The translations under genes were made by a program, and so were the position numbers. The notes beneath the pieces are model-generated. The model had not been told where the DNA came from. It was given only the letters and a program-made list of their open reading frames with translations, and did no database searches. DNA of 64,000 bases from an uncultured Schlesneria sp. (GTDB lineage: Bacteria > Planctomycetota > Planctomycetia > Planctomycetales > Planctomycetaceae), in contig CAIULL010000101.1 of the NCBI GenBank assembly GCA_903899985.1, forward strand, positions 1 to 64,000. The letters are read 5' to 3'. Below are positions 1-64,000 of this stretch, one piece after another (positions within the stretch are counted from its first letter, which is position 1; each line of letters begins with the position of its first letter).

Positions 1-1
1 C

Positions 2-445
2 CATGAGCTGGCAAGCCATTCGCAGAACCATTTGAACGCCTGGAAGGTCGCTCCTTGGCGCAGCGTTGACGACGTACAAAGGGGTTTTTCGACGCTCATT
101 CAGCATGACGTTGGATTCACTTTGTTTCGTCCTCCCTATGGCAAACTCAATTTCCTGACATGGCTTGCCGCAATTCGCCATGGGGTTGGTTTGGGATGGT
201 GGACAGTGGTTTCTGGCGATACCTTCAGTCCGCTACCTGACCCTGATTCTGTGGTAAAAGCAGTCGAGCGAGACGGTGGAGGAGTCGTCTTGTTGCACGA
301 CTTCGATCGTGATGAAGATCGTTTGAAATACGTTCTTGACGTAACGAGGCGATTACTCGAAACGGCTCGTGTTCATGGTTGGAAGGTCTGCACTTTGAGT
401 GAGGTGCTGCGATACGGTAATTCGGCAGGTTCGCATATTCGGTGA
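2..445 (+). CDS. Polysaccharide deacetylase (NodB domain), 3' part only
   Basis: The reading frame is open from the first bases of the window, so the gene begins upstream; only the C-terminal 147 residues are present. Conserved NodB motifs are visible in order: SHSQNH near the window edge (metal-binding HSxxH motif), RPPYG around residue 41 of the ATG-less fragment, a WW followed by SGDTF, and LLHDF near the end (catalytic histidine motif). Family members are metal-dependent carbohydrate esterases that remove N- or O-acetyl groups from polysaccharides such as chitin-like or PNAG-like chains. Its position in front of glycosyltransferases and nucleotide-sugar genes suggests it trims the exopolysaccharide made by this locus. 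Substrate and N-terminal export signal cannot be seen. An in-frame TTG at 32 is not the real start, because the HSxxH motif lies upstream of it. Confidence 0.85.
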   Translation, partial: HELASHSQNHLNAWKVAPWRSVDDVQRGFSTLIQHDVGFTLFRPPYGKLNFLTWLAAIRHGVGLGWWTVVSGDTFSPLPDPDSVVKAVERDGGGVVLLHDFDRDEDRLKYVLDVTRRLLETARVHGWKVCTLSEVLRYGNSAGSHIR

Positions 446-1793
446 TCAGGCTGCGATTTCAGGAATTGTTGGTTTCACCAGATTCAATAACGCTGACTGA
501 TTATTTCCGTGTTGTCATGTTCCTCCTGGGTTGAACAAGTTTCAGGAAGTATCTGGCTGGCGGTCGTTTTGATGAAAACTCGATTAGTCCATTGCAGAAC
601 CATAGAAGGCCGGGTTTTCGCCGGGCTTGAGTGCGTTCAACTGTTGTTAACACCGTTCGTTCGCGAGACAGGCTGTTTTTCGTGTTGATGATTGTCGCGA
701 TGAAGTCATGGGTTAAACGAGATTGAAAAGCTGCTGTGAGAAGCAGGATCGTGAAACGTTCTCTTTCAGCGGTTTGTCGCCGCAAAATCCAAAGTCGATT
801 TTTTGGGGCGTCAGTATGTTCACCAAAGCTTGATTGGATCGCTGTTTGGAAAAAGGAAATGCTGTGGTTTGGTGAGGCTCGTGCGAGTCGTTTAATTCGC
901 GCGATGTGCGACTGACGGCATTCATTTTTAATTCCAGCGACGCCAAGCTGCCGACGGAACTTCTGCGAATGGTCACTGAGTTCCCAGCGACTCGTTACCG
1001 GGTAGGTGTACATTTTTTGCTCATTGCCAGGCGGAAAACGGGATGTCCGCAGGCGGTGCTGCATATCCCGCGCGCGTCACGATTGTTGGCGACCCCGCTT
1101 CTCGATCGTTTTAACAAAACATTCATCGTCCGATTGCATTTTCAAGACAGCGTCACGCATGACTTCGAACAACAAATTGGGTATCTTATCGCCAAGTTGA
1201 TTGGCAAATACTTTAGGGCTCTTGTCATTTTTAGCGGGTATCGAATTCAGATTTGGCGACGGAATATGGCTTGTGTCACTGCCCGGAAACTCCTCTTCCG
1301 ACGGTGTTGGTAGCGATAACTCAACGGTTGCCATTTCAGTGGGCTTAAGAGCGAGCCAATGTGGTGGATCTCGAAAAGATGCGTTTTGAGCCGAGTGAGA
1401 AGGTCGTATTGTGCTTCGCTTCCGATATTTCGGTGATCATCAACCAATTGTGCCTCTTGGATTTGACGAGGCTTGGCAGAGAGCGATGTGAGAATCGATG
1501 CTGATGTCGTATGAGTTCAAATCAAAGATTCGCGGTCGTTTATTCTGCGTCAAAAATTCTTAAATCTATTCAGGCGTGTTTCCAGCATATTCAATAAGGC
1601 TGTCTTGAATGGATGGGCTTTTCAATCATTTTTTAGTAATGAATTAGCGGATTTTAGGTTTCTCTTTGAGAAAGAGAATGGCTGGTTAGGTTTCACGACC
1701 GTGTGTCGTTGGCGGCGTATTGGGTTTCGACAAGCTTGAGAGTTGCACTTTTGTACTTCAGGCGACATCCAAAACCCATAACAGGAAATTGGT
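446..1793. other. 1.35-kb stretch without a convincing gene
   Basis: No reading frame here shows a recognisable domain, a good ribosome binding site or codon use like the neighbours. The most protein-like piece is a minus-strand frame of 85 codons at 1077-1334, acidic and serine/proline-rich at its N-terminus, but it lacks a Shine-Dalgarno sequence. Several overlapping frames in both directions are open between 501 and 1389, as expected of decayed or non-coding DNA. The last 200 bases presumably hold the promoter for the glycosyltransferase at 1794. Confidence 0.5.
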
Positions 1794-2636
1794 ATGGTTT
1801 CGATCGTCATTCCGGCTCATAACGAAGAGGCGACGATAGGTCGTTGTCTGAGCCGGTTACTCGGTGAGGGGTCTTCCGAATCCTTGCGGGTCGTTGTGGC
1901 TTGCAATGGGTGCAGCGACGGCACGGCGGAAGTCGCTCGAAAGTTTGGGGATCGCGTGACCGTGGTTGAGACAGATGTCGCATCCAAAGTCTATGCGATG
2001 AACCTGGGTGACGAAATCTCGGAGGGATTTCCTCGTTTCTATATGGATGCGGATGTTGTTCTTTCTCCGAATGATATTCGCGAAGTGGAGCGGACACTTG
2101 AGAGTGGGACGATATTGGCTGCGGCTCCTCGAATGCAAATGGATTTTTCAAACGCTTCCTGGGCTGTTCGAGCGTTTTATCGTGTCTGGATGGCCTTGCC
2201 TTATACTCGTGCCGGAATGATGGGTGTGGGGGTTTATGCGTTATCTGACGAAGGTCGACGTCGATTTGGCCGCTTCCCTGACATTATCGCGGACGATGGC
2301 TATATTCGCGTGTTATTCAAGCCGCATGAGCGAGCTGCTGTCGACGCTGCGAAGTCGATTGTCAAGGCCCCTTCGACGCTCGCCGGGTTGATCAAAATCA
2401 AGACACGTAGCCGACTTGGCGGATTCCAATTGGCGAAGTTGTATCCCGAATTAATGAGTAACGACGATAAGGACTATGGGGCGGCAATATGGGATATCCT
2501 GAAAAGGCCATCTCTCTGGCCGTGTGTGCCTGTCTATCTTTACGTGAACCTGACGGCCAAGCGACGTGCCCTGAGGCAACTTCGGCAACTCGATCAATAC
2601 GTGTGGGAACGAGATGAGAGTTCTCGTGCCGGTTGA
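1794..2636 (+). CDS. Glycosyltransferase family 2
   Basis: A 280-residue GT-A fold glycosyltransferase. The N-terminus has the hallmark VSIVIPAHNEE strand-loop that binds the nucleotide, followed by NGCSDGT, and the metal-binding DxD motif is D85-A-D87 in YMDADV. An acidic DDGY motif near residue 168 fits the catalytic-base region. There is no membrane segment in the N-terminal domain; a short hydrophobic stretch near residues 238-250 could associate with the membrane. It would transfer a sugar from a nucleotide donor during exopolysaccharide assembly in the cytoplasm. It is the first intact gene of the run up to 4206, with PssD- and PssE-like genes directly downstream, so the three are probably co-transcribed. 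Donor and acceptor cannot be read from sequence. Confidence 0.88.
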   Translation: MVSIVIPAHNEEATIGRCLSRLLGEGSSESLRVVVACNGCSDGTAEVARKFGDRVTVVETDVASKVYAMNLGDEISEGFPRFYMDADVVLSPNDIREVERTLESGTILAAAPRMQMDFSNASWAVRAFYRVWMALPYTRAGMMGVGVYALSDEGRRRFGRFPDIIADDGYIRVLFKPHERAAVDAAKSIVKAPSTLAGLIKIKTRSRLGGFQLAKLYPELMSNDDKDYGAAIWDILKRPSLWPCVPVYLYVNLTAKRRALRQLRQLDQYVWERDESSRAG

Positions 2637-2689
2637 TTGGCGTCCGGGGAAATGCATTTCAACCAAGAATCAATTCTGAGAATTTGGAA

Positions 2690-3175
2690 ATGACGGATAA
2701 GACAGCAAAGCAGCAGGTTGGTTTACAGCGTAAGAAAGTCCTGGCAATCGCTTCGCGAGGGGGGCATTGGATTCAATTATTACGGCTGCGTCCCGCGTTT
2801 AGCGACTGCGACGTGATGTTCGTGACGACGGATCCCGCTTACAAGACTATGGTTGACGGTGCAAAATTTTGTGTTGTCACGGAAGCAACCCGCTTTCAAA
2901 AGCTGAAAATCCTGAAGATGGCAGCCCAGATGTTCTGGGTGATCATTCGATTTCGACCAAACGTCGTGGTGACGACGGGAGCTGCGCCGGGCTACATTGC
3001 GATCCGGCTGGGGAAATGGTTTGGCGCAAAGACGCTTTGGATTGACAGCATTGCCAATGCTGAAGAATTATCGCTCTCTGGACGTCTCGCATCGAAATAT
3101 GCGGACACAACTTTGACACAGTGGGAACATCTTTCCGGCTCTGACGGCATCGATTATCACGGAGCCGTCATATGA
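2690..3175 (+). CDS. PssD/Alg14-like glycosyltransferase subunit
   Basis: A 161-residue protein similar to the Alg14/PssD/CpsF family. Visible marks are the N-terminal VLAIASRGGHWIQL loop, VVTTGAAPGY in the middle and an IDSIAN segment. In yeast and in polysaccharide loci, Alg14-type proteins are membrane-anchoring partners of a separate catalytic Alg13/PssE subunit, together forming one glycosyltransferase that adds the second sugar to a lipid-linked precursor. The next gene supplies the partner and overlaps this stop codon by 4 bases (ATGA), so translation is probably coupled. The ATG at 2690 is preferred over an in-frame TTG at 2633 that would overlap the previous gene; the extra residues do not look conserved. 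Confidence 0.85.
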   Translation: MTDKTAKQQVGLQRKKVLAIASRGGHWIQLLRLRPAFSDCDVMFVTTDPAYKTMVDGAKFCVVTEATRFQKLKILKMAAQMFWVIIRFRPNVVVTTGAAPGYIAIRLGKWFGAKTLWIDSIANAEELSLSGRLASKYADTTLTQWEHLSGSDGIDYHGAVI

Positions 3176-4206
3176 TATTTGTCACCGTCGGGAACATGGA
3201 CCCGTTCGATCGTTTGATCAAGGCGGTTGATCATTGGGTCTTAACAAATTCTCACAACGAGAAGATTTTCGCCCAAATCGGCGGTGGGCAGTACATTCCG
3301 TCGAATTGCGAGTACGTCAGGCGTCTGACGCCGGACGATTTCGAGAAGCGTTTCAGAGAGGCTCGCCTGGTCGTCTCGCACGCTGGAATCGGGACAATTA
3401 TCACCGCTCTGGAACTCGGAAAACCCATCATTGTTGTGCCGAAAAGAGCGTCTCTTGGCGAACAAAGGAATGAACATCAGCTCGCGACCGTCAGATGCTT
3501 CAAACGTTCGGAACTGATGATGGTTGCCGAATCGGAAGCTGATCTGATTGATATGCTCTCGCGATGGGATTCCAGAGTGATTCCGACGACGGAGCCGCCT
3601 GCCGATAATTTAAAAAAAGACTTATGGGAGCCTGACGAAAAATTGCTGAAGTACGTGAAAAACTTTGTTCAGGATCAGCCCCAATCGGGAATGATACTGC
3701 TCACGGTGGGTAACGAACCAATGGATCGGTTGGTCAAAGCGTTCGATGAATGGATCGGTTCGCGACAGGACATTCAAGTCAAAGGGGCGGTTGCCCAAAT
3801 CGCGAATGGTAGTTATGTGCCTAAGAATTGTGATTTCATCCGATATATGACACCGGCAGTGTATCGGCAAATGTTCGATCAAGCCGAGATCATCGTCGCG
3901 CATGCAGGGATTGGGACGATCATTACGGCGATGAACGCCAATCGACTGATTGTGGTGATGCCAAGGCAAGCAAGATTTGGGGAAACGCGTAACGATCACC
4001 AGTTGGCCACTGTAAGGCATTTTTCTCCTTCACCGCAACGGTTGATTGCCGAGTCGGAATCCGAATTGAGCGCAGTGCTTGACAGAGCGATAGAGATACA
4101 TCAGCGACAAGTAGCCGACTCAACTTTGTCAATTGCGCCGGCACAGCGGCCGCCCGATGAATCGTTGCTCAGTTTTTTACGGGACTTTGTTTCGAGTAGT
4201 TCCTGA
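3172..4206 (+). CDS. Double PssE/Alg13-like glycosyltransferase (tandem domain duplication)
   Basis: A 344-residue protein built from two homologous Alg13/PssE domains, residues about 1-165 and 174-340. Both begin with a hydrophobic strand and TVGN, have a central AHAGIGTII or SHAGIGTII donor-binding motif, then a basic patch (PKRASLGEQRNEHQLATV versus PRQARFGETRNDHQLATV). These are hallmarks of the GT28 C-terminal fold that binds UDP-sugars. Typical PssE proteins are about 160-170 residues with a single domain, so this is an in-frame fusion of two copies. The second half starts with an internal ATG at 3691. It overlaps the PssD-like gene by 4 bases. The expected role is catalytic partner of PssD in lipid-linked sugar transfer; whether both halves are active is unknown, though both keep the HAGIGT motif. 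Confidence 0.85.
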   Translation: MIFVTVGNMDPFDRLIKAVDHWVLTNSHNEKIFAQIGGGQYIPSNCEYVRRLTPDDFEKRFREARLVVSHAGIGTIITALELGKPIIVVPKRASLGEQRNEHQLATVRCFKRSELMMVAESEADLIDMLSRWDSRVIPTTEPPADNLKKDLWEPDEKLLKYVKNFVQDQPQSGMILLTVGNEPMDRLVKAFDEWIGSRQDIQVKGAVAQIANGSYVPKNCDFIRYMTPAVYRQMFDQAEIIVAHAGIGTIITAMNANRLIVVMPRQARFGETRNDHQLATVRHFSPSPQRLIAESESELSAVLDRAIEIHQRQVADSTLSIAPAQRPPDESLLSFLRDFVSSSS

Positions 4207-4317
4207 TTGCCGAATTGCGAATTTTTCAAGTAGCCAGTCTTCGAAGCGTTGCGTTATGACGACTGGTGGTTAAAACTGTTTTAATTGTGTCGTATTGTTC
4301 TTATTAGCGGGGGTTTT

Positions 4318-5217
4318 ATGCCGGGTAATCAAGAGCACCTTCGAAAAGGGATTATTCTCGCAGGGGGATCGGGAACTCGTCTTTATCCGGTAACGCATGT
4401 CGTCAGCAAACAATTGCTGCCGATCTATGACAAACCAATGATTTATTATCCGTTGTCGACGCTGATGCTCTCGGGGATGCGGCAGATTCTGATTATCAGC
4501 ACTCCGCAGGATCTTCCTCTTTTTCACCGACTGTTCGGGGATGGATCACAGTGGGGTTTGGAGTTGTCCTATGCCGAGCAACCACGGCCTGAGGGATTGG
4601 CCCAGGCTTTTATTATCGGTGCCCCATTTGTGGGCAAAGATTCGTCGTGTCTGATTCTCGGGGACAATATCTTCTACGGTCACGATCTCGCCGCCTCGCT
4701 GGAAGCCGCAGACAAACGTGTTGAGGGCGCAACGGTGTTTGCCTATCACGTTCAAGATGCTCGCAGCTATGGGGTGGTAGAGTTTGGAGTCGACGGGCAA
4801 GCGATTTCACTTGAAGAAAAACCACAGATACCGCGGTCTAACTACGCCGTCACCGGTCTTTACTTCTACGACAACGACGTCCTTCAAATCGCCAAAGAGC
4901 TGAAGCCCTCGGCAAGAGGGGAGCTCGAAATTACGGATGTCAACCGGGCCTATTTAAATTCTCGGCGGCTGCACGTGGAAATCCTCGGACGAGGTAGCGC
5001 TTGGCTCGATACTGGAACACACGATTCGCTACTTGACGCGGCAACTTTTGTTTCCGTGCTTGAGAACCGGCAGGGGCTGAAAATTGCTTGTCCAGAAGAA
5101 ATTGCCTGGCGAAATGGCTACATTGATTCTGAACACTTGTTGCGACTGGCTCACCCGCTGGCAAAGACAAATTACGGGCGTTACCTCATCAGTTTGGTGG
5201 AAGCGGGAAAGCGTTGA
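4318..5217 (+). CDS. rfbA: Glucose-1-phosphate thymidylyltransferase
   Basis: A 299-residue nucleotidyltransferase matching RfbA/RmlA in length and motifs. It has the signature [15 protein letters not shown] at the N-terminus, [18 protein letters not shown] after it, LGDNIFYG for the metal site, and [10 protein letters not shown] and [10 protein letters not shown] in the C-terminal half. It makes dTDP-glucose from glucose-1-phosphate and dTTP, the entry step for dTDP-deoxysugars. The ATG at 4318 follows a GGGGG stretch and gives the normal family length; an upstream in-frame start at 4285 would add 11 unconserved residues. RfbB (next pathway step) lies two genes downstream, while RfbC and RfbD are not in the window. 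Confidence 0.93.
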
Positions 5218-5259
5218 TTCATCGTTGTTTGGATGAGGGTGAGTCTGGGAAAAATTGTC

Positions 5260-5289
5260 CCGGAAAACCTGTAACCGGAAAACCTGTAA
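5260..5289 (+). repeat. Perfect 15-bp tandem duplication
   Basis: The 15-mer CCGGAAAACCTGTAA occurs twice head to tail (5260-5274 and 5275-5289) in the 177-bp gap between rfbA and the sugar dehydrogenase gene. It may be a slippage product; no function is evident. Confidence 0.9.
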
Positions 5290-5394
5290 ATGGTTGAGAT
5301 CGAGTGCGTTCGCGAAACTCGATTGGATTGAATTCAAGATTTACGACACGATATTCGAGCGATTAACACATTTTAAGACAGACGCGAATTGATA

Positions 5395-6720
5395 ATGACC
5401 ACACATGGACTTGCAGAAAAGATCGCTGGAAAAACAGCATTAATCGGGGTCATCGGGTTAGGCTACGTAGGCCTGCCGTTGATCCGGGCGTTTGTTCGTT
5501 CTGGCTTTCATACGATGGGGTTTGATGTTGATCAGTCTAAAGTCGATAAACTGAAGGCTGGCCAGAGCTACATTAAACACATTGACAGTTCTGCAATTGC
5601 AGAGTTGATTCAGCAAAAGCGTTTTGAACCGACGTCCGACATGGGGCGACTGGGAGAGGCGGATTGCATCATTATCTGCGTACCGACGCCACTCAATGAA
5701 AGCCGAGATCCAGATCTCAGCTACATTGAGGGGACTGCCCATGCGATTGCAAAAACGCTGCGCCCGGGCCAGCTTGTTGTTCTTGAAAGCACAACTCATC
5801 CGACAACCACTCGCGAAAATGTGCTGCCGGTGTTGAATGCAACGGGACTCACCGCTGGAAAGGACTATTTCCTCGCATTCAGTCCAGAGCGAGAAGATCC
5901 TGGAAACCCCAACTTTGAAGCTTCGACAATCCCCAAAGTTGTTGGTGGCTACGACGCAACCAGTACTGATCTTGCGTGTGCGATGTACGAGCACGCGGTC
6001 GTGAAGGTTGTGCGCGTCTCAAGTATGGAGATCGCAGAAGCGGCTAAGATTTTGGAAAACACGTATCGCGCCGTGAACATCGCGATGGTCAATGAATTGA
6101 AGATGCTTTACGACAAAATGGGAATCGATGTCTGGGAAGTGATCGACGCCGCGAAGACAAAACCATTTGGTTTTCAGGCATTTTATCCTGGCCCCGGACT
6201 TGGCGGTCACTGCATTCCAATCGATCCGTTTTACCTGACCTGGCTTGCTCGAAAGTGGGGTGAGCAAACTCGATTCATCGAACTGGCAGGTGAGATCAAC
6301 ACATACATGCCAAACTATGTGATCAGTCAACTGGCTGAGTTTTTGAATGACGCTGGAAAGCCCATTAAGGGTAGTAAGATCGCGATCCTTGGTGCGGCCT
6401 ACAAAAAGGATGTTGACGATCCTCGGGAAAGCCCGACGTTCGAACTCATGAAATTGCTGATCAAGCGCGGTGCTGTGCTGAGCTACAACGACCCACACAT
6501 TCCGTCGCTGCCTAAGATGCGTCACTATCCAGATCTTCCTGAGATGGCAAGTCAGCCTTTGACATCTCAGTACCTCGCGGCTCAAGATTGTGTTCTCATT
6601 TCGACGGACCATTCTGCCTACGATCACGACTTCATCGTTGCACACAGCCGTATGGTGCTGGACACGCGAAACGCCACTAAAAATGTTAAGGTTGGGCGCG
6701 AGAAAATCTTCAAGGCTTAA
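5395..6720 (+). CDS. UDP-N-acetylglucosamine/-mannosamine-type 6-dehydrogenase
   Basis: A 441-residue nucleotide-sugar dehydrogenase of the UDPGDH superfamily. The NAD-binding loop is [12 protein letters not shown], followed by [17 protein letters not shown] and SPEREDPGN; the catalytic cysteine lies in [16 protein letters not shown], and the C-terminal UDP-binding domain begins near [18 protein letters not shown]. The ESTTHP and SPERxDPGN forms resemble the WbpA/VipA group that oxidises UDP-GlcNAc or UDP-ManNAc more than classical UDP-glucose dehydrogenase, but substrate is an inference. It supplies a uronic acid sugar for the polysaccharide. The ATG at 5395 is preferred over a TTG two codons upstream. 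The product of this gene and that of rfbB imply a heteropolymer with an acidic sugar and a deoxysugar. Confidence 0.9.
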
Positions 6721-6805
6721 GTGGAAGTCGGTTGATCCCGAAATTTTTTTCAGGGATCAAACACGGTTGTCACGAGTGTCGGCAGTCTCTTCAGGAGAAA
6801 ATATT

Positions 6806-7861
6806 GTGAAAATCCTCGTTACGGGTGGAGCTGGCTTTATTGGTTCTGCGGTCATTCGCCATTTAATTTCTGAGACACAACATTCGGTCGTCAATGTCGA
6901 CTGTTTGACGTACGCGGGGAATCTAAGCACGCTTGATTGTGTAAGTTCCAATGCGCGGTATTCGTTCGAGAAAGTCAATATTTGCGATTCGGTTTCTGTT
7001 CAGAACGTCTTCGAGCGACATCGACCGGATGCCGTGATGCATCTGGCTGCAGAATCACACGTTGACCGTTCGATCGACGGGCCTAGCGCGTTTATCCAAA
7101 CGAATGTTGTGGGGACTTATGTCATGCTGGAGGCGAGTCGACGGCATTGGCAGTCACTTGCGTTAGAGCAAAAAGAGAGTTTTCGGTTTCATCACATTTC
7201 CACCGATGAAGTCTATGGTTCGCTGGGTGACGAAGGATTGTTCACGGAACAGACTCCGTACGACCCAAGTTCGCCATATTCAGCGACTAAGGCTGCTTCT
7301 GATCATCTGGTGCGTGCATGGAACAGAACTTACGGTCTGCCGATTGTATTGACGAATTGTTCGAATAATTATGGGCCCTTTCAGTACCCCGAAAAATTGA
7401 TCCCGCTCACGATTACATCAGCGCTCGCGGGAAAGCCGCTGCCCGTTTATGGGAAAGGTGAAAACGTCAGGGACTGGCTATACGTCGATGATCACGCCAG
7501 GGCGCTTGTCGCGGTTCTCGAGCGCGGGCACGTCGGCGAAACATATAATATTGGTGGTAACAGCGAACGAAAGAATATCGATGTCGTTCGAGCAATCTGT
7601 GGATTAATGGACGAGCTCAGCCCAAATTCAACAAACCGCCCCCATGAAAAGCTGATCACATTTGTGACAGACCGACCCGGGCATGATCACAGGTATGCCA
7701 TCGATGCCAGCAGAATTCAACGTGATCTCGGATGGATGCCGGAAGAATCTTTTGCCAGTGGCTTGAAAAAGACTGTGCAATGGTATCTTTCGAATCAGGA
7801 GTGGTGTCGGCAGGCGATGGCAGACCGTTATGCCGGTGAACGATTGGGGTTGAAGAGTTAA
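6806..7861 (+). CDS. rfbB: dTDP-glucose 4,6-dehydratase (GTG start)
   Basis: A 351-residue extended short-chain dehydrogenase. The N-terminal [13 protein letters not shown] binds [13 protein letters not shown] carries the active-site Thr-Asp-Glu, and YSATKAASD gives the catalytic Tyr and Lys; [15 protein letters not shown] and RDWLYVDDH follow, all typical of RfbB/RmlB. It converts dTDP-glucose to dTDP-4-keto-6-deoxyglucose, the branch point for rhamnose and related sugars. The start is a GTG at 6806, because a good CAGGAG ribosome binding site lies at 6792-6797 and the NAD loop begins right after it. The frame stays open 216 bases upstream into the previous gene, which is not coding here. 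Since rfbC and rfbD are absent nearby, the final deoxysugar is not determined. Confidence 0.93.
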
Positions 7862-9901
7862 TTCCGTTGCCATTCGCAGCCTACCATGAGTTCGCTTGAA
7901 ATAAGCCGCAAATCTGAAGAGCCATCAAGGTATGCTGTGCTGAAGCCATTCCGCTTATCCGGAATTCCGCTTGAGTGCTTGTTCGTCTTCCGGTCTCAAT
8001 CGATTCTATCATCGGATCGATTGACAGTTCGCCGTGGCGTCTGCAGGACGACATGATTTTAAAATGTTTCGCAATGGTCCCGAAACCGTTGATCCCTTCG
8101 CAATGCCGGTTCGTTTGAGTCCATCGAATGTAAGCTGTGTTCCGGTCTACGCATCGACATGGTGAAACTCACGGAACGCATCTCAGCCGCTGAAGTCCGA
8201 TTCAAAGTTTTGCTGATTAACCAGGGCTTGTTTCCCTGCATTGTCTGCGAAAGATTACCGTGCGAGTCATGCTCCTCAGAATCCCCAAGGGTTTTCTTGC
8301 AGGCTCTCACACGGCGAAAACGTAATCTTTCACGCAGCGAATTGTCGTCCTGACCCGGACTCAATTTTCGGGTGAAGCGAATCCAGGGCGACTGATTGCG
8401 GTCGACGTTGAGCCTGGATGGCTCACCACGTGATCTCGATGCCGTTCGATCGTTAGCGAGGACAATATCGCCTGTAATCGGCCGGCTGTCAGTCTGACGG
8501 TGAAGAAATCGTCCGAACAAGAGCTCTGCATCTCATCGGTCAGAAACGACCAGGCTTTATTTCGTTGCGTCAGAGCGTGTTTTGGGTCTCTTTGTGAGCC
8601 GGGGATCACTCGTCGGCGAAATCTCGCAATCCACCGAATCAAGCTGATGCGTCGAAGCTTAAACAGAGTGACGGATTGCCGAACGCAAGTCCCCCAATCT
8701 TAAAGTGGTCAGCTTACGCCAGCATCTTGGCGACGATCGCTTACCGCTCGCTGCAGCGTTGAAACAGCGGATGTCGAACTCTCGTTCATTTCAATTGACG
8801 CCTTTCTTTTACGACGAAAGGGGATGAGACCCCCTTTCCCTTTTTCTGAGGAAACATTCTGAAAATCAGGGATTCCCCGATGCAGGACGCAACAAAAACA
8901 ATAGAATCAAACACCGCGGGCCAAATCAACTGAAGCGATTTAGCAAATCGCTTACGATCTCTTCAGTTCTCGTCGTGATAACGAACATTGGTACTTGTGT
9001 ATTTCCGTTACTTTTAGGGCTCTTCTACAGGTGTCCGCTGCAATTTATGAAAATAACGATGCATTCGATCCTTCGTCTTGCCTTCGCCGAGCGTTAAAGC
9101 GTCCGTGAAAGTGGACATGTGTCCGCATGGTGTGTCTTTATGTTTCGTGTGTTTTGCATGCAAATAAATGCAATTCGCTGGGCTTGTTGTGGGAATGTGT
9201 TTGACTTCGTCTATTTGATGGTTAAATTTAGTTAGCCTCCTTGTGGTTTTTGTCAACTCTAGCGTTTTGTGACGGCTCTTTCCCTTTTTGCGCTCAACTT
9301 TAGTCTGTTTCTTTTTGCGATCAGTGCGGTGTTCTCGCGGTCGTTGGTGTTCATTTGTGCGATTTCGGTTGCGTGGTGCCGATCTTTAACAATCTCTTGA
9401 TTCCATCGGCTCGAGTAATGGCACCTTAGGGTGTTGGCCGTGATCGATCGTCGTTCAGGGGATCAGAAAATGTACTTGAAACACAAGTCGCTTCGACAAA
9501 TGCGTGCTCGAATCAGCTCGCACGAAGTGTCCTTGCGATGGGTGTTCTTGTGATGGTGCGAGGTTTGTGTGTGGTGGTCTGTTTTGACAGGCCGTCGTCG
9601 AAATGAAGAAGTGAAACCTGTTGAGCTTATTGATGGCCAAAAGTCACGATGCGAGACTCAATCTTATTACAAGGAGTAATCTTAAAAAGGCATAGTTCAA
9701 AAAATAAGTGAAATAAACTCGGTGTAGACACATGTCACGTTTCTACTAATGCGTGTCATCGCATCAAACCATAATAGTCACCGCGTTGCGGGCCAGGCAT
9801 GGTGGCTTTTGGTAATGGAAAACGGAAGTTGATGAACCAGCGTTCGGTTGAATTGTCGCAACATTGAATTTCTGCAGTAACGCTAATGTAAAGGATACAG
9901 T
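7862..9901. other. 2-kb gap between polysaccharide genes and beta-helix gene
   Basis: No reading frame in this interval carries a recognisable motif, and frames on both strands are short, arginine/serine-rich and mutually overlapping. A hairpin sits at 8817-8837. Bases 9000-9400 are rich in G and T on the + strand. At 9629-9644 there is a TATTGATGGCCAAAAG box that recurs with one change upstream of the exosortase gene. An AAGGA ribosome binding site at 9891-9895 precedes the next gene. The interval could be a long regulatory leader, a decayed gene or an insertion remnant. Confidence 0.5.
8817..8843 (+). terminator. Possible hairpin terminator
   Basis: AAAGGGG (8817-8823) and CCCCTTT (8831-8837) form a 7-bp stem with a 7-base loop, followed by CCC and then five T residues. 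The spacing between stem and T-run is not ideal, so a terminator is possible but not firm. Confidence 0.35.
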
Positions 9902-11356
9902 ATGGCTCTTTTTTCACGGTCGAATGTTTTTTGTGCGTTTCTTGTTTTACTGGTTTGTGCGCCGCTGGAAGCGCAGACGGGCAGCAATCCGATTGGCTGT
10001 GCTGTCCCGAAGCGACCAGTCCACATTTACTATGTTGATCCGATTAACGGGAGCATGAATGGAGATGGTTCAGCACAAAGGCCTTGGAGTACGTTAGCGG
10101 CTGTCGTCAGTGCCGGGTTGATTAATGGACAAAACAAAGCGAGTGGCGTTGTACACGCAGGCGACCTGATTTACCTGTTAAGCGGCGATCATGGTAGTGT
10201 GAATTTGAGTCAGTATACCGGTTCTTTCGTTAACACGGATTTTATCACGGTCCAAGCGGCACCTGGAAATACACCTGTGCTTGAGCAGTTAATCGCGACG
10301 GGGATCGCGAAATGGGTCTTCAGGGGATTGACAATTACCAATCCGAACGGACCTGCTAACGCGAGTAGTGTGTTTTTATCCAGGTTTTCCGCTTGTAATA
10401 ATATACTTTTTGATCGAAACACGATTTATTCCCAAGCGAATGTCAACAACTGGACACCAAGCGACTGGGCGGCCTTGTCATTCAGGGGTTTGGCCATTGA
10501 CGCAAATTCTGCGACGGTCACTAACAATATCGTGAAAAACGTACTCACGGGAATTGGTGTCAGCGGTGACGGGGTGATTTTTCGAGGCAACGTCGTTGAC
10601 TATTTCGCTGACGATGGAATCGACTTTCAAACGAGCAATTCAATACTTCAGTATAACGTCGTAACAAATCATTACGGGCAATGGAATAACGGGGGTCACC
10701 ATGACGGTATGCAAGGGTGGACGCTCACAAGTGATGTGTATAGTAACGTGTTGATCGACAGCAACTTCATTCTTGCCTCCACGGGGGCTTATCCGGCGAT
10801 TCCGCAGCCGACGGGTCTTGGGGACGATTATTTGCAGGGACTTTCGATTTTTGATGGAGATTGGAGTAATCTGACCGTGACCAATAACGTGGTTGGAGCG
10901 TGCGCGTACGATGGTCTGTCTCTGTACGGGATCGCAAACTCTGTCATTGAGAATAATACTGTGATCAATGTGGGGTCCGACCCGGATGCCCTGACTTGGT
11001 TAAAAGTGGGGGCGCAACCGGGGTATCCGGTCACGAACGTGACTGTTCGCAATAATATCGCAAACACGTTTCAATTGGACCGATCCGGCGGGGTGGTCGA
11101 TGACCATAACTTGACGTTTAACAATGGGTACGACAACATGTGGAGCAAGGTATCCACGAATTTGTTTGTTGCTGACCCGACGACAGTTTTCGTGCAATAT
11201 CATCCGGCGACAAGCACCTTTGATTTTAATCTCATCAAGGGAAGCCCCGCAATTGGTGCCGGCACTGCGACAAATGCGCCCACGCTTGATATTCTGAAGA
11301 GGACACGAAACCCACTGAGTATCGATATCGGTGCTTATATGTATGTCGGAAACTAA
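9902..11356 (+). CDS. Secreted right-handed parallel beta-helix protein
   Basis: A 484-residue protein with a signal peptide (hydrophobic residues about 9-21, likely cut after LEAQ). After it comes YYVDPINGSMNGDGSAQRPW, the opening seen in many parallel beta-helix proteins (pectate-lyase-like, DUF1565-type). The body has repeated short strands with Asn ladders, such as VTNNIVKN, FRGNVVDYFADDG, VTNNVVGACAYDGLSLYG and VRNNIANTF, and the end has GSPAIGAGT and DIGAYMY typical of this fold. Members include polysaccharide lyases and mannuronan epimerases as well as non-catalytic adhesins. The gene lies between two halves of a polysaccharide locus, so acting on that polymer outside the cell is plausible. 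The start is well set by AAGGA at 9891-9895. No catalytic residues can be assigned. Confidence 0.82.
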   Translation: MALFSRSNVFCAFLVLLVCAPLEAQTGSNPIGCAVPKRPVHIYYVDPINGSMNGDGSAQRPWSTLAAVVSAGLINGQNKASGVVHAGDLIYLLSGDHGSVNLSQYTGSFVNTDFITVQAAPGNTPVLEQLIATGIAKWVFRGLTITNPNGPANASSVFLSRFSACNNILFDRNTIYSQANVNNWTPSDWAALSFRGLAIDANSATVTNNIVKNVLTGIGVSGDGVIFRGNVVDYFADDGIDFQTSNSILQYNVVTNHYGQWNNGGHHDGMQGWTLTSDVYSNVLIDSNFILASTGAYPAIPQPTGLGDDYLQGLSIFDGDWSNLTVTNNVVGACAYDGLSLYGIANSVIENNTVINVGSDPDALTWLKVGAQPGYPVTNVTVRNNIANTFQLDRSGGVVDDHNLTFNNGYDNMWSKVSTNLFVADPTTVFVQYHPATSTFDFNLIKGSPAIGAGTATNAPTLDILKRTRNPLSIDIGAYMYVGN

Positions 11357-11568
11357 AAGGTGTGAAATCCGCAAGACCAGGTGTCTGTGCCATTTGAATT
11401 GAGGCGGTCTTGCGGGCTGGAAAAAGGTGATCCACGTATGAGAATCGGAAGCCGCCCCTGAGGAATTTGTTGGAAGACGACCAGAAGTTGACTGCACCTT
11501 ATGGGTGTGTTAGACCAATGGAAGGGACTCGGGAAGCGGCGGGGCGGGTAGGCCGATGTAAGGCGTGG

Positions 11569-13947
11569 ATGATCATGCATGGCAGTGGCGAGATTCGCCG
11601 TGGCATATTTTTATTAGCGATAATATCAACGCTGCTGACGATCATTAGTGGTATTGCGGTTGCCGCAAGTGAGCCGTTTGCTCCGCTGACACCAGTTTTG
11701 TCGGAATTCTGTTTCAGGTGCCATGCGGGTGAGTCCCCGGAGGGGGGACTTGATCTTGAGAAGCTGGAAACAGATCTTGAGAATCACGAGGTTGTTGAAA
11801 AATGGATTCGAGTTTTCGATCGAGTTTCCGATGGCGAGATGCCTCCGAAGCCGAGCCCCAGGCCGAACGCCGCAATGCTTCAGTCGTTTCTTGATCGACT
11901 GAGCGCACTTCTTACAGAGGCAGATGGCGGCCGGCGACATGTTCGTTTTCGACGATTAAATCGCGTCGAATATGAGAACACAGTTCGCGACCTCTTCGGG
12001 ATCAGAGTTGATCTGAAGGACTCGCTACCGGCTGATCCCAAGTCTCAGGGCTTCGACACGGTTGGCGACGTTTTGTCGATCTCGACCGAGCTATTGCAGG
12101 TCTACCTGCAGGCAACTGACGCGATTCTTGATCAAGTGTTTGGGCCTGATCGTGAACCTCCGCGCACGCAGGTGCGAATGCCGTTGGGTCACGATGAGTT
12201 TGTCAGCAGACAAATCGGACGTTATTTCGTGAAAACCGACGATGATTCGGTGGTCACATTTCAGGATCATCATTCGCCAAGCGTTTTTTATTCGGGGCGG
12301 GCGAAAGCGGCCGGCACGTTTCGAATGAGAATACAGGCGAAAGCTTATCAATCGAAGAATCGATTGATTATGGCGGTGAATGGTGGTGATGTCGTTGCAG
12401 GTCGAGGTCCAACTCACCTCGTTGGATTTTATGATATTCAGGCCGGTGACGATTGGACAATCGTCGAATTTGAGGACTATCTCGAAAAAAATGGCTGCTT
12501 CAAGATGGTTCCTTATCGACTGAACACGCCGGTCACTGGTCCAAACCGATTCAAGGGACCGGGCCTGATGATTGGTGAAGTTTCTGTCGAAGGGCCGATT
12601 GAAGACTGGCCGCCAGCCAGTCGTGGGAAACTGCTTGGGAATATCGATTTACGAGCAGCCGGGGTCGACGATGCGCGGCAAATCTTATTGCGATTGTTGC
12701 CGCGAGTGTTTCGCCGAAGAATTCAAGCCCATGAGGTTGAACCTTATCTGAATTTGACCAAATCCGCTCTGGCTGACGGGCGAACGTTTCTCGACGCCTT
12801 GAGTCTCGGGTTAAAGGGGATGTTATGTTCACCCGAGTTCCTGCTTCGAGAAGAATGGCTTTCTTCAGAGCATCCTTCCCGAATTACAAATGAAGCCCTC
12901 GCGTCGAGGATGTCCTACTTTTTATGGAGTTCGATGCCCGATGACGAATTGACGGATCGCGTCTCCAACGCCGACCGGGTGACGCCCGACGTCTTGCGAG
13001 AACAGGTCGAGCGAATGCTCAACGATCCCAAGTCGGATCGGTTCACTCAGAATTTCACAGGACAATGGCTCGGATTGCGGGAAATCAACTTCACCGAGCC
13101 TGATGCGCGGCTGTACCCGGAATTTGATGAAATGCTTCGTTACTCCATGGTGGAAGAGACGCGCCGGTTTTTTCGGGAGATTCTCGAAAAGGACGAGTCG
13201 CTTTTGGATTTCGTCGATTCAGACTGGGCGATTCTCAATGAACGTCTGGCAATTCATTACAGGATTCCGGGCGTCGTCGGGCAAGGCTTCAGGCGGGTAG
13301 CGCTTCCGAAAGGAAATGTCCGTGGAGGTGTGATCACTCAATCCAGTGTTCTGAAAATTACCGCGAACGGGACCAATACGTCACCGGTAGTTCGCGGCAA
13401 CTGGGTGCTCACGAATATTCTGGGTGAACCTTCGCCACCCCCTCCTCCGAATGTTCCAGGAATCGAGCCTGATATACGGAGCGCCAAGTCGATTCGCGAC
13501 CGATTAGCAAAGCATCGAAATATTGCCTCGTGCGCAATTTGTCATGATCGAATCGATCCACCGGGATTCGCTCTGGAAAGTTTCGACCCTATCGGCGGTT
13601 TTCGCTCAGCTTATCGGACGACTGGTGTCGGACAGCAGGTCAATCTGGCGATCAATGGTAAGAATGTCGAATTTCGGAATGGTCCGAAAGTCGTTTCGAG
13701 TGGCGAATTATCGGGGGGGCGCAAATTCGCTGATATCCGGGAATTTAAACAGCTGATTCGGCAAGACGAATCTCGAGTCGCCAGATGTCTTACGGAAAAA
13801 TTGCTCGTTTATGCTCTCGGGCGCCCGCTGACCTTTTCTGATCGTGGTACAGTAAACGCCATTGTCCGAAATCTGAGTAGCCAGAATTATGGATTTCGAT
13901 CATTGATTCGCGAAGTTGTCTTGAGTGTTGCTTTTCGAGAGAGGTAG
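11569..13947 (+). CDS. Planctomycete cytochrome-like protein (DUF1587/1595/1592/1588/1585)
   Basis: A 792-residue exported protein with the standard domain order of planctomycete multi-DUF cytochromes. After a signal peptide (about residues 12-32), a haem-binding C48-F-R-C51-H52 motif begins the N-terminal cytochrome domain. RRLNRVEYENTVRDLFGI marks DUF1587, a middle beta-rich segment and the DUF1592 block (LASRMSYFLWSSMPDDEL) follow, then DUF1588 with a second haem-like C655-A-I-C658-H659, and DUF1585 at the C-terminus (LVYALGRPLTFSD). The biochemical role is unknown; such proteins are presumed periplasmic redox proteins. The start at 11569 (or 11575) places the signal peptide at the N-terminus; the frame stays open upstream to 11467. 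The next gene is the usual DUF1552 partner, 72 bases away. Confidence 0.88.
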   Translation: MIMHGSGEIRRGIFLLAIISTLLTIISGIAVAASEPFAPLTPVLSEFCFRCHAGESPEGGLDLEKLETDLENHEVVEKWIRVFDRVSDGEMPPKPSPRPNAAMLQSFLDRLSALLTEADGGRRHVRFRRLNRVEYENTVRDLFGIRVDLKDSLPADPKSQGFDTVGDVLSISTELLQVYLQATDAILDQVFGPDREPPRTQVRMPLGHDEFVSRQIGRYFVKTDDDSVVTFQDHHSPSVFYSGRAKAAGTFRMRIQAKAYQSKNRLIMAVNGGDVVAGRGPTHLVGFYDIQAGDDWTIVEFEDYLEKNGCFKMVPYRLNTPVTGPNRFKGPGLMIGEVSVEGPIEDWPPASRGKLLGNIDLRAAGVDDARQILLRLLPRVFRRRIQAHEVEPYLNLTKSALADGRTFLDALSLGLKGMLCSPEFLLREEWLSSEHPSRITNEALASRMSYFLWSSMPDDELTDRVSNADRVTPDVLREQVERMLNDPKSDRFTQNFTGQWLGLREINFTEPDARLYPEFDEMLRYSMVEETRRFFREILEKDESLLDFVDSDWAILNERLAIHYRIPGVVGQGFRRVALPKGNVRGGVITQSSVLKITANGTNTSPVVRGNWVLTNILGEPSPPPPPNVPGIEPDIRSAKSIRDRLAKHRNIASCAICHDRIDPPGFALESFDPIGGFRSAYRTTGVGQQVNLAINGKNVEFRNGPKVVSSGELSGGRKFADIREFKQLIRQDESRVARCLTEKLLVYALGRPLTFSDRGTVNAIVRNLSSQNYGFRSLIREVVLSVAFRER

Positions 13948-14019
13948 CCGTTTTTTTGCTGAGATTTCATCTCAGCAAGACCTGTGTGGTATGAGTCGCC
14001 GTCAGCAGCAATTGAAATC

Positions 14020-15291
14020 ATGCTTAAAATCAACCGCAGAACATTTTTGAAAGGAGCAGGCATTTCGATCGCGTTGCCTCTCCTCGAGTCACACCGTCGT
14101 TTTCGAGCTGCAGACAGTCCGGAGCAACCCCGTCGGAGAATGGTGTTAATTGATTTCGGTCTGGGGCTGCATGCCCAGAATCTATTCCCGAAGAAAGCTG
14201 GATTTGATTACGAGTCGACCCCCTACCTGGACGTTTTGAGGAATTTCCGTAAGGACCTTACGGTGATCTCTGGCGTTTCACATCCCGATGTGGATGGTGG
14301 TCATTTTGCAAGGAAATCCTTTCTGACTGCTGCGCCGAAGCCAATTAGCTCGGGCTTTAAGAACTCAATTTCCGTGGATCAAAGAGCGGCAGAGCATCTT
14401 GGACACCAAACTCGGTTTCGATCGCTAACGCTGACGATGACCCCGGATTCAGGGCTGTCGTATTCACGCAGCGGTGTCGAAGTCCCGGCCGAAAGCAGGC
14501 CATCGCGGCTTTTCGTTAAGCTGTTCCTCAATGGGAATGCTCAGGAAAAGCAAAAACGGATTCAACAGCTCAGGGATGGGCGGAGTGTTATGGATACCGT
14601 TCTGGATCAGGCTCGTGTCTTGCGAAACCGACTTGGTTCAGCCGATGGAGAAAAGCTCGACCAGTATCTCACTGCGGTCCGTGAAACCGAACAATCGCTT
14701 AACAAATCGGAAGCATGGGAGTTCAGGCCCAAGCCGACTGTCGATGTCAACGCACCTGAGGATATCAACAATCAGGCGGACATTGTCGGGCGCGAAAGAT
14801 TGATGTATCAGATGATGCATCTCGCGATTCAGACAGACTCCACTCGCGTTATCACATTCTACAACCCTGGCATCAACGCAGTTCCATTGATTGCGGGAGT
14901 GACTCAGGATTACCACAATTTGTCACACCATGGGCAAGATCCTGCACGATTGGCCGAATTGAAGATTATTGAACTGGAGCAGCTGAAACTGTTTGCTGAG
15001 TTTCTCGAGAAACTTGCTGCGACACAGGAAGACGGGCGGACTTTGCTCGACGCGACAATGGTCATGCTTGGCTCAGACCTGGGAAATGGCAGCAGTCACG
15101 ACAACCACAACTTGCCAATTATTCTGGCGGGCGGCGGCTTCCGTCACGGACAGTACCTCGCGTTTGACGAGAGAAAAAACTATCCGCTGGCCAACTTGTT
15201 CGTATCGATGCTTCAGCGACTTGGGTTGGAGTCTGACAAATTCGGTTCGAGTACCGGCGCGATGAAGGGGCTCGATGTGATTGGCTCCTAG
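14020..15291 (+). CDS. DUF1552 protein with Tat signal
   Basis: A 423-residue member of DUF1552, the family that almost always follows DUF1592-type cytochromes in planctomycetes. The N-terminus, INRRTFLKGAGISIALPLLE, is a twin-arginine (Tat) signal, so the protein is exported folded, probably with a bound cofactor or metal. Later marks are SGVSHPDVDGGH near residue 85 and GSDLGNGSSHDNHNLPIILAG near residue 355, resembling the alkaline-phosphatase-like fold of the related DUF1501 family. Function is unknown; pairing with a periplasmic cytochrome suggests an oxidative or hydrolytic step on an extracellular substrate. The ATG at 14020 is chosen because it places the RR motif at residues 6-7. Confidence 0.88.
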   Translation: MLKINRRTFLKGAGISIALPLLESHRRFRAADSPEQPRRRMVLIDFGLGLHAQNLFPKKAGFDYESTPYLDVLRNFRKDLTVISGVSHPDVDGGHFARKSFLTAAPKPISSGFKNSISVDQRAAEHLGHQTRFRSLTLTMTPDSGLSYSRSGVEVPAESRPSRLFVKLFLNGNAQEKQKRIQQLRDGRSVMDTVLDQARVLRNRLGSADGEKLDQYLTAVRETEQSLNKSEAWEFRPKPTVDVNAPEDINNQADIVGRERLMYQMMHLAIQTDSTRVITFYNPGINAVPLIAGVTQDYHNLSHHGQDPARLAELKIIELEQLKLFAEFLEKLAATQEDGRTLLDATMVMLGSDLGNGSSHDNHNLPIILAGGGFRHGQYLAFDERKNYPLANLFVSMLQRLGLESDKFGSSTGAMKGLDVIGS

Positions 15292-16213
15292 GTTCGGTCG
15301 GATGAAGATCTTGCTTCCAGGAATACCAATGCTGAAAGTTTGGGCAGGAAACTCCTGTCAACCTTATTTCCGTCTCGATGTGTACGTGCGCAATCATTAA
15401 TATGTATTCATGCATCCTCGTTCATAGACTAACCGTAGCTTTTTTGTGAGAATTCATCTGTATTTATGTTAAGTTTTTTTGATGAATTTCGTATCTTTTT
15501 GCGTTGATTGTATTGACGGCCAAAAGAAGCTCGTGTCATGTGATGCGTGTTATCAGGTTGTAAGTCTATTGGTGTAAATGACTTTTCGTGTCTGCGTCTG
15601 GTTAAGCCGGGTTGTTTTGGAGTCTGTCGCGATCGTGGTTTACTGAATCATTTCAAATGGTTTTGTGTTTTATTTTATCTTGTCGCATTGATGGGATTGA
15701 GTGAACGAGTTTCTGTGAGGTGGACTGGTTTATTCATTGAGAATTCACACGAATTTCATCAGTAACTCGCTACTAAAATTCACAGTGAAACCACAGACTG
15801 AAATTGAACAGAGCCGACATGGATCGTTTCGCGTTCTCGCATGGTTTTGCCGGAGAAAGATTCTTCAAAACGTAATTCACTGTTGAGGTCGTTTTTCAAG
15901 AAATTCAGCCAATTCGATTATAAGCCAGGCGTTATAAACTCTTGGTTGCAATTCGTTTATCAAAAAGTCAGCGCAAACCTTTCGCCTTCGCTTCGGGAAG
16001 TTGTTTGCGGCATGAAAAATGCTTATCGACGGGTTTTCCAGCGTAGTTCGGCAGAAGCGACGTAGAACAGAAGCATCGTTGCAGAAATTCTTGCAGTGGC
16101 AATACGTCAAAGAACTGAATTTGGGATTCAAGCACCATTTTAGTGTGCAAATAACTGTTGTTCGAGAAATGGTTTGTTATGATTTCGGGTTGTCACTCAT
16201 AAGAAAGGCATTG
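15292..16213. other. Non-coding stretch upstream of the exosortase gene
   Basis: About 920 bases with a marked T-rich section (15430-15780) and no supported gene. Two boxes deserve note: TATTGACGGCCAAAAG at 15511-15526 and ATGCGTGTTATC at 15543-15554; near-identical boxes lie in the leader of the beta-helix gene. This is the likely promoter region of the exosortase operon. AAAGG at 16204-16208 is the ribosome binding site of the next gene. Confidence 0.5.
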
Positions 16214-17176
16214 ATGTCAGGACAAGCCAAAATTTCAGTTCAAGAGCCCCAAATGAATACCCAAGATCTGAATCGTCCCGGAGGCCGTTTGGTTCAGTTG
16301 TCTTTAGGGGCCATTCTCGGGATTTGCGTTCTCGCGCTTTCGTTTTTTTTGAGTGACATTCCGGCATGGCGTTGGATGTACGGCCTTTGGATGACAAGTC
16401 CAGACAATTCCCACGGCATCCTCGTTCCTGCGTTTGCGATTTGGCTTTTGTGGCATCGTCGCGATCTGCTTCCCTCCCAATTGCCTCCGGTTTCGATCAC
16501 CGCTGTTTTGCTCGGTGCTGGTTTGATCGTTTTTGGGGTCTTGATTCGTTGTTCTGGGATTTACACGCGAGCAATTACGGTAGAAGCTTTATCATTGGTT
16601 CCCTGTATCGCGGGGATTGTTTTGCTTTGCGGCGGTTGGGCTGTCGTACGATGGGCGTGGCCAGCCGTGCTGTTCCTGTTTTTCATGATTCCGCTTCCCG
16701 GTGTGGTCGGCGGCTTGCTGAGCGGCGTGTTGCAAAAGATCGCGACAATTTCCAGTACCTACTTATTGCAAACGATCGGTATTCCTGCTGTCTCTGAGGG
16801 GAATGTGATCTGGCTGACGCACAAACCCCTTGGGGTGGCTCAGGCCTGCAGCGGGTTGCGCATGCTGACATCATTTTTCGCTCTGTCAGCAGGGGTGAGT
16901 CTCGTGATTGAGCGGCCGATCTGGGAGAAATGTCTGATTGCCTTCAGTGCTCCTTTGATTGCAATCGTCGCGAACGTTCTGCGCATTTCCGCCACAGCGG
17001 TCGCTTATGAGTTTGGGAACGAGAAAATGGCCGAACTGATTTTTCATGACCTTGCAGGATGGCTGATGATGCCCGTTGGGCTGCTGCTGCTGTGGGCCGA
17101 GCTCTACATTGTTTCTATGATTTTTGTGGAAATCGACGAGCCCGAAGTCGGCGGGCTTGGATCACTTACGGTGTAG
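16214..17176 (+). CDS. Exosortase (EpsH-like transpeptidase)
   Basis: A 320-residue membrane protein with about eight hydrophobic helices. The exosortase/archaeosortase catalytic triad is present: Cys212 in ACSGLR, Arg257 in NVLRI and His278 in FHDLAGW. An early PDNSHGILVPAFAIWL segment is also typical of EpsH. These enzymes are thought to cut PEP-CTERM tails of exported proteins, as sortases do for LPXTG, and are nearly always encoded with exopolysaccharide genes. A PEP-CTERM substrate is encoded at 31036. The ATG at 16214 has AAAGG directly upstream; the frame stays open to 16019, but that extension is not hydrophobic and lacks conserved features. The protein could belong to a planctomycete-specific exosortase subtype, but this cannot be settled here. 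Confidence 0.93.
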   Translation: MSGQAKISVQEPQMNTQDLNRPGGRLVQLSLGAILGICVLALSFFLSDIPAWRWMYGLWMTSPDNSHGILVPAFAIWLLWHRRDLLPSQLPPVSITAVLLGAGLIVFGVLIRCSGIYTRAITVEALSLVPCIAGIVLLCGGWAVVRWAWPAVLFLFFMIPLPGVVGGLLSGVLQKIATISSTYLLQTIGIPAVSEGNVIWLTHKPLGVAQACSGLRMLTSFFALSAGVSLVIERPIWEKCLIAFSAPLIAIVANVLRISATAVAYEFGNEKMAELIFHDLAGWLMMPVGLLLLWAELYIVSMIFVEIDEPEVGGLGSLTV

Positions 17177-17270
17177 CCGATGATCAGTTTATTTTGAATT
17201 TGTATTGGTTCAGTGAGTTTGGGATTCGACTTTTGCCGTGTTGTTCGTCGTCAAATGAGGACTTTTGCAA

Positions 17271-19661
17271 ATGAGCACGAATAAAGACGATGATTTCGAT
17301 GGCCCCGGCCAGGAATTCTCGTTGCCTCATGAAATTGTGCCGATTGACCGATCACCAAAACTTATTTCGCCTCGTGCGACAGTGACGGAAACCCCGTTTC
17401 ACGTTGCCAACGAGAGTGGTGAAGTTTCGAGTGGCGGTGATTTCGATAAATACCTTCACGCATTTCGACGAAATTGGTTGCTCGGGTCGATCATTGGCAT
17501 TCTTGTCGCAGGCCCGGTTGCTGCGACCGCATGGTATATGTTCCCCGTGAAATACAACGCGGTTGAATTCGTCCGAATTTCGCAAAGTCAGTCGACATTG
17601 GTGTTTGAGACTGCTGACTCGAGTGGGCGATCGGATTACAAAGGGTATAAAAACACGCAAAAGCAATTGCTGTTGCAACCCCTTTCCCTCAGTAAAGCAT
17701 TGAAAGATCCCGAAGTCGCGACACTTCCGATCGTTCGTGAAAACGTTGATCCGATCTCATGGTTGCAAGATAAGCTTGAGGTTCAGTTCCCAGATAACTC
17801 TGAGATGATGAACATTTCGTTGAGGCTGACCGATCCGGTTGCCGCTCACAAAATCGTCAAATCGGTCGTCGATGTATACATGGCGGACGTTGTCGAAAAG
17901 GAGCGCGCGGAACGTCTTCTTCGAGTCGACCGACTCGAGAAAATTCTTGTCGCCGCTGAGGACAAGGTCCGTAAAAAACGTGGTGAATTAAGTAGTCTTG
18001 TTGATCGACTCGGCACCAGCGATACAACAACCCTGAACCTGTCTCAGCAGGCACTTTTATCTCAATTCAGCTTTCTCCGAACAGAGCTTTCTAAAGTTCA
18101 GTTCGAGATTTTGCGTGCGAAAAGCGAACTGGTGACAAAAAACGGGGGGCAAGTCAACCCTGATGGAACCGTGGACAATCCACAGGCTGCTGAAAACTCT
18201 GAGGGCGGGGGCGCGGGGGATTCTGGAAAGGATACGTCGGTATCCGAGGAAATTACTGATCCTTTCGTGCTTGAAGCACTTGAAAAAGATCCGGCTGCCT
18301 CGCAACTGTCCAGGGAAGTTGAACAGCTGAAGACGAAATTAAGTCAAGTCGACAAAAAATATGAACCCAAGATCGCTGCTTCGTATCGAGAAAAATATAA
18401 GACTCAACTCGAAACCGCAACGCAGAAGCTTCAGGATCGTACCAAACGAATCGTGCAATTAATGGCGGCCAAGAATGGCGGAACGAGTGCTGATTTGAAC
18501 CACATGAGCTTACCGCAAAAAATTGCCGCTCTTGAAAGACAGGAGTCTCATCTTCGCGAAGAAATGAACAAGCTTGAGGGCGAGTCGAGAAAATATGGCC
18601 GTTCATCAATCGACGTCGAGATGATGCGTCAGGAAATTAACGGGCTTGATCCCGTTGTGGCACGAGTCAGCGATGAAATTGAGCGGACCAAGATTGAATT
18701 GCAAGGGTCGTCGCGAATCATGCGTTACCCTTCGGCTGGTGTTCCTACGAGTGGAGAAAGCAAAAAGCGACTTCCGATCGCTGCCGCTGCAGGGCTTTTC
18801 GGGCTGTTGCTCCCGCTCGGGTTGCTGATCTTGCGTGATTCGCTCCTGAACCACGTGGACAATATTCGCTCCGTCAACAAGACCATGAATCTGCTGGTCC
18901 TCGGGACCATTCCCCGCGTGCCAATGAAGATTATGAAGCGACTGAACGACCCGACAAATATCGACGCAAAATATTGGCGCGAACGCGTTTCCGAATCGAT
19001 GTCAGCAGTGACAGCGCTGCTGCTGCGGAAATTGCAGAATGAAGGGCATCGCGTGATCATCATCTGTAGTGCCAAGTCTGGAGAGGGGAAATCCACGTTC
19101 TCTGAGCAGTTGGCTCGTAGTCTCGCCGATTCAGGTCATCGGACTCTGCTTATTGATTTCGACTTGAGGCGACCGGAACTGCATCGAAGGTTTAACGTTC
19201 CGCTGGAACCAGGTGTGTGTCAGGTACTGCGAGAAGGGCTGGATTTAACGCAGGCCGTTAAGGAGACGAAGTCACCGAATCTCACGCTGCTGACTGCTGG
19301 CGAGAACGTCGGAAGTCTTCTTCGGGACTCGGCGAACGGATCGCTTGATGCGTTGTTTAAACGATGCCGAACTGAATATGAGCTTGTCATCGTTGACTCA
19401 TGCCCTTTGTTGCCTGTTGTCGATGGACGAGTCATTGGCCAGTACGCTGACAGCGCGATACTGACAGTGGTAAAAGATGTCAGCCAGCTGGGGCAGGTGA
19501 ATGCGGCCCGTGACATTTTGAACAACTACGACATCAATATCCTGGGATGTGTCGTTTCAGGCGAAGATTCCGGTGGATACTATCACAATTACGGTCCAAC
19601 TCACGACAGATCAGTGATCGCGAAGGGTGTCACGTCATCGCGATCGACGAGTGCGATGTAG
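17271..19661 (+). CDS. Wzc-like polysaccharide chain-length regulator / tyrosine autokinase
   Basis: A 796-residue fusion of a Wzz-type chain-length domain and a CpsD/CapB-type bacterial tyrosine kinase. Membrane helices are at about residues 70-92 and 502-523, flanking a long periplasmic coiled-coil part. The cytoplasmic kinase has Walker A SAKSGEGKSTF near residue 603, Walker A' LLIDFDLRRPE and Walker B LVIVDSCPLL. The short C-terminal tail contains a small tyrosine cluster, GGYYHNYG, the probable autophosphorylation site. Such proteins control polymer length and export with the outer-membrane secretin Wza, which is not in the window. Unusual is a Gly/Glu/Asp-rich loop around residues 300-325 in the periplasmic domain. 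GAGG at 17257-17260 supports the ATG at 17271. Confidence 0.92.
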   Translation: MSTNKDDDFDGPGQEFSLPHEIVPIDRSPKLISPRATVTETPFHVANESGEVSSGGDFDKYLHAFRRNWLLGSIIGILVAGPVAATAWYMFPVKYNAVEFVRISQSQSTLVFETADSSGRSDYKGYKNTQKQLLLQPLSLSKALKDPEVATLPIVRENVDPISWLQDKLEVQFPDNSEMMNISLRLTDPVAAHKIVKSVVDVYMADVVEKERAERLLRVDRLEKILVAAEDKVRKKRGELSSLVDRLGTSDTTTLNLSQQALLSQFSFLRTELSKVQFEILRAKSELVTKNGGQVNPDGTVDNPQAAENSEGGGAGDSGKDTSVSEEITDPFVLEALEKDPAASQLSREVEQLKTKLSQVDKKYEPKIAASYREKYKTQLETATQKLQDRTKRIVQLMAAKNGGTSADLNHMSLPQKIAALERQESHLREEMNKLEGESRKYGRSSIDVEMMRQEINGLDPVVARVSDEIERTKIELQGSSRIMRYPSAGVPTSGESKKRLPIAAAAGLFGLLLPLGLLILRDSLLNHVDNIRSVNKTMNLLVLGTIPRVPMKIMKRLNDPTNIDAKYWRERVSESMSAVTALLLRKLQNEGHRVIIICSAKSGEGKSTFSEQLARSLADSGHRTLLIDFDLRRPELHRRFNVPLEPGVCQVLREGLDLTQAVKETKSPNLTLLTAGENVGSLLRDSANGSLDALFKRCRTEYELVIVDSCPLLPVVDGRVIGQYADSAILTVVKDVSQLGQVNAARDILNNYDINILGCVVSGEDSGGYYHNYGPTHDRSVIAKGVTSSRSTSAM

Positions 19662-19690
19662 TCACAGTGTGAGGGGGGAAACCTCCTCTT

Positions 19691-19705
19691 TGACAATCAT
19701 TGTCA
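19691..19705. promoter_or_regulatory. Perfect 15-bp palindrome, candidate operator
   Basis: TGACAAT-C-ATTGTCA is perfectly symmetric around one base, in the 178-bp gap between the tyrosine-kinase gene and the EpsI gene. Dyads of this size often bind a dimeric regulator. A weak GC hairpin (GAGGGGGG/CCTCCTC) lies just before it at 19670-19688. Confidence 0.4.
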
Positions 19706-19839
19706 GCTTTTCCCACGTTATTCAGTCCCGGGTTTTGCTGAGATTCCAAAAATGACACGGGCAGTGTGTCCTGTGACTTTTAGAACTCACAGTGTCCTTG
19801 AGAAGTTTTTCGCATTCGATTCTTTATACGGAGCTAAAC

Positions 19840-20478
19840 ATGAATCAATTGACCAATAGAATCTGGCTCGCAGCGATATTGATGGGCTGTGGGTTTGCCA
19901 GTACGGTCTGGATTCGGTCGGGTTATACGTTTGAAGTTCAGCCCCTCAAACAAGGTCTTGAATCACTACCCATGGAATTAAATGGGTATAGTGGGACGGA
20001 CCAACCCGTTGATCCGGATGTTTCCGTGGTTTTGCACGCAGATACGACGGTCAACCGTACTTACTTGCGACCCGACGGCACGATCGTCTTATTGCATGCG
20101 TCTGGATGGGTGCGGCCTGAAAACGTGGCTGATGTGGCTCCTCATAATCCCAAGGTCTGTTACGTCGCGTCTGGTTGGAAAATCCTTGAAGAGCGCAACG
20201 TGGAATTGACGTCGACGACAGGAAAACTGCCGCTGTGCTTGTTATTTCTTGAGCGTGATACCGAACGGTGCGTAATTGGTTTCTGGTACCAGATGGGTCA
20301 AAGAATGTTTACAACGACTCAGGAAGCACGCCAGATCCATCGAGAGCTTTGGGGTACAAAAAAATGGCCCGCCACGATGAAGTTCCTCATTCAAACGCCA
20401 GCGCAGGGAATTGATGCAGCGTTACCCCGAATTGAAGAGTTTGCCTTGATCGTGCACCAATGGTCTCTGGAACTCTAG
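19840..20478 (+). CDS. EpsI family protein (exosortase-associated)
   Basis: A 212-residue protein with one N-terminal membrane anchor (residues about 7-25) and a soluble extracytoplasmic domain. The motif H102-N-P-K-V-C107-YVASGW corresponds to the conserved HxPxxCxxxxGW box of EpsI (DUF3485), in which the His and Cys are nearly invariant. EpsI occurs either fused to, or next to, exosortases in polysaccharide loci; its activity is not known. Here it is a separate gene three positions after exosortase start, behind the Wzc-like gene. GGAGC at 19830-19834 sets the start at 19840. Confidence 0.88.
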   Translation: MNQLTNRIWLAAILMGCGFASTVWIRSGYTFEVQPLKQGLESLPMELNGYSGTDQPVDPDVSVVLHADTTVNRTYLRPDGTIVLLHASGWVRPENVADVAPHNPKVCYVASGWKILEERNVELTSTTGKLPLCLLFLERDTERCVIGFWYQMGQRMFTTTQEARQIHRELWGTKKWPATMKFLIQTPAQGIDAALPRIEEFALIVHQWSLEL

Positions 20479-20524
20479 GCGAATTATCGCAAGAGAAATT
20501 CGTTTTCCCTGCCAGGATCGCGGT

Positions 20525-20553
20525 TCGCAAATGATGGGATTCGTCATTTGCGA
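20525..20553. promoter_or_regulatory. Inverted repeat in epsI-TPR intergenic region
   Basis: TCGCAAATGA (20525-20534) and TCATTTGCGA (20544-20553) are a perfect 10-bp inverted repeat with a 9-base loop. It sits between the EpsI stop (20478) and the TPR gene start. It is followed by CTTGTTTTC, so it could be an attenuating terminator, an RNA processing site or an operator. Confidence 0.5.
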
Positions 20554-20609
20554 GTCAAGATCTTGTTTTCGTGAAATCCCTTCAATATTTGTTTTTTTGG
20601 TCTCCTTCC

Positions 20610-23600
20610 ATGCGTAAAAAGCGCACGTTGAATCTCCCTTTTCTGGCGGGGCTTCTGATATCCCCCTTGATCCTTGCGGGGCTGACTCACCTCCTTCACC
20701 ATTTTCAGATGGTCAGAAATGCGTCGACCTACCTTCGTCAGGCGAAACGAGCGCAGGAAGATACTGGTCCCAATGCGAAAGCAACATCGCTGAATTACCT
20801 GGCCCGCTACGTCCAGTTGGCTCCTAACGATCCAGAAGGTCTGATTCTACTGGGGTTGCAATACGCTGATCTGAATGGTTTTCAGCGTGCCGCAATTATG
20901 CTGGAACGCGGGTTGAGTTATCAGCCTGACCGGTCTGACGTTCGACGTCGGCTTGTCGAGTGCCTGATGAGGCTTGGGAGATTTACGGACGCGAGCGACC
21001 ATTTGCAGAATTACCTGCTCAAGGAAGCACCGAACGACAGCGGGTTACTGGAACAACTGGGGGCCTGTCAGCGAGCAAAGCAGGAGTTCGAACAATCTGA
21101 GAGAACATTCCAGGCGGCCATCAAGAGTTCCCCTGAACGGTTAGAGCCTTATCTGTTGCTGGCCTCACTTCAGCAGGAGCGGTTGAATCACATCGACGAC
21201 GCAGTGGCAACAGTCAACGAAATGGTGAAGGTAAATCCAGAGAATCCGCGAGCTTATCTTTTTCGTGGACAGTGGTTTTTGCGTCAATTTACGGAATTCA
21301 AAACCCCGAGCGGGATCAATCGGCTGACGAATCAATCGGCAGCGGAAAAGTATCTTCAGGACGCCGAGGCGGATTCGAATGAATCGTTGAAACGAGATCC
21401 GGACAACGCTGACGCTTTAATGCTCGCATGCCGGGTCAAACTTGTATCAGGCAAACGTGATGAATTGCGTCAATTGCTTTTCAAAGGGATTGAGCTTTTT
21501 CCGGAACGCACGGGTTTTTATTCGATGCTTTCCAATCTGGAGTCGGAGTCAGGCAATCCCGCACTGGCGATTGAATCGATGCGAAAAGCAAGTCTGGTCG
21601 CGCCGAAAAATCTTGAGTTGCAATGGAATCTGGCGAGACTGCTGATCGAATCTGACAACGTGAATGAAGCAACGGAAATCATTACCAAGTTGCGTAACGA
21701 GAAGTACCCGCTTGTCTTTCTTGATTTTCTTGAGGCACGAATTCTTTTTCGCCGCAACGAATGGCTGTCAGTGATCCAAAAAATTGAATCGCGACGCGGA
21801 GTCACCTCGCCCACCCCTGAAACGGCATTTCTCTTCAAAATGTCGGAATACATGCTTGGGGTCGCCTACCGCGAAATCAATTCGACGGTACCACAAATTG
21901 ATAGCTTTCGTCGTGCCGTGGCCATCGACCCGGATTGGACGCAAGCAAAACTCGCGCTCGCTGATTCGTTAACCGCCGTCGATCAAAACCAGGAGGCTGC
22001 ATCGCTGTATGCAGAAATCTGTGCGACGCCCAATGCGCCGGTGTCAGCCATGTTTGGCCTGGCAAAATCATGGATTCTTTACAATCGAAACAAGCCACGC
22101 GCAAAGCAAGAGTGGCGCGAATTTGACGAAGTCATCACAAAGCTTGCGAAACTCGATCCTCAACCAGCACAGGTCGCGATTCTGCAAACGCAGAGGTTAA
22201 GCGTGAGTTCTGAGCAAGAAGCGGCCGCCAGATTTATTCGTGCCGCGCGTGAGAAGAACCCGGACGTATTTGAATTGTGGTTTACAGAATTTGAGTTAGC
22301 CGAATCGAGACGTGATTCAAGTACGTTAGCCGAGCTGGCTCAAGAAGCAGAGAACAAATTCGGAGATTCGGTGAATGTCCGGTTAATGAAAGGGCGTTCA
22401 ATTGTTTCACAATTGGGAACGTCAGATAAAGAAAAAGCGAAAGCAGAATTGCTGAAGCTGTCTGAACCCGATCCATCCTGGACGGAACCGCAAAAGCTTC
22501 AATTGACCGAAATCTTCGCGTCGCTCTTTCTCTCGATCGAAGATTACGACGATGCCGAAAAGTTCGCAACGCTTGTACAGAATGCGCAGCCGGCGAATAA
22601 GCGAATTCTCTCGGTGTTGCTTGAGATTTGTCGGCGCTCAAAACAATTAGACAAGGTTGATCACGTGCTTCAACAAGTGAAGGCTGTTGAAGGAGAAGGG
22701 GCCAACTGGCACTTTGGCCAGGCGCAGCGAATGGTGATGGTCGCACAGGAAACAAAAGACTCGAACGCATTGCGAAACGCTGTTTCGCACCTTGAGAAAG
22801 CAAAGGCACTTCGGCCGGCGGATAGCCAGTACCCATTGCTCTCCGCGAAACTTCTGGATATCCAAGCCGATCCTCGGGCTGCGATCACGCAGTATCTCGA
22901 GGCAATTCGGCTGGGGGAAAAATCGACGGGTGTCACGAGCCGTGCTCTGGCATTATTGATTAATTCACAGAGAATCGAAGAAGCCGACAAATTAATCACC
23001 GAGCTGCGTGAATCCCGGTCGCCATTTTCTGAGGAAATGGCTCGCATCGAATTTGCCGTCACGATGCAGCGTGACCGCAAAGATCTTTTTAAATTGCTCG
23101 AACGATTTGTGCGTGATTATCCTGGTTCTGATCCCAAATGGCTGGGGAGGGCTTATCTGAATATTGAAAAATACGATTTAGCCGAAGAGCAGTTTCGAGC
23201 AGCAATCGCCGCCAATCCGGGGGAACCCGAAGTATGGATCGGCTTAGTTCAAACGTTGACGCGATCAAAACAGGCCGAGAAGGCAGAAGCGGCAATTGAA
23301 GAGGCGAAGCTGGCAATCTCAGCAGACAAATCTGCCCTGACGATTGCTCAGTGTTACGAAATCATGGGGAAAGCAAGTCTTGCCGACGAGTCGTACCGGA
23401 AAGCGATTGAGCAATCGCCGGATAATCCGCTCCTCCGCCGCAAGCGGATTGAATTTCAATTGAGTGGCGGTAATTTTCGCGAGGCCGAAGCATCGCTTCG
23501 CAAGATGCGGGAACAGTCGAATGGCGACGACGAGGCGGCCCAGAATCTTCGCCTGTGGGTCGATCGAAATCTCGCGATCTGTCTGCTGGCGATGGGAGGG

Positions 23601-24956
23601 CGTTCGCAGTTAACCGAGGCTCTCAAAATTGTCGACCAGATCATCGAAAAGAATGGCTCGACTCCGAACGATGATTTACGGCTGAAGGCCAGTATTCTTG
23701 CAAAATGGCCCACGCGTGTTGAGCGTCAGCAAGCAATCCCGATTTTCGAAAAGCTGGCGGGTGATGATAAAACTGTGACTGCTGAGGATCGTTGGCAGCT
23801 TGCAAACCTCTATCAGTCTGAAGGTGATTTGAAGAAGAGTCGCGCCGAATTGCTGAAGGCAATTTTCATGCGCAAGGACGACCCGCGATTCTATATTCTC
23901 TACGTCGGCCTCTCTTTAAAGGCGGGCGAATTGAGTAATGCCGAATTATATATCGAAGCACTTCAGAAATTGTTGCCGAACGACTGGCTGACGATTGATT
24001 TACAGTCGCAACTGCTTTATGCCCGAAAGAAGTATCCGGAAATTGTCAGTTTGCTCAAGAAATTCGTGAACGGTCCCGCCGGGGCAAAAGAAAAGCCAGA
24101 AGCAGTTCTGTTTCGGAAATATCTAGTTGCCAAGCAGTTGGAATTATTTGGAAATAAGTTGAAGCGGGAGGAAGAACCTGCTGTCGCGACTCAATTTTTT
24201 TCCGAAGCGGAAACACTGTTTAATCAGATCGTCAAAGAAAATCCCAACGAAATCATGGTGTTGGCCGATTTTCTCGGCGGGACAAAACAAGTTGATCGAG
24301 CTCTGGAGATGCTTGAGAAGCATGGACCCAAGTCTGGCGCCAGTCGAATCATCAACGTCGCTCGCAAGATTTCCAGAAATCCTGTTGTGAGCCGTCAGCA
24401 ACAGGAAAGGCTTCGAGATCAACTTATTCAGTTTCAGTCGCTTGTTGCGGACAAGTCGCTGAATGATCCGGCCATGTCGATTTCGTTAACGCTTGCTGAT
24501 TTGATGAGTTTGCTGGGTGACACCAAGGGGGCTCAATCCATTTATCGAGAGGTTTTACAAAAGAGTCCGGACAATATCTTTGCCTTGAATAACCTGGCGG
24601 TCTTGCTGGCATTGAATTACGGCGATCATCGCGAAGCGATGAAATTAGTGACACGTGCGATTGAGAACGGAGGTCCGATGGATTCGCTGCTGGACACGCG
24701 GGGACTCGTTCAACTCGCTGCGGGTCACTCAGAGACGGCGATCGACGACTTCAAGCAATCGGTCTTTGAAAAGGAATCGGCGGAAAACCAGTTTCACCTC
24801 GCGGTGGCTTACGCGGGAGTTCAACGCACGAAAGATGCGAAAGAGTCATTGATGATCGCAGAAAAAATCGGACTGATTGAAGAAGAGCTGCACCCCATCG
24901 AACGAGACAAACTGAAAAAACTAAGGAGCCAGCTTGGGATAGGAGGGGCAAAATAA
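20610..24956 (+). CDS. Giant TPR-repeat membrane-anchored protein, paralogue 1
   Basis: A 1,448-residue protein with an N-terminal membrane helix (about residues 8-25) followed by tetratricopeptide-like repeats along nearly its whole length. Recurrent repeat cores include LAPNDPEGLILLGLQYADL, NPENPRAYLFRGQWFL and SPDNPLLRRKRIEFQL. The last 200 residues contain the best conserved block, with NNLAVLLAL and RGLVQLAAGHSETAIDDF. TPR arrays are protein-docking scaffolds; exosortase loci of proteobacteria carry shorter TPR proteins (PrsT-like), so a role in polysaccharide export or PEP-CTERM sorting is likely. The ATG at 20610 is preferred, since it aligns with the start of the neighbouring paralogue; a GTG at 20571 is the alternative. 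The helix suggests a periplasm-facing protein anchored in the inner membrane. Confidence 0.85.
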   Translation: MRKKRTLNLPFLAGLLISPLILAGLTHLLHHFQMVRNASTYLRQAKRAQEDTGPNAKATSLNYLARYVQLAPNDPEGLILLGLQYADLNGFQRAAIMLERGLSYQPDRSDVRRRLVECLMRLGRFTDASDHLQNYLLKEAPNDSGLLEQLGACQRAKQEFEQSERTFQAAIKSSPERLEPYLLLASLQQERLNHIDDAVATVNEMVKVNPENPRAYLFRGQWFLRQFTEFKTPSGINRLTNQSAAEKYLQDAEADSNESLKRDPDNADALMLACRVKLVSGKRDELRQLLFKGIELFPERTGFYSMLSNLESESGNPALAIESMRKASLVAPKNLELQWNLARLLIESDNVNEATEIITKLRNEKYPLVFLDFLEARILFRRNEWLSVIQKIESRRGVTSPTPETAFLFKMSEYMLGVAYREINSTVPQIDSFRRAVAIDPDWTQAKLALADSLTAVDQNQEAASLYAEICATPNAPVSAMFGLAKSWILYNRNKPRAKQEWREFDEVITKLAKLDPQPAQVAILQTQRLSVSSEQEAAARFIRAAREKNPDVFELWFTEFELAESRRDSSTLAELAQEAENKFGDSVNVRLMKGRSIVSQLGTSDKEKAKAELLKLSEPDPSWTEPQKLQLTEIFASLFLSIEDYDDAEKFATLVQNAQPANKRILSVLLEICRRSKQLDKVDHVLQQVKAVEGEGANWHFGQAQRMVMVAQETKDSNALRNAVSHLEKAKALRPADSQYPLLSAKLLDIQADPRAAITQYLEAIRLGEKSTGVTSRALALLINSQRIEEADKLITELRESRSPFSEEMARIEFAVTMQRDRKDLFKLLERFVRDYPGSDPKWLGRAYLNIEKYDLAEEQFRAAIAANPGEPEVWIGLVQTLTRSKQAEKAEAAIEEAKLAISADKSALTIAQCYEIMGKASLADESYRKAIEQSPDNPLLRRKRIEFQLSGGNFREAEASLRKMREQSNGDDEAAQNLRLWVDRNLAICLLAMGGRSQLTEALKIVDQIIEKNGSTPNDDLRLKASILAKWPTRVERQQAIPIFEKLAGDDKTVTAEDRWQLANLYQSEGDLKKSRAELLKAIFMRKDDPRFYILYVGLSLKAGELSNAELYIEALQKLLPNDWLTIDLQSQLLYARKKYPEIVSLLKKFVNGPAGAKEKPEAVLFRKYLVAKQLELFGNKLKREEEPAVATQFFSEAETLFNQIVKENPNEIMVLADFLGGTKQVDRALEMLEKHGPKSGASRIINVARKISRNPVVSRQQQERLRDQLIQFQSLVADKSLNDPAMSISLTLADLMSLLGDTKGAQSIYREVLQKSPDNIFALNNLAVLLALNYGDHREAMKLVTRAIENGGPMDSLLDTRGLVQLAAGHSETAIDDFKQSVFEKESAENQFHLAVAYAGVQRTKDAKESLMIAEKIGLIEEELHPIERDKLKKLRSQLGIGGAK

Positions 24957-25178
24957 ACAGGACGTGTGGTAAGTTGCGATTGCAGTTTTTGACCGAATGT
25001 CGATTCAATTTTCAGGTTGTGAACCTGGCATGTATTTCACGTAAAGAGTGTTTTGCCGGGAAAGCCCATCCGTCATGTTTTAATCGTTTTTTTTCCGTGT
25101 TAAATCAACGACTGTTCTGCAGAACATGTTTTGTTCCCGAGCCGTATCCGGGCCTGTAAGGTTTTTGTGGCTTTCATG

Positions 25179-28100
25179 ATGCCAAAAGTAAATGTTAAAC
25201 CGCTGTTGATTCTGACCGTCACAATATTGATTTTGTGTTTGATCACATTTGGCATTCACGAATTTCAAATGTCACGGAATTCATCGGCGTACATTCGAGA
25301 AGCCAAACGGGCCCAGGCGGAAAATCGCCTCGGGGCCGCAGCATCTCATCTGATGCGTTACACGATGCTCAACCCCAATGATGTCGAGGGCTTGAAGCTT
25401 TTCGGGATGACGCTGGCCGAGATCGGAAAGACACATCCGATGCAGCTACAGGCTGCGTACGTCACCCTGCAAAAAGCGATCGGAATCGAACCTGGCAATG
25501 TTGAAGTCCGTCGAAAATTAGCAGAATTGGCAGCCCATAACGGACTGTTTGCCGAGGCGATCGACAACATCAACTATTTATTAAAAGATTTCCCTGACGA
25601 TATTGATCTGCTTGACCTGTTGAGCGACTGTCATGTGCTTCGAGGGGATTACAACGAGTCGGAAGCCTTGCTTGAATCCACGATTACAAAAGCACCTGAT
25701 CGGCTTGCGCTTTATTTGAAACTGGCCAATTTGCGACAACTGAAATTGAACCGCCCGGGAGATGCAGTACTTCCGGTCAATCAGATGGTTGCCGCGAATT
25801 CCGAGAATCCGATGGCCTATTTCAGTCGGGCCGAGTGGCTGTTAGAGCGGTTGAATGAACTGAAGAATTTAGCTCGCTCAAATCGTGAAAAAGTGCAGGA
25901 ATCTGCTGCAGAACTTTTAAAGCAGGCGGACGCTGACACGCAAGAGGCTTTAAAACGGGCACCTGACGATATCGAAATGATTGTGCTCGCCATTCGCATT
26001 GCCTTCGAGCAGGGTCGAAAGGACGAATTGCGCGCTCTGGCGATACAAGGGGTCGAACAACATCCGAAAGATCCTCGCTGTTACCTCGCCATTTCGGAGT
26101 TGGAAAAGAGCGTTTCGAACAACGCCGCTTCAATCAGCATCTTGAATCAAGGTGTTGCTGCAATTCCTGATGATCAGCAATTGAGATGGGCGTTGGCAGA
26201 TGTCCTGATTGATAGTGGAGCGTATAGCGACGCGAAAAATCAAATTGCGAAATTGGGAAAAGTTGATTTTCCGGACGTGCTGGTGCAATTTCTCGAAGCA
26301 AAAATCTCGATTTTTACTCGAGACTGGCTGGTTGGGATTCGTCAACTTGAGTCTCTTCGTCAGCAGTTGCGTGATAAATCCGATTTGATGAAGCAGGTCG
26401 AGCTCTGGCTTGGGTATGCCTATCGCGAAACGAAATCGTACGACCAGCAATTAATTTGCTTCCGTCGCGCTGTCGCGCTCGACCCCAGTTATCTTCCTGC
26501 ACGATTTGCGCTGGCAGAAACGCTGATGAATGGAAACAATCTTCCTGAAGCGATCAGTGAATTCGAGCAAATCTATTCTGTTCCGTCGTCGCCAGCGTCG
26601 GCCTCAGTCGGGCTTGCAAAATGCATCCTTCTCTGGAATCTTGATAATCCTGTCCGTTTACATCGTTGGGATGTCTTTGAGCGGGCATTAAGTCAGCTTG
26701 AGCAATCTGAGTTGCCTCCTGCGATTTGGGCTCAGATTGCCATCCTTCGCATGGAAAGGCTGGTGAGTGCTTCCAAGCGTGACGAAGCGGTGAAAATTAT
26801 TTCTGCGGCACGGGAAAAGTTTCCCGACGAGATCGAGTTATGGACGGCACAGATTGCTTTGGCGCAAGTGGCCAAGGACACCGAACGCTGCGATGAACTA
26901 TTCCAGGAAGCGCAACTTCGGTTCGGCGATACGGTCAGTCTTCGAGAATTAAGAGGAAGGTACCTCATCCAGCAGAAAGGGGCAAAGTGTATCGATGAAC
27001 TGCAGAAGCTGGCAATCGAAAGCCCCTCGTGGAGCAATGCGGATCGAGCCAAGTTTGCAGGTTCGCTGGCGTCTCAATTTCTTGCCGTCGGCGATTTGGA
27101 GAACGCAGCAAAACAGGGGCTGATTGCCAGCCAGGCAGAGCCCACAAACATGACGATTCGACTGGTTTTATTGGATATCGCCGTCGAAGCGAAGCGTGCC
27201 GAGCTGATGCAGCAAGTTCTTGACGAATGTCGAAAAATTGCGGGCGAAGGGGCAATCTGGCATTTTGGAACGGCGCTGTTACTGACAAAAGTTCGTGAGG
27301 CGGACAATCAGGCGCTGCTCGATGGCCTGTCGCATCTGAGAAAAGCGAGAGTCTTAGCCCAGTCGTGGGGGCGTGTTCCCCTTTTGATGGCCTCTCTGTA
27401 CGAACGGCTGGGGGACCAGAAGTCCGCGGTCGACCAATTCGTTGAAGCGGTTCGATTGGGCGAGCGAAGTCCGGCGGTAACAAGCCACACATTGTCGATG
27501 CTGTTCAATGCACGACGGTTTGAAGAGGCTGAAAATTTAATCAAGCAGTTGCGCGAGACACAGAGTACTTTTACCAGTGAGATGGCACAGACAGAAGTTG
27601 ATATCGCACTTCAGCTCGGTCGGGTGGACGCCGCGATTCAAGCAACCGAGCAGCTTGTTCGGAACTCAAAGGATGTCGTGGATCCTGTCTGGCTGGGTCG
27701 GGTGTACGGGTCACTCGGGAAGTATCCGCAGGCGGAAGCGCAGTTTCGACGGGCGATTCAGTTGGATGGGAAAAAATCGACCGCTTGGATCAATCTGGTG
27801 AAGGTTTTGATGCTGTCAAAACAGCCCAATGCAGCGTTGAAGGTCATTGACGATGCCAAGGGGGCGATCGAAGAGGAACGTTCTGCACTTGCTATTGCGT
27901 TTTGCTATGAGTTAGCTGGCAAGGGGGACCTTGCTTTGGCGACCTACCAGTCTGCCTTCGAAAAATCACCAGAAGACGTCGCGGTTGGTCTTGCGCTCGT
28001 TGACTTTCTGTTGAAAACAGGAGCGACGCAAGATGCCGAAGGCGTTTTGAGGAAATTGGTGAAATCGAGCAGTGGTGAGGACGAAAAAAGTCAAAATCAG

Positions 28101-29489
28101 CGGCGTTTGGTCTACAGAAAGCTGGCCAATATTCTGATTAACGCTGGTGGTCAAGACCGGTTAAACGAAGCTTTGTCTCTCGTGGAACGTAATATTGGTA
28201 ACGGTAGTTCGGTCTCTGTCGAGGATTTCCGGCTGAAAGCGATCATCCTGGCGAATGGGCCGACGGCGTCGCAACATGAACAGGCCGTGGCGATTCTCGA
28301 GAAAATTTTGCAGAGCGCTCCCGGAAATTCACAGTTAGCTGATGATCAGTTTCTGCTGGCGCGTCTTTATCTTCAAGCGGGTGATCGGATCAATGCCCGA
28401 AGTCAATTGCGAAAGCTGATCGGGTCGAACAAGAGTGAGGCTCGCTTTATTCTGGCTTATGCCCAGCTTTGTCTCCAGTCTGACGAGCCGACCGAGGCAG
28501 AACTGTATTTATCATTTTTGCAGAAGTTGGCACCGAATGAACTTTCGACGATTGACCTGGAGGCTCAGGTCTTATTCGCCAAAGGACGCTATTCTGAGAT
28601 CAGTTCTCTGTTAAAAGGTTTGAATTCGGGTCGTTTTCAGGATTCAACGAAAACTGAAACTGCCGTGGCCGCCAGGTTGTGGGCCGCCAAGCGACTTGAA
28701 GAATTCTCGCGACGGCTGGAAAAGATGGGAGAAACGGCAGAATCAGCGACTATTTCACGTGACGCCGAAGAGTTGTATGCAAAATATGTGAAAGATCGGC
28801 CCGAGGAAATGCTGGTTTTTGCCGAGTTTCTCGGAAAAGAGAACCAGGTTGATCGTGCGCTGGATCTGCTGCAGGAGCATGGTCCGAAAGCAAAGGTTTT
28901 CCGAGTGGCCAGCGTGGTATTGGCCATCATGAAGAATACCTACACGACGCCAGTCCAACTGGCTCGACTCCAGGAAATGGTGAAGTCTCTGTCATCAAAT
29001 GTCGAGGATCGGACGATTTTTGACATTCTGTCTGCAGATCTTTTGAGTTGGCGTGGTGAGTACAAGGAGGCGGCCTCATTATACAAGGGTATTCTGAGGA
29101 AGGATGAACGCGATGTTCGGGTTCTCAATAACCTTGCGGTTCTTTTGGCTCTCACTGGAGACGACTATAAGGAGGCCGAGCGTCTGTTGAAGAAAGCGAT
29201 CGAGATCGCGGGCCCATTGGACGCGCTGCTTGATTCGTCCGGGATTGTCAAACTCGCCTCGGGTCATCCTGAGACCGCAATCGTTGACTTTGAGAAGGCT
29301 CTCCAGCAACGTGAATCGGCGGAGCGTCGTTTTCACGCTGCGGCGGCCTACACTAAGCTGAAACGATATGACGCCGCCAGGAAGTCGCTCGAACGGGCTG
29401 ACAAATTACAGTTGTCTGATCAAGAGCTTCACCCGCTTGAGCGTCCCACTTTGAAGAGCATCCGCGTCGAGCTTCAAGAGCAATCTTAG
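25179..29489 (+). CDS. Giant TPR-repeat membrane-anchored protein, paralogue 2
   Basis: A 1,436-residue protein that is collinear with the preceding gene over its full length, including the membrane helix, the FQMxRNxSxYxRxAKRAQ motif just after it, and the C-terminal LNNLAVLLAL and SGxVxLAxGHxETAI blocks. The two are therefore products of a tandem gene duplication. They have clearly diverged, so the duplication is old or under different selection. The start could be the ATG at 25176 or 25179, or a GTG at 25167 that has AAGG at a better distance (25158-25161). Role is expected to be like that of paralogue 1: a scaffold for polysaccharide assembly or PEP-CTERM processing in the periplasm. They may form a heteromer. 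Confidence 0.85.
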   Translation: MPKVNVKPLLILTVTILILCLITFGIHEFQMSRNSSAYIREAKRAQAENRLGAAASHLMRYTMLNPNDVEGLKLFGMTLAEIGKTHPMQLQAAYVTLQKAIGIEPGNVEVRRKLAELAAHNGLFAEAIDNINYLLKDFPDDIDLLDLLSDCHVLRGDYNESEALLESTITKAPDRLALYLKLANLRQLKLNRPGDAVLPVNQMVAANSENPMAYFSRAEWLLERLNELKNLARSNREKVQESAAELLKQADADTQEALKRAPDDIEMIVLAIRIAFEQGRKDELRALAIQGVEQHPKDPRCYLAISELEKSVSNNAASISILNQGVAAIPDDQQLRWALADVLIDSGAYSDAKNQIAKLGKVDFPDVLVQFLEAKISIFTRDWLVGIRQLESLRQQLRDKSDLMKQVELWLGYAYRETKSYDQQLICFRRAVALDPSYLPARFALAETLMNGNNLPEAISEFEQIYSVPSSPASASVGLAKCILLWNLDNPVRLHRWDVFERALSQLEQSELPPAIWAQIAILRMERLVSASKRDEAVKIISAAREKFPDEIELWTAQIALAQVAKDTERCDELFQEAQLRFGDTVSLRELRGRYLIQQKGAKCIDELQKLAIESPSWSNADRAKFAGSLASQFLAVGDLENAAKQGLIASQAEPTNMTIRLVLLDIAVEAKRAELMQQVLDECRKIAGEGAIWHFGTALLLTKVREADNQALLDGLSHLRKARVLAQSWGRVPLLMASLYERLGDQKSAVDQFVEAVRLGERSPAVTSHTLSMLFNARRFEEAENLIKQLRETQSTFTSEMAQTEVDIALQLGRVDAAIQATEQLVRNSKDVVDPVWLGRVYGSLGKYPQAEAQFRRAIQLDGKKSTAWINLVKVLMLSKQPNAALKVIDDAKGAIEEERSALAIAFCYELAGKGDLALATYQSAFEKSPEDVAVGLALVDFLLKTGATQDAEGVLRKLVKSSSGEDEKSQNQRRLVYRKLANILINAGGQDRLNEALSLVERNIGNGSSVSVEDFRLKAIILANGPTASQHEQAVAILEKILQSAPGNSQLADDQFLLARLYLQAGDRINARSQLRKLIGSNKSEARFILAYAQLCLQSDEPTEAELYLSFLQKLAPNELSTIDLEAQVLFAKGRYSEISSLLKGLNSGRFQDSTKTETAVAARLWAAKRLEEFSRRLEKMGETAESATISRDAEELYAKYVKDRPEEMLVFAEFLGKENQVDRALDLLQEHGPKAKVFRVASVVLAIMKNTYTTPVQLARLQEMVKSLSSNVEDRTIFDILSADLLSWRGEYKEAASLYKGILRKDERDVRVLNNLAVLLALTGDDYKEAERLLKKAIEIAGPLDALLDSSGIVKLASGHPETAIVDFEKALQQRESAERRFHAAAAYTKLKRYDAARKSLERADKLQLSDQELHPLERPTLKSIRVELQEQS

Positions 29490-30313
29490 TTGTTTCGGTT
29501 GTTAATCTGGGGGCTTTGCGGCTTTGCTCAGTCTCAGTCACGCTTGTGGCCAACCGGTTATCTTATGTGCAAAGTCAGCCGAACGCGCAAGGTGTGAAGA
29601 AGACTGTACGCCCCGTGCTTTCGGGTCGAAATGACCTGGATGAATCGGGTATCGTTTGCGATTTGATGCAAGGTTTTTTGATAAGGGTTTAAGCCACGAT
29701 TCCCCCAGTCTCCTGCCAGGCCAGCCAGGTGCTAATTTGAGGGAACTTAGTGCCGCCAGGACGAAGAGTAGGTCCCCGGCTGGCAACTGGTGCTCGCGAA
29801 TCATGCAGGCAAACGAGTGATTCCGTCATTTTTTGAAATTTGGATCCTCGATTCGATTGGCGATTGACCGATGACTTCGAGATTGGGGCTCTGGGTCTCG
29901 CTCGGCTTCTTCAGCTTGTTTGCCGCAGGAAGTGCGTACGCAATTGAGCGTATTTCGATGAGAAAGCCCGTCAACAAGATGCAAGTGGCTTGTTTTCACG
30001 AGCAAAAGATCCGATAATCGCGCTGGTCGGGGTCTGTCCTCCTGAATCTACGAACGCGGGGGATGAACTTACGACAGAGCGGGCCGGTTTAAGTAAAGTT
30101 GCTCATCAGAGTCGCTTATTTTGTGGCACTGATTCTGCTTCGTGACGTGTGTAGATTGACAGTTTTGCAACTTTTTCCTTGTCAATCCAGAATTATCACT
30201 TTTTTCACTTGAATTGTCGGAAGTTACGTGGTCTAATTTTAACGACCAACCGAGCGCAAAAAGGCTTCGGAAGTTTATCGCAGTTTTTTTAAGGTCCAAG
30301 AAGACAGTACCCT
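29490..30313. other. Non-coding leader region before the secreted-protein genes
   Basis: About 820 bases without a supported gene. GATTGACA (30154-30161) and TGTCAATC (30180-30187) form a perfect 8-bp inverted repeat 160 bases before the next start. The absence of genes and an AT-rich tail from 30100 suggest a promoter here that separates the TPR genes from the following secreted proteins. Confidence 0.5.
30154..30187. promoter_or_regulatory. Inverted repeat GATTGACA-18-TGTCAATC, candidate operator
   Basis: Perfect 8-bp arms separated by 18 bases, in the upstream region of the small secreted protein and PEP-CTERM genes. The half-site shares TTGACA/TGTCAA with the palindrome at 19691-19705. 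A regulator encoded in the locus (FHA-LuxR at 32718) is a possible binder, by inference only. Confidence 0.35.
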
Positions 30314-30877
30314 ATGAGCAGGCTAACCGTCATTCGCCGCAGTCTTCTAGCAATCAGCACACAGTGCTGTTTGTTGGTTGTGGTGTTTGCTGGATTGGTT
30401 GCTCCTTCCGATTCCGCCGCTGCCGCGATGATGTTGTCTGATCAGACTGTCAGTTCTGCTCAGATGCTCAGTGCGATTGAAGGTGGCGATAGTCAGTTGG
30501 GCGGTTTGTCGGTTTGGTACGACGTTGCTCTTTCTGATGCGAATGGGCCTTCGGCTTCAGGTGCTGGTTCGAGGCGTGGTAATTCACGTTCGAGTGGCAT
30601 GATGGCGAGCGGTACGGATTTAGTTGAAGAAGATCCAGTCTTGAGTTTGCTCGCCAATCTAAATCGTGCGTTCATCTCAACTGTGAGCAGCGATTCTGGT
30701 TCAGGTTTGGCTTCGGGTGTTTCATCAGCTGCTCAGGGTGGTTTGTCAGTGGCAGCGATTCTGGTTCCGCAAATGCGGTTTCCGGTTCCTGTTTTAAATC
30801 AGTTTTGGCGGGGGGCAAAATTTCTGTTTGTGCCTTCTGTCGTTCCGGATGAATTGTTAAGACCGCCGCAAATTTAG
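30314..30877 (+). CDS. Small secreted protein of unknown function
   Basis: A 187-residue protein with a clear signal peptide (hydrophobic residues about 17-31, then SAAAA, likely cleavage near residue 38). The mature part is Ser/Gly/Ala-rich with a low-complexity segment, GSGLASGVSSAAQGG, and ends with a hydrophobic/proline region (LVPQMRFPVPVLNQFW, then PDELLRPPQI). No family is recognised. It lacks a PEP-CTERM tail. It stands just ahead of the PEP-CTERM gene in a locus of surface-polymer genes, so it may be a matrix or envelope protein. The ATG at 30314 is preceded by AAGAAG at a reasonable distance. Codon use is similar to that of neighbours. Confidence 0.7.
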   Translation: MSRLTVIRRSLLAISTQCCLLVVVFAGLVAPSDSAAAAMMLSDQTVSSAQMLSAIEGGDSQLGGLSVWYDVALSDANGPSASGAGSRRGNSRSSGMMASGTDLVEEDPVLSLLANLNRAFISTVSSDSGSGLASGVSSAAQGGLSVAAILVPQMRFPVPVLNQFWRGAKFLFVPSVVPDELLRPPQI

Positions 30878-30908
30878 TTCGTTCCGAGTCAGTTATTGGC
30901 TTGTGCTT

Positions 30909-30992
30909 GTGAGTGCGAAAACATCCGCTCACGTGAAACGAATGTGAGTTGTTTCTCACGATTTGTGTTGGTTTTCTGGAGGCTTGCCTCCA
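30909..30992 (+). promoter_or_regulatory. Leader with alternating complementary segments and hairpin
   Basis: The 158-bp leader of the PEP-CTERM gene holds GTGAG (30909), CTCAC (30928), GTGAG (30944) and CTCAC (30955), so neighbouring segments can pair in alternative ways. A separate hairpin, TGGAGGC-TT-GCCTCCA, follows at 30977-30992. This arrangement resembles attenuator leaders, but segments are only 5 bases and may be chance. Confidence 0.3.
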
Positions 30993-31035
30993 ACTTCATC
31001 TAGTTCAAAAAACGATTTAAAAAAGGTTTAGATTA

Positions 31036-31788
31036 ATGAATCTCATGCAAAATGCTCGTCGAATTGGTTTGGTTGGTTTGGTTCTCGTTGGAAGCTCGGT
31101 TTCGGCATTCGCTGACACCATTCTTCAGTGGAGCACTCAGACGGCAACCGGTACTACCGCTGTTAGCCCATTCACGACCGCTACCACAAGCGCAACCAGC
31201 AGCTTTACTGGTGGTGCTGGTACCGAAATTTCGGCTTCAGGTGTTCTGCTTCGCGGTGCGACAGACGTCAATGGTAACCCTATTACCGCTTATTTGACGT
31301 TCGACCTCAAGTCAACTGATGCTGCCACCACAACGACGGTTGGTTCGAACACGAACATCAGCCAGGACTACGAAGGTACGTTCTCGATTACGAGTGCTGC
31401 CAGTGGTGGAACCGTACTGGTTGCAACGACCGACATCGGTGGTGCAGTTGTTGCTCGTGCTGGTGCTACCAGTTTCAACCTGAACACTTACAACAACACC
31501 ATTGCTGACTTCACCGGATCGTTGATCACCGGCCCGAACCCAGCTTATGTTGCTCCATTCGGCCTTGACTTGAACCTTTACCGAGTCACCAATTTGACCA
31601 CCACCACGGTCAATGGTGTCAAGACCGTTAGTTTCAGCCCATCGAACATCGGTACCGGCCGTGTTGACGCTACTCCTGGAACTCCTTCAGCTGTTCCAGA
31701 ACCTTCAACGTTCGCGTTGTTGGGCTTGGGTGTTGCTGGCTTGGCCGTTGGTGCTTACCGACGACGCAAGGCTGCTGCTGCCGTCTGA
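31036..31788 (+). CDS. PEP-CTERM sorting-domain protein
   Basis: A 250-residue secreted protein with a signal peptide ending near AFADT (residue 27) and a classic PEP-CTERM tail: VPEPSTFALLGLG, then a hydrophobic helix and the basic end YRRRKAAAAV. The tail is the recognition site of exosortase, encoded at 16214. The mature body is rich in Thr, Ser, Gly and Asn and looks like a beta-sandwich structural protein; no catalytic motif is seen. Codon use is strongly biased (mostly GGT, ACC, AAC, CGT or CGA), unlike the flanking genes, which suggests high expression. AAAGG at 31024-31028 is the ribosome binding site. A strong terminator follows at 31826. Confidence 0.95.
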   Translation: MNLMQNARRIGLVGLVLVGSSVSAFADTILQWSTQTATGTTAVSPFTTATTSATSSFTGGAGTEISASGVLLRGATDVNGNPITAYLTFDLKSTDAATTTTVGSNTNISQDYEGTFSITSAASGGTVLVATTDIGGAVVARAGATSFNLNTYNNTIADFTGSLITGPNPAYVAPFGLDLNLYRVTNLTTTTVNGVKTVSFSPSNIGTGRVDATPGTPSAVPEPSTFALLGLGVAGLAVGAYRRRKAAAAV

Positions 31789-31825
31789 TTTTCAGATTGT
31801 GGTGAGTAGTTAATTCGCTTAAAAG

Positions 31826-31860
31826 GAAGCCGCTCGGAAACGAGCGGCTTCTTTTGTTTT
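31826..31860 (+). terminator. Strong intrinsic terminator after the PEP-CTERM gene
   Basis: GAAGCCGCTCG and CGAGCGGCTTC form an 11-bp perfect stem closed by a GAAA tetraloop (31826-31851), followed by TTTTGTTTT. It lies 37 bases after the PEP-CTERM stop and ends immediately before the next start codon at 31862. Confidence 0.92.
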
Positions 31861-31861
31861 G

Positions 31862-32605
31862 ATGATTGTGATTTTAATCGGCGTATTTCAAACAGTGACA
31901 GGTTCATGGTTCATGCAGAGCGAAACAGGCGGGACACGATCGATCATTGCTTACGTGGCGCCGCTGGCCTGCTATATGATCCCGACGATGTTCGAAGCAT
32001 CGAATCTGTTTGGTTTAAGCTATGAATCGGCCTGCACTTTAAAAGGGGTACTGGCGATAGGTGCCTTCTGGGTGTTTCACCGGCATTATCCCGCGTATTC
32101 GACGGCCGGTTTTCGACTGGCGGTGATTGCAGGCTTTTTGGGAATGATTGTCTGGGTCGGGCTCGATCGGCTTCAAGCGAGTTTGCCTGCACTGCAGCGA
32201 GTCGTACAGATGATTCAGGGAAGCCGTGTTGGATACGATCCTTTTGCGAACGGTGGGCCGTCAGCCTTGCAGGTGGCCTTTGTGATTGTCAGACTGGTGG
32301 AATTGACGATCATCGTTCCATTGATTGAAGAAATTTTCTGGCGAGGTTTCTTGTCACGTTTTCTGATTGCTGAAGATTTTGAGAAAGTGGAACAAGGAAC
32401 GTATACTCTTTTTAGCTTCTTCATCGGAGCTGTCATGTTTGCCTCGGCCCATACAGAGGTCATCTCGGCGATCGTCTGGTGTTCGATCATCAACGCGCTT
32501 TACGTGAAGACGAGAAATGTCTGGGCTTGCGTGATGATGCATGCTGTCACAAATGGTCTCCTGGGTGTCTATATTCTCATGACAAAGGAATGGCATCTTT
32601 GGTAG
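31862..32605 (+). CDS. CPBP (CAAX-type) intramembrane glutamic protease, exosortase-associated
   Basis: A 247-residue polytopic membrane protein with the three conserved CPBP motifs: E156-E157-I-F-W-R161 (EExxxR), H197 in ASAHTE, and H227-A-V-T-N231 (HxxxN). These form the catalytic site of Rce1-like glutamic proteases. A CAAX protease-related subgroup is known to accompany PEP-CTERM/exosortase systems, and its place here supports membership. It may clip remaining C-terminal tails after exosortase action, or process another membrane peptide. No ribosome binding site precedes the ATG at 31862, because the upstream terminator hairpin ends next to it. A downstream start (GTG at 31868 or ATG at 31913) would cost part of the first helix. 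Confidence 0.85.
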   Translation: MIVILIGVFQTVTGSWFMQSETGGTRSIIAYVAPLACYMIPTMFEASNLFGLSYESACTLKGVLAIGAFWVFHRHYPAYSTAGFRLAVIAGFLGMIVWVGLDRLQASLPALQRVVQMIQGSRVGYDPFANGGPSALQVAFVIVRLVELTIIVPLIEEIFWRGFLSRFLIAEDFEKVEQGTYTLFSFFIGAVMFASAHTEVISAIVWCSIINALYVKTRNVWACVMMHAVTNGLLGVYILMTKEWHLW

Positions 32606-32717
32606 GTCATTGTTTAATGCTGGCTTTTGTCGAAAAATCGTGGTATTTCTGGTGGTGAACGTTTCGATACCATCAGAAAATCAGAATCAATTCTTCGCTT
32701 ATTCCAGGACATTTCGA

Positions 32718-33395
32718 GTGGAATCTGTGGCGGCATACCTGCTGATGACAAATGTCTCTCATCGCGAGTGGCAAGCCCCGGTTTTTGAGCATTCGCAGGT
32801 CATCGGTCGACTTCCTGACTGCGATATTGTCATTCCGGAAGAGCATCTTCATGTTTCTCGCCATCACGCCGAAGTCGGATGTGATAAGGATGGGCTATGG
32901 ATTCAAGACTTGGGATCTTCGGGAGGGACTCAATTGAACGGAGTTCCGCTTGTTCGGGAAACCAAGACCAGGGCGGAAATCGGTGATCGTGTTTCGCTCG
33001 GCGGATTAGAGCTTTATTTCGTGTCGCCGGATGCCAGTATTCTTGAGGAATCGATCGACTCAGAGGGGGAAGAAAGGAAGACGAAAAAGACGGTTCAGTT
33101 TACGGCGAAATCGATAAAAACCGTTGGCGACGTGCGTCTCGCCAGCTTAAGCCCTGCCGAACTGGAAATTGTCCGTTGGATTTGCCGCGGACTGACCACT
33201 TTTGAAGAGATCGGGCGAAAACTTTTTCGCAGCCCGCATACGGTTCGAACTCAGCTTGGGAGCGTTTTCAAGAAGCTGGACGTGCATTCACGTGAACAGC
33301 TACTCGCGCTGATGCGAAAGTGCGAGATTGCCTGGACGCAACCCGAATCGAATTCAGCGGATGACACGATCGGGCCGGTCAAATCTGATTCTTGA
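32718..33395 (+). CDS. FHA domain-LuxR/GerE helix-turn-helix regulator
   Basis: A 225-residue fusion (with GTG start at 32718). An FHA domain occupies about residues 15-95, with VIGRLPDCDIVIP, VSRHHAEV and IQDLGSSGGTQLNG, the Arg/Ser/His/Asn set that binds phosphothreonine. A GerE-type DNA-binding domain follows at about 140-195 (LSPAELEIVRWICRGL, then HTVRTQLGSVFKKLDVHSREQL). There is no receiver domain. So the protein probably reads threonine phosphorylation, by a Ser/Thr kinase, and acts on promoters directly. The start is chosen by CAGGA at 32705-32709; the frame is open upstream to 32610. It lies last in the exosortase block and may regulate it. Its partner kinase is unknown; a PknB-like kinase is encoded at 60751. 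Confidence 0.85.
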   Translation: MESVAAYLLMTNVSHREWQAPVFEHSQVIGRLPDCDIVIPEEHLHVSRHHAEVGCDKDGLWIQDLGSSGGTQLNGVPLVRETKTRAEIGDRVSLGGLELYFVSPDASILEESIDSEGEERKTKKTVQFTAKSIKTVGDVRLASLSPAELEIVRWICRGLTTFEEIGRKLFRSPHTVRTQLGSVFKKLDVHSREQLLALMRKCEIAWTQPESNSADDTIGPVKSDS

Positions 33396-33619
33396 AGGGT
33401 TTGTTGCTACGCAAGCCTGTAAATCAACATGCTGGCGAAATGCTGAGATTCAGGCATTTTGCTGTCGTCACTTCCTGCTTCGCGGAAATGGTGACGTTTT
33501 TGGGGTGTTGGCTGGGAAGAGATTCGTTGGTGCACGGGCTGAAGCCCATGCTACGATGGCGGCGAAGCCCACAGTTCGCGACTTGGTTCGCCAGATTTGA
33601 AAAGCCAGAAAAAAAAGAG
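33396..33619. repeat. Intergenic stretch with a GGGCT-GA-AGCCC dispersed motif
   Basis: Between the FHA-LuxR gene and the tRNA no gene is evident. Around 33537-33548 the hairpin GGGCT-GA-AGCCC is embedded in CACGGGCTGAAGCCCATGC, a short element scattered in many planctomycete genomes. A run of six to seven A residues at 33610-33617 reads as a T-run downstream of the minus-strand tRNA and may help termination. Confidence 0.4.
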
Positions 33620-33693
33620 TGGACGATATTGGACTCGAACCAACGACCTCCACGATGTCAACGTGGCGCTCTAACCAACTGAGCTAATCGTCC
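33620..33693 (-). tRNA. tRNA-Val (anticodon GAC)
   Basis: The 74-base minus-strand sequence folds as a cloverleaf. The acceptor stem is GGACGAT/ATCGTCC; the anticodon stem is CCACG/CGTGG around the loop TTGACAT, giving anticodon GAC (valine, GUC/GUU codons). The T-arm loop TTCGAGT lies in a GTTGG/CCAAT stem, and the D-arm has AGTTGGTT. The discriminator base is A, as expected for valine. The CCA end is not encoded; a T-run follows on the minus strand. Confidence 0.95.
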
Positions 33694-33847
33694 CTGGAAT
33701 TCACTTGTCGCCAAGGGAAAGACACAATAGAAGCCTGTCGCCGCGCGGTCAAGCCTGCGACCGCTACGTTTCAACCCGATCTGGTGAGAATCTTCGGTCT
33801 CGATTAATGTTGTTACGAGTACAACGAATTTCCCGAGGGTCCCTCAC

Positions 33848-34288
33848 ATGCAGGATCTCAGTCGCTTTTTTTCACGACGAACTGTGACGCTGACGGCGTT
33901 TTTCACGATGATCTCGGGCTCGGGATGTGAGATGTTGCATAACGCAGGGGTTCCCGGGCTGAAGCCGTATATCAAAGTGAATCCTGCTGAAGTGAAGAAA
34001 GAGCAGGCCTGTCGGGACGATTTTCAGCTGCATCGAGATCACAAAGCCCTGTATTGGTTGCTTGCGAATCGAATTCAGACCGGGATGCAACTGCACGAGG
34101 TCGAGCAGGTTTTGGGTGAACCGGGCGAACGGGAAACCGACCTGAGTCGACTGAAGTCTGACGGCGTGTACCAGACAACGGACCTGGTCTATAAATGGGG
34201 GCCGGACCAGACGGGACATAGTGTTGTTTTGTTTTTCCGAGACAACCATCTCGTCAATTTTGATCGGGAAAGTTTCAAAACTGATTGA
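33848..34288 (+). CDS. Putative lipoprotein with BamE/SmpA-like fold
   Basis: A 146-residue protein with a signal-like N-terminus ending in ISGSGC, a possible lipobox (SGC at residues 25-27), so it may be a lipoprotein. The rest has TGMQLHEVEQVLGEPGERE followed by a beta-strand-rich VYKWGPD...VVLFFRDNHLVNF part. The G-M-x-x-x-E-V-x-x-x-L-G-x-P pattern resembles the first helices of BamE/SmpA and related small outer-membrane lipoproteins. It stands alone between the tRNA (opposite strand) and the endonuclease IV gene. Function is not established; similarity to BamE is an inference from pattern and length. Confidence 0.6.
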   Translation: MQDLSRFFSRRTVTLTAFFTMISGSGCEMLHNAGVPGLKPYIKVNPAEVKKEQACRDDFQLHRDHKALYWLLANRIQTGMQLHEVEQVLGEPGERETDLSRLKSDGVYQTTDLVYKWGPDQTGHSVVLFFRDNHLVNFDRESFKTD

Positions 34289-34435
34289 CGACGGTTTGTC
34301 TGGTTTGGTTTTGGCTGTTTTCGAGTCCCGTCCGATCGGTGAAACGAATCGGACTGAACGGTCTTATCGGGCCTGTAAGTCCTGTTAATCTGGGGCTTCG
34401 GCTGGGTCTTGCTGGTTTCTTTTTCAGGTTTTTTC

Positions 34436-35314
34436 ATGCCACTTTTCGGTTCTCACTTGAGCATTGCTGGAGGCTATTACAAGGCGGTCGATACGGCTGC
34501 AGGGCTCGGCATGCAAACGGTTCAGTTATTTACAAAAAACAACAATCAATGGGCGGCAAAGCCTCTTACCGACGAAGACGTGCGGTTGTTCCGTGAATCG
34601 ATCCAGCGGACTGGAGTTCAACGTCCTTGCGCTCACGACAGTTACCTGATCAATCTCGCGAGCCCTGATGAGACGCTTTGGAAGAAGTCAGTCGATGCGC
34701 TGGTCATTGAATTAGAGCGGGCAGAATCGCTCGGACTGGAAGGGGTGGTCATGCATCCCGGCAGTTTCGTCACTTCGACCGAGGAAGAGGGACAACAACG
34801 GATCATTGAAGGGCTTAACGAGGCTCATCGTCGAACGGCGGGAGTACGGTGTCAGTACTGGTTGGAAACGACTGCCGGACAGGGATCGAATCTCGGTTAT
34901 CGATTCGAGCAGATTGGTTTTCTGCTGAAGAACGTTCGAAATCCTGATCGTCTGGGCGTTTGCGTCGATTCATGCCATATTTTCGCGGCAGGATATCCGC
35001 TCCAGACCAAAGACGAGTACGCAGAGACGATGGACGAATTTGAGAGGCAGATTGGCCTCCACATGATTCGAGCCTGGCACTTGAACGACAGTAAGAAGCC
35101 GCTCGGCAGCCGTGTCGACCGTCACGAGCACATTGGTGAGGGATTCCTTGGCCTCGAGCCGTTTCGACATATCGTGAACGATCCGCGATTTGCAGACACG
35201 CCCATGTATCTGGAAACGGAGAAAGGGGAGCGAGACGGAGTGGATCTGGACGCCATGAATCTGGCGACGCTGCATGGTTTAGTTGCCAAGCCGGCGAAAA
35301 AGAAAAAGCGTTAG
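34436..35314 (+). CDS. nfo: Endonuclease IV (AP endonuclease)
   Basis: A 292-residue TIM-barrel DNA repair enzyme with the normal length of endonuclease IV. Metal-ligand motifs are visible in order: GSHLSIAGG at the N-terminus, HDSYLINLA, VVMHPGS, LETTAGQGSNLG, VCVDSCHIFAAGY, WHLNDSKKPLGSRVDRHEHIGEG and LETEKG. It cleaves the DNA backbone 5' to abasic sites using three zinc ions, in base excision repair. The ATG at 34436 gives the conserved N-terminus (MPLFGSHLS); an in-frame TTG at 34409 is not needed. The C-terminus is a short lysine-rich tail, AKKKKR. The gene is not in an evident operon. Confidence 0.95.
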   Translation: MPLFGSHLSIAGGYYKAVDTAAGLGMQTVQLFTKNNNQWAAKPLTDEDVRLFRESIQRTGVQRPCAHDSYLINLASPDETLWKKSVDALVIELERAESLGLEGVVMHPGSFVTSTEEEGQQRIIEGLNEAHRRTAGVRCQYWLETTAGQGSNLGYRFEQIGFLLKNVRNPDRLGVCVDSCHIFAAGYPLQTKDEYAETMDEFERQIGLHMIRAWHLNDSKKPLGSRVDRHEHIGEGFLGLEPFRHIVNDPRFADTPMYLETEKGERDGVDLDAMNLATLHGLVAKPAKKKKR

Positions 35315-35878
35315 TTTCAGGTAACAAAGACAAGTTTTGATTATGCCGAACTTTTGAAGGTATTTCTTATTAATTCATGTGTGCCATTGCTTTGGACTCC
35401 TTCGGGTCCGAAACTTGACTCAATGAGTCAAGTTTCAGGATTTCCTCAAAAGTAGCCTTCTCGCTCCTCGAGAAGAAAGCCGAATTGCCAATGACCACGT
35501 AATCCAGCGGGGCTTTCAAACGCCAGCTGAACTCGGTTGCAACGTCTGAGGCGACGCTCTCTTTGGAGTCTTCGGAGAAGCAGTGCCCTTTATCCTTCCA
35601 TTTTCAGAAGATGAAGAGCACTGCTTGACCTCGGACGGTCAAGCAGTGGCACGTGAGTTGAGAGTTTGGCGGAAAGATTCACCTTGGAATTCAATGAGAC
35701 TTGCAATCTTTTGCCCGTCTCACGATACTGTCCGCCCCCCTTCAGCCGAGTGCGCTGATCGGTAGAGATTGCTCCGCCTGCGAAACACGTGTTTTGAGAT
35801 GGCGGGCAAGTTCCTCCCGCGTTTCGTGATGAAACGGGTTCCGGAGATTCCGGGATCGCCAACCAGAGGTACAAGACG
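35315..35878. other. Gap between nfo and rpsR, containing a strong hairpin
   Basis: About 560 bases without a supported gene. The only clear structure is the palindrome at 35410-35436. AGAGGT at 35865-35870 is the ribosome binding site of the S18 gene. Small frames overlap on both strands and carry no motif. Confidence 0.45.
35410..35436. terminator. 12-bp perfect hairpin downstream of nfo
   Basis: GAAACTTGACTC and GAGTCAAGTTTC flank a 3-base AAT loop, and the stem can extend by TCC/GGA over one bulged base. There is no strong T-run, so it may be a rho-independent-like or processing hairpin for nfo, or an operator for rpsR. Confidence 0.5.
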
Positions 35879-36163
35879 ATGAATGCGTATACCAAGACCG
35901 AAATTAAGAAGCTTCGTAAGAAGCGTCAACGCCTGAAGAAGAAGCTTCGTTGCCGATTCTGTCCAAATGGCTGTGATAAATCACCCCGTCCGATCTTCGT
36001 TGATTACAAGGATCTGAAGACGCTGCGGACGATGATCGACCGTGAAGGGAACATGCTGGCTCGTCGTAAGACGGGCAATTGTGCGAAGTTCCAACGGGCG
36101 GTGCGAGAAGCAATTCTTCGTGCTCGATACGTCGGATTGCTGCCTTACGTTGCTGAAGAGTGA
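35879..36163 (+). CDS. rpsR: 30S ribosomal protein S18
   Basis: A 94-residue basic protein matching bS18. It has a lysine/arginine-rich N-terminus, CRFCPNG with a possible zinc-binding pair of cysteines, [15 protein letters not shown], and the conserved end [30 protein letters not shown]18 binds S6 and 16S rRNA on the small-subunit platform. In many bacteria rpsR sits between rpsF (or ssb) and rplI; here none of these is adjacent, so it is a stand-alone gene. A good AGAGGT ribosome binding site lies 8 bases before the ATG at 35879. Confidence 0.93.
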
Positions 36164-36232
36164 AATCTGTCTCCAGCGAAATCGAGTCGTTACAGCCCCT
36201 TTCAGGGCAATCAACTCGTGTGAACGTTCAAA

Positions 36233-36267
36233 CCCGGGGCGGCGCTCGACGTCGAGCTTGCCCCGGG
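36233..36267. repeat. Long GC-rich hairpin after rpsR
   Basis: CCCGGGGC (36233-36240) and GCCCCGGG (36260-36267) flank a perfect 14-bp palindrome, GCTCGACGTCGAGC (36244-36257). The whole can fold into one long hairpin. Elements of this kind occur dispersed in planctomycete genomes; it may also terminate rpsR. Confidence 0.65.
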
Positions 36268-36320
36268 CTGATCTCTGTCAGCCCTTCAGGCTGAAAATTG
36301 CGAACGGAACCATCCTGTAG

Positions 36321-36439
36321 TACTAACGTTTTGTTTCTTCGCGCGCCGCGAAGATTTTTCGCGGAAGGGTGAGGCTCCCGCCGAGCCGTGAAGTAGGTAC
36401 ACGCATCGACTTAGCGGCTCGGCAGGAGCCTCGCCCTCC
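36321..36439. repeat. Dispersed repeat, copy 1, with inverted GAGGC arms
   Basis: Bases 36321-36388 match 42075-42142 at 62 of 68 positions. The shared block has a CTTCGCG-CGC-CGCGAAG hairpin and then an arm (36363-36388) whose reverse complement recurs, with few changes, at 36415-36439. The arm pair encloses about 26 bases, as in a miniature inverted-repeat or REP-like element. Confidence 0.8.
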
Positions 36440-36532
36440 CATTGGGTTGCTGCCGAAGCCCGCGCCAGGATTTCCGTAGATGCTGTCGTCCGATTTCCCA
36501 AGATTTTCGGCGTCTGCTCAATGATGGAACGG

Positions 36533-37834
36533 CTAACGCTGTCGACTGAGTTGTTGAAGTCGATCGACCGAATCTGTCAGCGATTCCGTTTCTGTTGGGG
36601 ATTGCTGCAGGAACGACTGGATCTGTTCCTTGAGTCTGATCGCCGCATCGACCGATGGGTTTGAACCGGCCTGGTAGGCACCGATTGAGATCAAATCTTC
36701 GGCCTGCTGGTAGGCGGAAAGAATCTGTCGCAGGGACATTGCGGATTCTCGATGCTCGTCACTGGTAATCTCGGGCATCAACCGTGAAATACTGGTGAGA
36801 ATATCAATTGCCGGGAAGTGCCCTTGTTGTGCGAGTTTTCTCGACAACACGATATGGCCATCCAGAATGCCTCGAACGGCATCCGAAACAGGTTCGTTCG
36901 TGTCATCTCCTTCCACGAGAACCGTATAGAAACCTGTGATGCTTCCCGAATTCGTCCTTCCGGTTCTCTCGACCAGTTTGGGGAGTAACGAGAAAACACT
37001 TGGCGGATAGCCGCGAGTCGCCGGAGGCTCCCCTGCGGCAAGACCGATTTCTCGCTGAGCCAGAGCGAAACGAGTGATGCTATCCATGACCAGCAGGACA
37101 TCGCGACCGGTCTCGCGAAAGTATTCAGCGATCGCTGTGCCGAGATAGGCCGCTCGTAGACGAAGAACTGCCGGGTCATCCCCCGTCGCCACGACGACGA
37201 CGCTGCGAGCCAGCCCGCCCGGCCCCAGGTCTCGTTCGATGAACTCGCGAACTTCGCGTCCTCGCTCGCCGATCAGGACTACGACGTTGATATCCGCTTC
37301 TGTGGATCTTGCGATCTGGCCAAGCAGGGTACTTTTGCCAACACCGCTTCCAGCGAAGATGCCTAATCGTTGTCCTTTTGCACACGTCAGCAGTCCATCG
37401 ATCGCTCGGACACCTGTCGCCAGGGGCTGGCAAATTCTCGGTCTCTGCATGGGGGGCACGGGGATTGAATGGAGATTGACATGTCGCGGGAGAATCGCGG
37501 GAGGCAGGCCATCAATGAAACGTCCTCTTCCGTTGATGATTCTTCCGAGCATTGCGTCTCCGACTCGTGCTCCTTGAACGGAATGACCAAGTGTCGCTCG
37601 CGTACCGCGCCTGACACCATTGAGATCACCGTAGGGTAAAAGCAATGTTTCTTCCCCCGAGAATCCGACGACTTCTGCTTCAAGGACTGTTCCTTGTTCT
37701 GATTCCAGTCTGGCAATAGCACCAAGAGGGGCTGGAAAGCCGGAAACGGAGACGGTCAAACCGACGATCCGGGTGACTCGACCTGTCAGCCCGACAGGTA
37801 AAATGAAACGAACGTGTTCATCGAGAGAGAGCAT
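36533..37834 (-). CDS. fliI: Flagellar export ATPase FliI
   Basis: A 433-residue F1-ATPase-like enzyme of the FliI/YscN family. The Walker A motif GIFAGSGVGKSTLL lies near residue 156, GERGREVREFI follows, the Walker B strand is LLVMDSITRFALAQREIGL, and EPPATRGYPPSVF is the family signature. It powers export of flagellar subunits through the type III apparatus. The context decides between flagellar and virulence type III secretion: fliH, fliG and fliF lie directly upstream on the same strand. GAGG at seven bases before the ATG at 37834 supports the start. It is the last gene of the four and ends in a repeat-rich gap. Confidence 0.93.
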   Translation of the reverse strand: MLSLDEHVRFILPVGLTGRVTRIVGLTVSVSGFPAPLGAIARLESEQGTVLEAEVVGFSGEETLLLPYGDLNGVRRGTRATLGHSVQGARVGDAMLGRIINGRGRFIDGLPPAILPRHVNLHSIPVPPMQRPRICQPLATGVRAIDGLLTCAKGQRLGIFAGSGVGKSTLLGQIARSTEADINVVVLIGERGREVREFIERDLGPGGLARSVVVVATGDDPAVLRLRAAYLGTAIAEYFRETGRDVLLVMDSITRFALAQREIGLAAGEPPATRGYPPSVFSLLPKLVERTGRTNSGSITGFYTVLVEGDDTNEPVSDAVRGILDGHIVLSRKLAQQGHFPAIDILTSISRLMPEITSDEHRESAMSLRQILSAYQQAEDLISIGAYQAGSNPSVDAAIRLKEQIQSFLQQSPTETESLTDSVDRLQQLSRQR

Positions 37835-37858
37835 TTCAAAACCTCAATATCACGTTGT

Positions 37859-38557
37859 TCAATCGTCGACCAATTCTTCAGCAATCCGGTGCAGCATGGT
37901 TTCGACCCTGGCATCAATTTCTCCGTGACGCGTCTCGATTCGGCAACCTCCTCTCATTGACTGAGGGTCGGGAACCAAAGTCGTGTCGGCACACGCCGTC
38001 AGAGATTGCACAATTTGTGATGCCCGATCACCCCAGGCCGACAAGTCATCGGGATGCAGGTAGACGGTCAATTGGGGTTGTCCTGCAGCAAGTCGCAGGG
38101 CATCTGAAATCATCTCCGTGGCGAATTCGGGGCGCGCCGCCAGTTGACGTTGCAGAAGTTTTTCAGCGATGGCAACACCCAGTCGGACTGCAATTTGTTC
38201 CCATCTGACAAGCCAGCGATCGCGTTCGGCCTGAAGTGATTCTGCTGCGGCTCGAAGTGCGGGAAGGGCGGTGGCCAATTGAGCCGTCACCTGTTGCTCA
38301 GCGATCTCTGTGGCCGATCTGGCGATAACCGCCTGGGAATCACGCAGCCCATCGACGCGCCCTTCTTCTCTGGCGGCAGCGAGAGCCTGTTCACGAAGTT
38401 GTGCGGCATCACTTCGTGCCACATTCAGAATCTGCTCGGCGTCGTGGCGAGCCCGAGCAACAATCTGGTTTCCCTGTTCCTGTAGATCAACGAAATTGAA
38501 GGCTTCAACCGTCGATAAGGCGTGGGTCGAGTGAGCTTTGATGATTCGAGCATTCAT
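37859..38557 (-). CDS. fliH: Flagellar assembly protein FliH
   Basis: A 232-residue protein with an alpha-helical, Ala/Glu/Arg-rich N-terminal half (ARARHDAEQILNVARSDAAQLREQ) and a C-terminal domain with LGVAIAEKLLQRQL, YLHPDDLSAW and GGCRIETRHGEIDARVETML. The last motif is the FliH/YscL hallmark (GGCxxxTxxGxIDA). FliH binds and regulates the FliI ATPase, and the 24-base spacing to fliI supports this. The C-terminal half resembles V/F-type ATPase peripheral stalk subunits. No clear ribosome binding site is seen before the ATG at 38557, so translation may depend on upstream coupling. Confidence 0.88.
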   Translation of the reverse strand: MNARIIKAHSTHALSTVEAFNFVDLQEQGNQIVARARHDAEQILNVARSDAAQLREQALAAAREEGRVDGLRDSQAVIARSATEIAEQQVTAQLATALPALRAAAESLQAERDRWLVRWEQIAVRLGVAIAEKLLQRQLAARPEFATEMISDALRLAAGQPQLTVYLHPDDLSAWGDRASQIVQSLTACADTTLVPDPQSMRGGCRIETRHGEIDARVETMLHRIAEELVDD

Positions 38558-38679
38558 GATGAGCGTAACTCAACCCGTGCCGGCTTAGTATGGGGATGGT
38601 TAAAGGGCTATTGCACTAAAGCGAAATCTGGCTACTGAAATCAAAAGCAGCCGCGTTGGCCAGGGCAAAGGCCCGGTAA

Positions 38680-38703
38680 CCACCCCCACAGGGGGGGGGT
38701 TGC
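38680..38703. repeat. G9 homopolymer in a hairpin between fliG and fliH
   Basis: Nine consecutive G residues at 38691-38699 follow CCCCC-ACA, so that AACCACCCCC and GGGGGTT-type arms pair. The tract lies in the 192-bp gap between fliG and fliH. A homopolymer of this length is prone to slippage and could vary expression of the downstream genes fliH and fliI; no coding frame crosses it. Confidence 0.7.
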
Positions 38704-38749
38704 GTTACAAATTCCTCCTTGAAAGTCGTTGCATTGATGCTGCCGATTC

Positions 38750-39769
38750 TTAGCCCGTTCTGGCGATTCGATTATTGGTTTTGTTTCGATTCGCTCGTGG
38801 TGCTGGTAGCTCGATCTGATCATTGGCCTGGAGTGCCAGAATTGCGCGAGCCACCTGCTCTTGTCCGGCTGTGATTTCGCTCAATCGAAGAGCGCCAACC
38901 GACTTCATTTCTGCTTTCAGAGCCTCGCCGATTTTTGCTGGAAGGGATCGGATGATGCGCTGCCGAAGTGATTCCGAGCATCCCTTGAGTGCGACGGCCC
39001 AGGGGCAGTCCGCTGTTTGCTGCAGGATCGTCGCAAGTAATTCCTCGTTCAAGCTGGCGAGATCCTGGAATGAAAACAGCGACTCCCGGATCGTCCTGGC
39101 GACGTTCGCGTCTTTTTGATCAAGGGAATGTAGAATTGCATGGGACGTCGTTCGTTCGGTTTCGTGCAGCACGTCGGCCGCATGATCCGCTCCTTGAGTT
39201 CGCACCGGCTTTCGTCCTGATCGCATTTGCAAAAGCGTTGCGATCTCGGTCAAAACATCGGCATCCGTAGGGCCGAGCGTCGCGAGCCTGCCGACGATTT
39301 CAGCCTGTTGTGACGGACTGAAGCCAGCCAGGACTTGCGAAGCCAGGCTTGCCGGTAATCGTGCCGCGACGACAGCAATCGTCTGCGGATGTTCGTGCTC
39401 GATGATTCTTCGCACGTCGTCAGAATGTCGATTGTGCAAGAAGGCAAACGGACCGGCTTCGATCTGTTCATCCAGCCGATGTTCAGGCGGTCCGACGCTC
39501 GTCAGGTCAATTGTTCGCTCTAACAGTTCTCTGGCGGTGTCTGGTCCCGCTGGATGGATGAGTGGTCGGGAAACAAACGCCGCTTTGAATTCATTCAGAA
39601 CGACTTCCTGTTCTTCTCGCGTGACGTGATCGATGTTCGCAATGGCGAGTGCCACTTGCTCCATTTTTTCGCGAGGCAGTTTTCCCATGACCTCGGAAGC
39701 CAGTGACTGGTCGAGGCTAAGTAACAAAATCGCTGTCTTTCGAGTCCCATCCACGAGATTGGTCCTCAT
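38750..39769 (-). CDS. fliG: Flagellar motor switch protein FliG
   Basis: A 339-residue protein with the three-domain FliG layout. The N-terminal domain begins RKTAILLLSLDQSLASEVMGKL; the middle armadillo domain has EHPQTIAVVAARLPASLASQVLAGF (the EHPQTxA motif that contacts FliM); and the C-terminal domain carries charged residues facing the motor stator. FliG sits on the MS ring and transmits torque. Its start codon overlaps the fliF stop by 4 bases (ATGA), so translation is coupled. The C-terminal tail, after ANDQIELPAPRA, is short and basic. Confidence 0.92.
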   Translation of the reverse strand: MRTNLVDGTRKTAILLLSLDQSLASEVMGKLPREKMEQVALAIANIDHVTREEQEVVLNEFKAAFVSRPLIHPAGPDTARELLERTIDLTSVGPPEHRLDEQIEAGPFAFLHNRHSDDVRRIIEHEHPQTIAVVAARLPASLASQVLAGFSPSQQAEIVGRLATLGPTDADVLTEIATLLQMRSGRKPVRTQGADHAADVLHETERTTSHAILHSLDQKDANVARTIRESLFSFQDLASLNEELLATILQQTADCPWAVALKGCSESLRQRIIRSLPAKIGEALKAEMKSVGALRLSEITAGQEQVARAILALQANDQIELPAPRANRNKTNNRIARTG

Positions 39770-41322
39770 TCATTTGCCTCTGATAACCAGTTGCCAAGCA
39801 GTGCAGCAGATGCCGCAGGATCGCTTTCCACGAGAGATCGAATTTCGTCACGCAACATGGCGAACTGATCCAGCTTTAAGGTCGTGATAGTTGTCGTCGC
39901 CAGCTGTGCCGATGGTGACGCGATCGAATTCGATTCATGCTCGATGAGGTCAGGCAATTGAAGCAATGGCGAAGCGGACCCGGAATTGCGTTTCAGAATC
40001 CAAACACCTGACAACACTGACAATCCAGCAAATATGAGTGCAAAACGCCATTTTTGAATGGCTGAGGTCAATTGTCGGGATGTTGATCGAAGTGTCTCGT
40101 CTGGTGAATCCGGAGTCAGCCGATCGACGCAAGTGACAGAGACGGTTTGACGGGCGGAGTCCAGGGGAACGAGTCCAGCGACGATTCGTTCGACTTTGGC
40201 GGAAACGTCTTGTTCGATCGACTCCAGGTCCAAAGGTTCCGTGGAAGCAGACGTGTTTTGCATGCGGCGGGCGACGTCACGAAGGTAATCGCGTGGGATT
40301 GAGACGCTGACTCGAATGTTTTGCGTGAGATCTTCAGCCTGAGCCGACTTCGATTCGGTTTCGGTGGTTGAGAGATCGGGCTGGTTGTCGTCAGTCCCTC
40401 GGAACCCGGTCAAGTGTGCGTCTGCGTCACCGAGAGAGGCCGGTCGGTTGAGCACCCGAGCGTGATCGTTTTTGGTTTGCAGGGCCGAGCGAAGACGTGT
40501 TGTCGGCCTCCGTCGTTCACGATCAATCTGAACAACCACACCGACGTTGGGGATATGCGACAGTGCCTTTTGAAGGCGCTGTTCGTATTGGCGAGTGATT
40601 TCATGCGTTTGCTGCCGCTGCCGTGTTTCCAGAGACGTGTCCGTCGTTTCACCCGTAAAGGCCTGCCCCCGCGTCACATCAAAAATTGTCACGTCTGCGG
40701 GAAGTAATTCGGGTACGACGCTTGCGACCACAAGCCTCAACGAGTTGGCCAACGTAACAGAAACTTCACGACCGGCACGAGGCTTAACAGAGACGTTGGC
40801 GGTTGCTCGCGACTTCTGATTCCAGCCTGATCGACGTTCGGGGGATGCGATGACGACCCGAGCGTCTTCGATTTCGGGAACCGCCTTAATCATCCGACGC
40901 AACTCTTGAAGTAAAAGTGCTTCTTTCATCTGCTGTCGTTGTCGATCGGTACTGAACGGTCCGAGCGCTTCGTACTGTTTGATCATTTGCGTCCCCAGAT
41001 CGGCAGGGAGCGCGTCAAACTCTAAGAGCGCCGCGTTGTAGCGGGGAAGATCCCTGGCGGGTGCTAGTAGTCGTTGGCCATCACGCCGGAAACTCGTCAG
41101 GCCTGCAGCGACGAGAACCCGCTCCGCGGAAGCGAGTTCTTCATTTTCGAATGATTTTCCCAACGAAACGGGTTGGAATTCAGTCCGCTGATTGAAAATG
41201 ACCAGCCAGCTGAATCCGGCGCAAACAAAGAGCAGTAGCGCGATGGACGCTGCTCGTTGAACGGGCGGCATCTCGCGAAAACGATCGACAAATTGCCGAG
41301 TGATGCGCGGTAAAACATCCAT
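39766..41322 (-). CDS. fliF: Flagellar MS-ring protein FliF
   Basis: A 518-residue membrane-ring protein. Two helices bracket the periplasmic part: about residues 23-40 and 432-450. The YscJ-like domain has FENEELASAERVLVAAGL, then DLGTQMIKQYEAL and LRRMIKAVPEIEDARVVIA, followed by ANVSVKPRAGREVS; the C-terminal cytoplasmic tail LRDEIRSLVESDPAASAALLGNWL is the FliG-binding segment. It forms the base of the flagellar basal body. It is first of the four genes; fliE, normally just before fliF, is absent, and upstream is the repeat island. The overlap with fliG is 4 bases. Confidence 0.92.
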   Translation of the reverse strand: MDVLPRITRQFVDRFREMPPVQRAASIALLLFVCAGFSWLVIFNQRTEFQPVSLGKSFENEELASAERVLVAAGLTSFRRDGQRLLAPARDLPRYNAALLEFDALPADLGTQMIKQYEALGPFSTDRQRQQMKEALLLQELRRMIKAVPEIEDARVVIASPERRSGWNQKSRATANVSVKPRAGREVSVTLANSLRLVVASVVPELLPADVTIFDVTRGQAFTGETTDTSLETRQRQQTHEITRQYEQRLQKALSHIPNVGVVVQIDRERRRPTTRLRSALQTKNDHARVLNRPASLGDADAHLTGFRGTDDNQPDLSTTETESKSAQAEDLTQNIRVSVSIPRDYLRDVARRMQNTSASTEPLDLESIEQDVSAKVERIVAGLVPLDSARQTVSVTCVDRLTPDSPDETLRSTSRQLTSAIQKWRFALIFAGLSVLSGVWILKRNSGSASPLLQLPDLIEHESNSIASPSAQLATTTITTLKLDQFAMLRDEIRSLVESDPAASAALLGNWLSEANE

Positions 41323-41666
41323 GAAAATCGCGCAGTCTTAAAGTAGACCAATCAAGTCAAGCCACGATGCGTCTTATAGTTGCGACAGGCGATTTAACGC
41401 AATGTGAATCATCGATGCGGAAAATGAGTCAGGCAACGCAGGAGAGAGGTTTTGACCGAAAAATCGCCATTTGACCGAAACCGATGTGACGATTGGGCCG
41501 TTGTCTGCCAAGCTGTCCCCGGTTGCACGATGAACATCGCTGATAAGTAAGACATGGAAGCCTTCTTTATCAACGGATCTTCTTAAGTCAGTTTTGTCGT
41601 ACTCACGTTTGAATTCTGCGCACGGGGCGAAGAATTTCCAGAAGCGACGAGTCCCGACCGGCACAA

Positions 41667-42030
41667 CCGACCGGCACAGCCGGTTTTCATGCGCGTCGCA
41701 CGACGGGTTTAAAATAGGGAAATCAATCGCGCGTTGAACGAGGTGAGCCGAGCAGGAAATTGACACAGCCGACCGGCACAGCCGGTTTTCATGCGCGTCG
41801 CATGACGGGTTTAAAATAGGGAAATCAATCGCGCGTTGAACGAGATGAGCATGCGTGCGTTGCCCCCGGACCGGCACAGCCGACCGGCACAGCCGGTTTT
41901 CATGCGCGTCGCGTGACGGGTTTAAAATATGGAAATCAATCGCGAGTTGAACGAGGTGAGCCGAGACAACGCGCGAATGACGATCAGATTCTGAACCCAT
42001 CGTCCGACGCGCATCAACCGGCTAAGCCGG
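41667..42030. repeat. Three 82-bp direct repeats and one inverted partial copy
   Basis: Copies lie at 41667-41748, 41769-41850 and 41880-41961. Copies 1 and 2 differ at 2 positions, copies 1 and 3 at 4. Each starts CCGACCGGCACAGCCGG and ends GTTGAACGAGGTGAGC or near. Spacings are 102 and 111 bases. At 41993-42030 the first half of the unit recurs in the opposite orientation, ending CCGGCTAAGCCGG. The CCGGCACAGCCGG and CCGGCTAAGCCGG parts are themselves near-palindromic. They are not CRISPR repeats, being too long with short, related spacers. Confidence 0.93.
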
Positions 42031-42074
42031 TCCGGGGGCTGACGCCCGGCTCGCCTCGACTGTTGTTTTCGTAT

Positions 42075-42142
42075 TACTCACGTTTTGTTTCTTCGCGCAC
42101 CGCGAAGATTTTTCGTGGAAGGGCGAGGGTCCTGCCGAGCCG
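42075..42142. repeat. Dispersed repeat, copy 2
   Basis: 68 bases matching the block at 36321-36388 with six differences. It includes the CTTCGCG-CAC-CGCGAAG hairpin followed by GAAGGGCGAGGGTCCTGCC. Here the inverted partner arm is missing, so the copy looks truncated. Both copies lie at the edges of the flagellar cluster. Confidence 0.85.
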
Positions 42143-42277
42143 ATACTCGAATTGAAACAGGCCTGCAGGGAGTCTCGAAATCCCGGATGTCTCGCTTGTC
42201 GAATGGCAGTTCAGCTCACTTCTCCATTGAGCGAGAAGGCGAATGCGGCAGGAAACCGAAGTTGTGGGACATTCCGA

Positions 42278-45139
42278 TCAGGCTGTCGGGCGTCCCTTTT
42301 TCCGGTTCGGGTCAACGGGCTTGATGTGTGGCTTTGGTGGATTTGTTCCGTGTGAAATCGCCGGGGCCGCTTCCTCAATTCGTGGTGGCTCGACGACCAG
42401 CATCTCCTTTTCGGGTGGTGCGGTCTTAACTTGTTCAGGCACAGCTTTCGGTTCAAACAACCAGCCGAGCGGTCCAGCCAGTAATTGGGGCAACAGGACA
42501 ATGTCGCCGAGCAACGCGACGCCGATCATTGATGCCATGAGTGATCCGAATCGACTGATCAGGCGTAATTCTGCGGGAACGAGCATGAGCAATCCGACGG
42601 CGATCGCAATGCTTGTCTGCCACATTGCCGGGCCACATTGAACGAGTGCCTCGATGACGGCCTCCTTTCGCGAGCGCCCTTTTTTCATAGCCAACTGTAC
42701 CCAGGTCAGGTAATGCAGCGTTCCATCAACAGCGATCCCTAACGCGATAGATGCGGTGATCATTGAGCCGATATCGATCCGTTGCTGGACCCATGAAATC
42801 GCTCCGAACACAACGGTGATTGGCAGAATGTTAGGAATCATCGCCACAATCGCCGCACCGAAACTGCGTAATTTCACGATGAATACGACGAGAATGAGTG
42901 CGAAGGCCAGCCCGAAACTACTCAGCAGGCTTTGGAGAACGGCCTGTTGCGTTCGGACGAAAAGTGGCACATTGCCAGTGATGAAATGCTGTGATCCGGG
43001 ATGAAGTTTGAGGACATCCTGTGCAATCGCATGCAGATCCGACAGGACTCTGGCAAAATCGTTATCGGTCATGACGTTGACCTGGGCGGTAATTCGCCAG
43101 AGTTCGTCGCCAGGTTGATTCAGCAGGCCGTCACCTGAATGATCAAGATCACGTCCCTGTTCTGAAACGGTGTAGAACGAGCGAGCACCGGGGATTTCCC
43201 CGTCACGAATTCTCTGCTGAACCAGCGTCGCTCGTTTGTTGTATTTGGATTTGAGCAGGAATCCGGCATCTTCTGGCAAGGATTCGCTGACCGGCTGAAA
43301 ATCAGCGAGTGAAACCGAACCGCTGATCTCGGGATGAGCCCACATACGTTCCTGAATTACCCGGATCAATTCCATTCGATCAAGAAAGCTGGTGTCCTTC
43401 TGAGATTGTTCATCGAACCTAATGATGGTTTCGACCGGCATGACTCCCGAAAGGTTGGTTTCAATCTCCCAGTAATCCTTGGCGATCCGAGCGTGATCTG
43501 GAAAGTAACGAATCACTTTGGTTTCGGTTCGAAAGCGCATTAAGCCAAGGCTCAGTCCGACGCAGACTCCGATGAAACCAAGTGCCTGCCAGCTTGGACG
43601 AACCGTCAGGATTCGCCCTAAGGCCCTCCAGCCTGGGTGGTCGAGTTCCGGCTCACCGGGTGGTTTGCCTGGCCAGATTTGCATCAGTGCGGGAAGCCCA
43701 TAAACGACCATGACAAACGAAAACATCGTGGCGCAAGCTGAGTAGATTCCAAATTCGCGTACCGGTTCCAGGCGGCTGGAGCACAATGAGATTAAACCGA
43801 TTGACGTGGTCAAACTGGCAAGAAAGCATGGCATCCATGAACGGAGAACGGTTTCAATGATCGCTCCTGTTTCATCCTTGGAGGCTGCGTGTTTCCAATA
43901 GTTCGAGACATGAATGGCTCCGGACATCGTCAATAAGACGATCAAAGTCGGCATGATGATCAGCACCATATTCATCGAGCCACCGGTCGCCGGAACGACG
44001 GCCATCGAGCAGATTGTGGTGAACAGAGAGATGATCAGAACGAGGGTTGCCAGGCGGAGATTACGTACGAGGAGGAAGGCGAGTAAGGCACTGACCAGGG
44101 CTGACGTCAGGATGACCGAGCGGCGGTGAATTTGAACCAGTGGGACGGAGGTGTCCCAGGCCGCCTTCACAATTTCGGCATTCAGTTCATTTGCGGAGAC
44201 GACACTTCCCGAAATGTGGAGTGCTTCGGACGGAATCCCGGCAAGTTTGCAACTCGCCCGAATTGCGGCGATTGTTTCTGCCTTATCCGCCAGTCCTGAT
44301 TCGGAGATGCCGATGGCCAGAGCGACGGGCGAACCGATTGCAAAGAAAGCCTCTTCGACGAGGGGCTTTCCTTCGCCCCGCGGCGGAATGTATTCCTTCA
44401 GCCAGGTGACAATGCCGGCCGTGTGCCCACTGCCGACGCGCATCCCTTTCCAGGAAACCTGCAGGTCGTGCTCAACGTTCGTGCTGTCGAGAAGTTTGCC
44501 ATCAACAGAAACAAGGGCCGGAGGACTTGGATCAGTGGACGTTGCCCCATTCTCAGCGGGTACTGGAATCGAGATTAAGGGTGACAAGTCGGGAGCGGGG
44601 TCCTGGATCACCAGTTCCGATTCGAACCTGGTCCGCATGGCGATTTGAAGTTCGCGTTTTGTTTTCTTCAGTGCTGACCGGCCAGCTTCCGTCAATCGCA
44701 AGCGAAGCGGCCCGGCGCCAAGAATTGTTCCCTCAAGTCGGCGAGCGGCTTCCTGCGGTTCGATGCCATTTTCCTGCATGACGCGCAACGACTGATGGGG
44801 TTCAACGACAGAGGAAACGTGTGGAAGTCCTCCCCGTTTGATTCCGTGGCTGTCGGTCTTGCCGACCAGTTGTTCGACCAGCTTATCGATGCGAGGGTCG
44901 TTGATCGAACTTCCATCCCAAGTCAGTAGAATTCGTTCTTCGACGGGGAACTGTTCGTGCGCCCAATGCAGGGCTCGCAGTTCAGGATCATTAGCCGGAA
45001 GCCACTTTTGAACATCGTTGTCAAGCTGAAGCTGTCCGACAGACCAGCAACAGACAGGGGTGACAAATGCCATAAGGACGACAAGCCAGAGGCTTTGACG
45101 TTGTCCCCAGGAATCACGTTTTTCAAAGAAGTGCGTCAT
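42278..45139 (-). CDS. MMPL/RND superfamily exporter
   Basis: A 953-residue membrane transporter with RND topology: one helix near the N-terminus, a large extracytoplasmic loop, a bundle of helices, then the same arrangement again. Family marks include SVGQLQLDNDVQKWLPANDPEL early and the duplicated membrane halves with TICSMAVVPATGGSMNMVLIIMPTL and GSMITASIALGIAVDGTLHYLTW. Such proteins export lipids, hopanoids or other hydrophobic molecules using proton motive force. The tail is cytoplasmic, proline/lysine-rich. The start at 45139 has AAGGGG in front; the frame is open to an ATG at 45241, adding 34 coding-like residues, so that start cannot be excluded. Substrate is unknown; it stands alone between a repeat island and an unrelated + strand gene. 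Confidence 0.85.
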   Translation of the reverse strand: MTHFFEKRDSWGQRQSLWLVVLMAFVTPVCCWSVGQLQLDNDVQKWLPANDPELRALHWAHEQFPVEERILLTWDGSSINDPRIDKLVEQLVGKTDSHGIKRGGLPHVSSVVEPHQSLRVMQENGIEPQEAARRLEGTILGAGPLRLRLTEAGRSALKKTKRELQIAMRTRFESELVIQDPAPDLSPLISIPVPAENGATSTDPSPPALVSVDGKLLDSTNVEHDLQVSWKGMRVGSGHTAGIVTWLKEYIPPRGEGKPLVEEAFFAIGSPVALAIGISESGLADKAETIAAIRASCKLAGIPSEALHISGSVVSANELNAEIVKAAWDTSVPLVQIHRRSVILTSALVSALLAFLLVRNLRLATLVLIISLFTTICSMAVVPATGGSMNMVLIIMPTLIVLLTMSGAIHVSNYWKHAASKDETGAIIETVLRSWMPCFLASLTTSIGLISLCSSRLEPVREFGIYSACATMFSFVMVVYGLPALMQIWPGKPPGEPELDHPGWRALGRILTVRPSWQALGFIGVCVGLSLGLMRFRTETKVIRYFPDHARIAKDYWEIETNLSGVMPVETIIRFDEQSQKDTSFLDRMELIRVIQERMWAHPEISGSVSLADFQPVSESLPEDAGFLLKSKYNKRATLVQQRIRDGEIPGARSFYTVSEQGRDLDHSGDGLLNQPGDELWRITAQVNVMTDNDFARVLSDLHAIAQDVLKLHPGSQHFITGNVPLFVRTQQAVLQSLLSSFGLAFALILVVFIVKLRSFGAAIVAMIPNILPITVVFGAISWVQQRIDIGSMITASIALGIAVDGTLHYLTWVQLAMKKGRSRKEAVIEALVQCGPAMWQTSIAIAVGLLMLVPAELRLISRFGSLMASMIGVALLGDIVLLPQLLAGPLGWLFEPKAVPEQVKTAPPEKEMLVVEPPRIEEAAPAISHGTNPPKPHIKPVDPNRKKGRPTA

Positions 45140-45241
45140 TGGTCCCCTTCCGCCCGACTCCGCAGGCGCGGCATGCTGATCAATCGTTGAACCGATGGGG
45201 GAAATCCACAGCTCTTCAACGGTGACCCGATGAATGGCCAT

Positions 45242-45555
45242 GAAATTCTCGCACGGATTCTATCCGGGAATGCCAATTTACGGAAAGACCGATGCGCAGC
45301 CTGATTTTCAGGGTTTTTTACGCCAAATTGGGATGTGTTGGTTCAAAATCGCATTTTTCAGTTCCTGGTCTCGATCACATCATTTCCTGAAGCAGGAAGC
45401 ATTTAACAGGCAAATTCTCGATCGTACGTCATCAGCGTCGATCGCCAGGTGCTGCGTTCCCGGAAGGAAATAGTCAGAATGTCTTGATTTTCCGGGTTGG
45501 GGAATTCTAGGATATTACTGAGATCGTTAATTCCCGGGGATCTGGAAATAATCAA
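45242..45555. other. Divergent intergenic region
   Basis: 314 bases between the exporter (- strand) and the next + strand gene. No gene, repeat or hairpin stands out. It presumably holds both promoters. Confidence 0.4.
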
Positions 45556-47820
45556 ATGCATCCAAACCGACTTTCATTACGTCCGGAACGAATTGACGGA
45601 GCCATCCACGCTGCTGGCAAAAAAGAGATTCCATCATTTTTCGCGGCAATTTCGCGAATTGCGGTCCTGAACGCGTTTCACGCAGCCAGCGTCCTGTTCG
45701 TTGGCCTGTATTTTGCGTTTGACGTTGATTCGGGAAATGCTGCGCCGCCACCGACAGAGACGAATACGACCGAAAAATCAAAATTACCAGGGGTTATTTC
45801 CGGTCGGGCTGTCGATCTGTCGGGAAAACCAGTCGCCCGAGCGAAGGTCGTGCTCTATCAGTACAAAAACCCGAGTCAACGATTTGGGCACATGGTTCCA
45901 GTGCAGACACCGACAATAACTGATGAGGATGGCGGATTCCGTTTTGAAAGCCTGGCTTACGGATATTACTTCATTGAAATTAAGAGAAAGGACTTTGCGA
46001 CCACGCTTTGCAATCGAACGCTCGACGAAGGGAATTCAAGTTCTCGGACGGACATCCTGCTTAAAGCCCCGGCCATTGTGACGATTGAACTCACCGACGA
46101 ATCAGGGAAGCCTGTGGAAGGTGCCAGCGTTCGACAAATCCGACAACGCGGCTCAAACGGAGAAAATTACCTGACGCAGATGTGGCTCCGCGATTTGGGC
46201 GTTGAGATCGCCGCGAGCGACGATCAGGGACGCTTAACACTTCCTCCGTTTCCCGAAGGCGACATCCTGAAGGTCACGATTGATCATCCGCGTCTGGCAC
46301 CGATTAAAATTGATGACCTGAAGATTGCCAAAGGGGAATCGACGAAAGCCTCGATGAAGCCAGGGGTTGTAATCACCTTGCGTCGCGGTCGGTCGAAAGA
46401 TTCGACGGAGCAGATCTCCAGTGCTGTCATCGACTTACATCATACTGATTTTCAAAATCCGTCGTCGATCAGGCTTTACGAAGTCCAATTTGATCGTGAT
46501 GGAGCCGGGAAAATCACTGTCGAGCCAGGTGACTACAACTTTCTGCGACTCGAACACGATGATTTTTATTTGACTCCCAGCATCAGCGAGGAAACCACAA
46601 AAAGCGAACGACTGAAAATCGAGCCGGGAAAAAATCTCGAGTTCACATTCGAAGTTCGTCGCAAGATCATGGCGCGTGGTCGCGTCATCAATTCGGATAC
46701 GGGACTTCCTGTGAAGGGGGAATCCTTGTTGGGCGAGATCCTCGACTCGAAAACGGATGTCGCGACACCGGACTCAAAATGGAGCTTCACGGGCTGGGGA
46801 GAGACGGACGAAAACGGGGAATATTCGCTACCTATTGCTGCGGGGCATGCACGAGTAACTTTCTATGGCGAAAAACTCATTGCCGATCCAGAGCACGTTG
46901 AATTCAAGGCCAGCGACGACAGTTCAACAACAATCCCCGAAATTCGAGTACGATCTCTGCCAACAATTCGGGGAACGGTCATCGACAGTGACAATCGACC
47001 GGTTTCTAAAGCGATTGTTCGCTTTCGCGGGAAGACTCGCAGCGGCCAGCACATCGCGGATCCCGTTTTGACTGACGAGCAGGGGCGATTTGAATTGACG
47101 GCAAATTACGTCCCGGTTGATCCCGTTTCGAAGAAGCGGTCCTTCGAACAATTCATCGCGGCGTTCGATCCCTATCGACCGCTTGCTGTAAAGAGTGAGA
47201 TTCGGATTGATGCTTTGGAGCCTCTTGTTTTGAAACTCGAACCACATCCATTCGACTGGCCGCTCACCGAGTTTGAGGCGGAAACAACGGACTGGCAGCG
47301 TGGAATTGTGCCACCGGAAGAAGAGTCGAAGAATGCAAAAATCACGCTGAAGGGACGCCCGGCACTGGAACTCGATGGCTGCGGATGGATTAACAGCGAG
47401 AAATTACGCTTAGCCGATCTGAAGGGTCAGTTCGTATTGCTCGATTTCTGGTTCATTGGCTGCGGTCCCTGTCACGCAGATTTCCCGTCAATGACGATGG
47501 CTCATGAGCTTTATAAAGACCGAGGACTGGTGGTCATCGGAGTTCACAACAACTCGAACGACCTGGAAGCGGTTCGAAAGCACGTCAATGAAATTGGCCT
47601 CCGTTTCCCGATCGTTGTCGATCAACCGGATGGCCGAACCATCTCGCGCTATCAGAAACATGGCATTGCCGATGGTTATCCAAACTATGTTTTAATTGAT
47701 CCTCATGGGAATGTGGTTCTCGATGACCGGACGATTCCTCATGTGACGCTGCGAGGGCATAAGCTCGAAATCGTCCGCAAGTTTTTGTTTGATCGAAAAA
47801 ATGAACTCGGGAATCAGTAA
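45556..47820 (+). CDS. Carboxypeptidase-like regulatory domains fused to a TlpA-type thioredoxin
   Basis: A 754-residue exported protein. A hydrophobic stretch near residues 40-56 (ASVLFVGLYFAFDV) is a signal or anchor. Several beta-sandwich modules follow: ISGRAVDLSGKPVARAKVVLYQ, then a PVEGASV module, ARGRVINSDTGLPVKG and TIRGTVIDSDNRPVSKAIV, all of the carboxypeptidase-regulatory/Cna-B-like type. The C-terminal part is a redoxin: LKGQFVLLDFWFIGC636-G-P-C639-H, then VVIGVHNN and GYPNYVLIDPHGNVV, typical of TlpA/ResA with an active CGPC. It probably performs thiol exchange in the periplasm while the sandwich domains tether it. The arrangement is common in planctomycetes; substrates are unknown. 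Confidence 0.85.
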   Translation: MHPNRLSLRPERIDGAIHAAGKKEIPSFFAAISRIAVLNAFHAASVLFVGLYFAFDVDSGNAAPPPTETNTTEKSKLPGVISGRAVDLSGKPVARAKVVLYQYKNPSQRFGHMVPVQTPTITDEDGGFRFESLAYGYYFIEIKRKDFATTLCNRTLDEGNSSSRTDILLKAPAIVTIELTDESGKPVEGASVRQIRQRGSNGENYLTQMWLRDLGVEIAASDDQGRLTLPPFPEGDILKVTIDHPRLAPIKIDDLKIAKGESTKASMKPGVVITLRRGRSKDSTEQISSAVIDLHHTDFQNPSSIRLYEVQFDRDGAGKITVEPGDYNFLRLEHDDFYLTPSISEETTKSERLKIEPGKNLEFTFEVRRKIMARGRVINSDTGLPVKGESLLGEILDSKTDVATPDSKWSFTGWGETDENGEYSLPIAAGHARVTFYGEKLIADPEHVEFKASDDSSTTIPEIRVRSLPTIRGTVIDSDNRPVSKAIVRFRGKTRSGQHIADPVLTDEQGRFELTANYVPVDPVSKKRSFEQFIAAFDPYRPLAVKSEIRIDALEPLVLKLEPHPFDWPLTEFEAETTDWQRGIVPPEEESKNAKITLKGRPALELDGCGWINSEKLRLADLKGQFVLLDFWFIGCGPCHADFPSMTMAHELYKDRGLVVIGVHNNSNDLEAVRKHVNEIGLRFPIVVDQPDGRTISRYQKHGIADGYPNYVLIDPHGNVVLDDRTIPHVTLRGHKLEIVRKFLFDRKNELGNQ

Positions 47821-47946
47821 CAACCAAAGACGTCGATTTGAACAACAGCCGCTCGAAAACTCGCAGCAGGCATGGGGTTGGTGAGAGGAAACCGCTATAA
47901 TCGCGAAAATTCTCTTCAACAAGTCGCGAGGTACAAAGGTTATCCC

Positions 47947-48735
47947 ATGTCTAACGAAATCGAGTCGAATTCGTCTTCTCCCGAAGACCATTGGGAAATC
48001 TACGTCAGCTATGTCGACGATCATCCTGCCGTGATCCTCGTGGATATCGGGATCGCCCAGGTCGCTCCGCTGGAGGACAAGCCGACCCTGGTTTGGCTAT
48101 GGGTTCACGTTCAGGCTCCTGATGAAGAAGGTTTTCCGACGGAAGAGGAGGATATGAAGCTGAATGAGATCGAAGATGTGTTGACCGATTCGATCGACCT
48201 GGGGGATGCCGAATACGTGGGCCGGATTACGTCGGACGGTCGTCGCGAATTCTACTTCTATACGAACGATGCCGAGCAATTTCGCCAGGCGGCGACTTTG
48301 GCGATGAGTTCCGCCCCTGAATACAAATTCGAGATTGATGAAGCAGATGACGCCGATTGGCAGCACTATCACGACGTTCTCTTTCCGTCGGCGGAAGATT
48401 TTCAGCAGATTCACAATCAGCACGTCATTTCGCAGCTTTACGAAGCTGGTGACTCGCTGACGGAACCTCGGCCCGTGGATCATTTCGCGAATTTCGCGAC
48501 GGAAGCGGATCGGGAATCGTTTATTTCCGCTGCGGCCGAGCTTGGCTATGAAGCCGCCAGTCGACCGGATCGGACTGACGAAGAGACCGAGTTTCCCTTT
48601 GCTGTCGGATTACTTCGCGTTGATTCCGTTGATGCAGAAACGATTGATCGGATCACGTTTGAGCTTTTCGAACTCGCCCGACAACATGAAGGGGAATACG
48701 AAGGCTGGGGTTCAAAAGTGGTGAAATCAAAGTAG
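47947..48735 (+). CDS. DUF695/RraB-like two-domain protein
   Basis: A 262-residue acidic cytoplasmic protein. The N-terminal part, EDHWEIYVSYVDDHPAVILVDIGI, matches DUF695-type domains; the C-terminal half, with FATEADRESFISAAAELGYEA and RVDSVDAETIDRITFELFELA, resembles the RNase E inhibitor RraB. In proteobacteria RraB binds RNase E and modulates RNA decay; whether that activity is present here is not shown. AAAGG at 47935-47939 supports the ATG at 47947; the frame is open upstream to 47872. The gene converges on the FhcB-like gene with only 11 bases between their stops. Confidence 0.75.
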   Translation: MSNEIESNSSSPEDHWEIYVSYVDDHPAVILVDIGIAQVAPLEDKPTLVWLWVHVQAPDEEGFPTEEEDMKLNEIEDVLTDSIDLGDAEYVGRITSDGRREFYFYTNDAEQFRQAATLAMSSAPEYKFEIDEADDADWQHYHDVLFPSAEDFQQIHNQHVISQLYEAGDSLTEPRPVDHFANFATEADRESFISAAAELGYEAASRPDRTDEETEFPFAVGLLRVDSVDAETIDRITFELFELARQHEGEYEGWGSKVVKSK

Positions 48736-48746
48736 CTGATGCAAAA

Positions 48747-50018
48747 TCATAAGGCGGCGTGAATTCGGCTGAGAACGTCACCGTCGCTGGGGTCCGTTGA
48801 CGCGAGCAGCGGGCGAAGCGGAATCGGGACTTCGTCCATGCGGTACGCAGTTCCGTGTCGGTGAATGCCATAGACGGCCGTTGTAATCCGGAGTTCCGGC
48901 TGGAAAGGGACGACTCCGTAGGGATGCTCAATCAGAATGGTCGGGATTCGTTCGAGATGTTTGAGCGCTGCTGATGGAAAGGATTCCAGACGTGTCGATC
49001 CAACAAGGACGACAGCATCGGGTTCGCCTCGTTCAAGCATATCTGCGGCGGAATATTCGTTTGGATTATACCGAGGATAACCTCGCGCAAAATTGACACT
49101 GAAGGGGTATCCGGTTTGCCAGCAAAGCACGCTGTCGGCCCCCGAGACGTCGCCGCCAACGCGCATGCGCCGAGCGTAAAATCGAGTCTCCTGGTTGAGA
49201 TCAGTCACAAGTTGAAGCAAGGCTTCGACGTTGTGATTTCCCATCGGCTGCAGCACCAGGCCGTAACCAAAGAAAATAATGCCGCAGCGACAGCTTCGCA
49301 TCCGCCGGGCAAGATCCTTCAATTGATCGAGCGGCAGTCCGGTCGATGCGCGGTCCGTTGGATCGATTCCTTGCAACAAGCCACGGAGCGTCCAAAGAGC
49401 TTCAAAGTCCTGATGAGGTTCGATATTCAAGACGATATCCGCCAGGTTCGATGTCGCGGTTCGTTTGGTATCGACGACGACCAGAGTCCGATCGGAGCGA
49501 CCACCTGGCGTCAACATTCCTTGTCTCATCGAATATCGCTCCAGATGGCGTGGCTGCCACTGGATCGGGTCTGAGCCCCAATAAATCACAAGATCGGCAC
49601 GGTTTCGGATTTCACCAAGTGAACAGGTTGATTCGCCAACCTGTTGAAGAGCCAGAATCGACGGCGCGTGTCCTTCAGACGCCGTTGTATCGATCGTCGC
49701 TCCCAATCGATCGGCCAGCGCAACGGCCGCTCGTTGACCTTCGGTGCTGCTTTGAGAAAGTCCATAAAAAAGCGGTGATTTCGCCTGACGCAAGATACTT
49801 GCGGTCTCATCGATGGCGGTATCCAGGGAGATTTCCGTTCCAGATCGCGTCGCCGGAACACTGCGGCGGGAATTTTGTTGTTCAAACCAGTTCCCAATCC
49901 GGGAACAAAACGGCTGGTAATCGGAAATTCGTCCGTCGCGCACAGTGACGCGCAAGTCGTCACACACGCAAGCACAGACAGTGCAGGCGACATCCTCAAA
50001 TATTTTTTCGTCCGACAT
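48747..50018 (-). CDS. fhcB: Formylmethanofuran dehydrogenase subunit B-like protein (FhcB/FwdB)
   Basis: A 423-residue protein of the molybdopterin oxidoreductase superfamily, FwdB/FmdB/FhcB branch. The N-terminus has C12-T-V-C15-A-C17-V-C19-DDLRVTV, plus C38, a pattern like the 4Fe-4S site (CxxCxxxCDD) of FwdB. Later marks are LFYGLSQSSTEGQRAAVALADRLGA, ADLVIYWGSDP, VVVDTKRTATSNLAD and a C-terminal LVGSTRLESFP. In methanogens the complex reduces CO2 to formylmethanofuran; in methylotrophs and planctomycetes the FhcABCD complex hydrolyses formyl-H4MPT-derived units to formate in C1 oxidation. The other subunits are not in the window, so this is a scattered member. Whether it binds metal-pterin here is not shown. 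Confidence 0.87.
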   Translation of the reverse strand: MSDEKIFEDVACTVCACVCDDLRVTVRDGRISDYQPFCSRIGNWFEQQNSRRSVPATRSGTEISLDTAIDETASILRQAKSPLFYGLSQSSTEGQRAAVALADRLGATIDTTASEGHAPSILALQQVGESTCSLGEIRNRADLVIYWGSDPIQWQPRHLERYSMRQGMLTPGGRSDRTLVVVDTKRTATSNLADIVLNIEPHQDFEALWTLRGLLQGIDPTDRASTGLPLDQLKDLARRMRSCRCGIIFFGYGLVLQPMGNHNVEALLQLVTDLNQETRFYARRMRVGGDVSGADSVLCWQTGYPFSVNFARGYPRYNPNEYSAADMLERGEPDAVVLVGSTRLESFPSAALKHLERIPTILIEHPYGVVPFQPELRITTAVYGIHRHGTAYRMDEVPIPLRPLLASTDPSDGDVLSRIHAAL

Positions 50019-50346
50019 TTTGACCGTTCACGCGAAAAAGAACCGTTCCGGTCGCAAAGCGTATCCAAAATGCCTGAGGAAGCCGAGCGATCTTTATATG
50101 CCTTCGGCGAGGAGCATTGCCCGCGCCGAAAGTGTTGACTTGAATTTGATGGTGAAAAGCTGCGGTTCAGGTCCGTGCCATTGATCGGAAAAAATTGATA
50201 ACTCGGACGGTTTCGTTTCGCTGGGTTTGCTGGTCGCGCCGCTGTGTCTAGAATCTGGTATCGTTCCAGACGATGATTCCATTTGGTTAACAATGACAAA
50301 TACAAAGCGTCAGTCATCAGATTGACCCTATCGAGGACTTTGGGCC
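50019..50346. other. Divergent intergenic region between fhcB and the YfcH-like gene
   Basis: 328 bases with no supported gene and no clear hairpin. It should hold promoters for both divergent genes, but none can be picked out with confidence. Confidence 0.4.
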
Positions 50347-51261
50347 ATGAAGGTATTGGTAACAGGAGCCACGGGGCTGGTCGGTTCAGAATTGGTCCCT
50401 TTTCTCACGAAGCAGGGGCATGATGTTTATCGTTTAACGCGAGGGAAGGCTCACGAGGCACATGACATTGTCTGGGACCCGTCTCGGAATCAGTTTCCGA
50501 AGGGGCGGATTGAAGGAACTGATGTCGTGATTCACCTGGCGGGTGAAAACATCGCCGGTAAACGTTGGAATTCTGCAGTCAAAAGCGAACTTCGACGCAG
50601 TCGCGTCGAAGGGACCAAATTGTTGTGTGAGACAATCACTCAGTTGGAAACTTTACCGAAAACGTTGATCTGTGCGTCAGCGATTGGATTTTACGGCGAT
50701 CGCGGCAGCGAAATGCTCAATGAAACATCAGCAGGAGGAACGGGTTTTCTGGCTGATGTCTGTCGCGAATGGGAAGCAGCATGTGAACCGGCCCGAGCGA
50801 AAGGTATTCGGGTTGTGAATTTGCGAACTGGTGTCGTTCTCAGTACGAAAGGAGGGGCTCTTGCAAAGATGCTTCCCCCTTTCAAAATGGGCGTCGGCGG
50901 GGTGGTAGGAAGCGGAAATCAATATTGGAGCTGGATCACAATCGACGACCTCGTCGGTGTGATCAACCACTGCGTCACGCACGAGAAGCTGTCTGGACCA
51001 GTGAATGCGACGTCTCCGTGTCCTGTCACGAACTATGACTTCACAAAAACACTCGGCACTGTGCTTGGCCGACCGACGATTTTTCCGATGCCCGCATTTG
51101 CCGCGCGGATCGCGCTGGGTGAAATGGCGAACGACCTTCTCCTGGCCAGTGCCAAGGTCTTGCCGAACCGGTTAAGCGAATCCGGCTATCAATTTCTTTA
51201 TCCAAGTCTCGAGCCGGCCTTGAGGCATTTACTTGCGCCGCAAACATCAACTCATGTTTGA
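50347..51261 (+). CDS. NAD(P)-dependent epimerase/dehydratase, YfcH-like
   Basis: A 304-residue extended SDR protein of the TIGR01777 (YfcH) type. Marks are KVLVTGATGLVGSELV at the N-terminus, VIHLAGENIAGKRWN, ASAIGFYGDRG, VVNLRTGVVLS, QYWSWITIDDLVGVI and NATSPCPVTNYDF in order. The family function is not firmly known; plant and bacterial homologues have been linked to cell-division or sugar-nucleotide-related roles. The start ATG follows a weak purine run. It converges on a minus-strand hypothetical gene. Confidence 0.88.
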   Translation: MKVLVTGATGLVGSELVPFLTKQGHDVYRLTRGKAHEAHDIVWDPSRNQFPKGRIEGTDVVIHLAGENIAGKRWNSAVKSELRRSRVEGTKLLCETITQLETLPKTLICASAIGFYGDRGSEMLNETSAGGTGFLADVCREWEAACEPARAKGIRVVNLRTGVVLSTKGGALAKMLPPFKMGVGGVVGSGNQYWSWITIDDLVGVINHCVTHEKLSGPVNATSPCPVTNYDFTKTLGTVLGRPTIFPMPAFAARIALGEMANDLLLASAKVLPNRLSESGYQFLYPSLEPALRHLLAPQTSTHV

Positions 51262-51315
51262 ACTGCACGAACGTCAGGCGCCTGGCCGTTCAGCGATTCG
51301 AGCAACGTTTCGTCG

Positions 51316-51747
51316 TCACCAGATGTCTTTAATCGACTGATTGTTGACGAAAAACTGCCGACCGGGGCCAAATTGCGTTGGCGCAGAGGACGTGATGCGC
51401 AGCCAGACTGTTTTGTCGTGAATCGTTCCTTCGACCGCCAGATGCGGTCCAAGTTCGTCGAACTGATCCATTCGATGGGCCTGCCAGGCAATCGATTCAA
51501 TCGTCGAAAAAGCGTCGATCAAATGTTTCACGTCGACGTTGAAATGCGAGTTTTTCAGCTTCCCATCTTGCGGCCCACCGATTAGTTCTGTGAGTGACGC
51601 AAATAACGTAATTTCCCAGACACCATTAAAATGCTGAAAATGGCAGCCCAATGGCGCCAGGTCACCGTGCGGTTGAATAGATGCGGAAACCTGATCGATG
51701 AAATTCGACATCCAGTTGAGGGGGGGAGCCATTCGGCGGAACTCCAT
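51316..51747 (-). CDS. Hypothetical protein
   Basis: A 143-residue cytoplasmic protein without a recognised family. Composition is ordinary, with alternating hydrophobic strands such as GVWEITLFASLTELIGG and HLAVEGTIHDKTVWLRI, and no signal peptide or membrane helix. The extent of the frame, codon use and lack of better overlapping frames support a real gene. GGAG at 51742-51745 favours the ATG at 51732 over that at 51747 (difference of 5 residues). It converges on the YfcH-like gene and is divergent from glmS. Confidence 0.6.
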   Translation of the reverse strand: MEFRRMAPPLNWMSNFIDQVSASIQPHGDLAPLGCHFQHFNGVWEITLFASLTELIGGPQDGKLKNSHFNVDVKHLIDAFSTIESIAWQAHRMDQFDELGPHLAVEGTIHDKTVWLRITSSAPTQFGPGRQFFVNNQSIKDIW

Positions 51748-52378
51748 CGTTGCGGTTCAAGTGTGATTAGAATCAGTTGGCGAACGTGCAGATCGGCAAT
51801 CGACGTACCAGAGGCAACAGAGGACAAGTTCTAACGACCTTGATTGAAGTTTGACGAAGTTTTCTTAATGCGTTTGAGTGGAGTCGAATTGCGATCACGG
51901 CACGAAACGGATGGGCAAAGCGATCCGTGTCGGGCCTCGTTGTGATAGGCCGATTTGAATAATCCCCCTAATGGTTTCGATCGCTCAATCCCACGGCATT
52001 CCGAGATTTTGAGAAATTACTGGATATGGCGTTGGCTGATCTCTGAAGATGGTCAGAAAATGCTAAGTTTTCTTGACGCTGTTTTGATAACTCTTGTTGA
52101 CAATTGTTAAATGGTCTTAACATTGACGTCAGATCATTACTGACTGATTTGTGGCGATGTCGTCAATCAGATCTCAACAGACTCAACAAGTTCTGCTATA
52201 ACGTTCGTCTGAAATGGAACAACGAATTCGCGGAATTCATTTTTCTTACGGAAAATGACCGCGTTGAGATTCTTCGAGACACGGCATCAAAACGAAGGCC
52301 GGCGAAATGATTCGGCTGGCAGGCGGGGAATGCCGAAGTTTACCTTTTCCTCGATTGACCTGATTGGAGCGGTTCCTG
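51748..52378. other. Upstream region of glmS
   Basis: About 630 bases without a supported gene, AT-rich from 51970 to 52250. A possible sigma-70-type promoter is TTGACA (52097-52102), 15 bases, TAACAT (52118-52123). Nothing resembling the glmS ribozyme core was recognised, though a covariance search would be required to exclude it. GGAG at 52366-52369 is the ribosome binding site. Confidence 0.4.
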
Positions 52379-54241
52379 ATGTGTGGCATAGTAGGATATG
52401 TTGGCCCGAAGCAAGCTTATGGATATCTGATCGAAGGTTTATTTCGTCTGGAATACCGCGGATACGATAGCGCCGGAATCGCCCTTCAAAACGGCAACCA
52501 GATTGGAATTCGCAAGAAAACAGGGCGTGTGTCGCAGCTGGCGGAAATATGCAAGCAAGACCCGATCAAAGGATCGACGGGTATCGGTCACACGCGGTGG
52601 GCGACACATGGTGAGCCGAGTGACGTCAATTCCCATCCTCACACAGGTGGGAATGGCGAGGTCGTTCTGGTTCACAATGGGGTGATCGAGAACTATTCCA
52701 TTTTGCGAGACAGGTTACGAGAACTCGGTTATGTGTTTCATACGGCCACTGACACGGAGGTGGCCGCCCATCTTGTTGCGCACCAGCTGAAGGAATCTCT
52801 TAAGCAAGGGGCCGACCCCGGTGACCAGCAAACCTATGTGCGGGCGGTTGAATCAACCATCAAGCAAATCAAAGGAACGTATGGTCTGGCGGTCCTGTTC
52901 CGCGACGTCCCTGGATTGCTGATCGCAACCCGGTTAGGAAGTCCGCTGGTCGTTGGTATCGGTCGCGGCGAATACTTTCTTGCCAGTGACGCCAGTCCTC
53001 TGGTTGGTAACACGGAAGAGATCGTTTATCTGAATGACCATGAAACCGCCGTGATTACCGCCAATTCGTTCGTGCTGCGACGTCAGGACGGTACCGAACC
53101 GACGATGTCGATTCGGGCTCTTGAGCAGACAACTCAAGATACGGACTTGGGTGAGTATGAACATTACATGTTGAAGGAGATCTTCGAGCAGCCTCAAACA
53201 ATTGAAAATGCGCTGAGAGGTCGGATGGACGATGACGAAGCAACGGCGAAGTTCGGTGGATTGAATCTGGATCCACAGACGTTGCGGCGTATTGATCGAA
53301 TTGTTCTGACGGCCTGCGGCACAAGCTGGCATGCGGGACTTGTCGGAGAATATCTGATCGAAGAATTTGCGCGGATACCCGTTGAAGTCGAATATGCGAG
53401 CGAGCTGCGATATCGCAATCCACCAATGTCTGATCGAACGATGATTTTCGCAATCACTCAAAGCGGGGAAACTGCCGACACATTAGCAGCGATGCGGGAA
53501 TGCAAGAGAAAAGGCCACCCGACGCTCGCAATCTGTAATACCGTGGGATCAACGATCGCTCGCGAAGCGGATGGCGGAATTTACCTTCATGCTGGTCCGG
53601 AAATTGGAGTGGCTTCAACAAAAGCGTTTACTTCTCAAGTCACCGTGCTGACTCTTCTCGCCTTGCTTCTGGGGCGGATGCGACACCTTTCGCATCCGGA
53701 AGGGAAGCGAATCATCAGTCAGTTGCGTGCCATGCCTGAAAAAATTCGTCAGACGCTTAAGTGTTTTGACAAAGTAAAAGAAGTCGCCCGCAAGTATTAC
53801 ACGGCCGAAAACTTCCTTTACCTGGGCCGGTTATACAACTTTCCCGTCGCATTGGAAGGAGCATTGAAGCTCAAGGAAATCAGTTATATCCATGCGGAAG
53901 GATATCCTGCCGCCGAGATGAAACACGGACCGATCGCGCTGGTAGACGAGAACACCCCCAGCGTGTTCGTGGCCCCTCGCTGTGAAATCTACCCGAAAGT
54001 GATGAGCAATCTGGAAGAAGTGAAGGCGCGTAAAGGCCCTGTTATCGCGATCGCCTGTGACGGAGATGACAAAATTGCTCATCTCGCGGATGATGTCATT
54101 TTCGTCCCAGATGTCGATGAGCACTTACAGCCACTCGTCACGTCCATTCCGCTTCAACTGCTCGCGTACCAGATCGCGATTCTGCGCGGCTGCAATGTTG
54201 ACCGGCCAAGAAATCTCGCCAAGAGTGTGACTGTTGAATAG
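52379..54241 (+). CDS. glmS: Glutamine-fructose-6-phosphate aminotransferase (isomerising)
   Basis: A 620-residue GlmS. The mature N-terminus CGIVGYVG provides the nucleophile Cys of the glutaminase domain; GHTRWATHGEPSDVNSHPH follows. The two SIS isomerase domains begin near residues 300 and 470, with TACGTSWHAG, QSGETADTLAA, STKAFTSQV, and the end PRNLAKSVTVE is diagnostic. It makes glucosamine-6-phosphate, the first amino sugar step toward cell wall and UDP-GlcNAc. This sugar also feeds the UDP-sugar dehydrogenase product at the other end of the window. The start at 52379 puts Cys at position 2, as required; the frame opens 15 bases earlier. Confidence 0.97.
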   Translation: MCGIVGYVGPKQAYGYLIEGLFRLEYRGYDSAGIALQNGNQIGIRKKTGRVSQLAEICKQDPIKGSTGIGHTRWATHGEPSDVNSHPHTGGNGEVVLVHNGVIENYSILRDRLRELGYVFHTATDTEVAAHLVAHQLKESLKQGADPGDQQTYVRAVESTIKQIKGTYGLAVLFRDVPGLLIATRLGSPLVVGIGRGEYFLASDASPLVGNTEEIVYLNDHETAVITANSFVLRRQDGTEPTMSIRALEQTTQDTDLGEYEHYMLKEIFEQPQTIENALRGRMDDDEATAKFGGLNLDPQTLRRIDRIVLTACGTSWHAGLVGEYLIEEFARIPVEVEYASELRYRNPPMSDRTMIFAITQSGETADTLAAMRECKRKGHPTLAICNTVGSTIAREADGGIYLHAGPEIGVASTKAFTSQVTVLTLLALLLGRMRHLSHPEGKRIISQLRAMPEKIRQTLKCFDKVKEVARKYYTAENFLYLGRLYNFPVALEGALKLKEISYIHAEGYPAAEMKHGPIALVDENTPSVFVAPRCEIYPKVMSNLEEVKARKGPVIAIACDGDDKIAHLADDVIFVPDVDEHLQPLVTSIPLQLLAYQIAILRGCNVDRPRNLAKSVTVE

Positions 54242-54270
54242 TCATCGGCCACTCGGGAAGCGAAACGAAT

Positions 54271-54315
54271 TTTGCCAGTCGGCGACTCCTGATTCGCCCG
54301 GCTGGCAAATTTTTT
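54271..54315 (+). terminator. Intrinsic terminator of glmS
   Basis: TTTGCCAG (54271-54278) and CTGGCAAA (54302-54309) form the outer stem, with an inner CGGCGA/TCGCC pairing, followed by six T residues (54310-54315). It lies 30 bases after the glmS stop. Confidence 0.8.
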
Positions 54316-54412
54316 GCCATGAAATATGAATGGCGACCGGTTCGATTGAATCCTGGGCCGCAGCAAATCGTTCGCGATTTATTCTTCCGTCAACGGCAAA
54401 ACGTCTAGCAGA

Positions 54413-54604
54413 TTAATTGGCTGCTGAGTTCGCAACCTGAACAGGAGCGTTGATCACAAGCTCTTGCCGACGCACCGAAACGTCATCAGGAGCTTCAATA
54501 CCTAGGCGAACCCGTCCCCCTTTGACTTCAAGGACGGTGACCGTCACGCATCGTTCGCCAATTTCGATCTTCTGTTTTACCCCGCGAGTCAAAACTAACA
54601 TCAT
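54413..54604 (-). CDS. csrA: Carbon storage regulator CsrA
   Basis: A 63-residue RNA-binding regulator. The hallmark N-terminus MLVLTRGVKQKIEIG, then VTVTVLEVKGGRVRLGIEAPDDVSVRRQEL, fits CsrA/RsmA in every conserved position, including the Arg near residue 45 that contacts RNA. CsrA dimers bind GGA motifs in leaders and control carbon storage, surface polysaccharide, biofilm and motility; the window contains both flagellar and exopolysaccharide genes. AAGGA lies just upstream; either of two adjacent ATGs (54604, 54601) can be the start. The frame runs to 54643 but that extension is not conserved. It converges on glmS. Confidence 0.95.
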   Translation of the reverse strand: MMLVLTRGVKQKIEIGERCVTVTVLEVKGGRVRLGIEAPDDVSVRRQELVINAPVQVANSAAN

Positions 54605-54939
54605 TTCTTCCTTGATTGAAACTCTGAATTTCCTTCTCAGCACTCAACTGACACCGCAATTATTGCACCGGGTTCGGTGAATTCCCAAAAATTTCAGGCT
54701 TACTACGCGATTTCTTGAGATAAAATTAACGAAATGCTGTGATTTTTCACTATTTTTTTAAAAATGCCCGATTGGACATCGTTTGAAGTTCACCCATCTG
54801 TCCAATTGATGCCGCGCAATTTGCAACGGACCCATCGGTGATTGAAAACTTTTGCTGGTGGACGATTCCCCATCACGCAATAATTGATGCCGTACGTCCG
54901 GTAAATGTTACGAGCAATCCTGAAAGAATTCTCTGACCC
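54605..54939. other. Divergent region between csrA and the PVC dehydrogenase gene
   Basis: 335 bases, AT-rich. Two loosely similar stretches (about 54645-54695 and 54800-54850) share CAATTATTGC/CAATTTGC-like and CGGTGA blocks, and GCAATAATTG recurs inverted near 54887. No gene is supported. Confidence 0.4.
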
Positions 54940-57900
54940 ATGAAAACTTATTGTATCTATCCCATTGTATCTATCCTTTTTGTTCTTCCTGTTGTGGCGG
55001 TCGATGCTGCAGAGCCTTACGTGCCGATGGTTGCCGAGAAGTCACAAGAAGGGGAGCAGGCCATCCATCGATTCCGAGTACCCGGTGGAATGAAAGCTCA
55101 ATTATTCGCTGCTGAGCCAATGATCGCTAATCCGGTCGCCTTTTGCTTTGATGACCAGGGACGCGTCTATGTCGCAGAGACATTTCGCCAGTCAAAAGGG
55201 GTTGAAGATAACCGAAGCCACATGAATTGGTTGCTCGACGATCTCGCCGCGAGAACGGTGGCGGATCGGATCACAATGTTTAAGAAGTACCTTAAAGACG
55301 ACGTTCAGCAGTATTCGATCGAACACGATCGGATTCGGCGACTGGTCGACGCCGATGGAGACGGACACGCGGACGAGTCGTCGGTTTTCGCTGATGGATT
55401 CAACGCCATTGAGGACGGAACGGGCGCAGGACTGCTCGCATTCGATGGCGGGATTTTCTATACGTGCATTCCGAAATTATGGCATCTGAAGGATACGGAC
55501 GGTGACGGTGTCGCAGATAAAACCGCGGCCCTTTACGACGGATTCGGAGTTCGCGTGGCTTTTCGCGGGCATGATCTGCACGGGTTAGTCATTGGTCCTG
55601 ATGGACGAATTTATTTCAGCATTGGAGATCGCGGTTACAACGTCGAGTTGAATGATAAGAGTCGGCTCGTCCAACCTGATCAAGGGGCCGTCTTTCGCTG
55701 CGAACTGGATGGTTCCAAGTTGGAAGTCTACTGCAATGGACTCCGTAACCCTCAAGAGCTCGCGTTTGACGAGTTTGGAAACTTATTTACCGGCGACAAC
55801 AATTCGGACAGCGGTGATCAAGCTCGCTGGACCTATTTGATGGAAGGTTCTGACACCGGCTGGCGAATGTACTATCAGTATCTGCAGGATCGCGGCCCAT
55901 GGAATCGGGAAAAACTGTGGCACGTTCCTCATGCGGGTCAGGCCGCATACATCGTCCCGCCGATCGCTCATTTCGCCAACGGTCCATCCGGACTGGCGTA
56001 CTATCCGGGAACGGGGCTGGATGAAAAGTATCAAGGTCATTTTTTCCTGGCGGACTTTCGAGGTCAGGCAGCAAACAGTGGAATTCGCACTTTTTCTCTG
56101 ATTCCCAAAGGGGCTTCGTTCGAACTTGTCAACGCGGAAGAATTCATCTGGTCGATCCTGGCGACGGATGTTGACTTCGGTCCTGATGGATCCATCTATG
56201 TCTCGGACTGGGTTGACGGTTGGGACGGAACCGGCAAAGGTCGAATCTATCGTTTTCAGGACGAGCGGTTGTGCAAATCAAACCTCGTCATCGAAGTGCA
56301 ATCGCTATTGAAGCAGGGGTTTGATGATCGATCAATCGACGAACTTGTTAAGCTGCTCCAGCACGTTGACTATCGTATTCGTCTGCGAGCCCAACTCAGT
56401 CTGGCAAGAAAAAATGCTGTCAAAGAGTTAACAAAGACCGCAACGACGGGCGAGAACCAGCTCGCTCGCCTCCATGCAATCTGGGGACTTGGCCAATTGG
56501 GACGTCAGGACTCAGCCGTTCTGAGGCCTCTAATTGATCTGATGGGCGATCCGAATCCTGAAGTCCGTGCTCAAATCGCTCGCGTCTGCGCCGATGCTGG
56601 CATTCAAGAGGCGGGTCCGGGTCTGATAAAACTGGTGAAAGATCAAAATCCTCGAGTCCGTTCGTTAGCGGCAATTGCGGTCGGCAAATTAAAGTATCGA
56701 CCAGCCTATCCCCCGCTTTTGGAAGCTCTTGTGGAAAATGCTGACGCCGATCAGACACTGCGTCACGCGCTGGTGATGGGGCTTAGCGGAGCAGCGCTGC
56801 CTGAAGAACTCATCGCCACTGTCAGAGTACAAAATACGGCGATAAAGATAGGGGCAGTCGTCGCACTTCGTCGACTGGGGCATCCCGGGCTGGAGGTTTT
56901 CCTGAATGATTCCGACCCACTGGTCGTCGTCGAAGCAGCCCGGGCAATCCATGACGTGCCAATCCCTCAGGCGCTTCCTGGGCTTGCGAAGCTGATCGAA
57001 AATTCTGGTCTTGCCGACCCCGTATTGCGACGAGCCATGAGCGCCAATTTTTATCTTGGAGCTAGAGAAAACGCTGAAGCCGTTGCTTCGTTCGCCGGAA
57101 ATCCATTAGCCGAAACCAGTCTTCGTGCAGAGGCTCTTGCCGAGCTGGACGAATGGAATGCTCCTGGACCTCTTGATCGAGTCACAGGCGAGTATCGACC
57201 GCAGGAACCTCGTCAGGTCGATGTTCGCGGCGTTGTCGGTCCCTGGATCGAATCGCTTTTCGCTTCAGCGCCACTTGTTCGGGCTGCCACTGCGAAACTT
57301 GCAGCACATCATGGTATCGCCGATGCGCAGCCATATCTGGTTGATATTCTTAAAGACGTTGAAAACTCCGACCCGGCACTTCGAGTCATCGCTTTGAAAG
57401 GGCTTCAATCATTGAAAAGTCCAAGCCTGCTGAAGTCAGTCGAATTGGCCCTGAAGGATACCGATTCAACGGTCCGGGGTGAGGCGAGGCGGGTTCTGGC
57501 GAGTGTCGACCCGGTCCGTGGAGTCAAGTCGTTAGCGGAAACAATCGCAGGTGATTCAATTTCAGAACAACAGGCTGCGGTCGCAGTCTTGGCTGACCTG
57601 AAGCGAGACGACGCAGATACCGTGCTCGGCAGCTGGTTCGACAAATTACTCAAGGGAAGTCTTCCCCCCGCTTTACATCTCGATCTCATCAATGCCGCCA
57701 CACGGCGAGGTACACCGAAATTGCTCGAAAAGATCAAGGCGTTCAACAAAACCCGTTCGGACAAAGATCACCTGAAGGACTATCGAGAAACCCTGGTCGG
57801 AGGAGATGCAGATCGAGGCCGCGAAATTTTCTCTGGGCGTGTCGATGTCTCGTGTCGACGATGTCACAAGATTGATAAATCGGGTGGTGACGTCGGACCC

Positions 57901-58251
57901 GATCTTTCACGGATTGGACTCGATAAGTCCCGCGAATACCTGCTGGAATCGATCGTCGCTCCAAACAAACAAATCGCCAAGGGCTTCGAGACAGCAATTC
58001 TTGCGACGGCGGATGGGAAAGTTTACGCAGGGATCGTCAAGAACGATGAGGGGGACCAATTGAAGCTGCAGCTTTCCGACGGGCGGCTGGTCACAGTTGA
58101 AAAATCCGAGATCGAGGAGCGAACGGTCGGAAAATCGGGAATGCCGGAAGACATTGTCAAAAAGCTGACAAAGTTCGAAATTCGTGACCTGGTCGAATAC
58201 CTTTCGACGCTGAAGTCCACGGCCGATTCCACAGCACATGGGAATAAGTAG
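54940..58251 (+). CDS. PVC-type membrane-bound dehydrogenase with HEAT repeats and haem domain
   Basis: A 1,103-residue exported protein, signal peptide about residues 1-24. The N-terminal third is a beta-propeller of the membrane-bound dehydrogenase type, with AEPMIANPVAFCFDDQGRVYV, the Asp-rich Ca-binding-like loops DADGDGHADESS and DTDGDGVADKT, and GLRNPQELAFDEFGNLF. Then come HEAT-like repeats (LIDLMGDPNPEVRAQIARVC, LVKDQNPRVRSLAAIAVGKL). The C-terminus is a cytochrome domain with C972-R-R-C975-H976, and GGDVGPDLSRIG. The protein family is expanded in planctomycetes and is presumed to oxidise sugars or alcohols in the periplasm; no substrate is known. The ATG at 54940 fits the signal peptide. 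A strong hairpin follows the stop. Confidence 0.88.
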   Translation: MKTYCIYPIVSILFVLPVVAVDAAEPYVPMVAEKSQEGEQAIHRFRVPGGMKAQLFAAEPMIANPVAFCFDDQGRVYVAETFRQSKGVEDNRSHMNWLLDDLAARTVADRITMFKKYLKDDVQQYSIEHDRIRRLVDADGDGHADESSVFADGFNAIEDGTGAGLLAFDGGIFYTCIPKLWHLKDTDGDGVADKTAALYDGFGVRVAFRGHDLHGLVIGPDGRIYFSIGDRGYNVELNDKSRLVQPDQGAVFRCELDGSKLEVYCNGLRNPQELAFDEFGNLFTGDNNSDSGDQARWTYLMEGSDTGWRMYYQYLQDRGPWNREKLWHVPHAGQAAYIVPPIAHFANGPSGLAYYPGTGLDEKYQGHFFLADFRGQAANSGIRTFSLIPKGASFELVNAEEFIWSILATDVDFGPDGSIYVSDWVDGWDGTGKGRIYRFQDERLCKSNLVIEVQSLLKQGFDDRSIDELVKLLQHVDYRIRLRAQLSLARKNAVKELTKTATTGENQLARLHAIWGLGQLGRQDSAVLRPLIDLMGDPNPEVRAQIARVCADAGIQEAGPGLIKLVKDQNPRVRSLAAIAVGKLKYRPAYPPLLEALVENADADQTLRHALVMGLSGAALPEELIATVRVQNTAIKIGAVVALRRLGHPGLEVFLNDSDPLVVVEAARAIHDVPIPQALPGLAKLIENSGLADPVLRRAMSANFYLGARENAEAVASFAGNPLAETSLRAEALAELDEWNAPGPLDRVTGEYRPQEPRQVDVRGVVGPWIESLFASAPLVRAATAKLAAHHGIADAQPYLVDILKDVENSDPALRVIALKGLQSLKSPSLLKSVELALKDTDSTVRGEARRVLASVDPVRGVKSLAETIAGDSISEQQAAVAVLADLKRDDADTVLGSWFDKLLKGSLPPALHLDLINAATRRGTPKLLEKIKAFNKTRSDKDHLKDYRETLVGGDADRGREIFSGRVDVSCRRCHKIDKSGGDVGPDLSRIGLDKSREYLLESIVAPNKQIAKGFETAILATADGKVYAGIVKNDEGDQLKLQLSDGRLVTVEKSEIEERTVGKSGMPEDIVKKLTKFEIRDLVEYLSTLKSTADSTAHGNK

Positions 58252-58272
58252 TTCTGAGGTCAATAAACGAAT

Positions 58273-58297
58273 CGAGGGGAGCCATTGGCTCCCCTCG
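58273..58297. terminator. Bidirectional terminator hairpin
   Basis: CGAGGGGAGCC and GGCTCCCCTCG form an 11-bp perfect stem with a 3-base ATT loop, in the gap between two convergent genes. It lacks a strong T-run on either strand but is well placed to stop both. Confidence 0.7.
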
Positions 58298-58366
58298 AAA
58301 GTTCTCGTTTATCCGTCATCGACAATTTCAGCGATCTTGCCTGAGATCATCGAGTCCGTTTAACAA

Positions 58367-58840
58367 TCAGTTCGTGCAGCCAACAGGAGCGGCACAGCTA
58401 GGAGCACAGGTCGTGGCTGGAGCTGCACAGGTTGGAGCACAGGTCGAAACAGGAGCGGCACAGCTAGGAGCACATGACGAACCGCAAGCGGTCAAGCAAC
58501 GTGGTTTGCAGAGGCGGATCTTAGGCATGCAGAGCTTTGGCATGCGGATCTTGTGGCAACGTGGTTTGCAGCAGCTGTTGCAGGTCGAAACTGGAGCACA
58601 GCTGGTTGCAACTGGAGCGCAGCTCACTGCAGGAGCAGCACAGGTTGGAGCACAAGAAACAGCAGCAGGAGCACAAGCAGGAGCAGCACAGGTCGGAGCG
58701 GCGGAAACGCACGCAGCCGGGGCGGCACAGCTCGGGGCAGCGTTACAGCTGTTGCAGCTGTTGTGGTGGAAGAAACCAGCTTGAGCACTGTTAACGGTAG
58801 CACAAGCGGCCAAACAAGCGGAAATCCAAACAAACTTCAT
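58367..58840 (-). CDS. Secreted cysteine-rich repeat protein
   Basis: A 157-residue secreted protein with a signal peptide (MKFVWISACLAACATVNSAQA). The mature 136 residues contain 25 cysteines and many Ala-Pro pairs, in repeats of SCAAP or TCAP type, and a central basic, non-repeat block (CCKPRCHKIRMPKLCMPKIR). Such a protein can be heavily disulphide-bonded. Planctomycetes have proteinaceous, cysteine/proline-rich cell walls, so a structural wall role is a reasonable inference. The ATG at 58840 has GGAG 7 bases before it; a further upstream frame to 58903 is not needed. Repeats in the DNA open several other frames, which are artefacts. No family is recognised. Confidence 0.75.
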   Translation of the reverse strand: MKFVWISACLAACATVNSAQAGFFHHNSCNSCNAAPSCAAPAACVSAAPTCAAPACAPAAVSCAPTCAAPAVSCAPVATSCAPVSTCNSCCKPRCHKIRMPKLCMPKIRLCKPRCLTACGSSCAPSCAAPVSTCAPTCAAPATTCAPSCAAPVGCTN

Positions 58841-59097
58841 TGCATTCTCCAGGTACATCATGGGGCCGAGGGAACGTGTTGAACTGATTCGATACCTATC
58901 CAAACACCACGTTTGGTGGACGACTCAATTCGAGGGAGCTATTCGCGTCACGCCATTGTTTTCGGCGTTAACTGCCTGTTGGACTGAAATAAACACGATT
59001 GCTTTTTTTGCTGCCGAAATAACTCGGTTCAACGTACCAATTACAGTGACTCTGCGGGCTGATGCTGACTCGTTAAACTCCTTAACAAGCAAATTCG

Positions 59098-60102
59098 TTG
59101 TCATGTTTTCAAAGTGAGTATGGATTGAGCCTCATTTGGCATCTCATTGTGTCTGTAGGAATCGTCGGCGCCGGGTGGATCGTCATACGGAGTCAAAGCG
59201 TTCTGAAATCTACGACGTTGAAAACGGCGTGGATTTGGAGCGTAATTGCGACCGCAATGTGGGCGACAACCTGGTTTGTGGACCTTTGCGCACACGCGAT
59301 GTCCACGGCGGTCGCGGACCATGCCTGGTACGCCTGTGCGGTTCTTGCACTCTGTCCACCGATGGCCGTCCTGGGATCACGACGCCCCGGCGTTCGCGTC
59401 TGGGCCTGGTTTATTCTATTTCCGATGCTCTTTGCTCTGGGTTGGCCGTTAATTGCACTCAGGCTTCAGGGGTCTGAGCTGCGTGGACTGCACCTGGAAA
59501 CTCCTCAAGTCGCGGCCTTTACTCTGATTCTTGTGATGAGTGTCGGAAATTACCTGGGAACCCGATTTACGCTATCGGCGCTGTTCTACGGTGCCGCGAT
59601 CCTTGCGATTGTCGTTGCGAGTTGGTCGGGGTGCCCGGTATTCCTGACAAACCGACCGGCAGTCCGCTTCTGGTCTACGTTTTTAAACGTATTGGCAATC
59701 TGGATGAGTTGGACATCCTCGCGTTCAATCGTCGCAAACCGCTTCGACCGATTGTGGTTCGATTTCTTCGATACCTTTGGGATTGTCTGGGGGCGACGGA
59801 TTCAGGATCGTGTGAACTTCATTGCGACCAGGGAACGCTGGCCGGCCAGGTTGGAACTTGATGGTTTTGTTTGGCTGGACGAATTGAAAACCGTTATTCC
59901 AGAAGGCGTTACCGTATCCGAAATCCAAAACGAACTTCAACAAAATGGCCAGAACCATGATTCCGACCAGAAAAAAATAGAATCGCGTATCGAGTACACC
60001 TTCCGCTGGTTGCTGCGTCGATTTGTTGATCCAGCCTGGATCGACGAGCGGCTTGGTTCGGCTTCACAACCGTTGGACGCCGAGTTACCGGCAGATTCAT
60101 AA
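59098..60102 (+). CDS. Polytopic membrane protein of unknown function
   Basis: A 334-residue protein with about six membrane helices in its first 200 residues (for example LIWHLIVSVGIVGAGWIVI, VWAWFILFPMLFALGWPLIAL, LSALFYGAAILAIVVASW), followed by a soluble cytoplasmic-type part with WFDFFDTFGIVWGRRIQDRVNF, EIQNELQQNGQN and WLLRRFVDPAWIDERL. The soluble part is unrelated to known enzymes as far as can be seen. The start is uncertain: TTG at 59098 or TTG at 59125; no good ribosome binding site is visible. It precedes the kinase gene by about 650 bases, and the cysteine-rich gene is divergent from it. Confidence 0.65.
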   Translation: MSCFQSEYGLSLIWHLIVSVGIVGAGWIVIRSQSVLKSTTLKTAWIWSVIATAMWATTWFVDLCAHAMSTAVADHAWYACAVLALCPPMAVLGSRRPGVRVWAWFILFPMLFALGWPLIALRLQGSELRGLHLETPQVAAFTLILVMSVGNYLGTRFTLSALFYGAAILAIVVASWSGCPVFLTNRPAVRFWSTFLNVLAIWMSWTSSRSIVANRFDRLWFDFFDTFGIVWGRRIQDRVNFIATRERWPARLELDGFVWLDELKTVIPEGVTVSEIQNELQQNGQNHDSDQKKIESRIEYTFRWLLRRFVDPAWIDERLGSASQPLDAELPADS

Positions 60103-60750
60103 TCCAATCAAACGTCAAATCTGGATAATGATGCAGAACGGCTCATTTATTGAATCGTACGTTATTTTAATGCAATTACGTCAATTTGAAACACATCAGC
60201 CGAAATGCATGTTCGCATCGGGATTTAGGATCAACGAAAATAACCGCTGAATACAAGCCAAATTTGATTTTCTTTGATTTCCAGGCAGAGTGGCATGGTT
60301 TGTGCGTGATAGTTATTTCGCTGTCGGCAGGCGTTGGCCCGCTCTTGTCGATTGCTGCTGAAGGCGTCTCAGGTGATTACTTGGGACGCCTTCAGTTCGT
60401 TATGGGGCTGTTGTTTTTGATCGTGTTGAATGGGTTTTGATAGCGGCTTCTGAATAAACGCTCCGCAAACGATTCTTGCGGTACATTCGAACTGAAACAG
60501 ATTGTGGTAGAATTCAGACATGACAGCTGTTATTGTTACGTCACACATGAAACTTGGAGAGAAATTCGACAGATTCATGGTTTTCCACTGATATTTTCCG
60601 ACTTCGGCGACCCCAATCGTGACAGTCAACGTTGGTGATTCGTTCAAATTTGATTTTCATTTTTCGTTGAAGGCGATCAATTTAAATCCAACCGCAGCGA
60701 TAACTGCGTCTCGGTGAGTTTATTTTCGAGTTTTCGCCGAATACTACGAG
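60103..60750. other. Gap before the Ser/Thr kinase gene
   Basis: About 650 bases with no supported gene. It is AT-rich and has scattered short frames without motifs. It should contain the kinase promoter. Confidence 0.4.
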
Positions 60751-63630
60751 ATGTCCATGCCGCTCAGCGTCGAGAACTTCATCGCAGTGCTTCGAAAAAG
60801 CGGCTTGGTCGAATCGGATCGACTGCTACGTGCGTTGAACCAATCAGTTCCGCCGGAAACAGGATGGACAAGCGCAGAACAGATTGCTGACCACTTAATT
60901 GCCTTAAATTTCATCACGAAATGGCAGGCGGAAAAGTTATTGCAAGGGAAGCATCGGGGCTATTTTCTGGGAAAATACAAGCTCCTCTCTCTGCTTGGTA
61001 AAGGTGGAATGAGCTCGGTCTACCTGGCAGAACACCTCTTGATGCGTCGCCATTGTGCGCTGAAAGTATTGCCAGCCAAGCGAGTTGATGATTCGTCGTA
61101 TCTTGAGCGTTTTCATCGCGAAGCTCAGGCTGCCGCATCGCTCGATCACCCGAACATCGTCCGGGCGTATGACGTCGATCATCAGGAAGAGGGTAATCGG
61201 CAGATCCATTTTCTGGTCATGGAGTATGTCGAAGGGCAAAGCCTGCAGGACCTTGTACCCGAAACAGGACTTGCATCAATCCTGGACGCGGCTGAATATG
61301 CCCGACAAGCCGCGCTCGGACTGCAGCACGCTCACGAAAACGGAATGGTTCATCGGGACATTAAGCCTGGTAATCTTCTGGTTGATCGGAATGGTGTGGT
61401 CAAGATTCTCGACTTGGGGCTGGCCCGTTTCTTTCGTGTCGACGAAGGAAACGAAGCCTTGACTCTTCGACATGACGAGAGGGTTTTGGGTACCGCCGAT
61501 TATCTGGCTCCTGAACAAGCCATCGACAGCCACAGTGTTGATTCACGCGCTGATCTTTATAGCTTGGGGTGTACGCTTTATTTCATGGTCACGGGCAGGC
61601 CTCCTTTTAATGAAGGGACGCTTGCGCACCGATTGCTCGCGCATCAAGTGAAGACGCCACCCGCTGTTGAATCGTTGCGAGTCGACTTGCCTCCGACGTT
61701 GGCCGCGATGATCCGTAAGATGATGGAGAAAAAGCCGGCGGATCGATTCGAAAACGCAGCCGCAATTGAGAAATCGCTTTTCCATTGGATCGATGAAAAT
61801 GCCGACGCCGCATGGCGTAAAGCTCATTCAGGTGTTTACGGTTCCAGGTCGAATGATTTGGCGAACTCATACCCGGCTCCTCCGGTCGCTCGACCGATTC
61901 CCGTTGCAAAAGTCGTGGTCGACGCGCTTTCGGATCGAACAACTCCAACTCCGGCGGTCAGGAGCTCGAATGGTTACTCAAATTCTGATTCGAATCACGA
62001 AAAGCCCCAGAAAGTCGTCGATTTCAAGTTTGAAACAGGGTTCGACGCAGCCGATACGGCACTTGACCATGCTCGAGTGATCCCTCCTCCGGCGAGCACA
62101 GAACCAGAATGCGAGCCAATCGAAGAGAAACCTTCTGTTGAAAGTAAAACGATTGACGCTGTCAGCACGTCACGTGATTCAGTCAGTCAATCAATGGAAT
62201 TGCCGGAGCCGAAACCCGCAAACATGCTGGAAAACAGCGTTGTGTCGAAGGAAAGCGACGCTCCTGAACTCAATTTTCCAGTTTTTGAAACTTCGCCTGT
62301 TTCCATTCCCACCAAACCGAGACCGAGAACATCCGCGAAAGTAACCGCAAAATCATCGTCCGTTTCTCTCTCGCAGAAAAATCGATCAGCACAATCAAAG
62401 ATCCGATCGTTTAAATCTCTGGCCGGGATCATTGCAGCTTCCGCTTTCGCGTTAATGCTTCTGTATGCCTTTTCTGGGGGAGGGGCGAGTAAAAAAAACG
62501 AGCGTGTTAAATCGACTGCGGTACTCCCATTTCCAAAGGACAAACGTGAGATTACTGTCGGGAAAAAAAATGCAGATTACCAGAGCATTCAACAAGCACT
62601 TGTCGCTGTCCGTGATCGCTATCGACCTGGTTTAAACAGTACGGACCAGTTCCTGATTAAGATCGCCGAAGGGGTCTACAACGAACGGATTCAAATTGAC
62701 GGACATGCCAAAGAATGGCCCGAAGGGATCACCCTCAGGGGAGAAGGAAAAGTCCGATTGACCGCGTCCGGTGATGAACCCGTCGTTCGACTGGCAAATA
62801 TCTCTCGCTTGATCGTCGAAAATATTCAGGTGGATGCGGAGAAGAAAAAGGTCGCCATCGAACTTGCAGAAGACCTGCACGAATCTCGACTGACCCAGTT
62901 CTTGATCAGCGGTTTTTCCGATTCAGGAATCGTTTGCAAAGGGACTCAGGGTCTCTCGTTTGGAAACAGTCAGCTCAACCTCGAAAAGCTGCGGTTTGAA
63001 CCAGCTTTGCCACAAGCCGTCGGAATTCGACTCGAGGAAGGGGCCAGCAATGATGTCAATAATATTGTAATTCGAGCTTGTCGATTCCTTGAACCGATCG
63101 ATTCCGGAATCGTAATTCATGGAAAATTACCGTATGGAATTGAAATCTCAGAATCGGTTTTTAACGCCTGTCATGACGGGATTCGAATCGAAGGAAATCC
63201 CACACTGAAGTCGATTCGCGTGATCAATAACTCGTTTCGAGATATCAAAACGGGAATTCGGTTTGTGAATCTACCCAACGAACTTTCTGCAGAACTGGTT
63301 TTTCGCAGAAACCTGTTCGTGAAAGCGGCCGTGGCTGAGGCCTTTGTGCAGAATGGTTACGACGAGACAAAATTTCGGTCAATGCTGTCGACAGCTCCCC
63401 CTGGGATCGAAGCCAATTGGTCTGATCGAGCCCTTCCGATCGAGCAGGTCGGGGGGGAAATTAAGATTTTATTTGAGAATGGAGGTCGACCAGGGGTGTC
63501 AGATTTCGCATTTGAATCGACTGATCCCCAGTCCCCCGATTTCCTCGTGCCGACCTCGACAAGCCCCCAAAAAGACGTTCCCGGAGCGCAAGGCTCTGAA
63601 AAGAAATGGCTTGGGGCGATCGGACCTTGA
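60751..63630 (+). CDS. Membrane Ser/Thr protein kinase with extracytoplasmic beta-helix domain
   Basis: A 959-residue receptor-like kinase. A short N-terminal planctomycete module (residues 1-70, with LIALNFITKWQAEKLLQGK) precedes the Hanks kinase domain (about 72-345), which has LGKGGMSSVYLAEH, ALKVL (catalytic Lys), VHRDIKPGNLL (H201-R202-D203) and DLG at 221-223 in place of DFG. After a disordered Pro/Glu-rich linker there is one membrane helix (residues about 558-575) and an outer parallel beta-helix part (QSIQQALVAVRDRY, then ITLRGEGKVRL, NIVIRACRFL and IRVINNSFRDI). It likely senses a surface polymer and phosphorylates cytoplasmic partners, possibly FHA proteins; that link is inferred. 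Confidence 0.88.
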   Translation: MSMPLSVENFIAVLRKSGLVESDRLLRALNQSVPPETGWTSAEQIADHLIALNFITKWQAEKLLQGKHRGYFLGKYKLLSLLGKGGMSSVYLAEHLLMRRHCALKVLPAKRVDDSSYLERFHREAQAAASLDHPNIVRAYDVDHQEEGNRQIHFLVMEYVEGQSLQDLVPETGLASILDAAEYARQAALGLQHAHENGMVHRDIKPGNLLVDRNGVVKILDLGLARFFRVDEGNEALTLRHDERVLGTADYLAPEQAIDSHSVDSRADLYSLGCTLYFMVTGRPPFNEGTLAHRLLAHQVKTPPAVESLRVDLPPTLAAMIRKMMEKKPADRFENAAAIEKSLFHWIDENADAAWRKAHSGVYGSRSNDLANSYPAPPVARPIPVAKVVVDALSDRTTPTPAVRSSNGYSNSDSNHEKPQKVVDFKFETGFDAADTALDHARVIPPPASTEPECEPIEEKPSVESKTIDAVSTSRDSVSQSMELPEPKPANMLENSVVSKESDAPELNFPVFETSPVSIPTKPRPRTSAKVTAKSSSVSLSQKNRSAQSKIRSFKSLAGIIAASAFALMLLYAFSGGGASKKNERVKSTAVLPFPKDKREITVGKKNADYQSIQQALVAVRDRYRPGLNSTDQFLIKIAEGVYNERIQIDGHAKEWPEGITLRGEGKVRLTASGDEPVVRLANISRLIVENIQVDAEKKKVAIELAEDLHESRLTQFLISGFSDSGIVCKGTQGLSFGNSQLNLEKLRFEPALPQAVGIRLEEGASNDVNNIVIRACRFLEPIDSGIVIHGKLPYGIEISESVFNACHDGIRIEGNPTLKSIRVINNSFRDIKTGIRFVNLPNELSAELVFRRNLFVKAAVAEAFVQNGYDETKFRSMLSTAPPGIEANWSDRALPIEQVGGEIKILFENGGRPGVSDFAFESTDPQSPDFLVPTSTSPQKDVPGAQGSEKKWLGAIGP

Positions 63631-63820
63631 TGGGCTGACCAGTTTGCCGGATCGTTATATTCGGTAACCTCAGCCTCTCGTTCTGATTTTTTTGATTCTT
63701 CTACGAAAAATTCATGAAGATTTGGCGTTCAGAGGTCGCACGTATCGCCTTCGTCGAGCTTGGATTGACTTCGCAACTCGACTCGCTCAAGCAAGTTACG
63801 GGCGAACACCCAAAATCAAG
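63631..63820. other. Short terminal intergenic stretch
   Basis: 190 bases between the kinase gene and the minus-strand gene that enters from the right. No hairpin or motif stands out. Confidence 0.35.
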
Positions 63821-64000
63821 TCATGACCAGATGGGATGACTTGTCGCCGTCTGTTGCTGTAACGTCTTTCCGGGAAATGGCTTAGTGGCGGTACTTGTCT
63901 GCCGTCTGGTACGGTCCGTAACATAGTCATTGCCCCAAGGCTCTGGTCGCCAGTTACGGTCCGGCAACCAGCCATTTTGCGACGCCTCCGAACATAGGCC
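63821..64000 (-). CDS. 3' end of a minus-strand gene, cut by the window edge
   Basis: The minus strand is open from the window edge to a TGA at 63821-63823, giving the last 59 residues of a protein. The readable part, GWLPDRNWRPEPWGNDY then KPFPGKTLQQQTATSHPIWS, is Trp/Pro-rich and protein-like, and the frame has no stop over 177 bases. No family is recognised. It converges on the kinase gene. Confidence 0.5.
   Translation of the reverse strand, partial: GLCSEASQNGWLPDRNWRPEPWGNDYVTDRTRRQTSTATKPFPGKTLQQQTATSHPIWS

Follow-up and report, generated by a model that had tools for sequence, protein, structure and literature searches.

A Schlesneria gene island for exosortase/PEP-CTERM sorting next to exopolysaccharide genes

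Gene content of the island

The window, by which we mean the whole 64,000-nt stretch of DNA that was analysed, was scanned with protein-family profiles, and every gene named in a sequence-only reading of it was found on the + strand close to where that reading had placed it, within 32 kb. In this Schlesneria genome they make up an island for PEP-CTERM/exosortase sorting, with an exopolysaccharide (EPS) block next to it. The EPS block opens with a GT2 glycosyltransferase (1794..2636; PF00535, 52.5 bits), followed by a PssD/Alg14-like glycosyltransferase subunit (2633..3175; PF08660, 35.7 bits; NF041549 PssD, 76.5, below its cut-off of 110) and by an ORF in which two copies of a PssE/Alg13-like subunit are fused in tandem (3172..4206; PF04101, two stretches; NF041548 PssE, 185.7 against a cut-off of 120, also two stretches). 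An RmlA-type sugar nucleotidyltransferase (4285..5217; PF00483, 257.6 bits) precedes a member of the UDP-glucose/GDP-mannose dehydrogenase family (5389..6720; PF03721/PF00984/PF03720) and an RmlB-type dehydratase (6806..7861; PF16363, 303.4 bits from ORF residue 76). The ORF of the latter opens at 6590, and since family matches begin only at residues 74-76 we regard its N-terminus as spurious and, judging by eye, place the probable start near 6806. An EPS-like block is also found upstream of the exosortase in G004 and G012 (compared genomes and loci are given G and L numbers).

Between the EPS block and the exosortase lie a right-handed beta-helix protein, probably secreted (9902..11356; PF13229, NF041518), which has a similar counterpart upstream of the exosortase in G001, G004 and G005, and a PSD/DUF1592 plus HXXSHH/DUF1552 pair (11467..15291, genes at 11467 and 13984; Pfam matches). 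This pair, which had already been read as an interruption, occurs at this site only in G000 and G001 of six Schlesneria loci; it is an insertion and stands outside the sorting system.

The exosortase, of the EpsH family (16214..17176), passes its family cut-offs (PF09721, 191.9 vs 25.7; TIGR02602, 136.4 vs 105.55) and is the one match in the whole 8.0 Mb genome, while the cut-offs of the named subclasses are missed, the best three being XrtD (159.4 vs 400), XrtW (145.7 vs 425) and XrtA (139.7 vs 208). Besides the Cys, Arg and His are further invariant residues of exosortases, and all three were kept in 31/31 sequences examined; the invariant Cys has been described previously (PMC1569441). The start had earlier been put at 16019, but it is probably 16214, because three sister genomes have in-frame stops upstream and the stretch before 16214 is itself a conserved leader. 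This leader (block B, 16108..16213), directly 5' of the probable start, and a second conserved block further upstream (block A, 15741..15777) are present in G000, G001, G004 and G005 and absent in G002 and G012, the other two of the six genomes; a search of the leader for riboswitches gave no Rfam match.

Downstream of the exosortase follow a Wzc-like chain-length regulator/tyrosine autokinase (17265..19661; AAA_31), narrowly below the TIGR01007 cut-off for polysaccharide tyrosine autokinases (105.0 vs 108.05), and EpsI (DUF3485; 19792..20478; PF11984, 79.1), marginally above that of TIGR02914 (43.9 vs 42.8). Two giant PrsT-like TPR proteins, TPR1 (20571..24956) and its tandem paralogue TPR2 (25131..29489), are each about 1450 aa long, have an N-terminal hydrophobic stretch and match one another with about 1000 bits, and neither reaches the equivalog cut-off of PrsT (TIGR02917; 217.3 and 186.9 bits against 312.2). 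Next comes U187 (30314..30877), a small protein with a signal-like N-terminus and no match in Pfam or NCBIfam, whose relatives occupy the same position in G001, G004, G005 and, weakly, G002. Then come a PEP-CTERM protein that is a likely substrate (31036..31788; PF07589, 31.0 vs 20.7; TIGR02595, 22 vs 16), a hairpin resembling an intrinsic terminator (31822..31855; a 15-pair stem, then a T-rich tail), a CPBP glutamic intramembrane protease (31859..32605; TIGR03008, 131.1 vs a cut-off of 81.05) and an FHA-LuxR (GerE) regulator (32715..33395; PF00498, 59.3 vs a cut-off of 20.7; PF00196, 41.0). For the regulator the GTG at 32715 is probably the start, since conservation begins there and the frame of G002 opens there. 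U187 and the hairpin were missing from the earlier listing.

Likeness to known systems

That EpsH, EpsI and PEP-CTERM proteins occur together was, as the sequence-only reading had stated, already known, and the island is an EPS-linked system of this kind. As far as the PEP-CTERM/EpsH system is outlined by Haft et al. 2006 (PMC1569441), the two have in common the exosortase, PEP-CTERM proteins spread over the genome, EPS genes and a TPR protein; the island differs in its FHA-LuxR regulator, its two TPR genes and its lack of a named exosortase subclass, and the PrsK/PrsR kinase-regulator pair of that system had no match among the island's scanned genes. The TPR, CPBP and LuxR-type partners are not new in kind, having precedents in PrsT, in TIGR03008 ("pepcterm_CAAX"), whose cut-off the island protease passes, and in EpsA; TPR proteins (PrsT) and fusions between an exosortase and a CAAX protease were described in 2006 (PMC1569441). 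Whereas TIGR04162 represents a fusion of exosortase E with a CPBP domain, the CPBP gene of the island stands alone beside the PEP-CTERM gene. Myxosortase MrtX likewise belongs to the CPBP glutamic intramembrane proteases, carries EExxxR and HxxxN motifs and is linked to C-terminal tags, the MYXO-CTERM tags having an invariant Cys (PMC11980579); the Mrt-family cut-offs are not reached by the island CPBP. EpsA (TIGR03020), an XrtB/PEP-CTERM-associated regulator, shares with FHA-LuxR a GerE-type domain and the association with exosortases, but the match is of 33.9 bits against a cut-off of 170 and covers the GerE part alone, the N-terminal domain here being FHA.

Conservation of gene order and transcription units

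We compared six Schlesneria loci (G000, G001, G002, G004, G005 and G012; the larger exosortases of G010 and G011 were left out) and 25 windows from outside the genus, one best-matching exosortase locus per genome, taken from 28 matching genomes (G024, G044 and G055 were left out, and the exosortase stretch L225 of G173 lies outside the windows compared). The order exosortase-Wzc-EpsI-TPR-TPR is kept in five of the six Schlesneria loci. Wzc adjoins the exosortase in all six and in 20/25 of the other windows of the class, and a giant TPR gene lies no more than 5 kb from the exosortase in 10/25; exosortase and Wzc, often plus a giant TPR gene, are a shared planctomycete core. This last count is a fairer measure than the overall TPR tally of 11 in the exosortase windows (881,306 bases) against one in 25 controls (427,264 bases), which is biased because the base totals are unequal. 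The TPR pair, found in 5/6 Schlesneria loci, is seen in 0/25 windows outside the genus, and linkage of the TIGR03008 CPBP gene to the exosortase is likewise seen in none of the 25. Thus, of the proposal that TPR pair, CPBP and FHA-LuxR stand beside the exosortase as a planctomycete version of the system, the giant TPR gene holds beyond the genus and the pair and the CPBP adjacency do not; with FHA-LuxR also restricted (see below), the label was too wide and the arrangement belongs at the level of Schlesneria. Separating these layers distinguishes the shared from the local parts of planctomycete protein sorting. One may also consider that envelope genes with nothing in common have merely accumulated by chance over these 32 kb, and the DUF1592/DUF1552 genes are indeed unrelated genes inside the island; this we hold to be extremely improbable, since gene order is kept across Schlesneria and partly across the class, and the single exosortase match in 8.0 Mb together with the order kept in 5/6 loci points to more than chance.

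How firmly the upstream and downstream halves belong together is a separate question. From exosortase through FHA-LuxR the locus is contiguous in G002, and contig ends fall between the two genes in G001 and G005: the two contigs of G001 have an exact end overlap of 141 bp, which is consistent with adjacency through a repeat without proving it, and no overlap was found between the contig ends of G005, where the sequence is interrupted at the PEP-CTERM gene. Downstream of TPR2, G004 has spermidine synthase, metallo-beta-lactamase-like, oxidoreductase and DUF1501 genes, and on another contig alkaline-phosphatase-like, ABC-transporter and two unassigned genes precede U187-PEP-CTERM-CPBP-FHA-LuxR. 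Moreover, in 6/6 genomes checked a strong hairpin occupies the corresponding position, after the PEP-CTERM gene and before CPBP, and this conserved terminator, by splitting PEP-CTERM from CPBP-FHA-LuxR, argues against one operon. For the downstream half we reject a single operon on account of the terminator and the 824-bp gap between TPR2 and U187; the island genes probably belong to several transcription units. It is accordingly conceivable, though we lean against it, that the sorting system is exosortase-Wzc-EpsI-TPR alone and that PEP-CTERM-CPBP-FHA-LuxR is a separate small module that happens to be its neighbour in Schlesneria. The terminator, the two halves of G004 amid unrelated genes, the absence of TIGR03008 linkage outside the genus, and G014, which has PEP-CTERM, CPBP and FHA-LuxR genes and no detected exosortase, all favour such a division, whereas one gene of the downstream half is itself of the PEP-CTERM type, PEP-CTERM proteins and TIGR03008 tend to occur in the same genomes, and G012 and G022 have an FHA-LuxR gene, unaccompanied by TIGR03008, within 20 kb of the exosortase.

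The TIGR03008 protease and PEP-CTERM proteins

The Schlesneria genome has 67 PEP-CTERM matches over the cut-off. Across 170 family genomes, and uncorrected for phylogeny, PEP-CTERM proteins are present in 71/82 exosortase-bearing and 17/88 exosortase-less genomes, and in 40/42 carriers of TIGR03008 compared with 88/170 genomes overall. Setting aside four long frames (G010 and G015, which are demonstrated fusions of exosortase E with TIGR03008, the former in Schlesneria, and G066 and G067, judged by open-frame length only), all 38 of 38 stand-alone carriers have PEP-CTERM proteins. The motifs EExxxR, H and HxxxN are invariant in 17/17 CPBP sequences. Four genomes (G014, G075, G128 and G175, with 22, 2, 21 and 27 PEP-CTERM matches) each carry one stand-alone TIGR03008, and an exosortase was not detected in them at E <= 1e-15; this threshold misses exosortase-E proteins (4e-9, 7e-14) and may miss short subclasses. 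G142 would have been a fifth such genome, but it has in addition a long TIGR03008 frame that is probably an exosortase-E fusion.

TIGR03008 is thus a genome-wide companion of PEP-CTERM proteins and may be a second processing enzyme. A stronger version, that the stand-alone form is a dedicated PEP-CTERM peptidase for second sorting or tail clearing, active alongside the exosortase and, in some planctomycetes, in its absence, is a speculation that we think has a small chance of being right. It might instead be a membrane protease of general function that is found with PEP-CTERM proteins through the shared ancestry of the sampled genera and not for functional reasons, since a few heavily sampled genera supply many of the rows in these uncorrected counts. 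We find this unlikely: carriers are spread over 13 of 58 genera, fusion with exosortase E links the two physically, and the six Schlesneria genomes with a stand-alone TIGR03008 are the very six with at least 21 PEP-CTERM matches.

The FHA-LuxR regulator

GR, SxxH and NG make up the phosphothreonine-binding motif of FHA domains, and these residues are invariant in 8/8 FHA-LuxR sequences. Such regulators were found in 8/170 family genomes (E <= 1e-20; 17 candidates scored per genome, and at most 47 in a further scan), and their expected place beside the exosortase is borne out in G000, G002, G012 and G022, where they lie within 20 kb of it in three arrangements; in G004 the regulator sits apart. 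Remoter relatives at L141-L144 showed no exosortase in flanks of at most 10 kb per side, a span that a 15-20 kb link could escape. The best exosortase matches in the genomes of L142, L143 and L144 are on contigs of other lengths. As a lineage-specific regulator, FHA-LuxR is a candidate for controlling the sorting of surface proteins through phosphothreonine.

Proposed working of the locus

Taken as a whole, the data are in our judgement probably best explained by an EPS-linked PEP-CTERM/exosortase sorting locus of Schlesneria that would work as follows. The sugar genes would make a polymer that, going by the PssD/PssE-like transferases and the UDP-sugar dehydrogenase, probably contains glucuronate; Wzc, from its family, would set chain length, and the PrsT-like TPR pair may serve as an anchored scaffold. 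The single exosortase, with EpsI, is predicted to cut the tails of about 67 PEP-CTERM proteins encoded across the genome, which would then stay on the surface or within the matrix, and the TIGR03008 CPBP may act within the membrane on these tails or their remnants, a role suggested by the co-occurrence and by the natural fusion to exosortase E. Finally FHA-LuxR, its phosphothreonine-binding site intact, could link transcription of the locus to signalling by Ser/Thr kinases. The island's own regulation that the sequence-only reading had proposed stays an inference, given that no convincing shared promoter motif emerged and that the conserved terminator parts the PEP-CTERM gene from CPBP-FHA-LuxR.

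Search for a shared promoter motif

Nothing convincing emerged as a shared promoter motif of a PEP-CTERM regulon from word counts, EM and PWM scans of 30 upstreams out of the 67 PEP-CTERM genes (those of the 30 loci with the highest scores and of the window gene, less one near-duplicate), with 99 other upstreams as background. At each width EM scores fell within the spread of six shuffled sets, and at width 12 below all six; sigma-54-like sites were found in 4/30 PEP-CTERM upstreams against a shuffled mean of 3.65. The top 6-mer, CAGAAA, occurs in 11/30 PEP-CTERM upstreams vs 8/99 (p 1e-4, uncorrected for the thousands of words compared). A PWM of the full 37-base block A gave medians of 1.2 in PEP-CTERM upstreams, 0.7 in the others and 1.2 in shuffled sequences. 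With its first 18 bases the medians were 9.3, 6.7 in the 99 others (p 0.0008) and 7.1 after Markov shuffling, but just 2/30 PEP-CTERM upstreams exceeded the shuffled top 1%, and the G+C content of the 99 background upstreams is higher (0.499, vs 0.471 in the PEP-CTERM upstreams); the similarity to block A may be taken as a weak lead.

Gene content of the island

Every gene that the sequence-only reading had named as lying on a single strand was recovered on the plus strand of the window, which makes up the first 64 kb of the 74,104-base contig C101 (genome 8.0 Mb). By family matches, the EPS block (1794-7861) encodes a GT2 protein, a PssD-like protein, a fused double PssE-like protein, RmlA, a UDP-sugar dehydrogenase and RmlB. 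Past it lie a beta-helix protein and then a PSD/DUF1592 and HXXSHH/DUF1552 pair. The sorting part comprises an exosortase, a Wzc-like protein, EpsI, two giant TPR proteins (TPR1, TPR2), a small protein (30314-30877), a PEP-CTERM protein, a CPBP protease of the TIGR03008 ('pepcterm_CAAX') family and an FHA-LuxR regulator, which probably starts at GTG 32715 and ends at 33395. The double PssE-like gene (3172-4206) is one ORF with two PssE/Alg13-like domains in tandem fusion; the copy in Schlesneria genome G004 is similarly long and that in G012 is of single length. For the small protein, which has a signal-like N-terminus and a C-terminal part well conserved in four of five relatives, a family match was looked for and none was found. 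The exosortase ORF is open from 16019, but the corresponding stretch is interrupted by stop codons in G001, G004 and G005, and a conserved leader lies upstream of 16214 in these three and in our genome (G000). Downstream of the island, the minus-strand genes at 36533-41322 are, from reading their translations, presumably flagellar-type (FliI-, FliG- and FliF-like).

The genome holds a single exosortase match (E <= 0.001) and 67 PEP-CTERM matches above the family cut-off (one being a 49-aa frame located where a contig begins), so that the PEP-CTERM gene of the island is one among many likely substrates.

Conservation within Schlesneria

Relatives of the island exosortase (E <= 1e-10) were found in 34 of 59 genomes, our own included; six of the 15 Schlesneria genomes (G000, G001, G002, G004, G005 and G012) have one. 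These six loci underlie the synteny counts, the larger exosortases that PF09721 additionally detects in G010 and G011 being left out. The order exosortase-Wzc-EpsI-TPR1-TPR2 is kept in five loci, G012 having a single TPR gene, and the run continues unbroken through the small protein, PEP-CTERM, CPBP and FHA-LuxR genes in G000 and G002. In G001 it is broken between TPR2 and the small protein gene at two contig ends (the end of the L035 contig and the start of the L135 contig) that share an identical 141-bp sequence, which probably reflects overlapping assembly at a repeat; in G005 a contig end interrupts it at the PEP-CTERM gene, and G004 has the downstream part on a separate contig, both ends being flanked by unrelated genes. 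G014 carries PEP-CTERM, CPBP and FHA-LuxR genes, and no exosortase was found there by the relative search (E <= 1e-10) or PF09721.

In G000, G004 and G012 the EPS block lies 5' of the exosortase. No such block was seen in the 19 kb upstream in G002, and in G001 and G005 the upstream contig is too short to decide its presence. The DUF1592/DUF1552 pair occupies the island position solely in G000 and G001. A weaker-matching pair occurs in G014, on the opposite strand and 5' of the CPBP gene there.

A 15-pair terminator-like hairpin follows the PEP-CTERM gene, and a strong hairpin is found at this place in G000, G001, G002, G004, G005 and G014. The gap between TPR2 and the small protein gene is 824 bp. 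Two blocks 5' of the exosortase (15741-15777 and 16108-16213) are conserved in four Schlesneria genomes and were looked for, and not found, in G002 and G012; motif searches make the first 18 bases of the former a weak regulatory lead at most.

Conservation beyond the genus

Outside Schlesneria we compared 25 exosortase windows, one per genome, from the 28 genomes with a match. Of the single composite system of planctomycete type that had been proposed, the exosortase core held up, with Wzc adjoining the exosortase in 20/25 windows and a giant TPR gene in 11/25 (within 5 kb in 10/25), while its extension to the protease and the regulator did not (CPBP 0/25, FHA-LuxR 1/25). EpsI was matched in 14/25. 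Control windows around TIGR03008 genes, holding about half as much sequence, had TPR in 1/25 and Wzc in 0/25. The island represents a system of known type whose arrangement is Schlesneria-level. Earlier papers describe the PEP-CTERM/EpsH system, PrsT and EpsH-CAAX-protease fusions (PMC1569441), floc formation requiring prsT and involving a PEP-CTERM gene (PMC9850573), a PEP-CTERM gene close to EPS genes in the planctomycete Stieleria (PMC7293339), an exosortase on which motility and biofilms depend in a cyanobacterium (PMC12188702), MYXO-CTERM protein sorting by a CPBP protease (PMC11980579) and the 7,067,087 bp chromosome of Schlesneria sp. DSM 10557 (PMC11812302).

The CPBP protease and PEP-CTERM proteins

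Two parts of the island are worth following, one being the companionship of TIGR03008 with PEP-CTERM. Among 170 genomes of the family, TIGR03008 (E <= 1e-20) occurs in 42, exosortase (E <= 1e-15) in 82 and PEP-CTERM (E <= 0.003) in 88; of the 42 carriers, 40 have PEP-CTERM and 36 exosortase. Genomes with PEP-CTERM have a median of 11 matches where TIGR03008 is present (n=40) versus 3.5 where it is absent (n=48). The Schlesneria genomes with stand-alone TIGR03008 (G000, G001, G002, G004, G005, G014) are exactly the six with at least 21 PEP-CTERM matches; G012, in which TIGR03008 was not found, has three, along with exosortase and FHA-LuxR. PEP-CTERM matches are missing from just two carriers, G010 and G066 (a 627-aa frame). 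In both G010 and G015 the long frame encodes an exosortase E-protease fusion (TIGR04162, 209.4 and 211.6 bits versus 150), located at L094:10001-11680 (G010, Schlesneria) and L097:9986-11707 (G015, another planctomycete).

Stand-alone TIGR03008 is accompanied by PEP-CTERM matches (22, 2, 21 and 27, respectively) in G014, G075, G128 and G175, and at E <= 1e-15 these whole genomes gave no exosortase. Among TIGR03008 genes outside the genus, no given neighbour at constant spacing was shared by more than a handful of genomes; G169 has a giant TPR gene immediately 5' of its TIGR03008 gene.

The FHA-LuxR regulator

The other part worth following is the regulator. Among the matches listed, no title or abstract opening described an exosortase locus with an FHA-LuxR regulator. 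A profile built from eight orthologues (E <= 1e-20) found the regulator in 8/170 family genomes and 2/58 genera, seven of the eight genomes having an exosortase. No exosortase appears within the flanks retrieved for four remoter relatives (L141-L144, 37-40% identity), yet each of their genomes contains one. All eight orthologues share the same FHA site residues, and in G022 the regulator gene is flanked by two exosortase genes on one contig.
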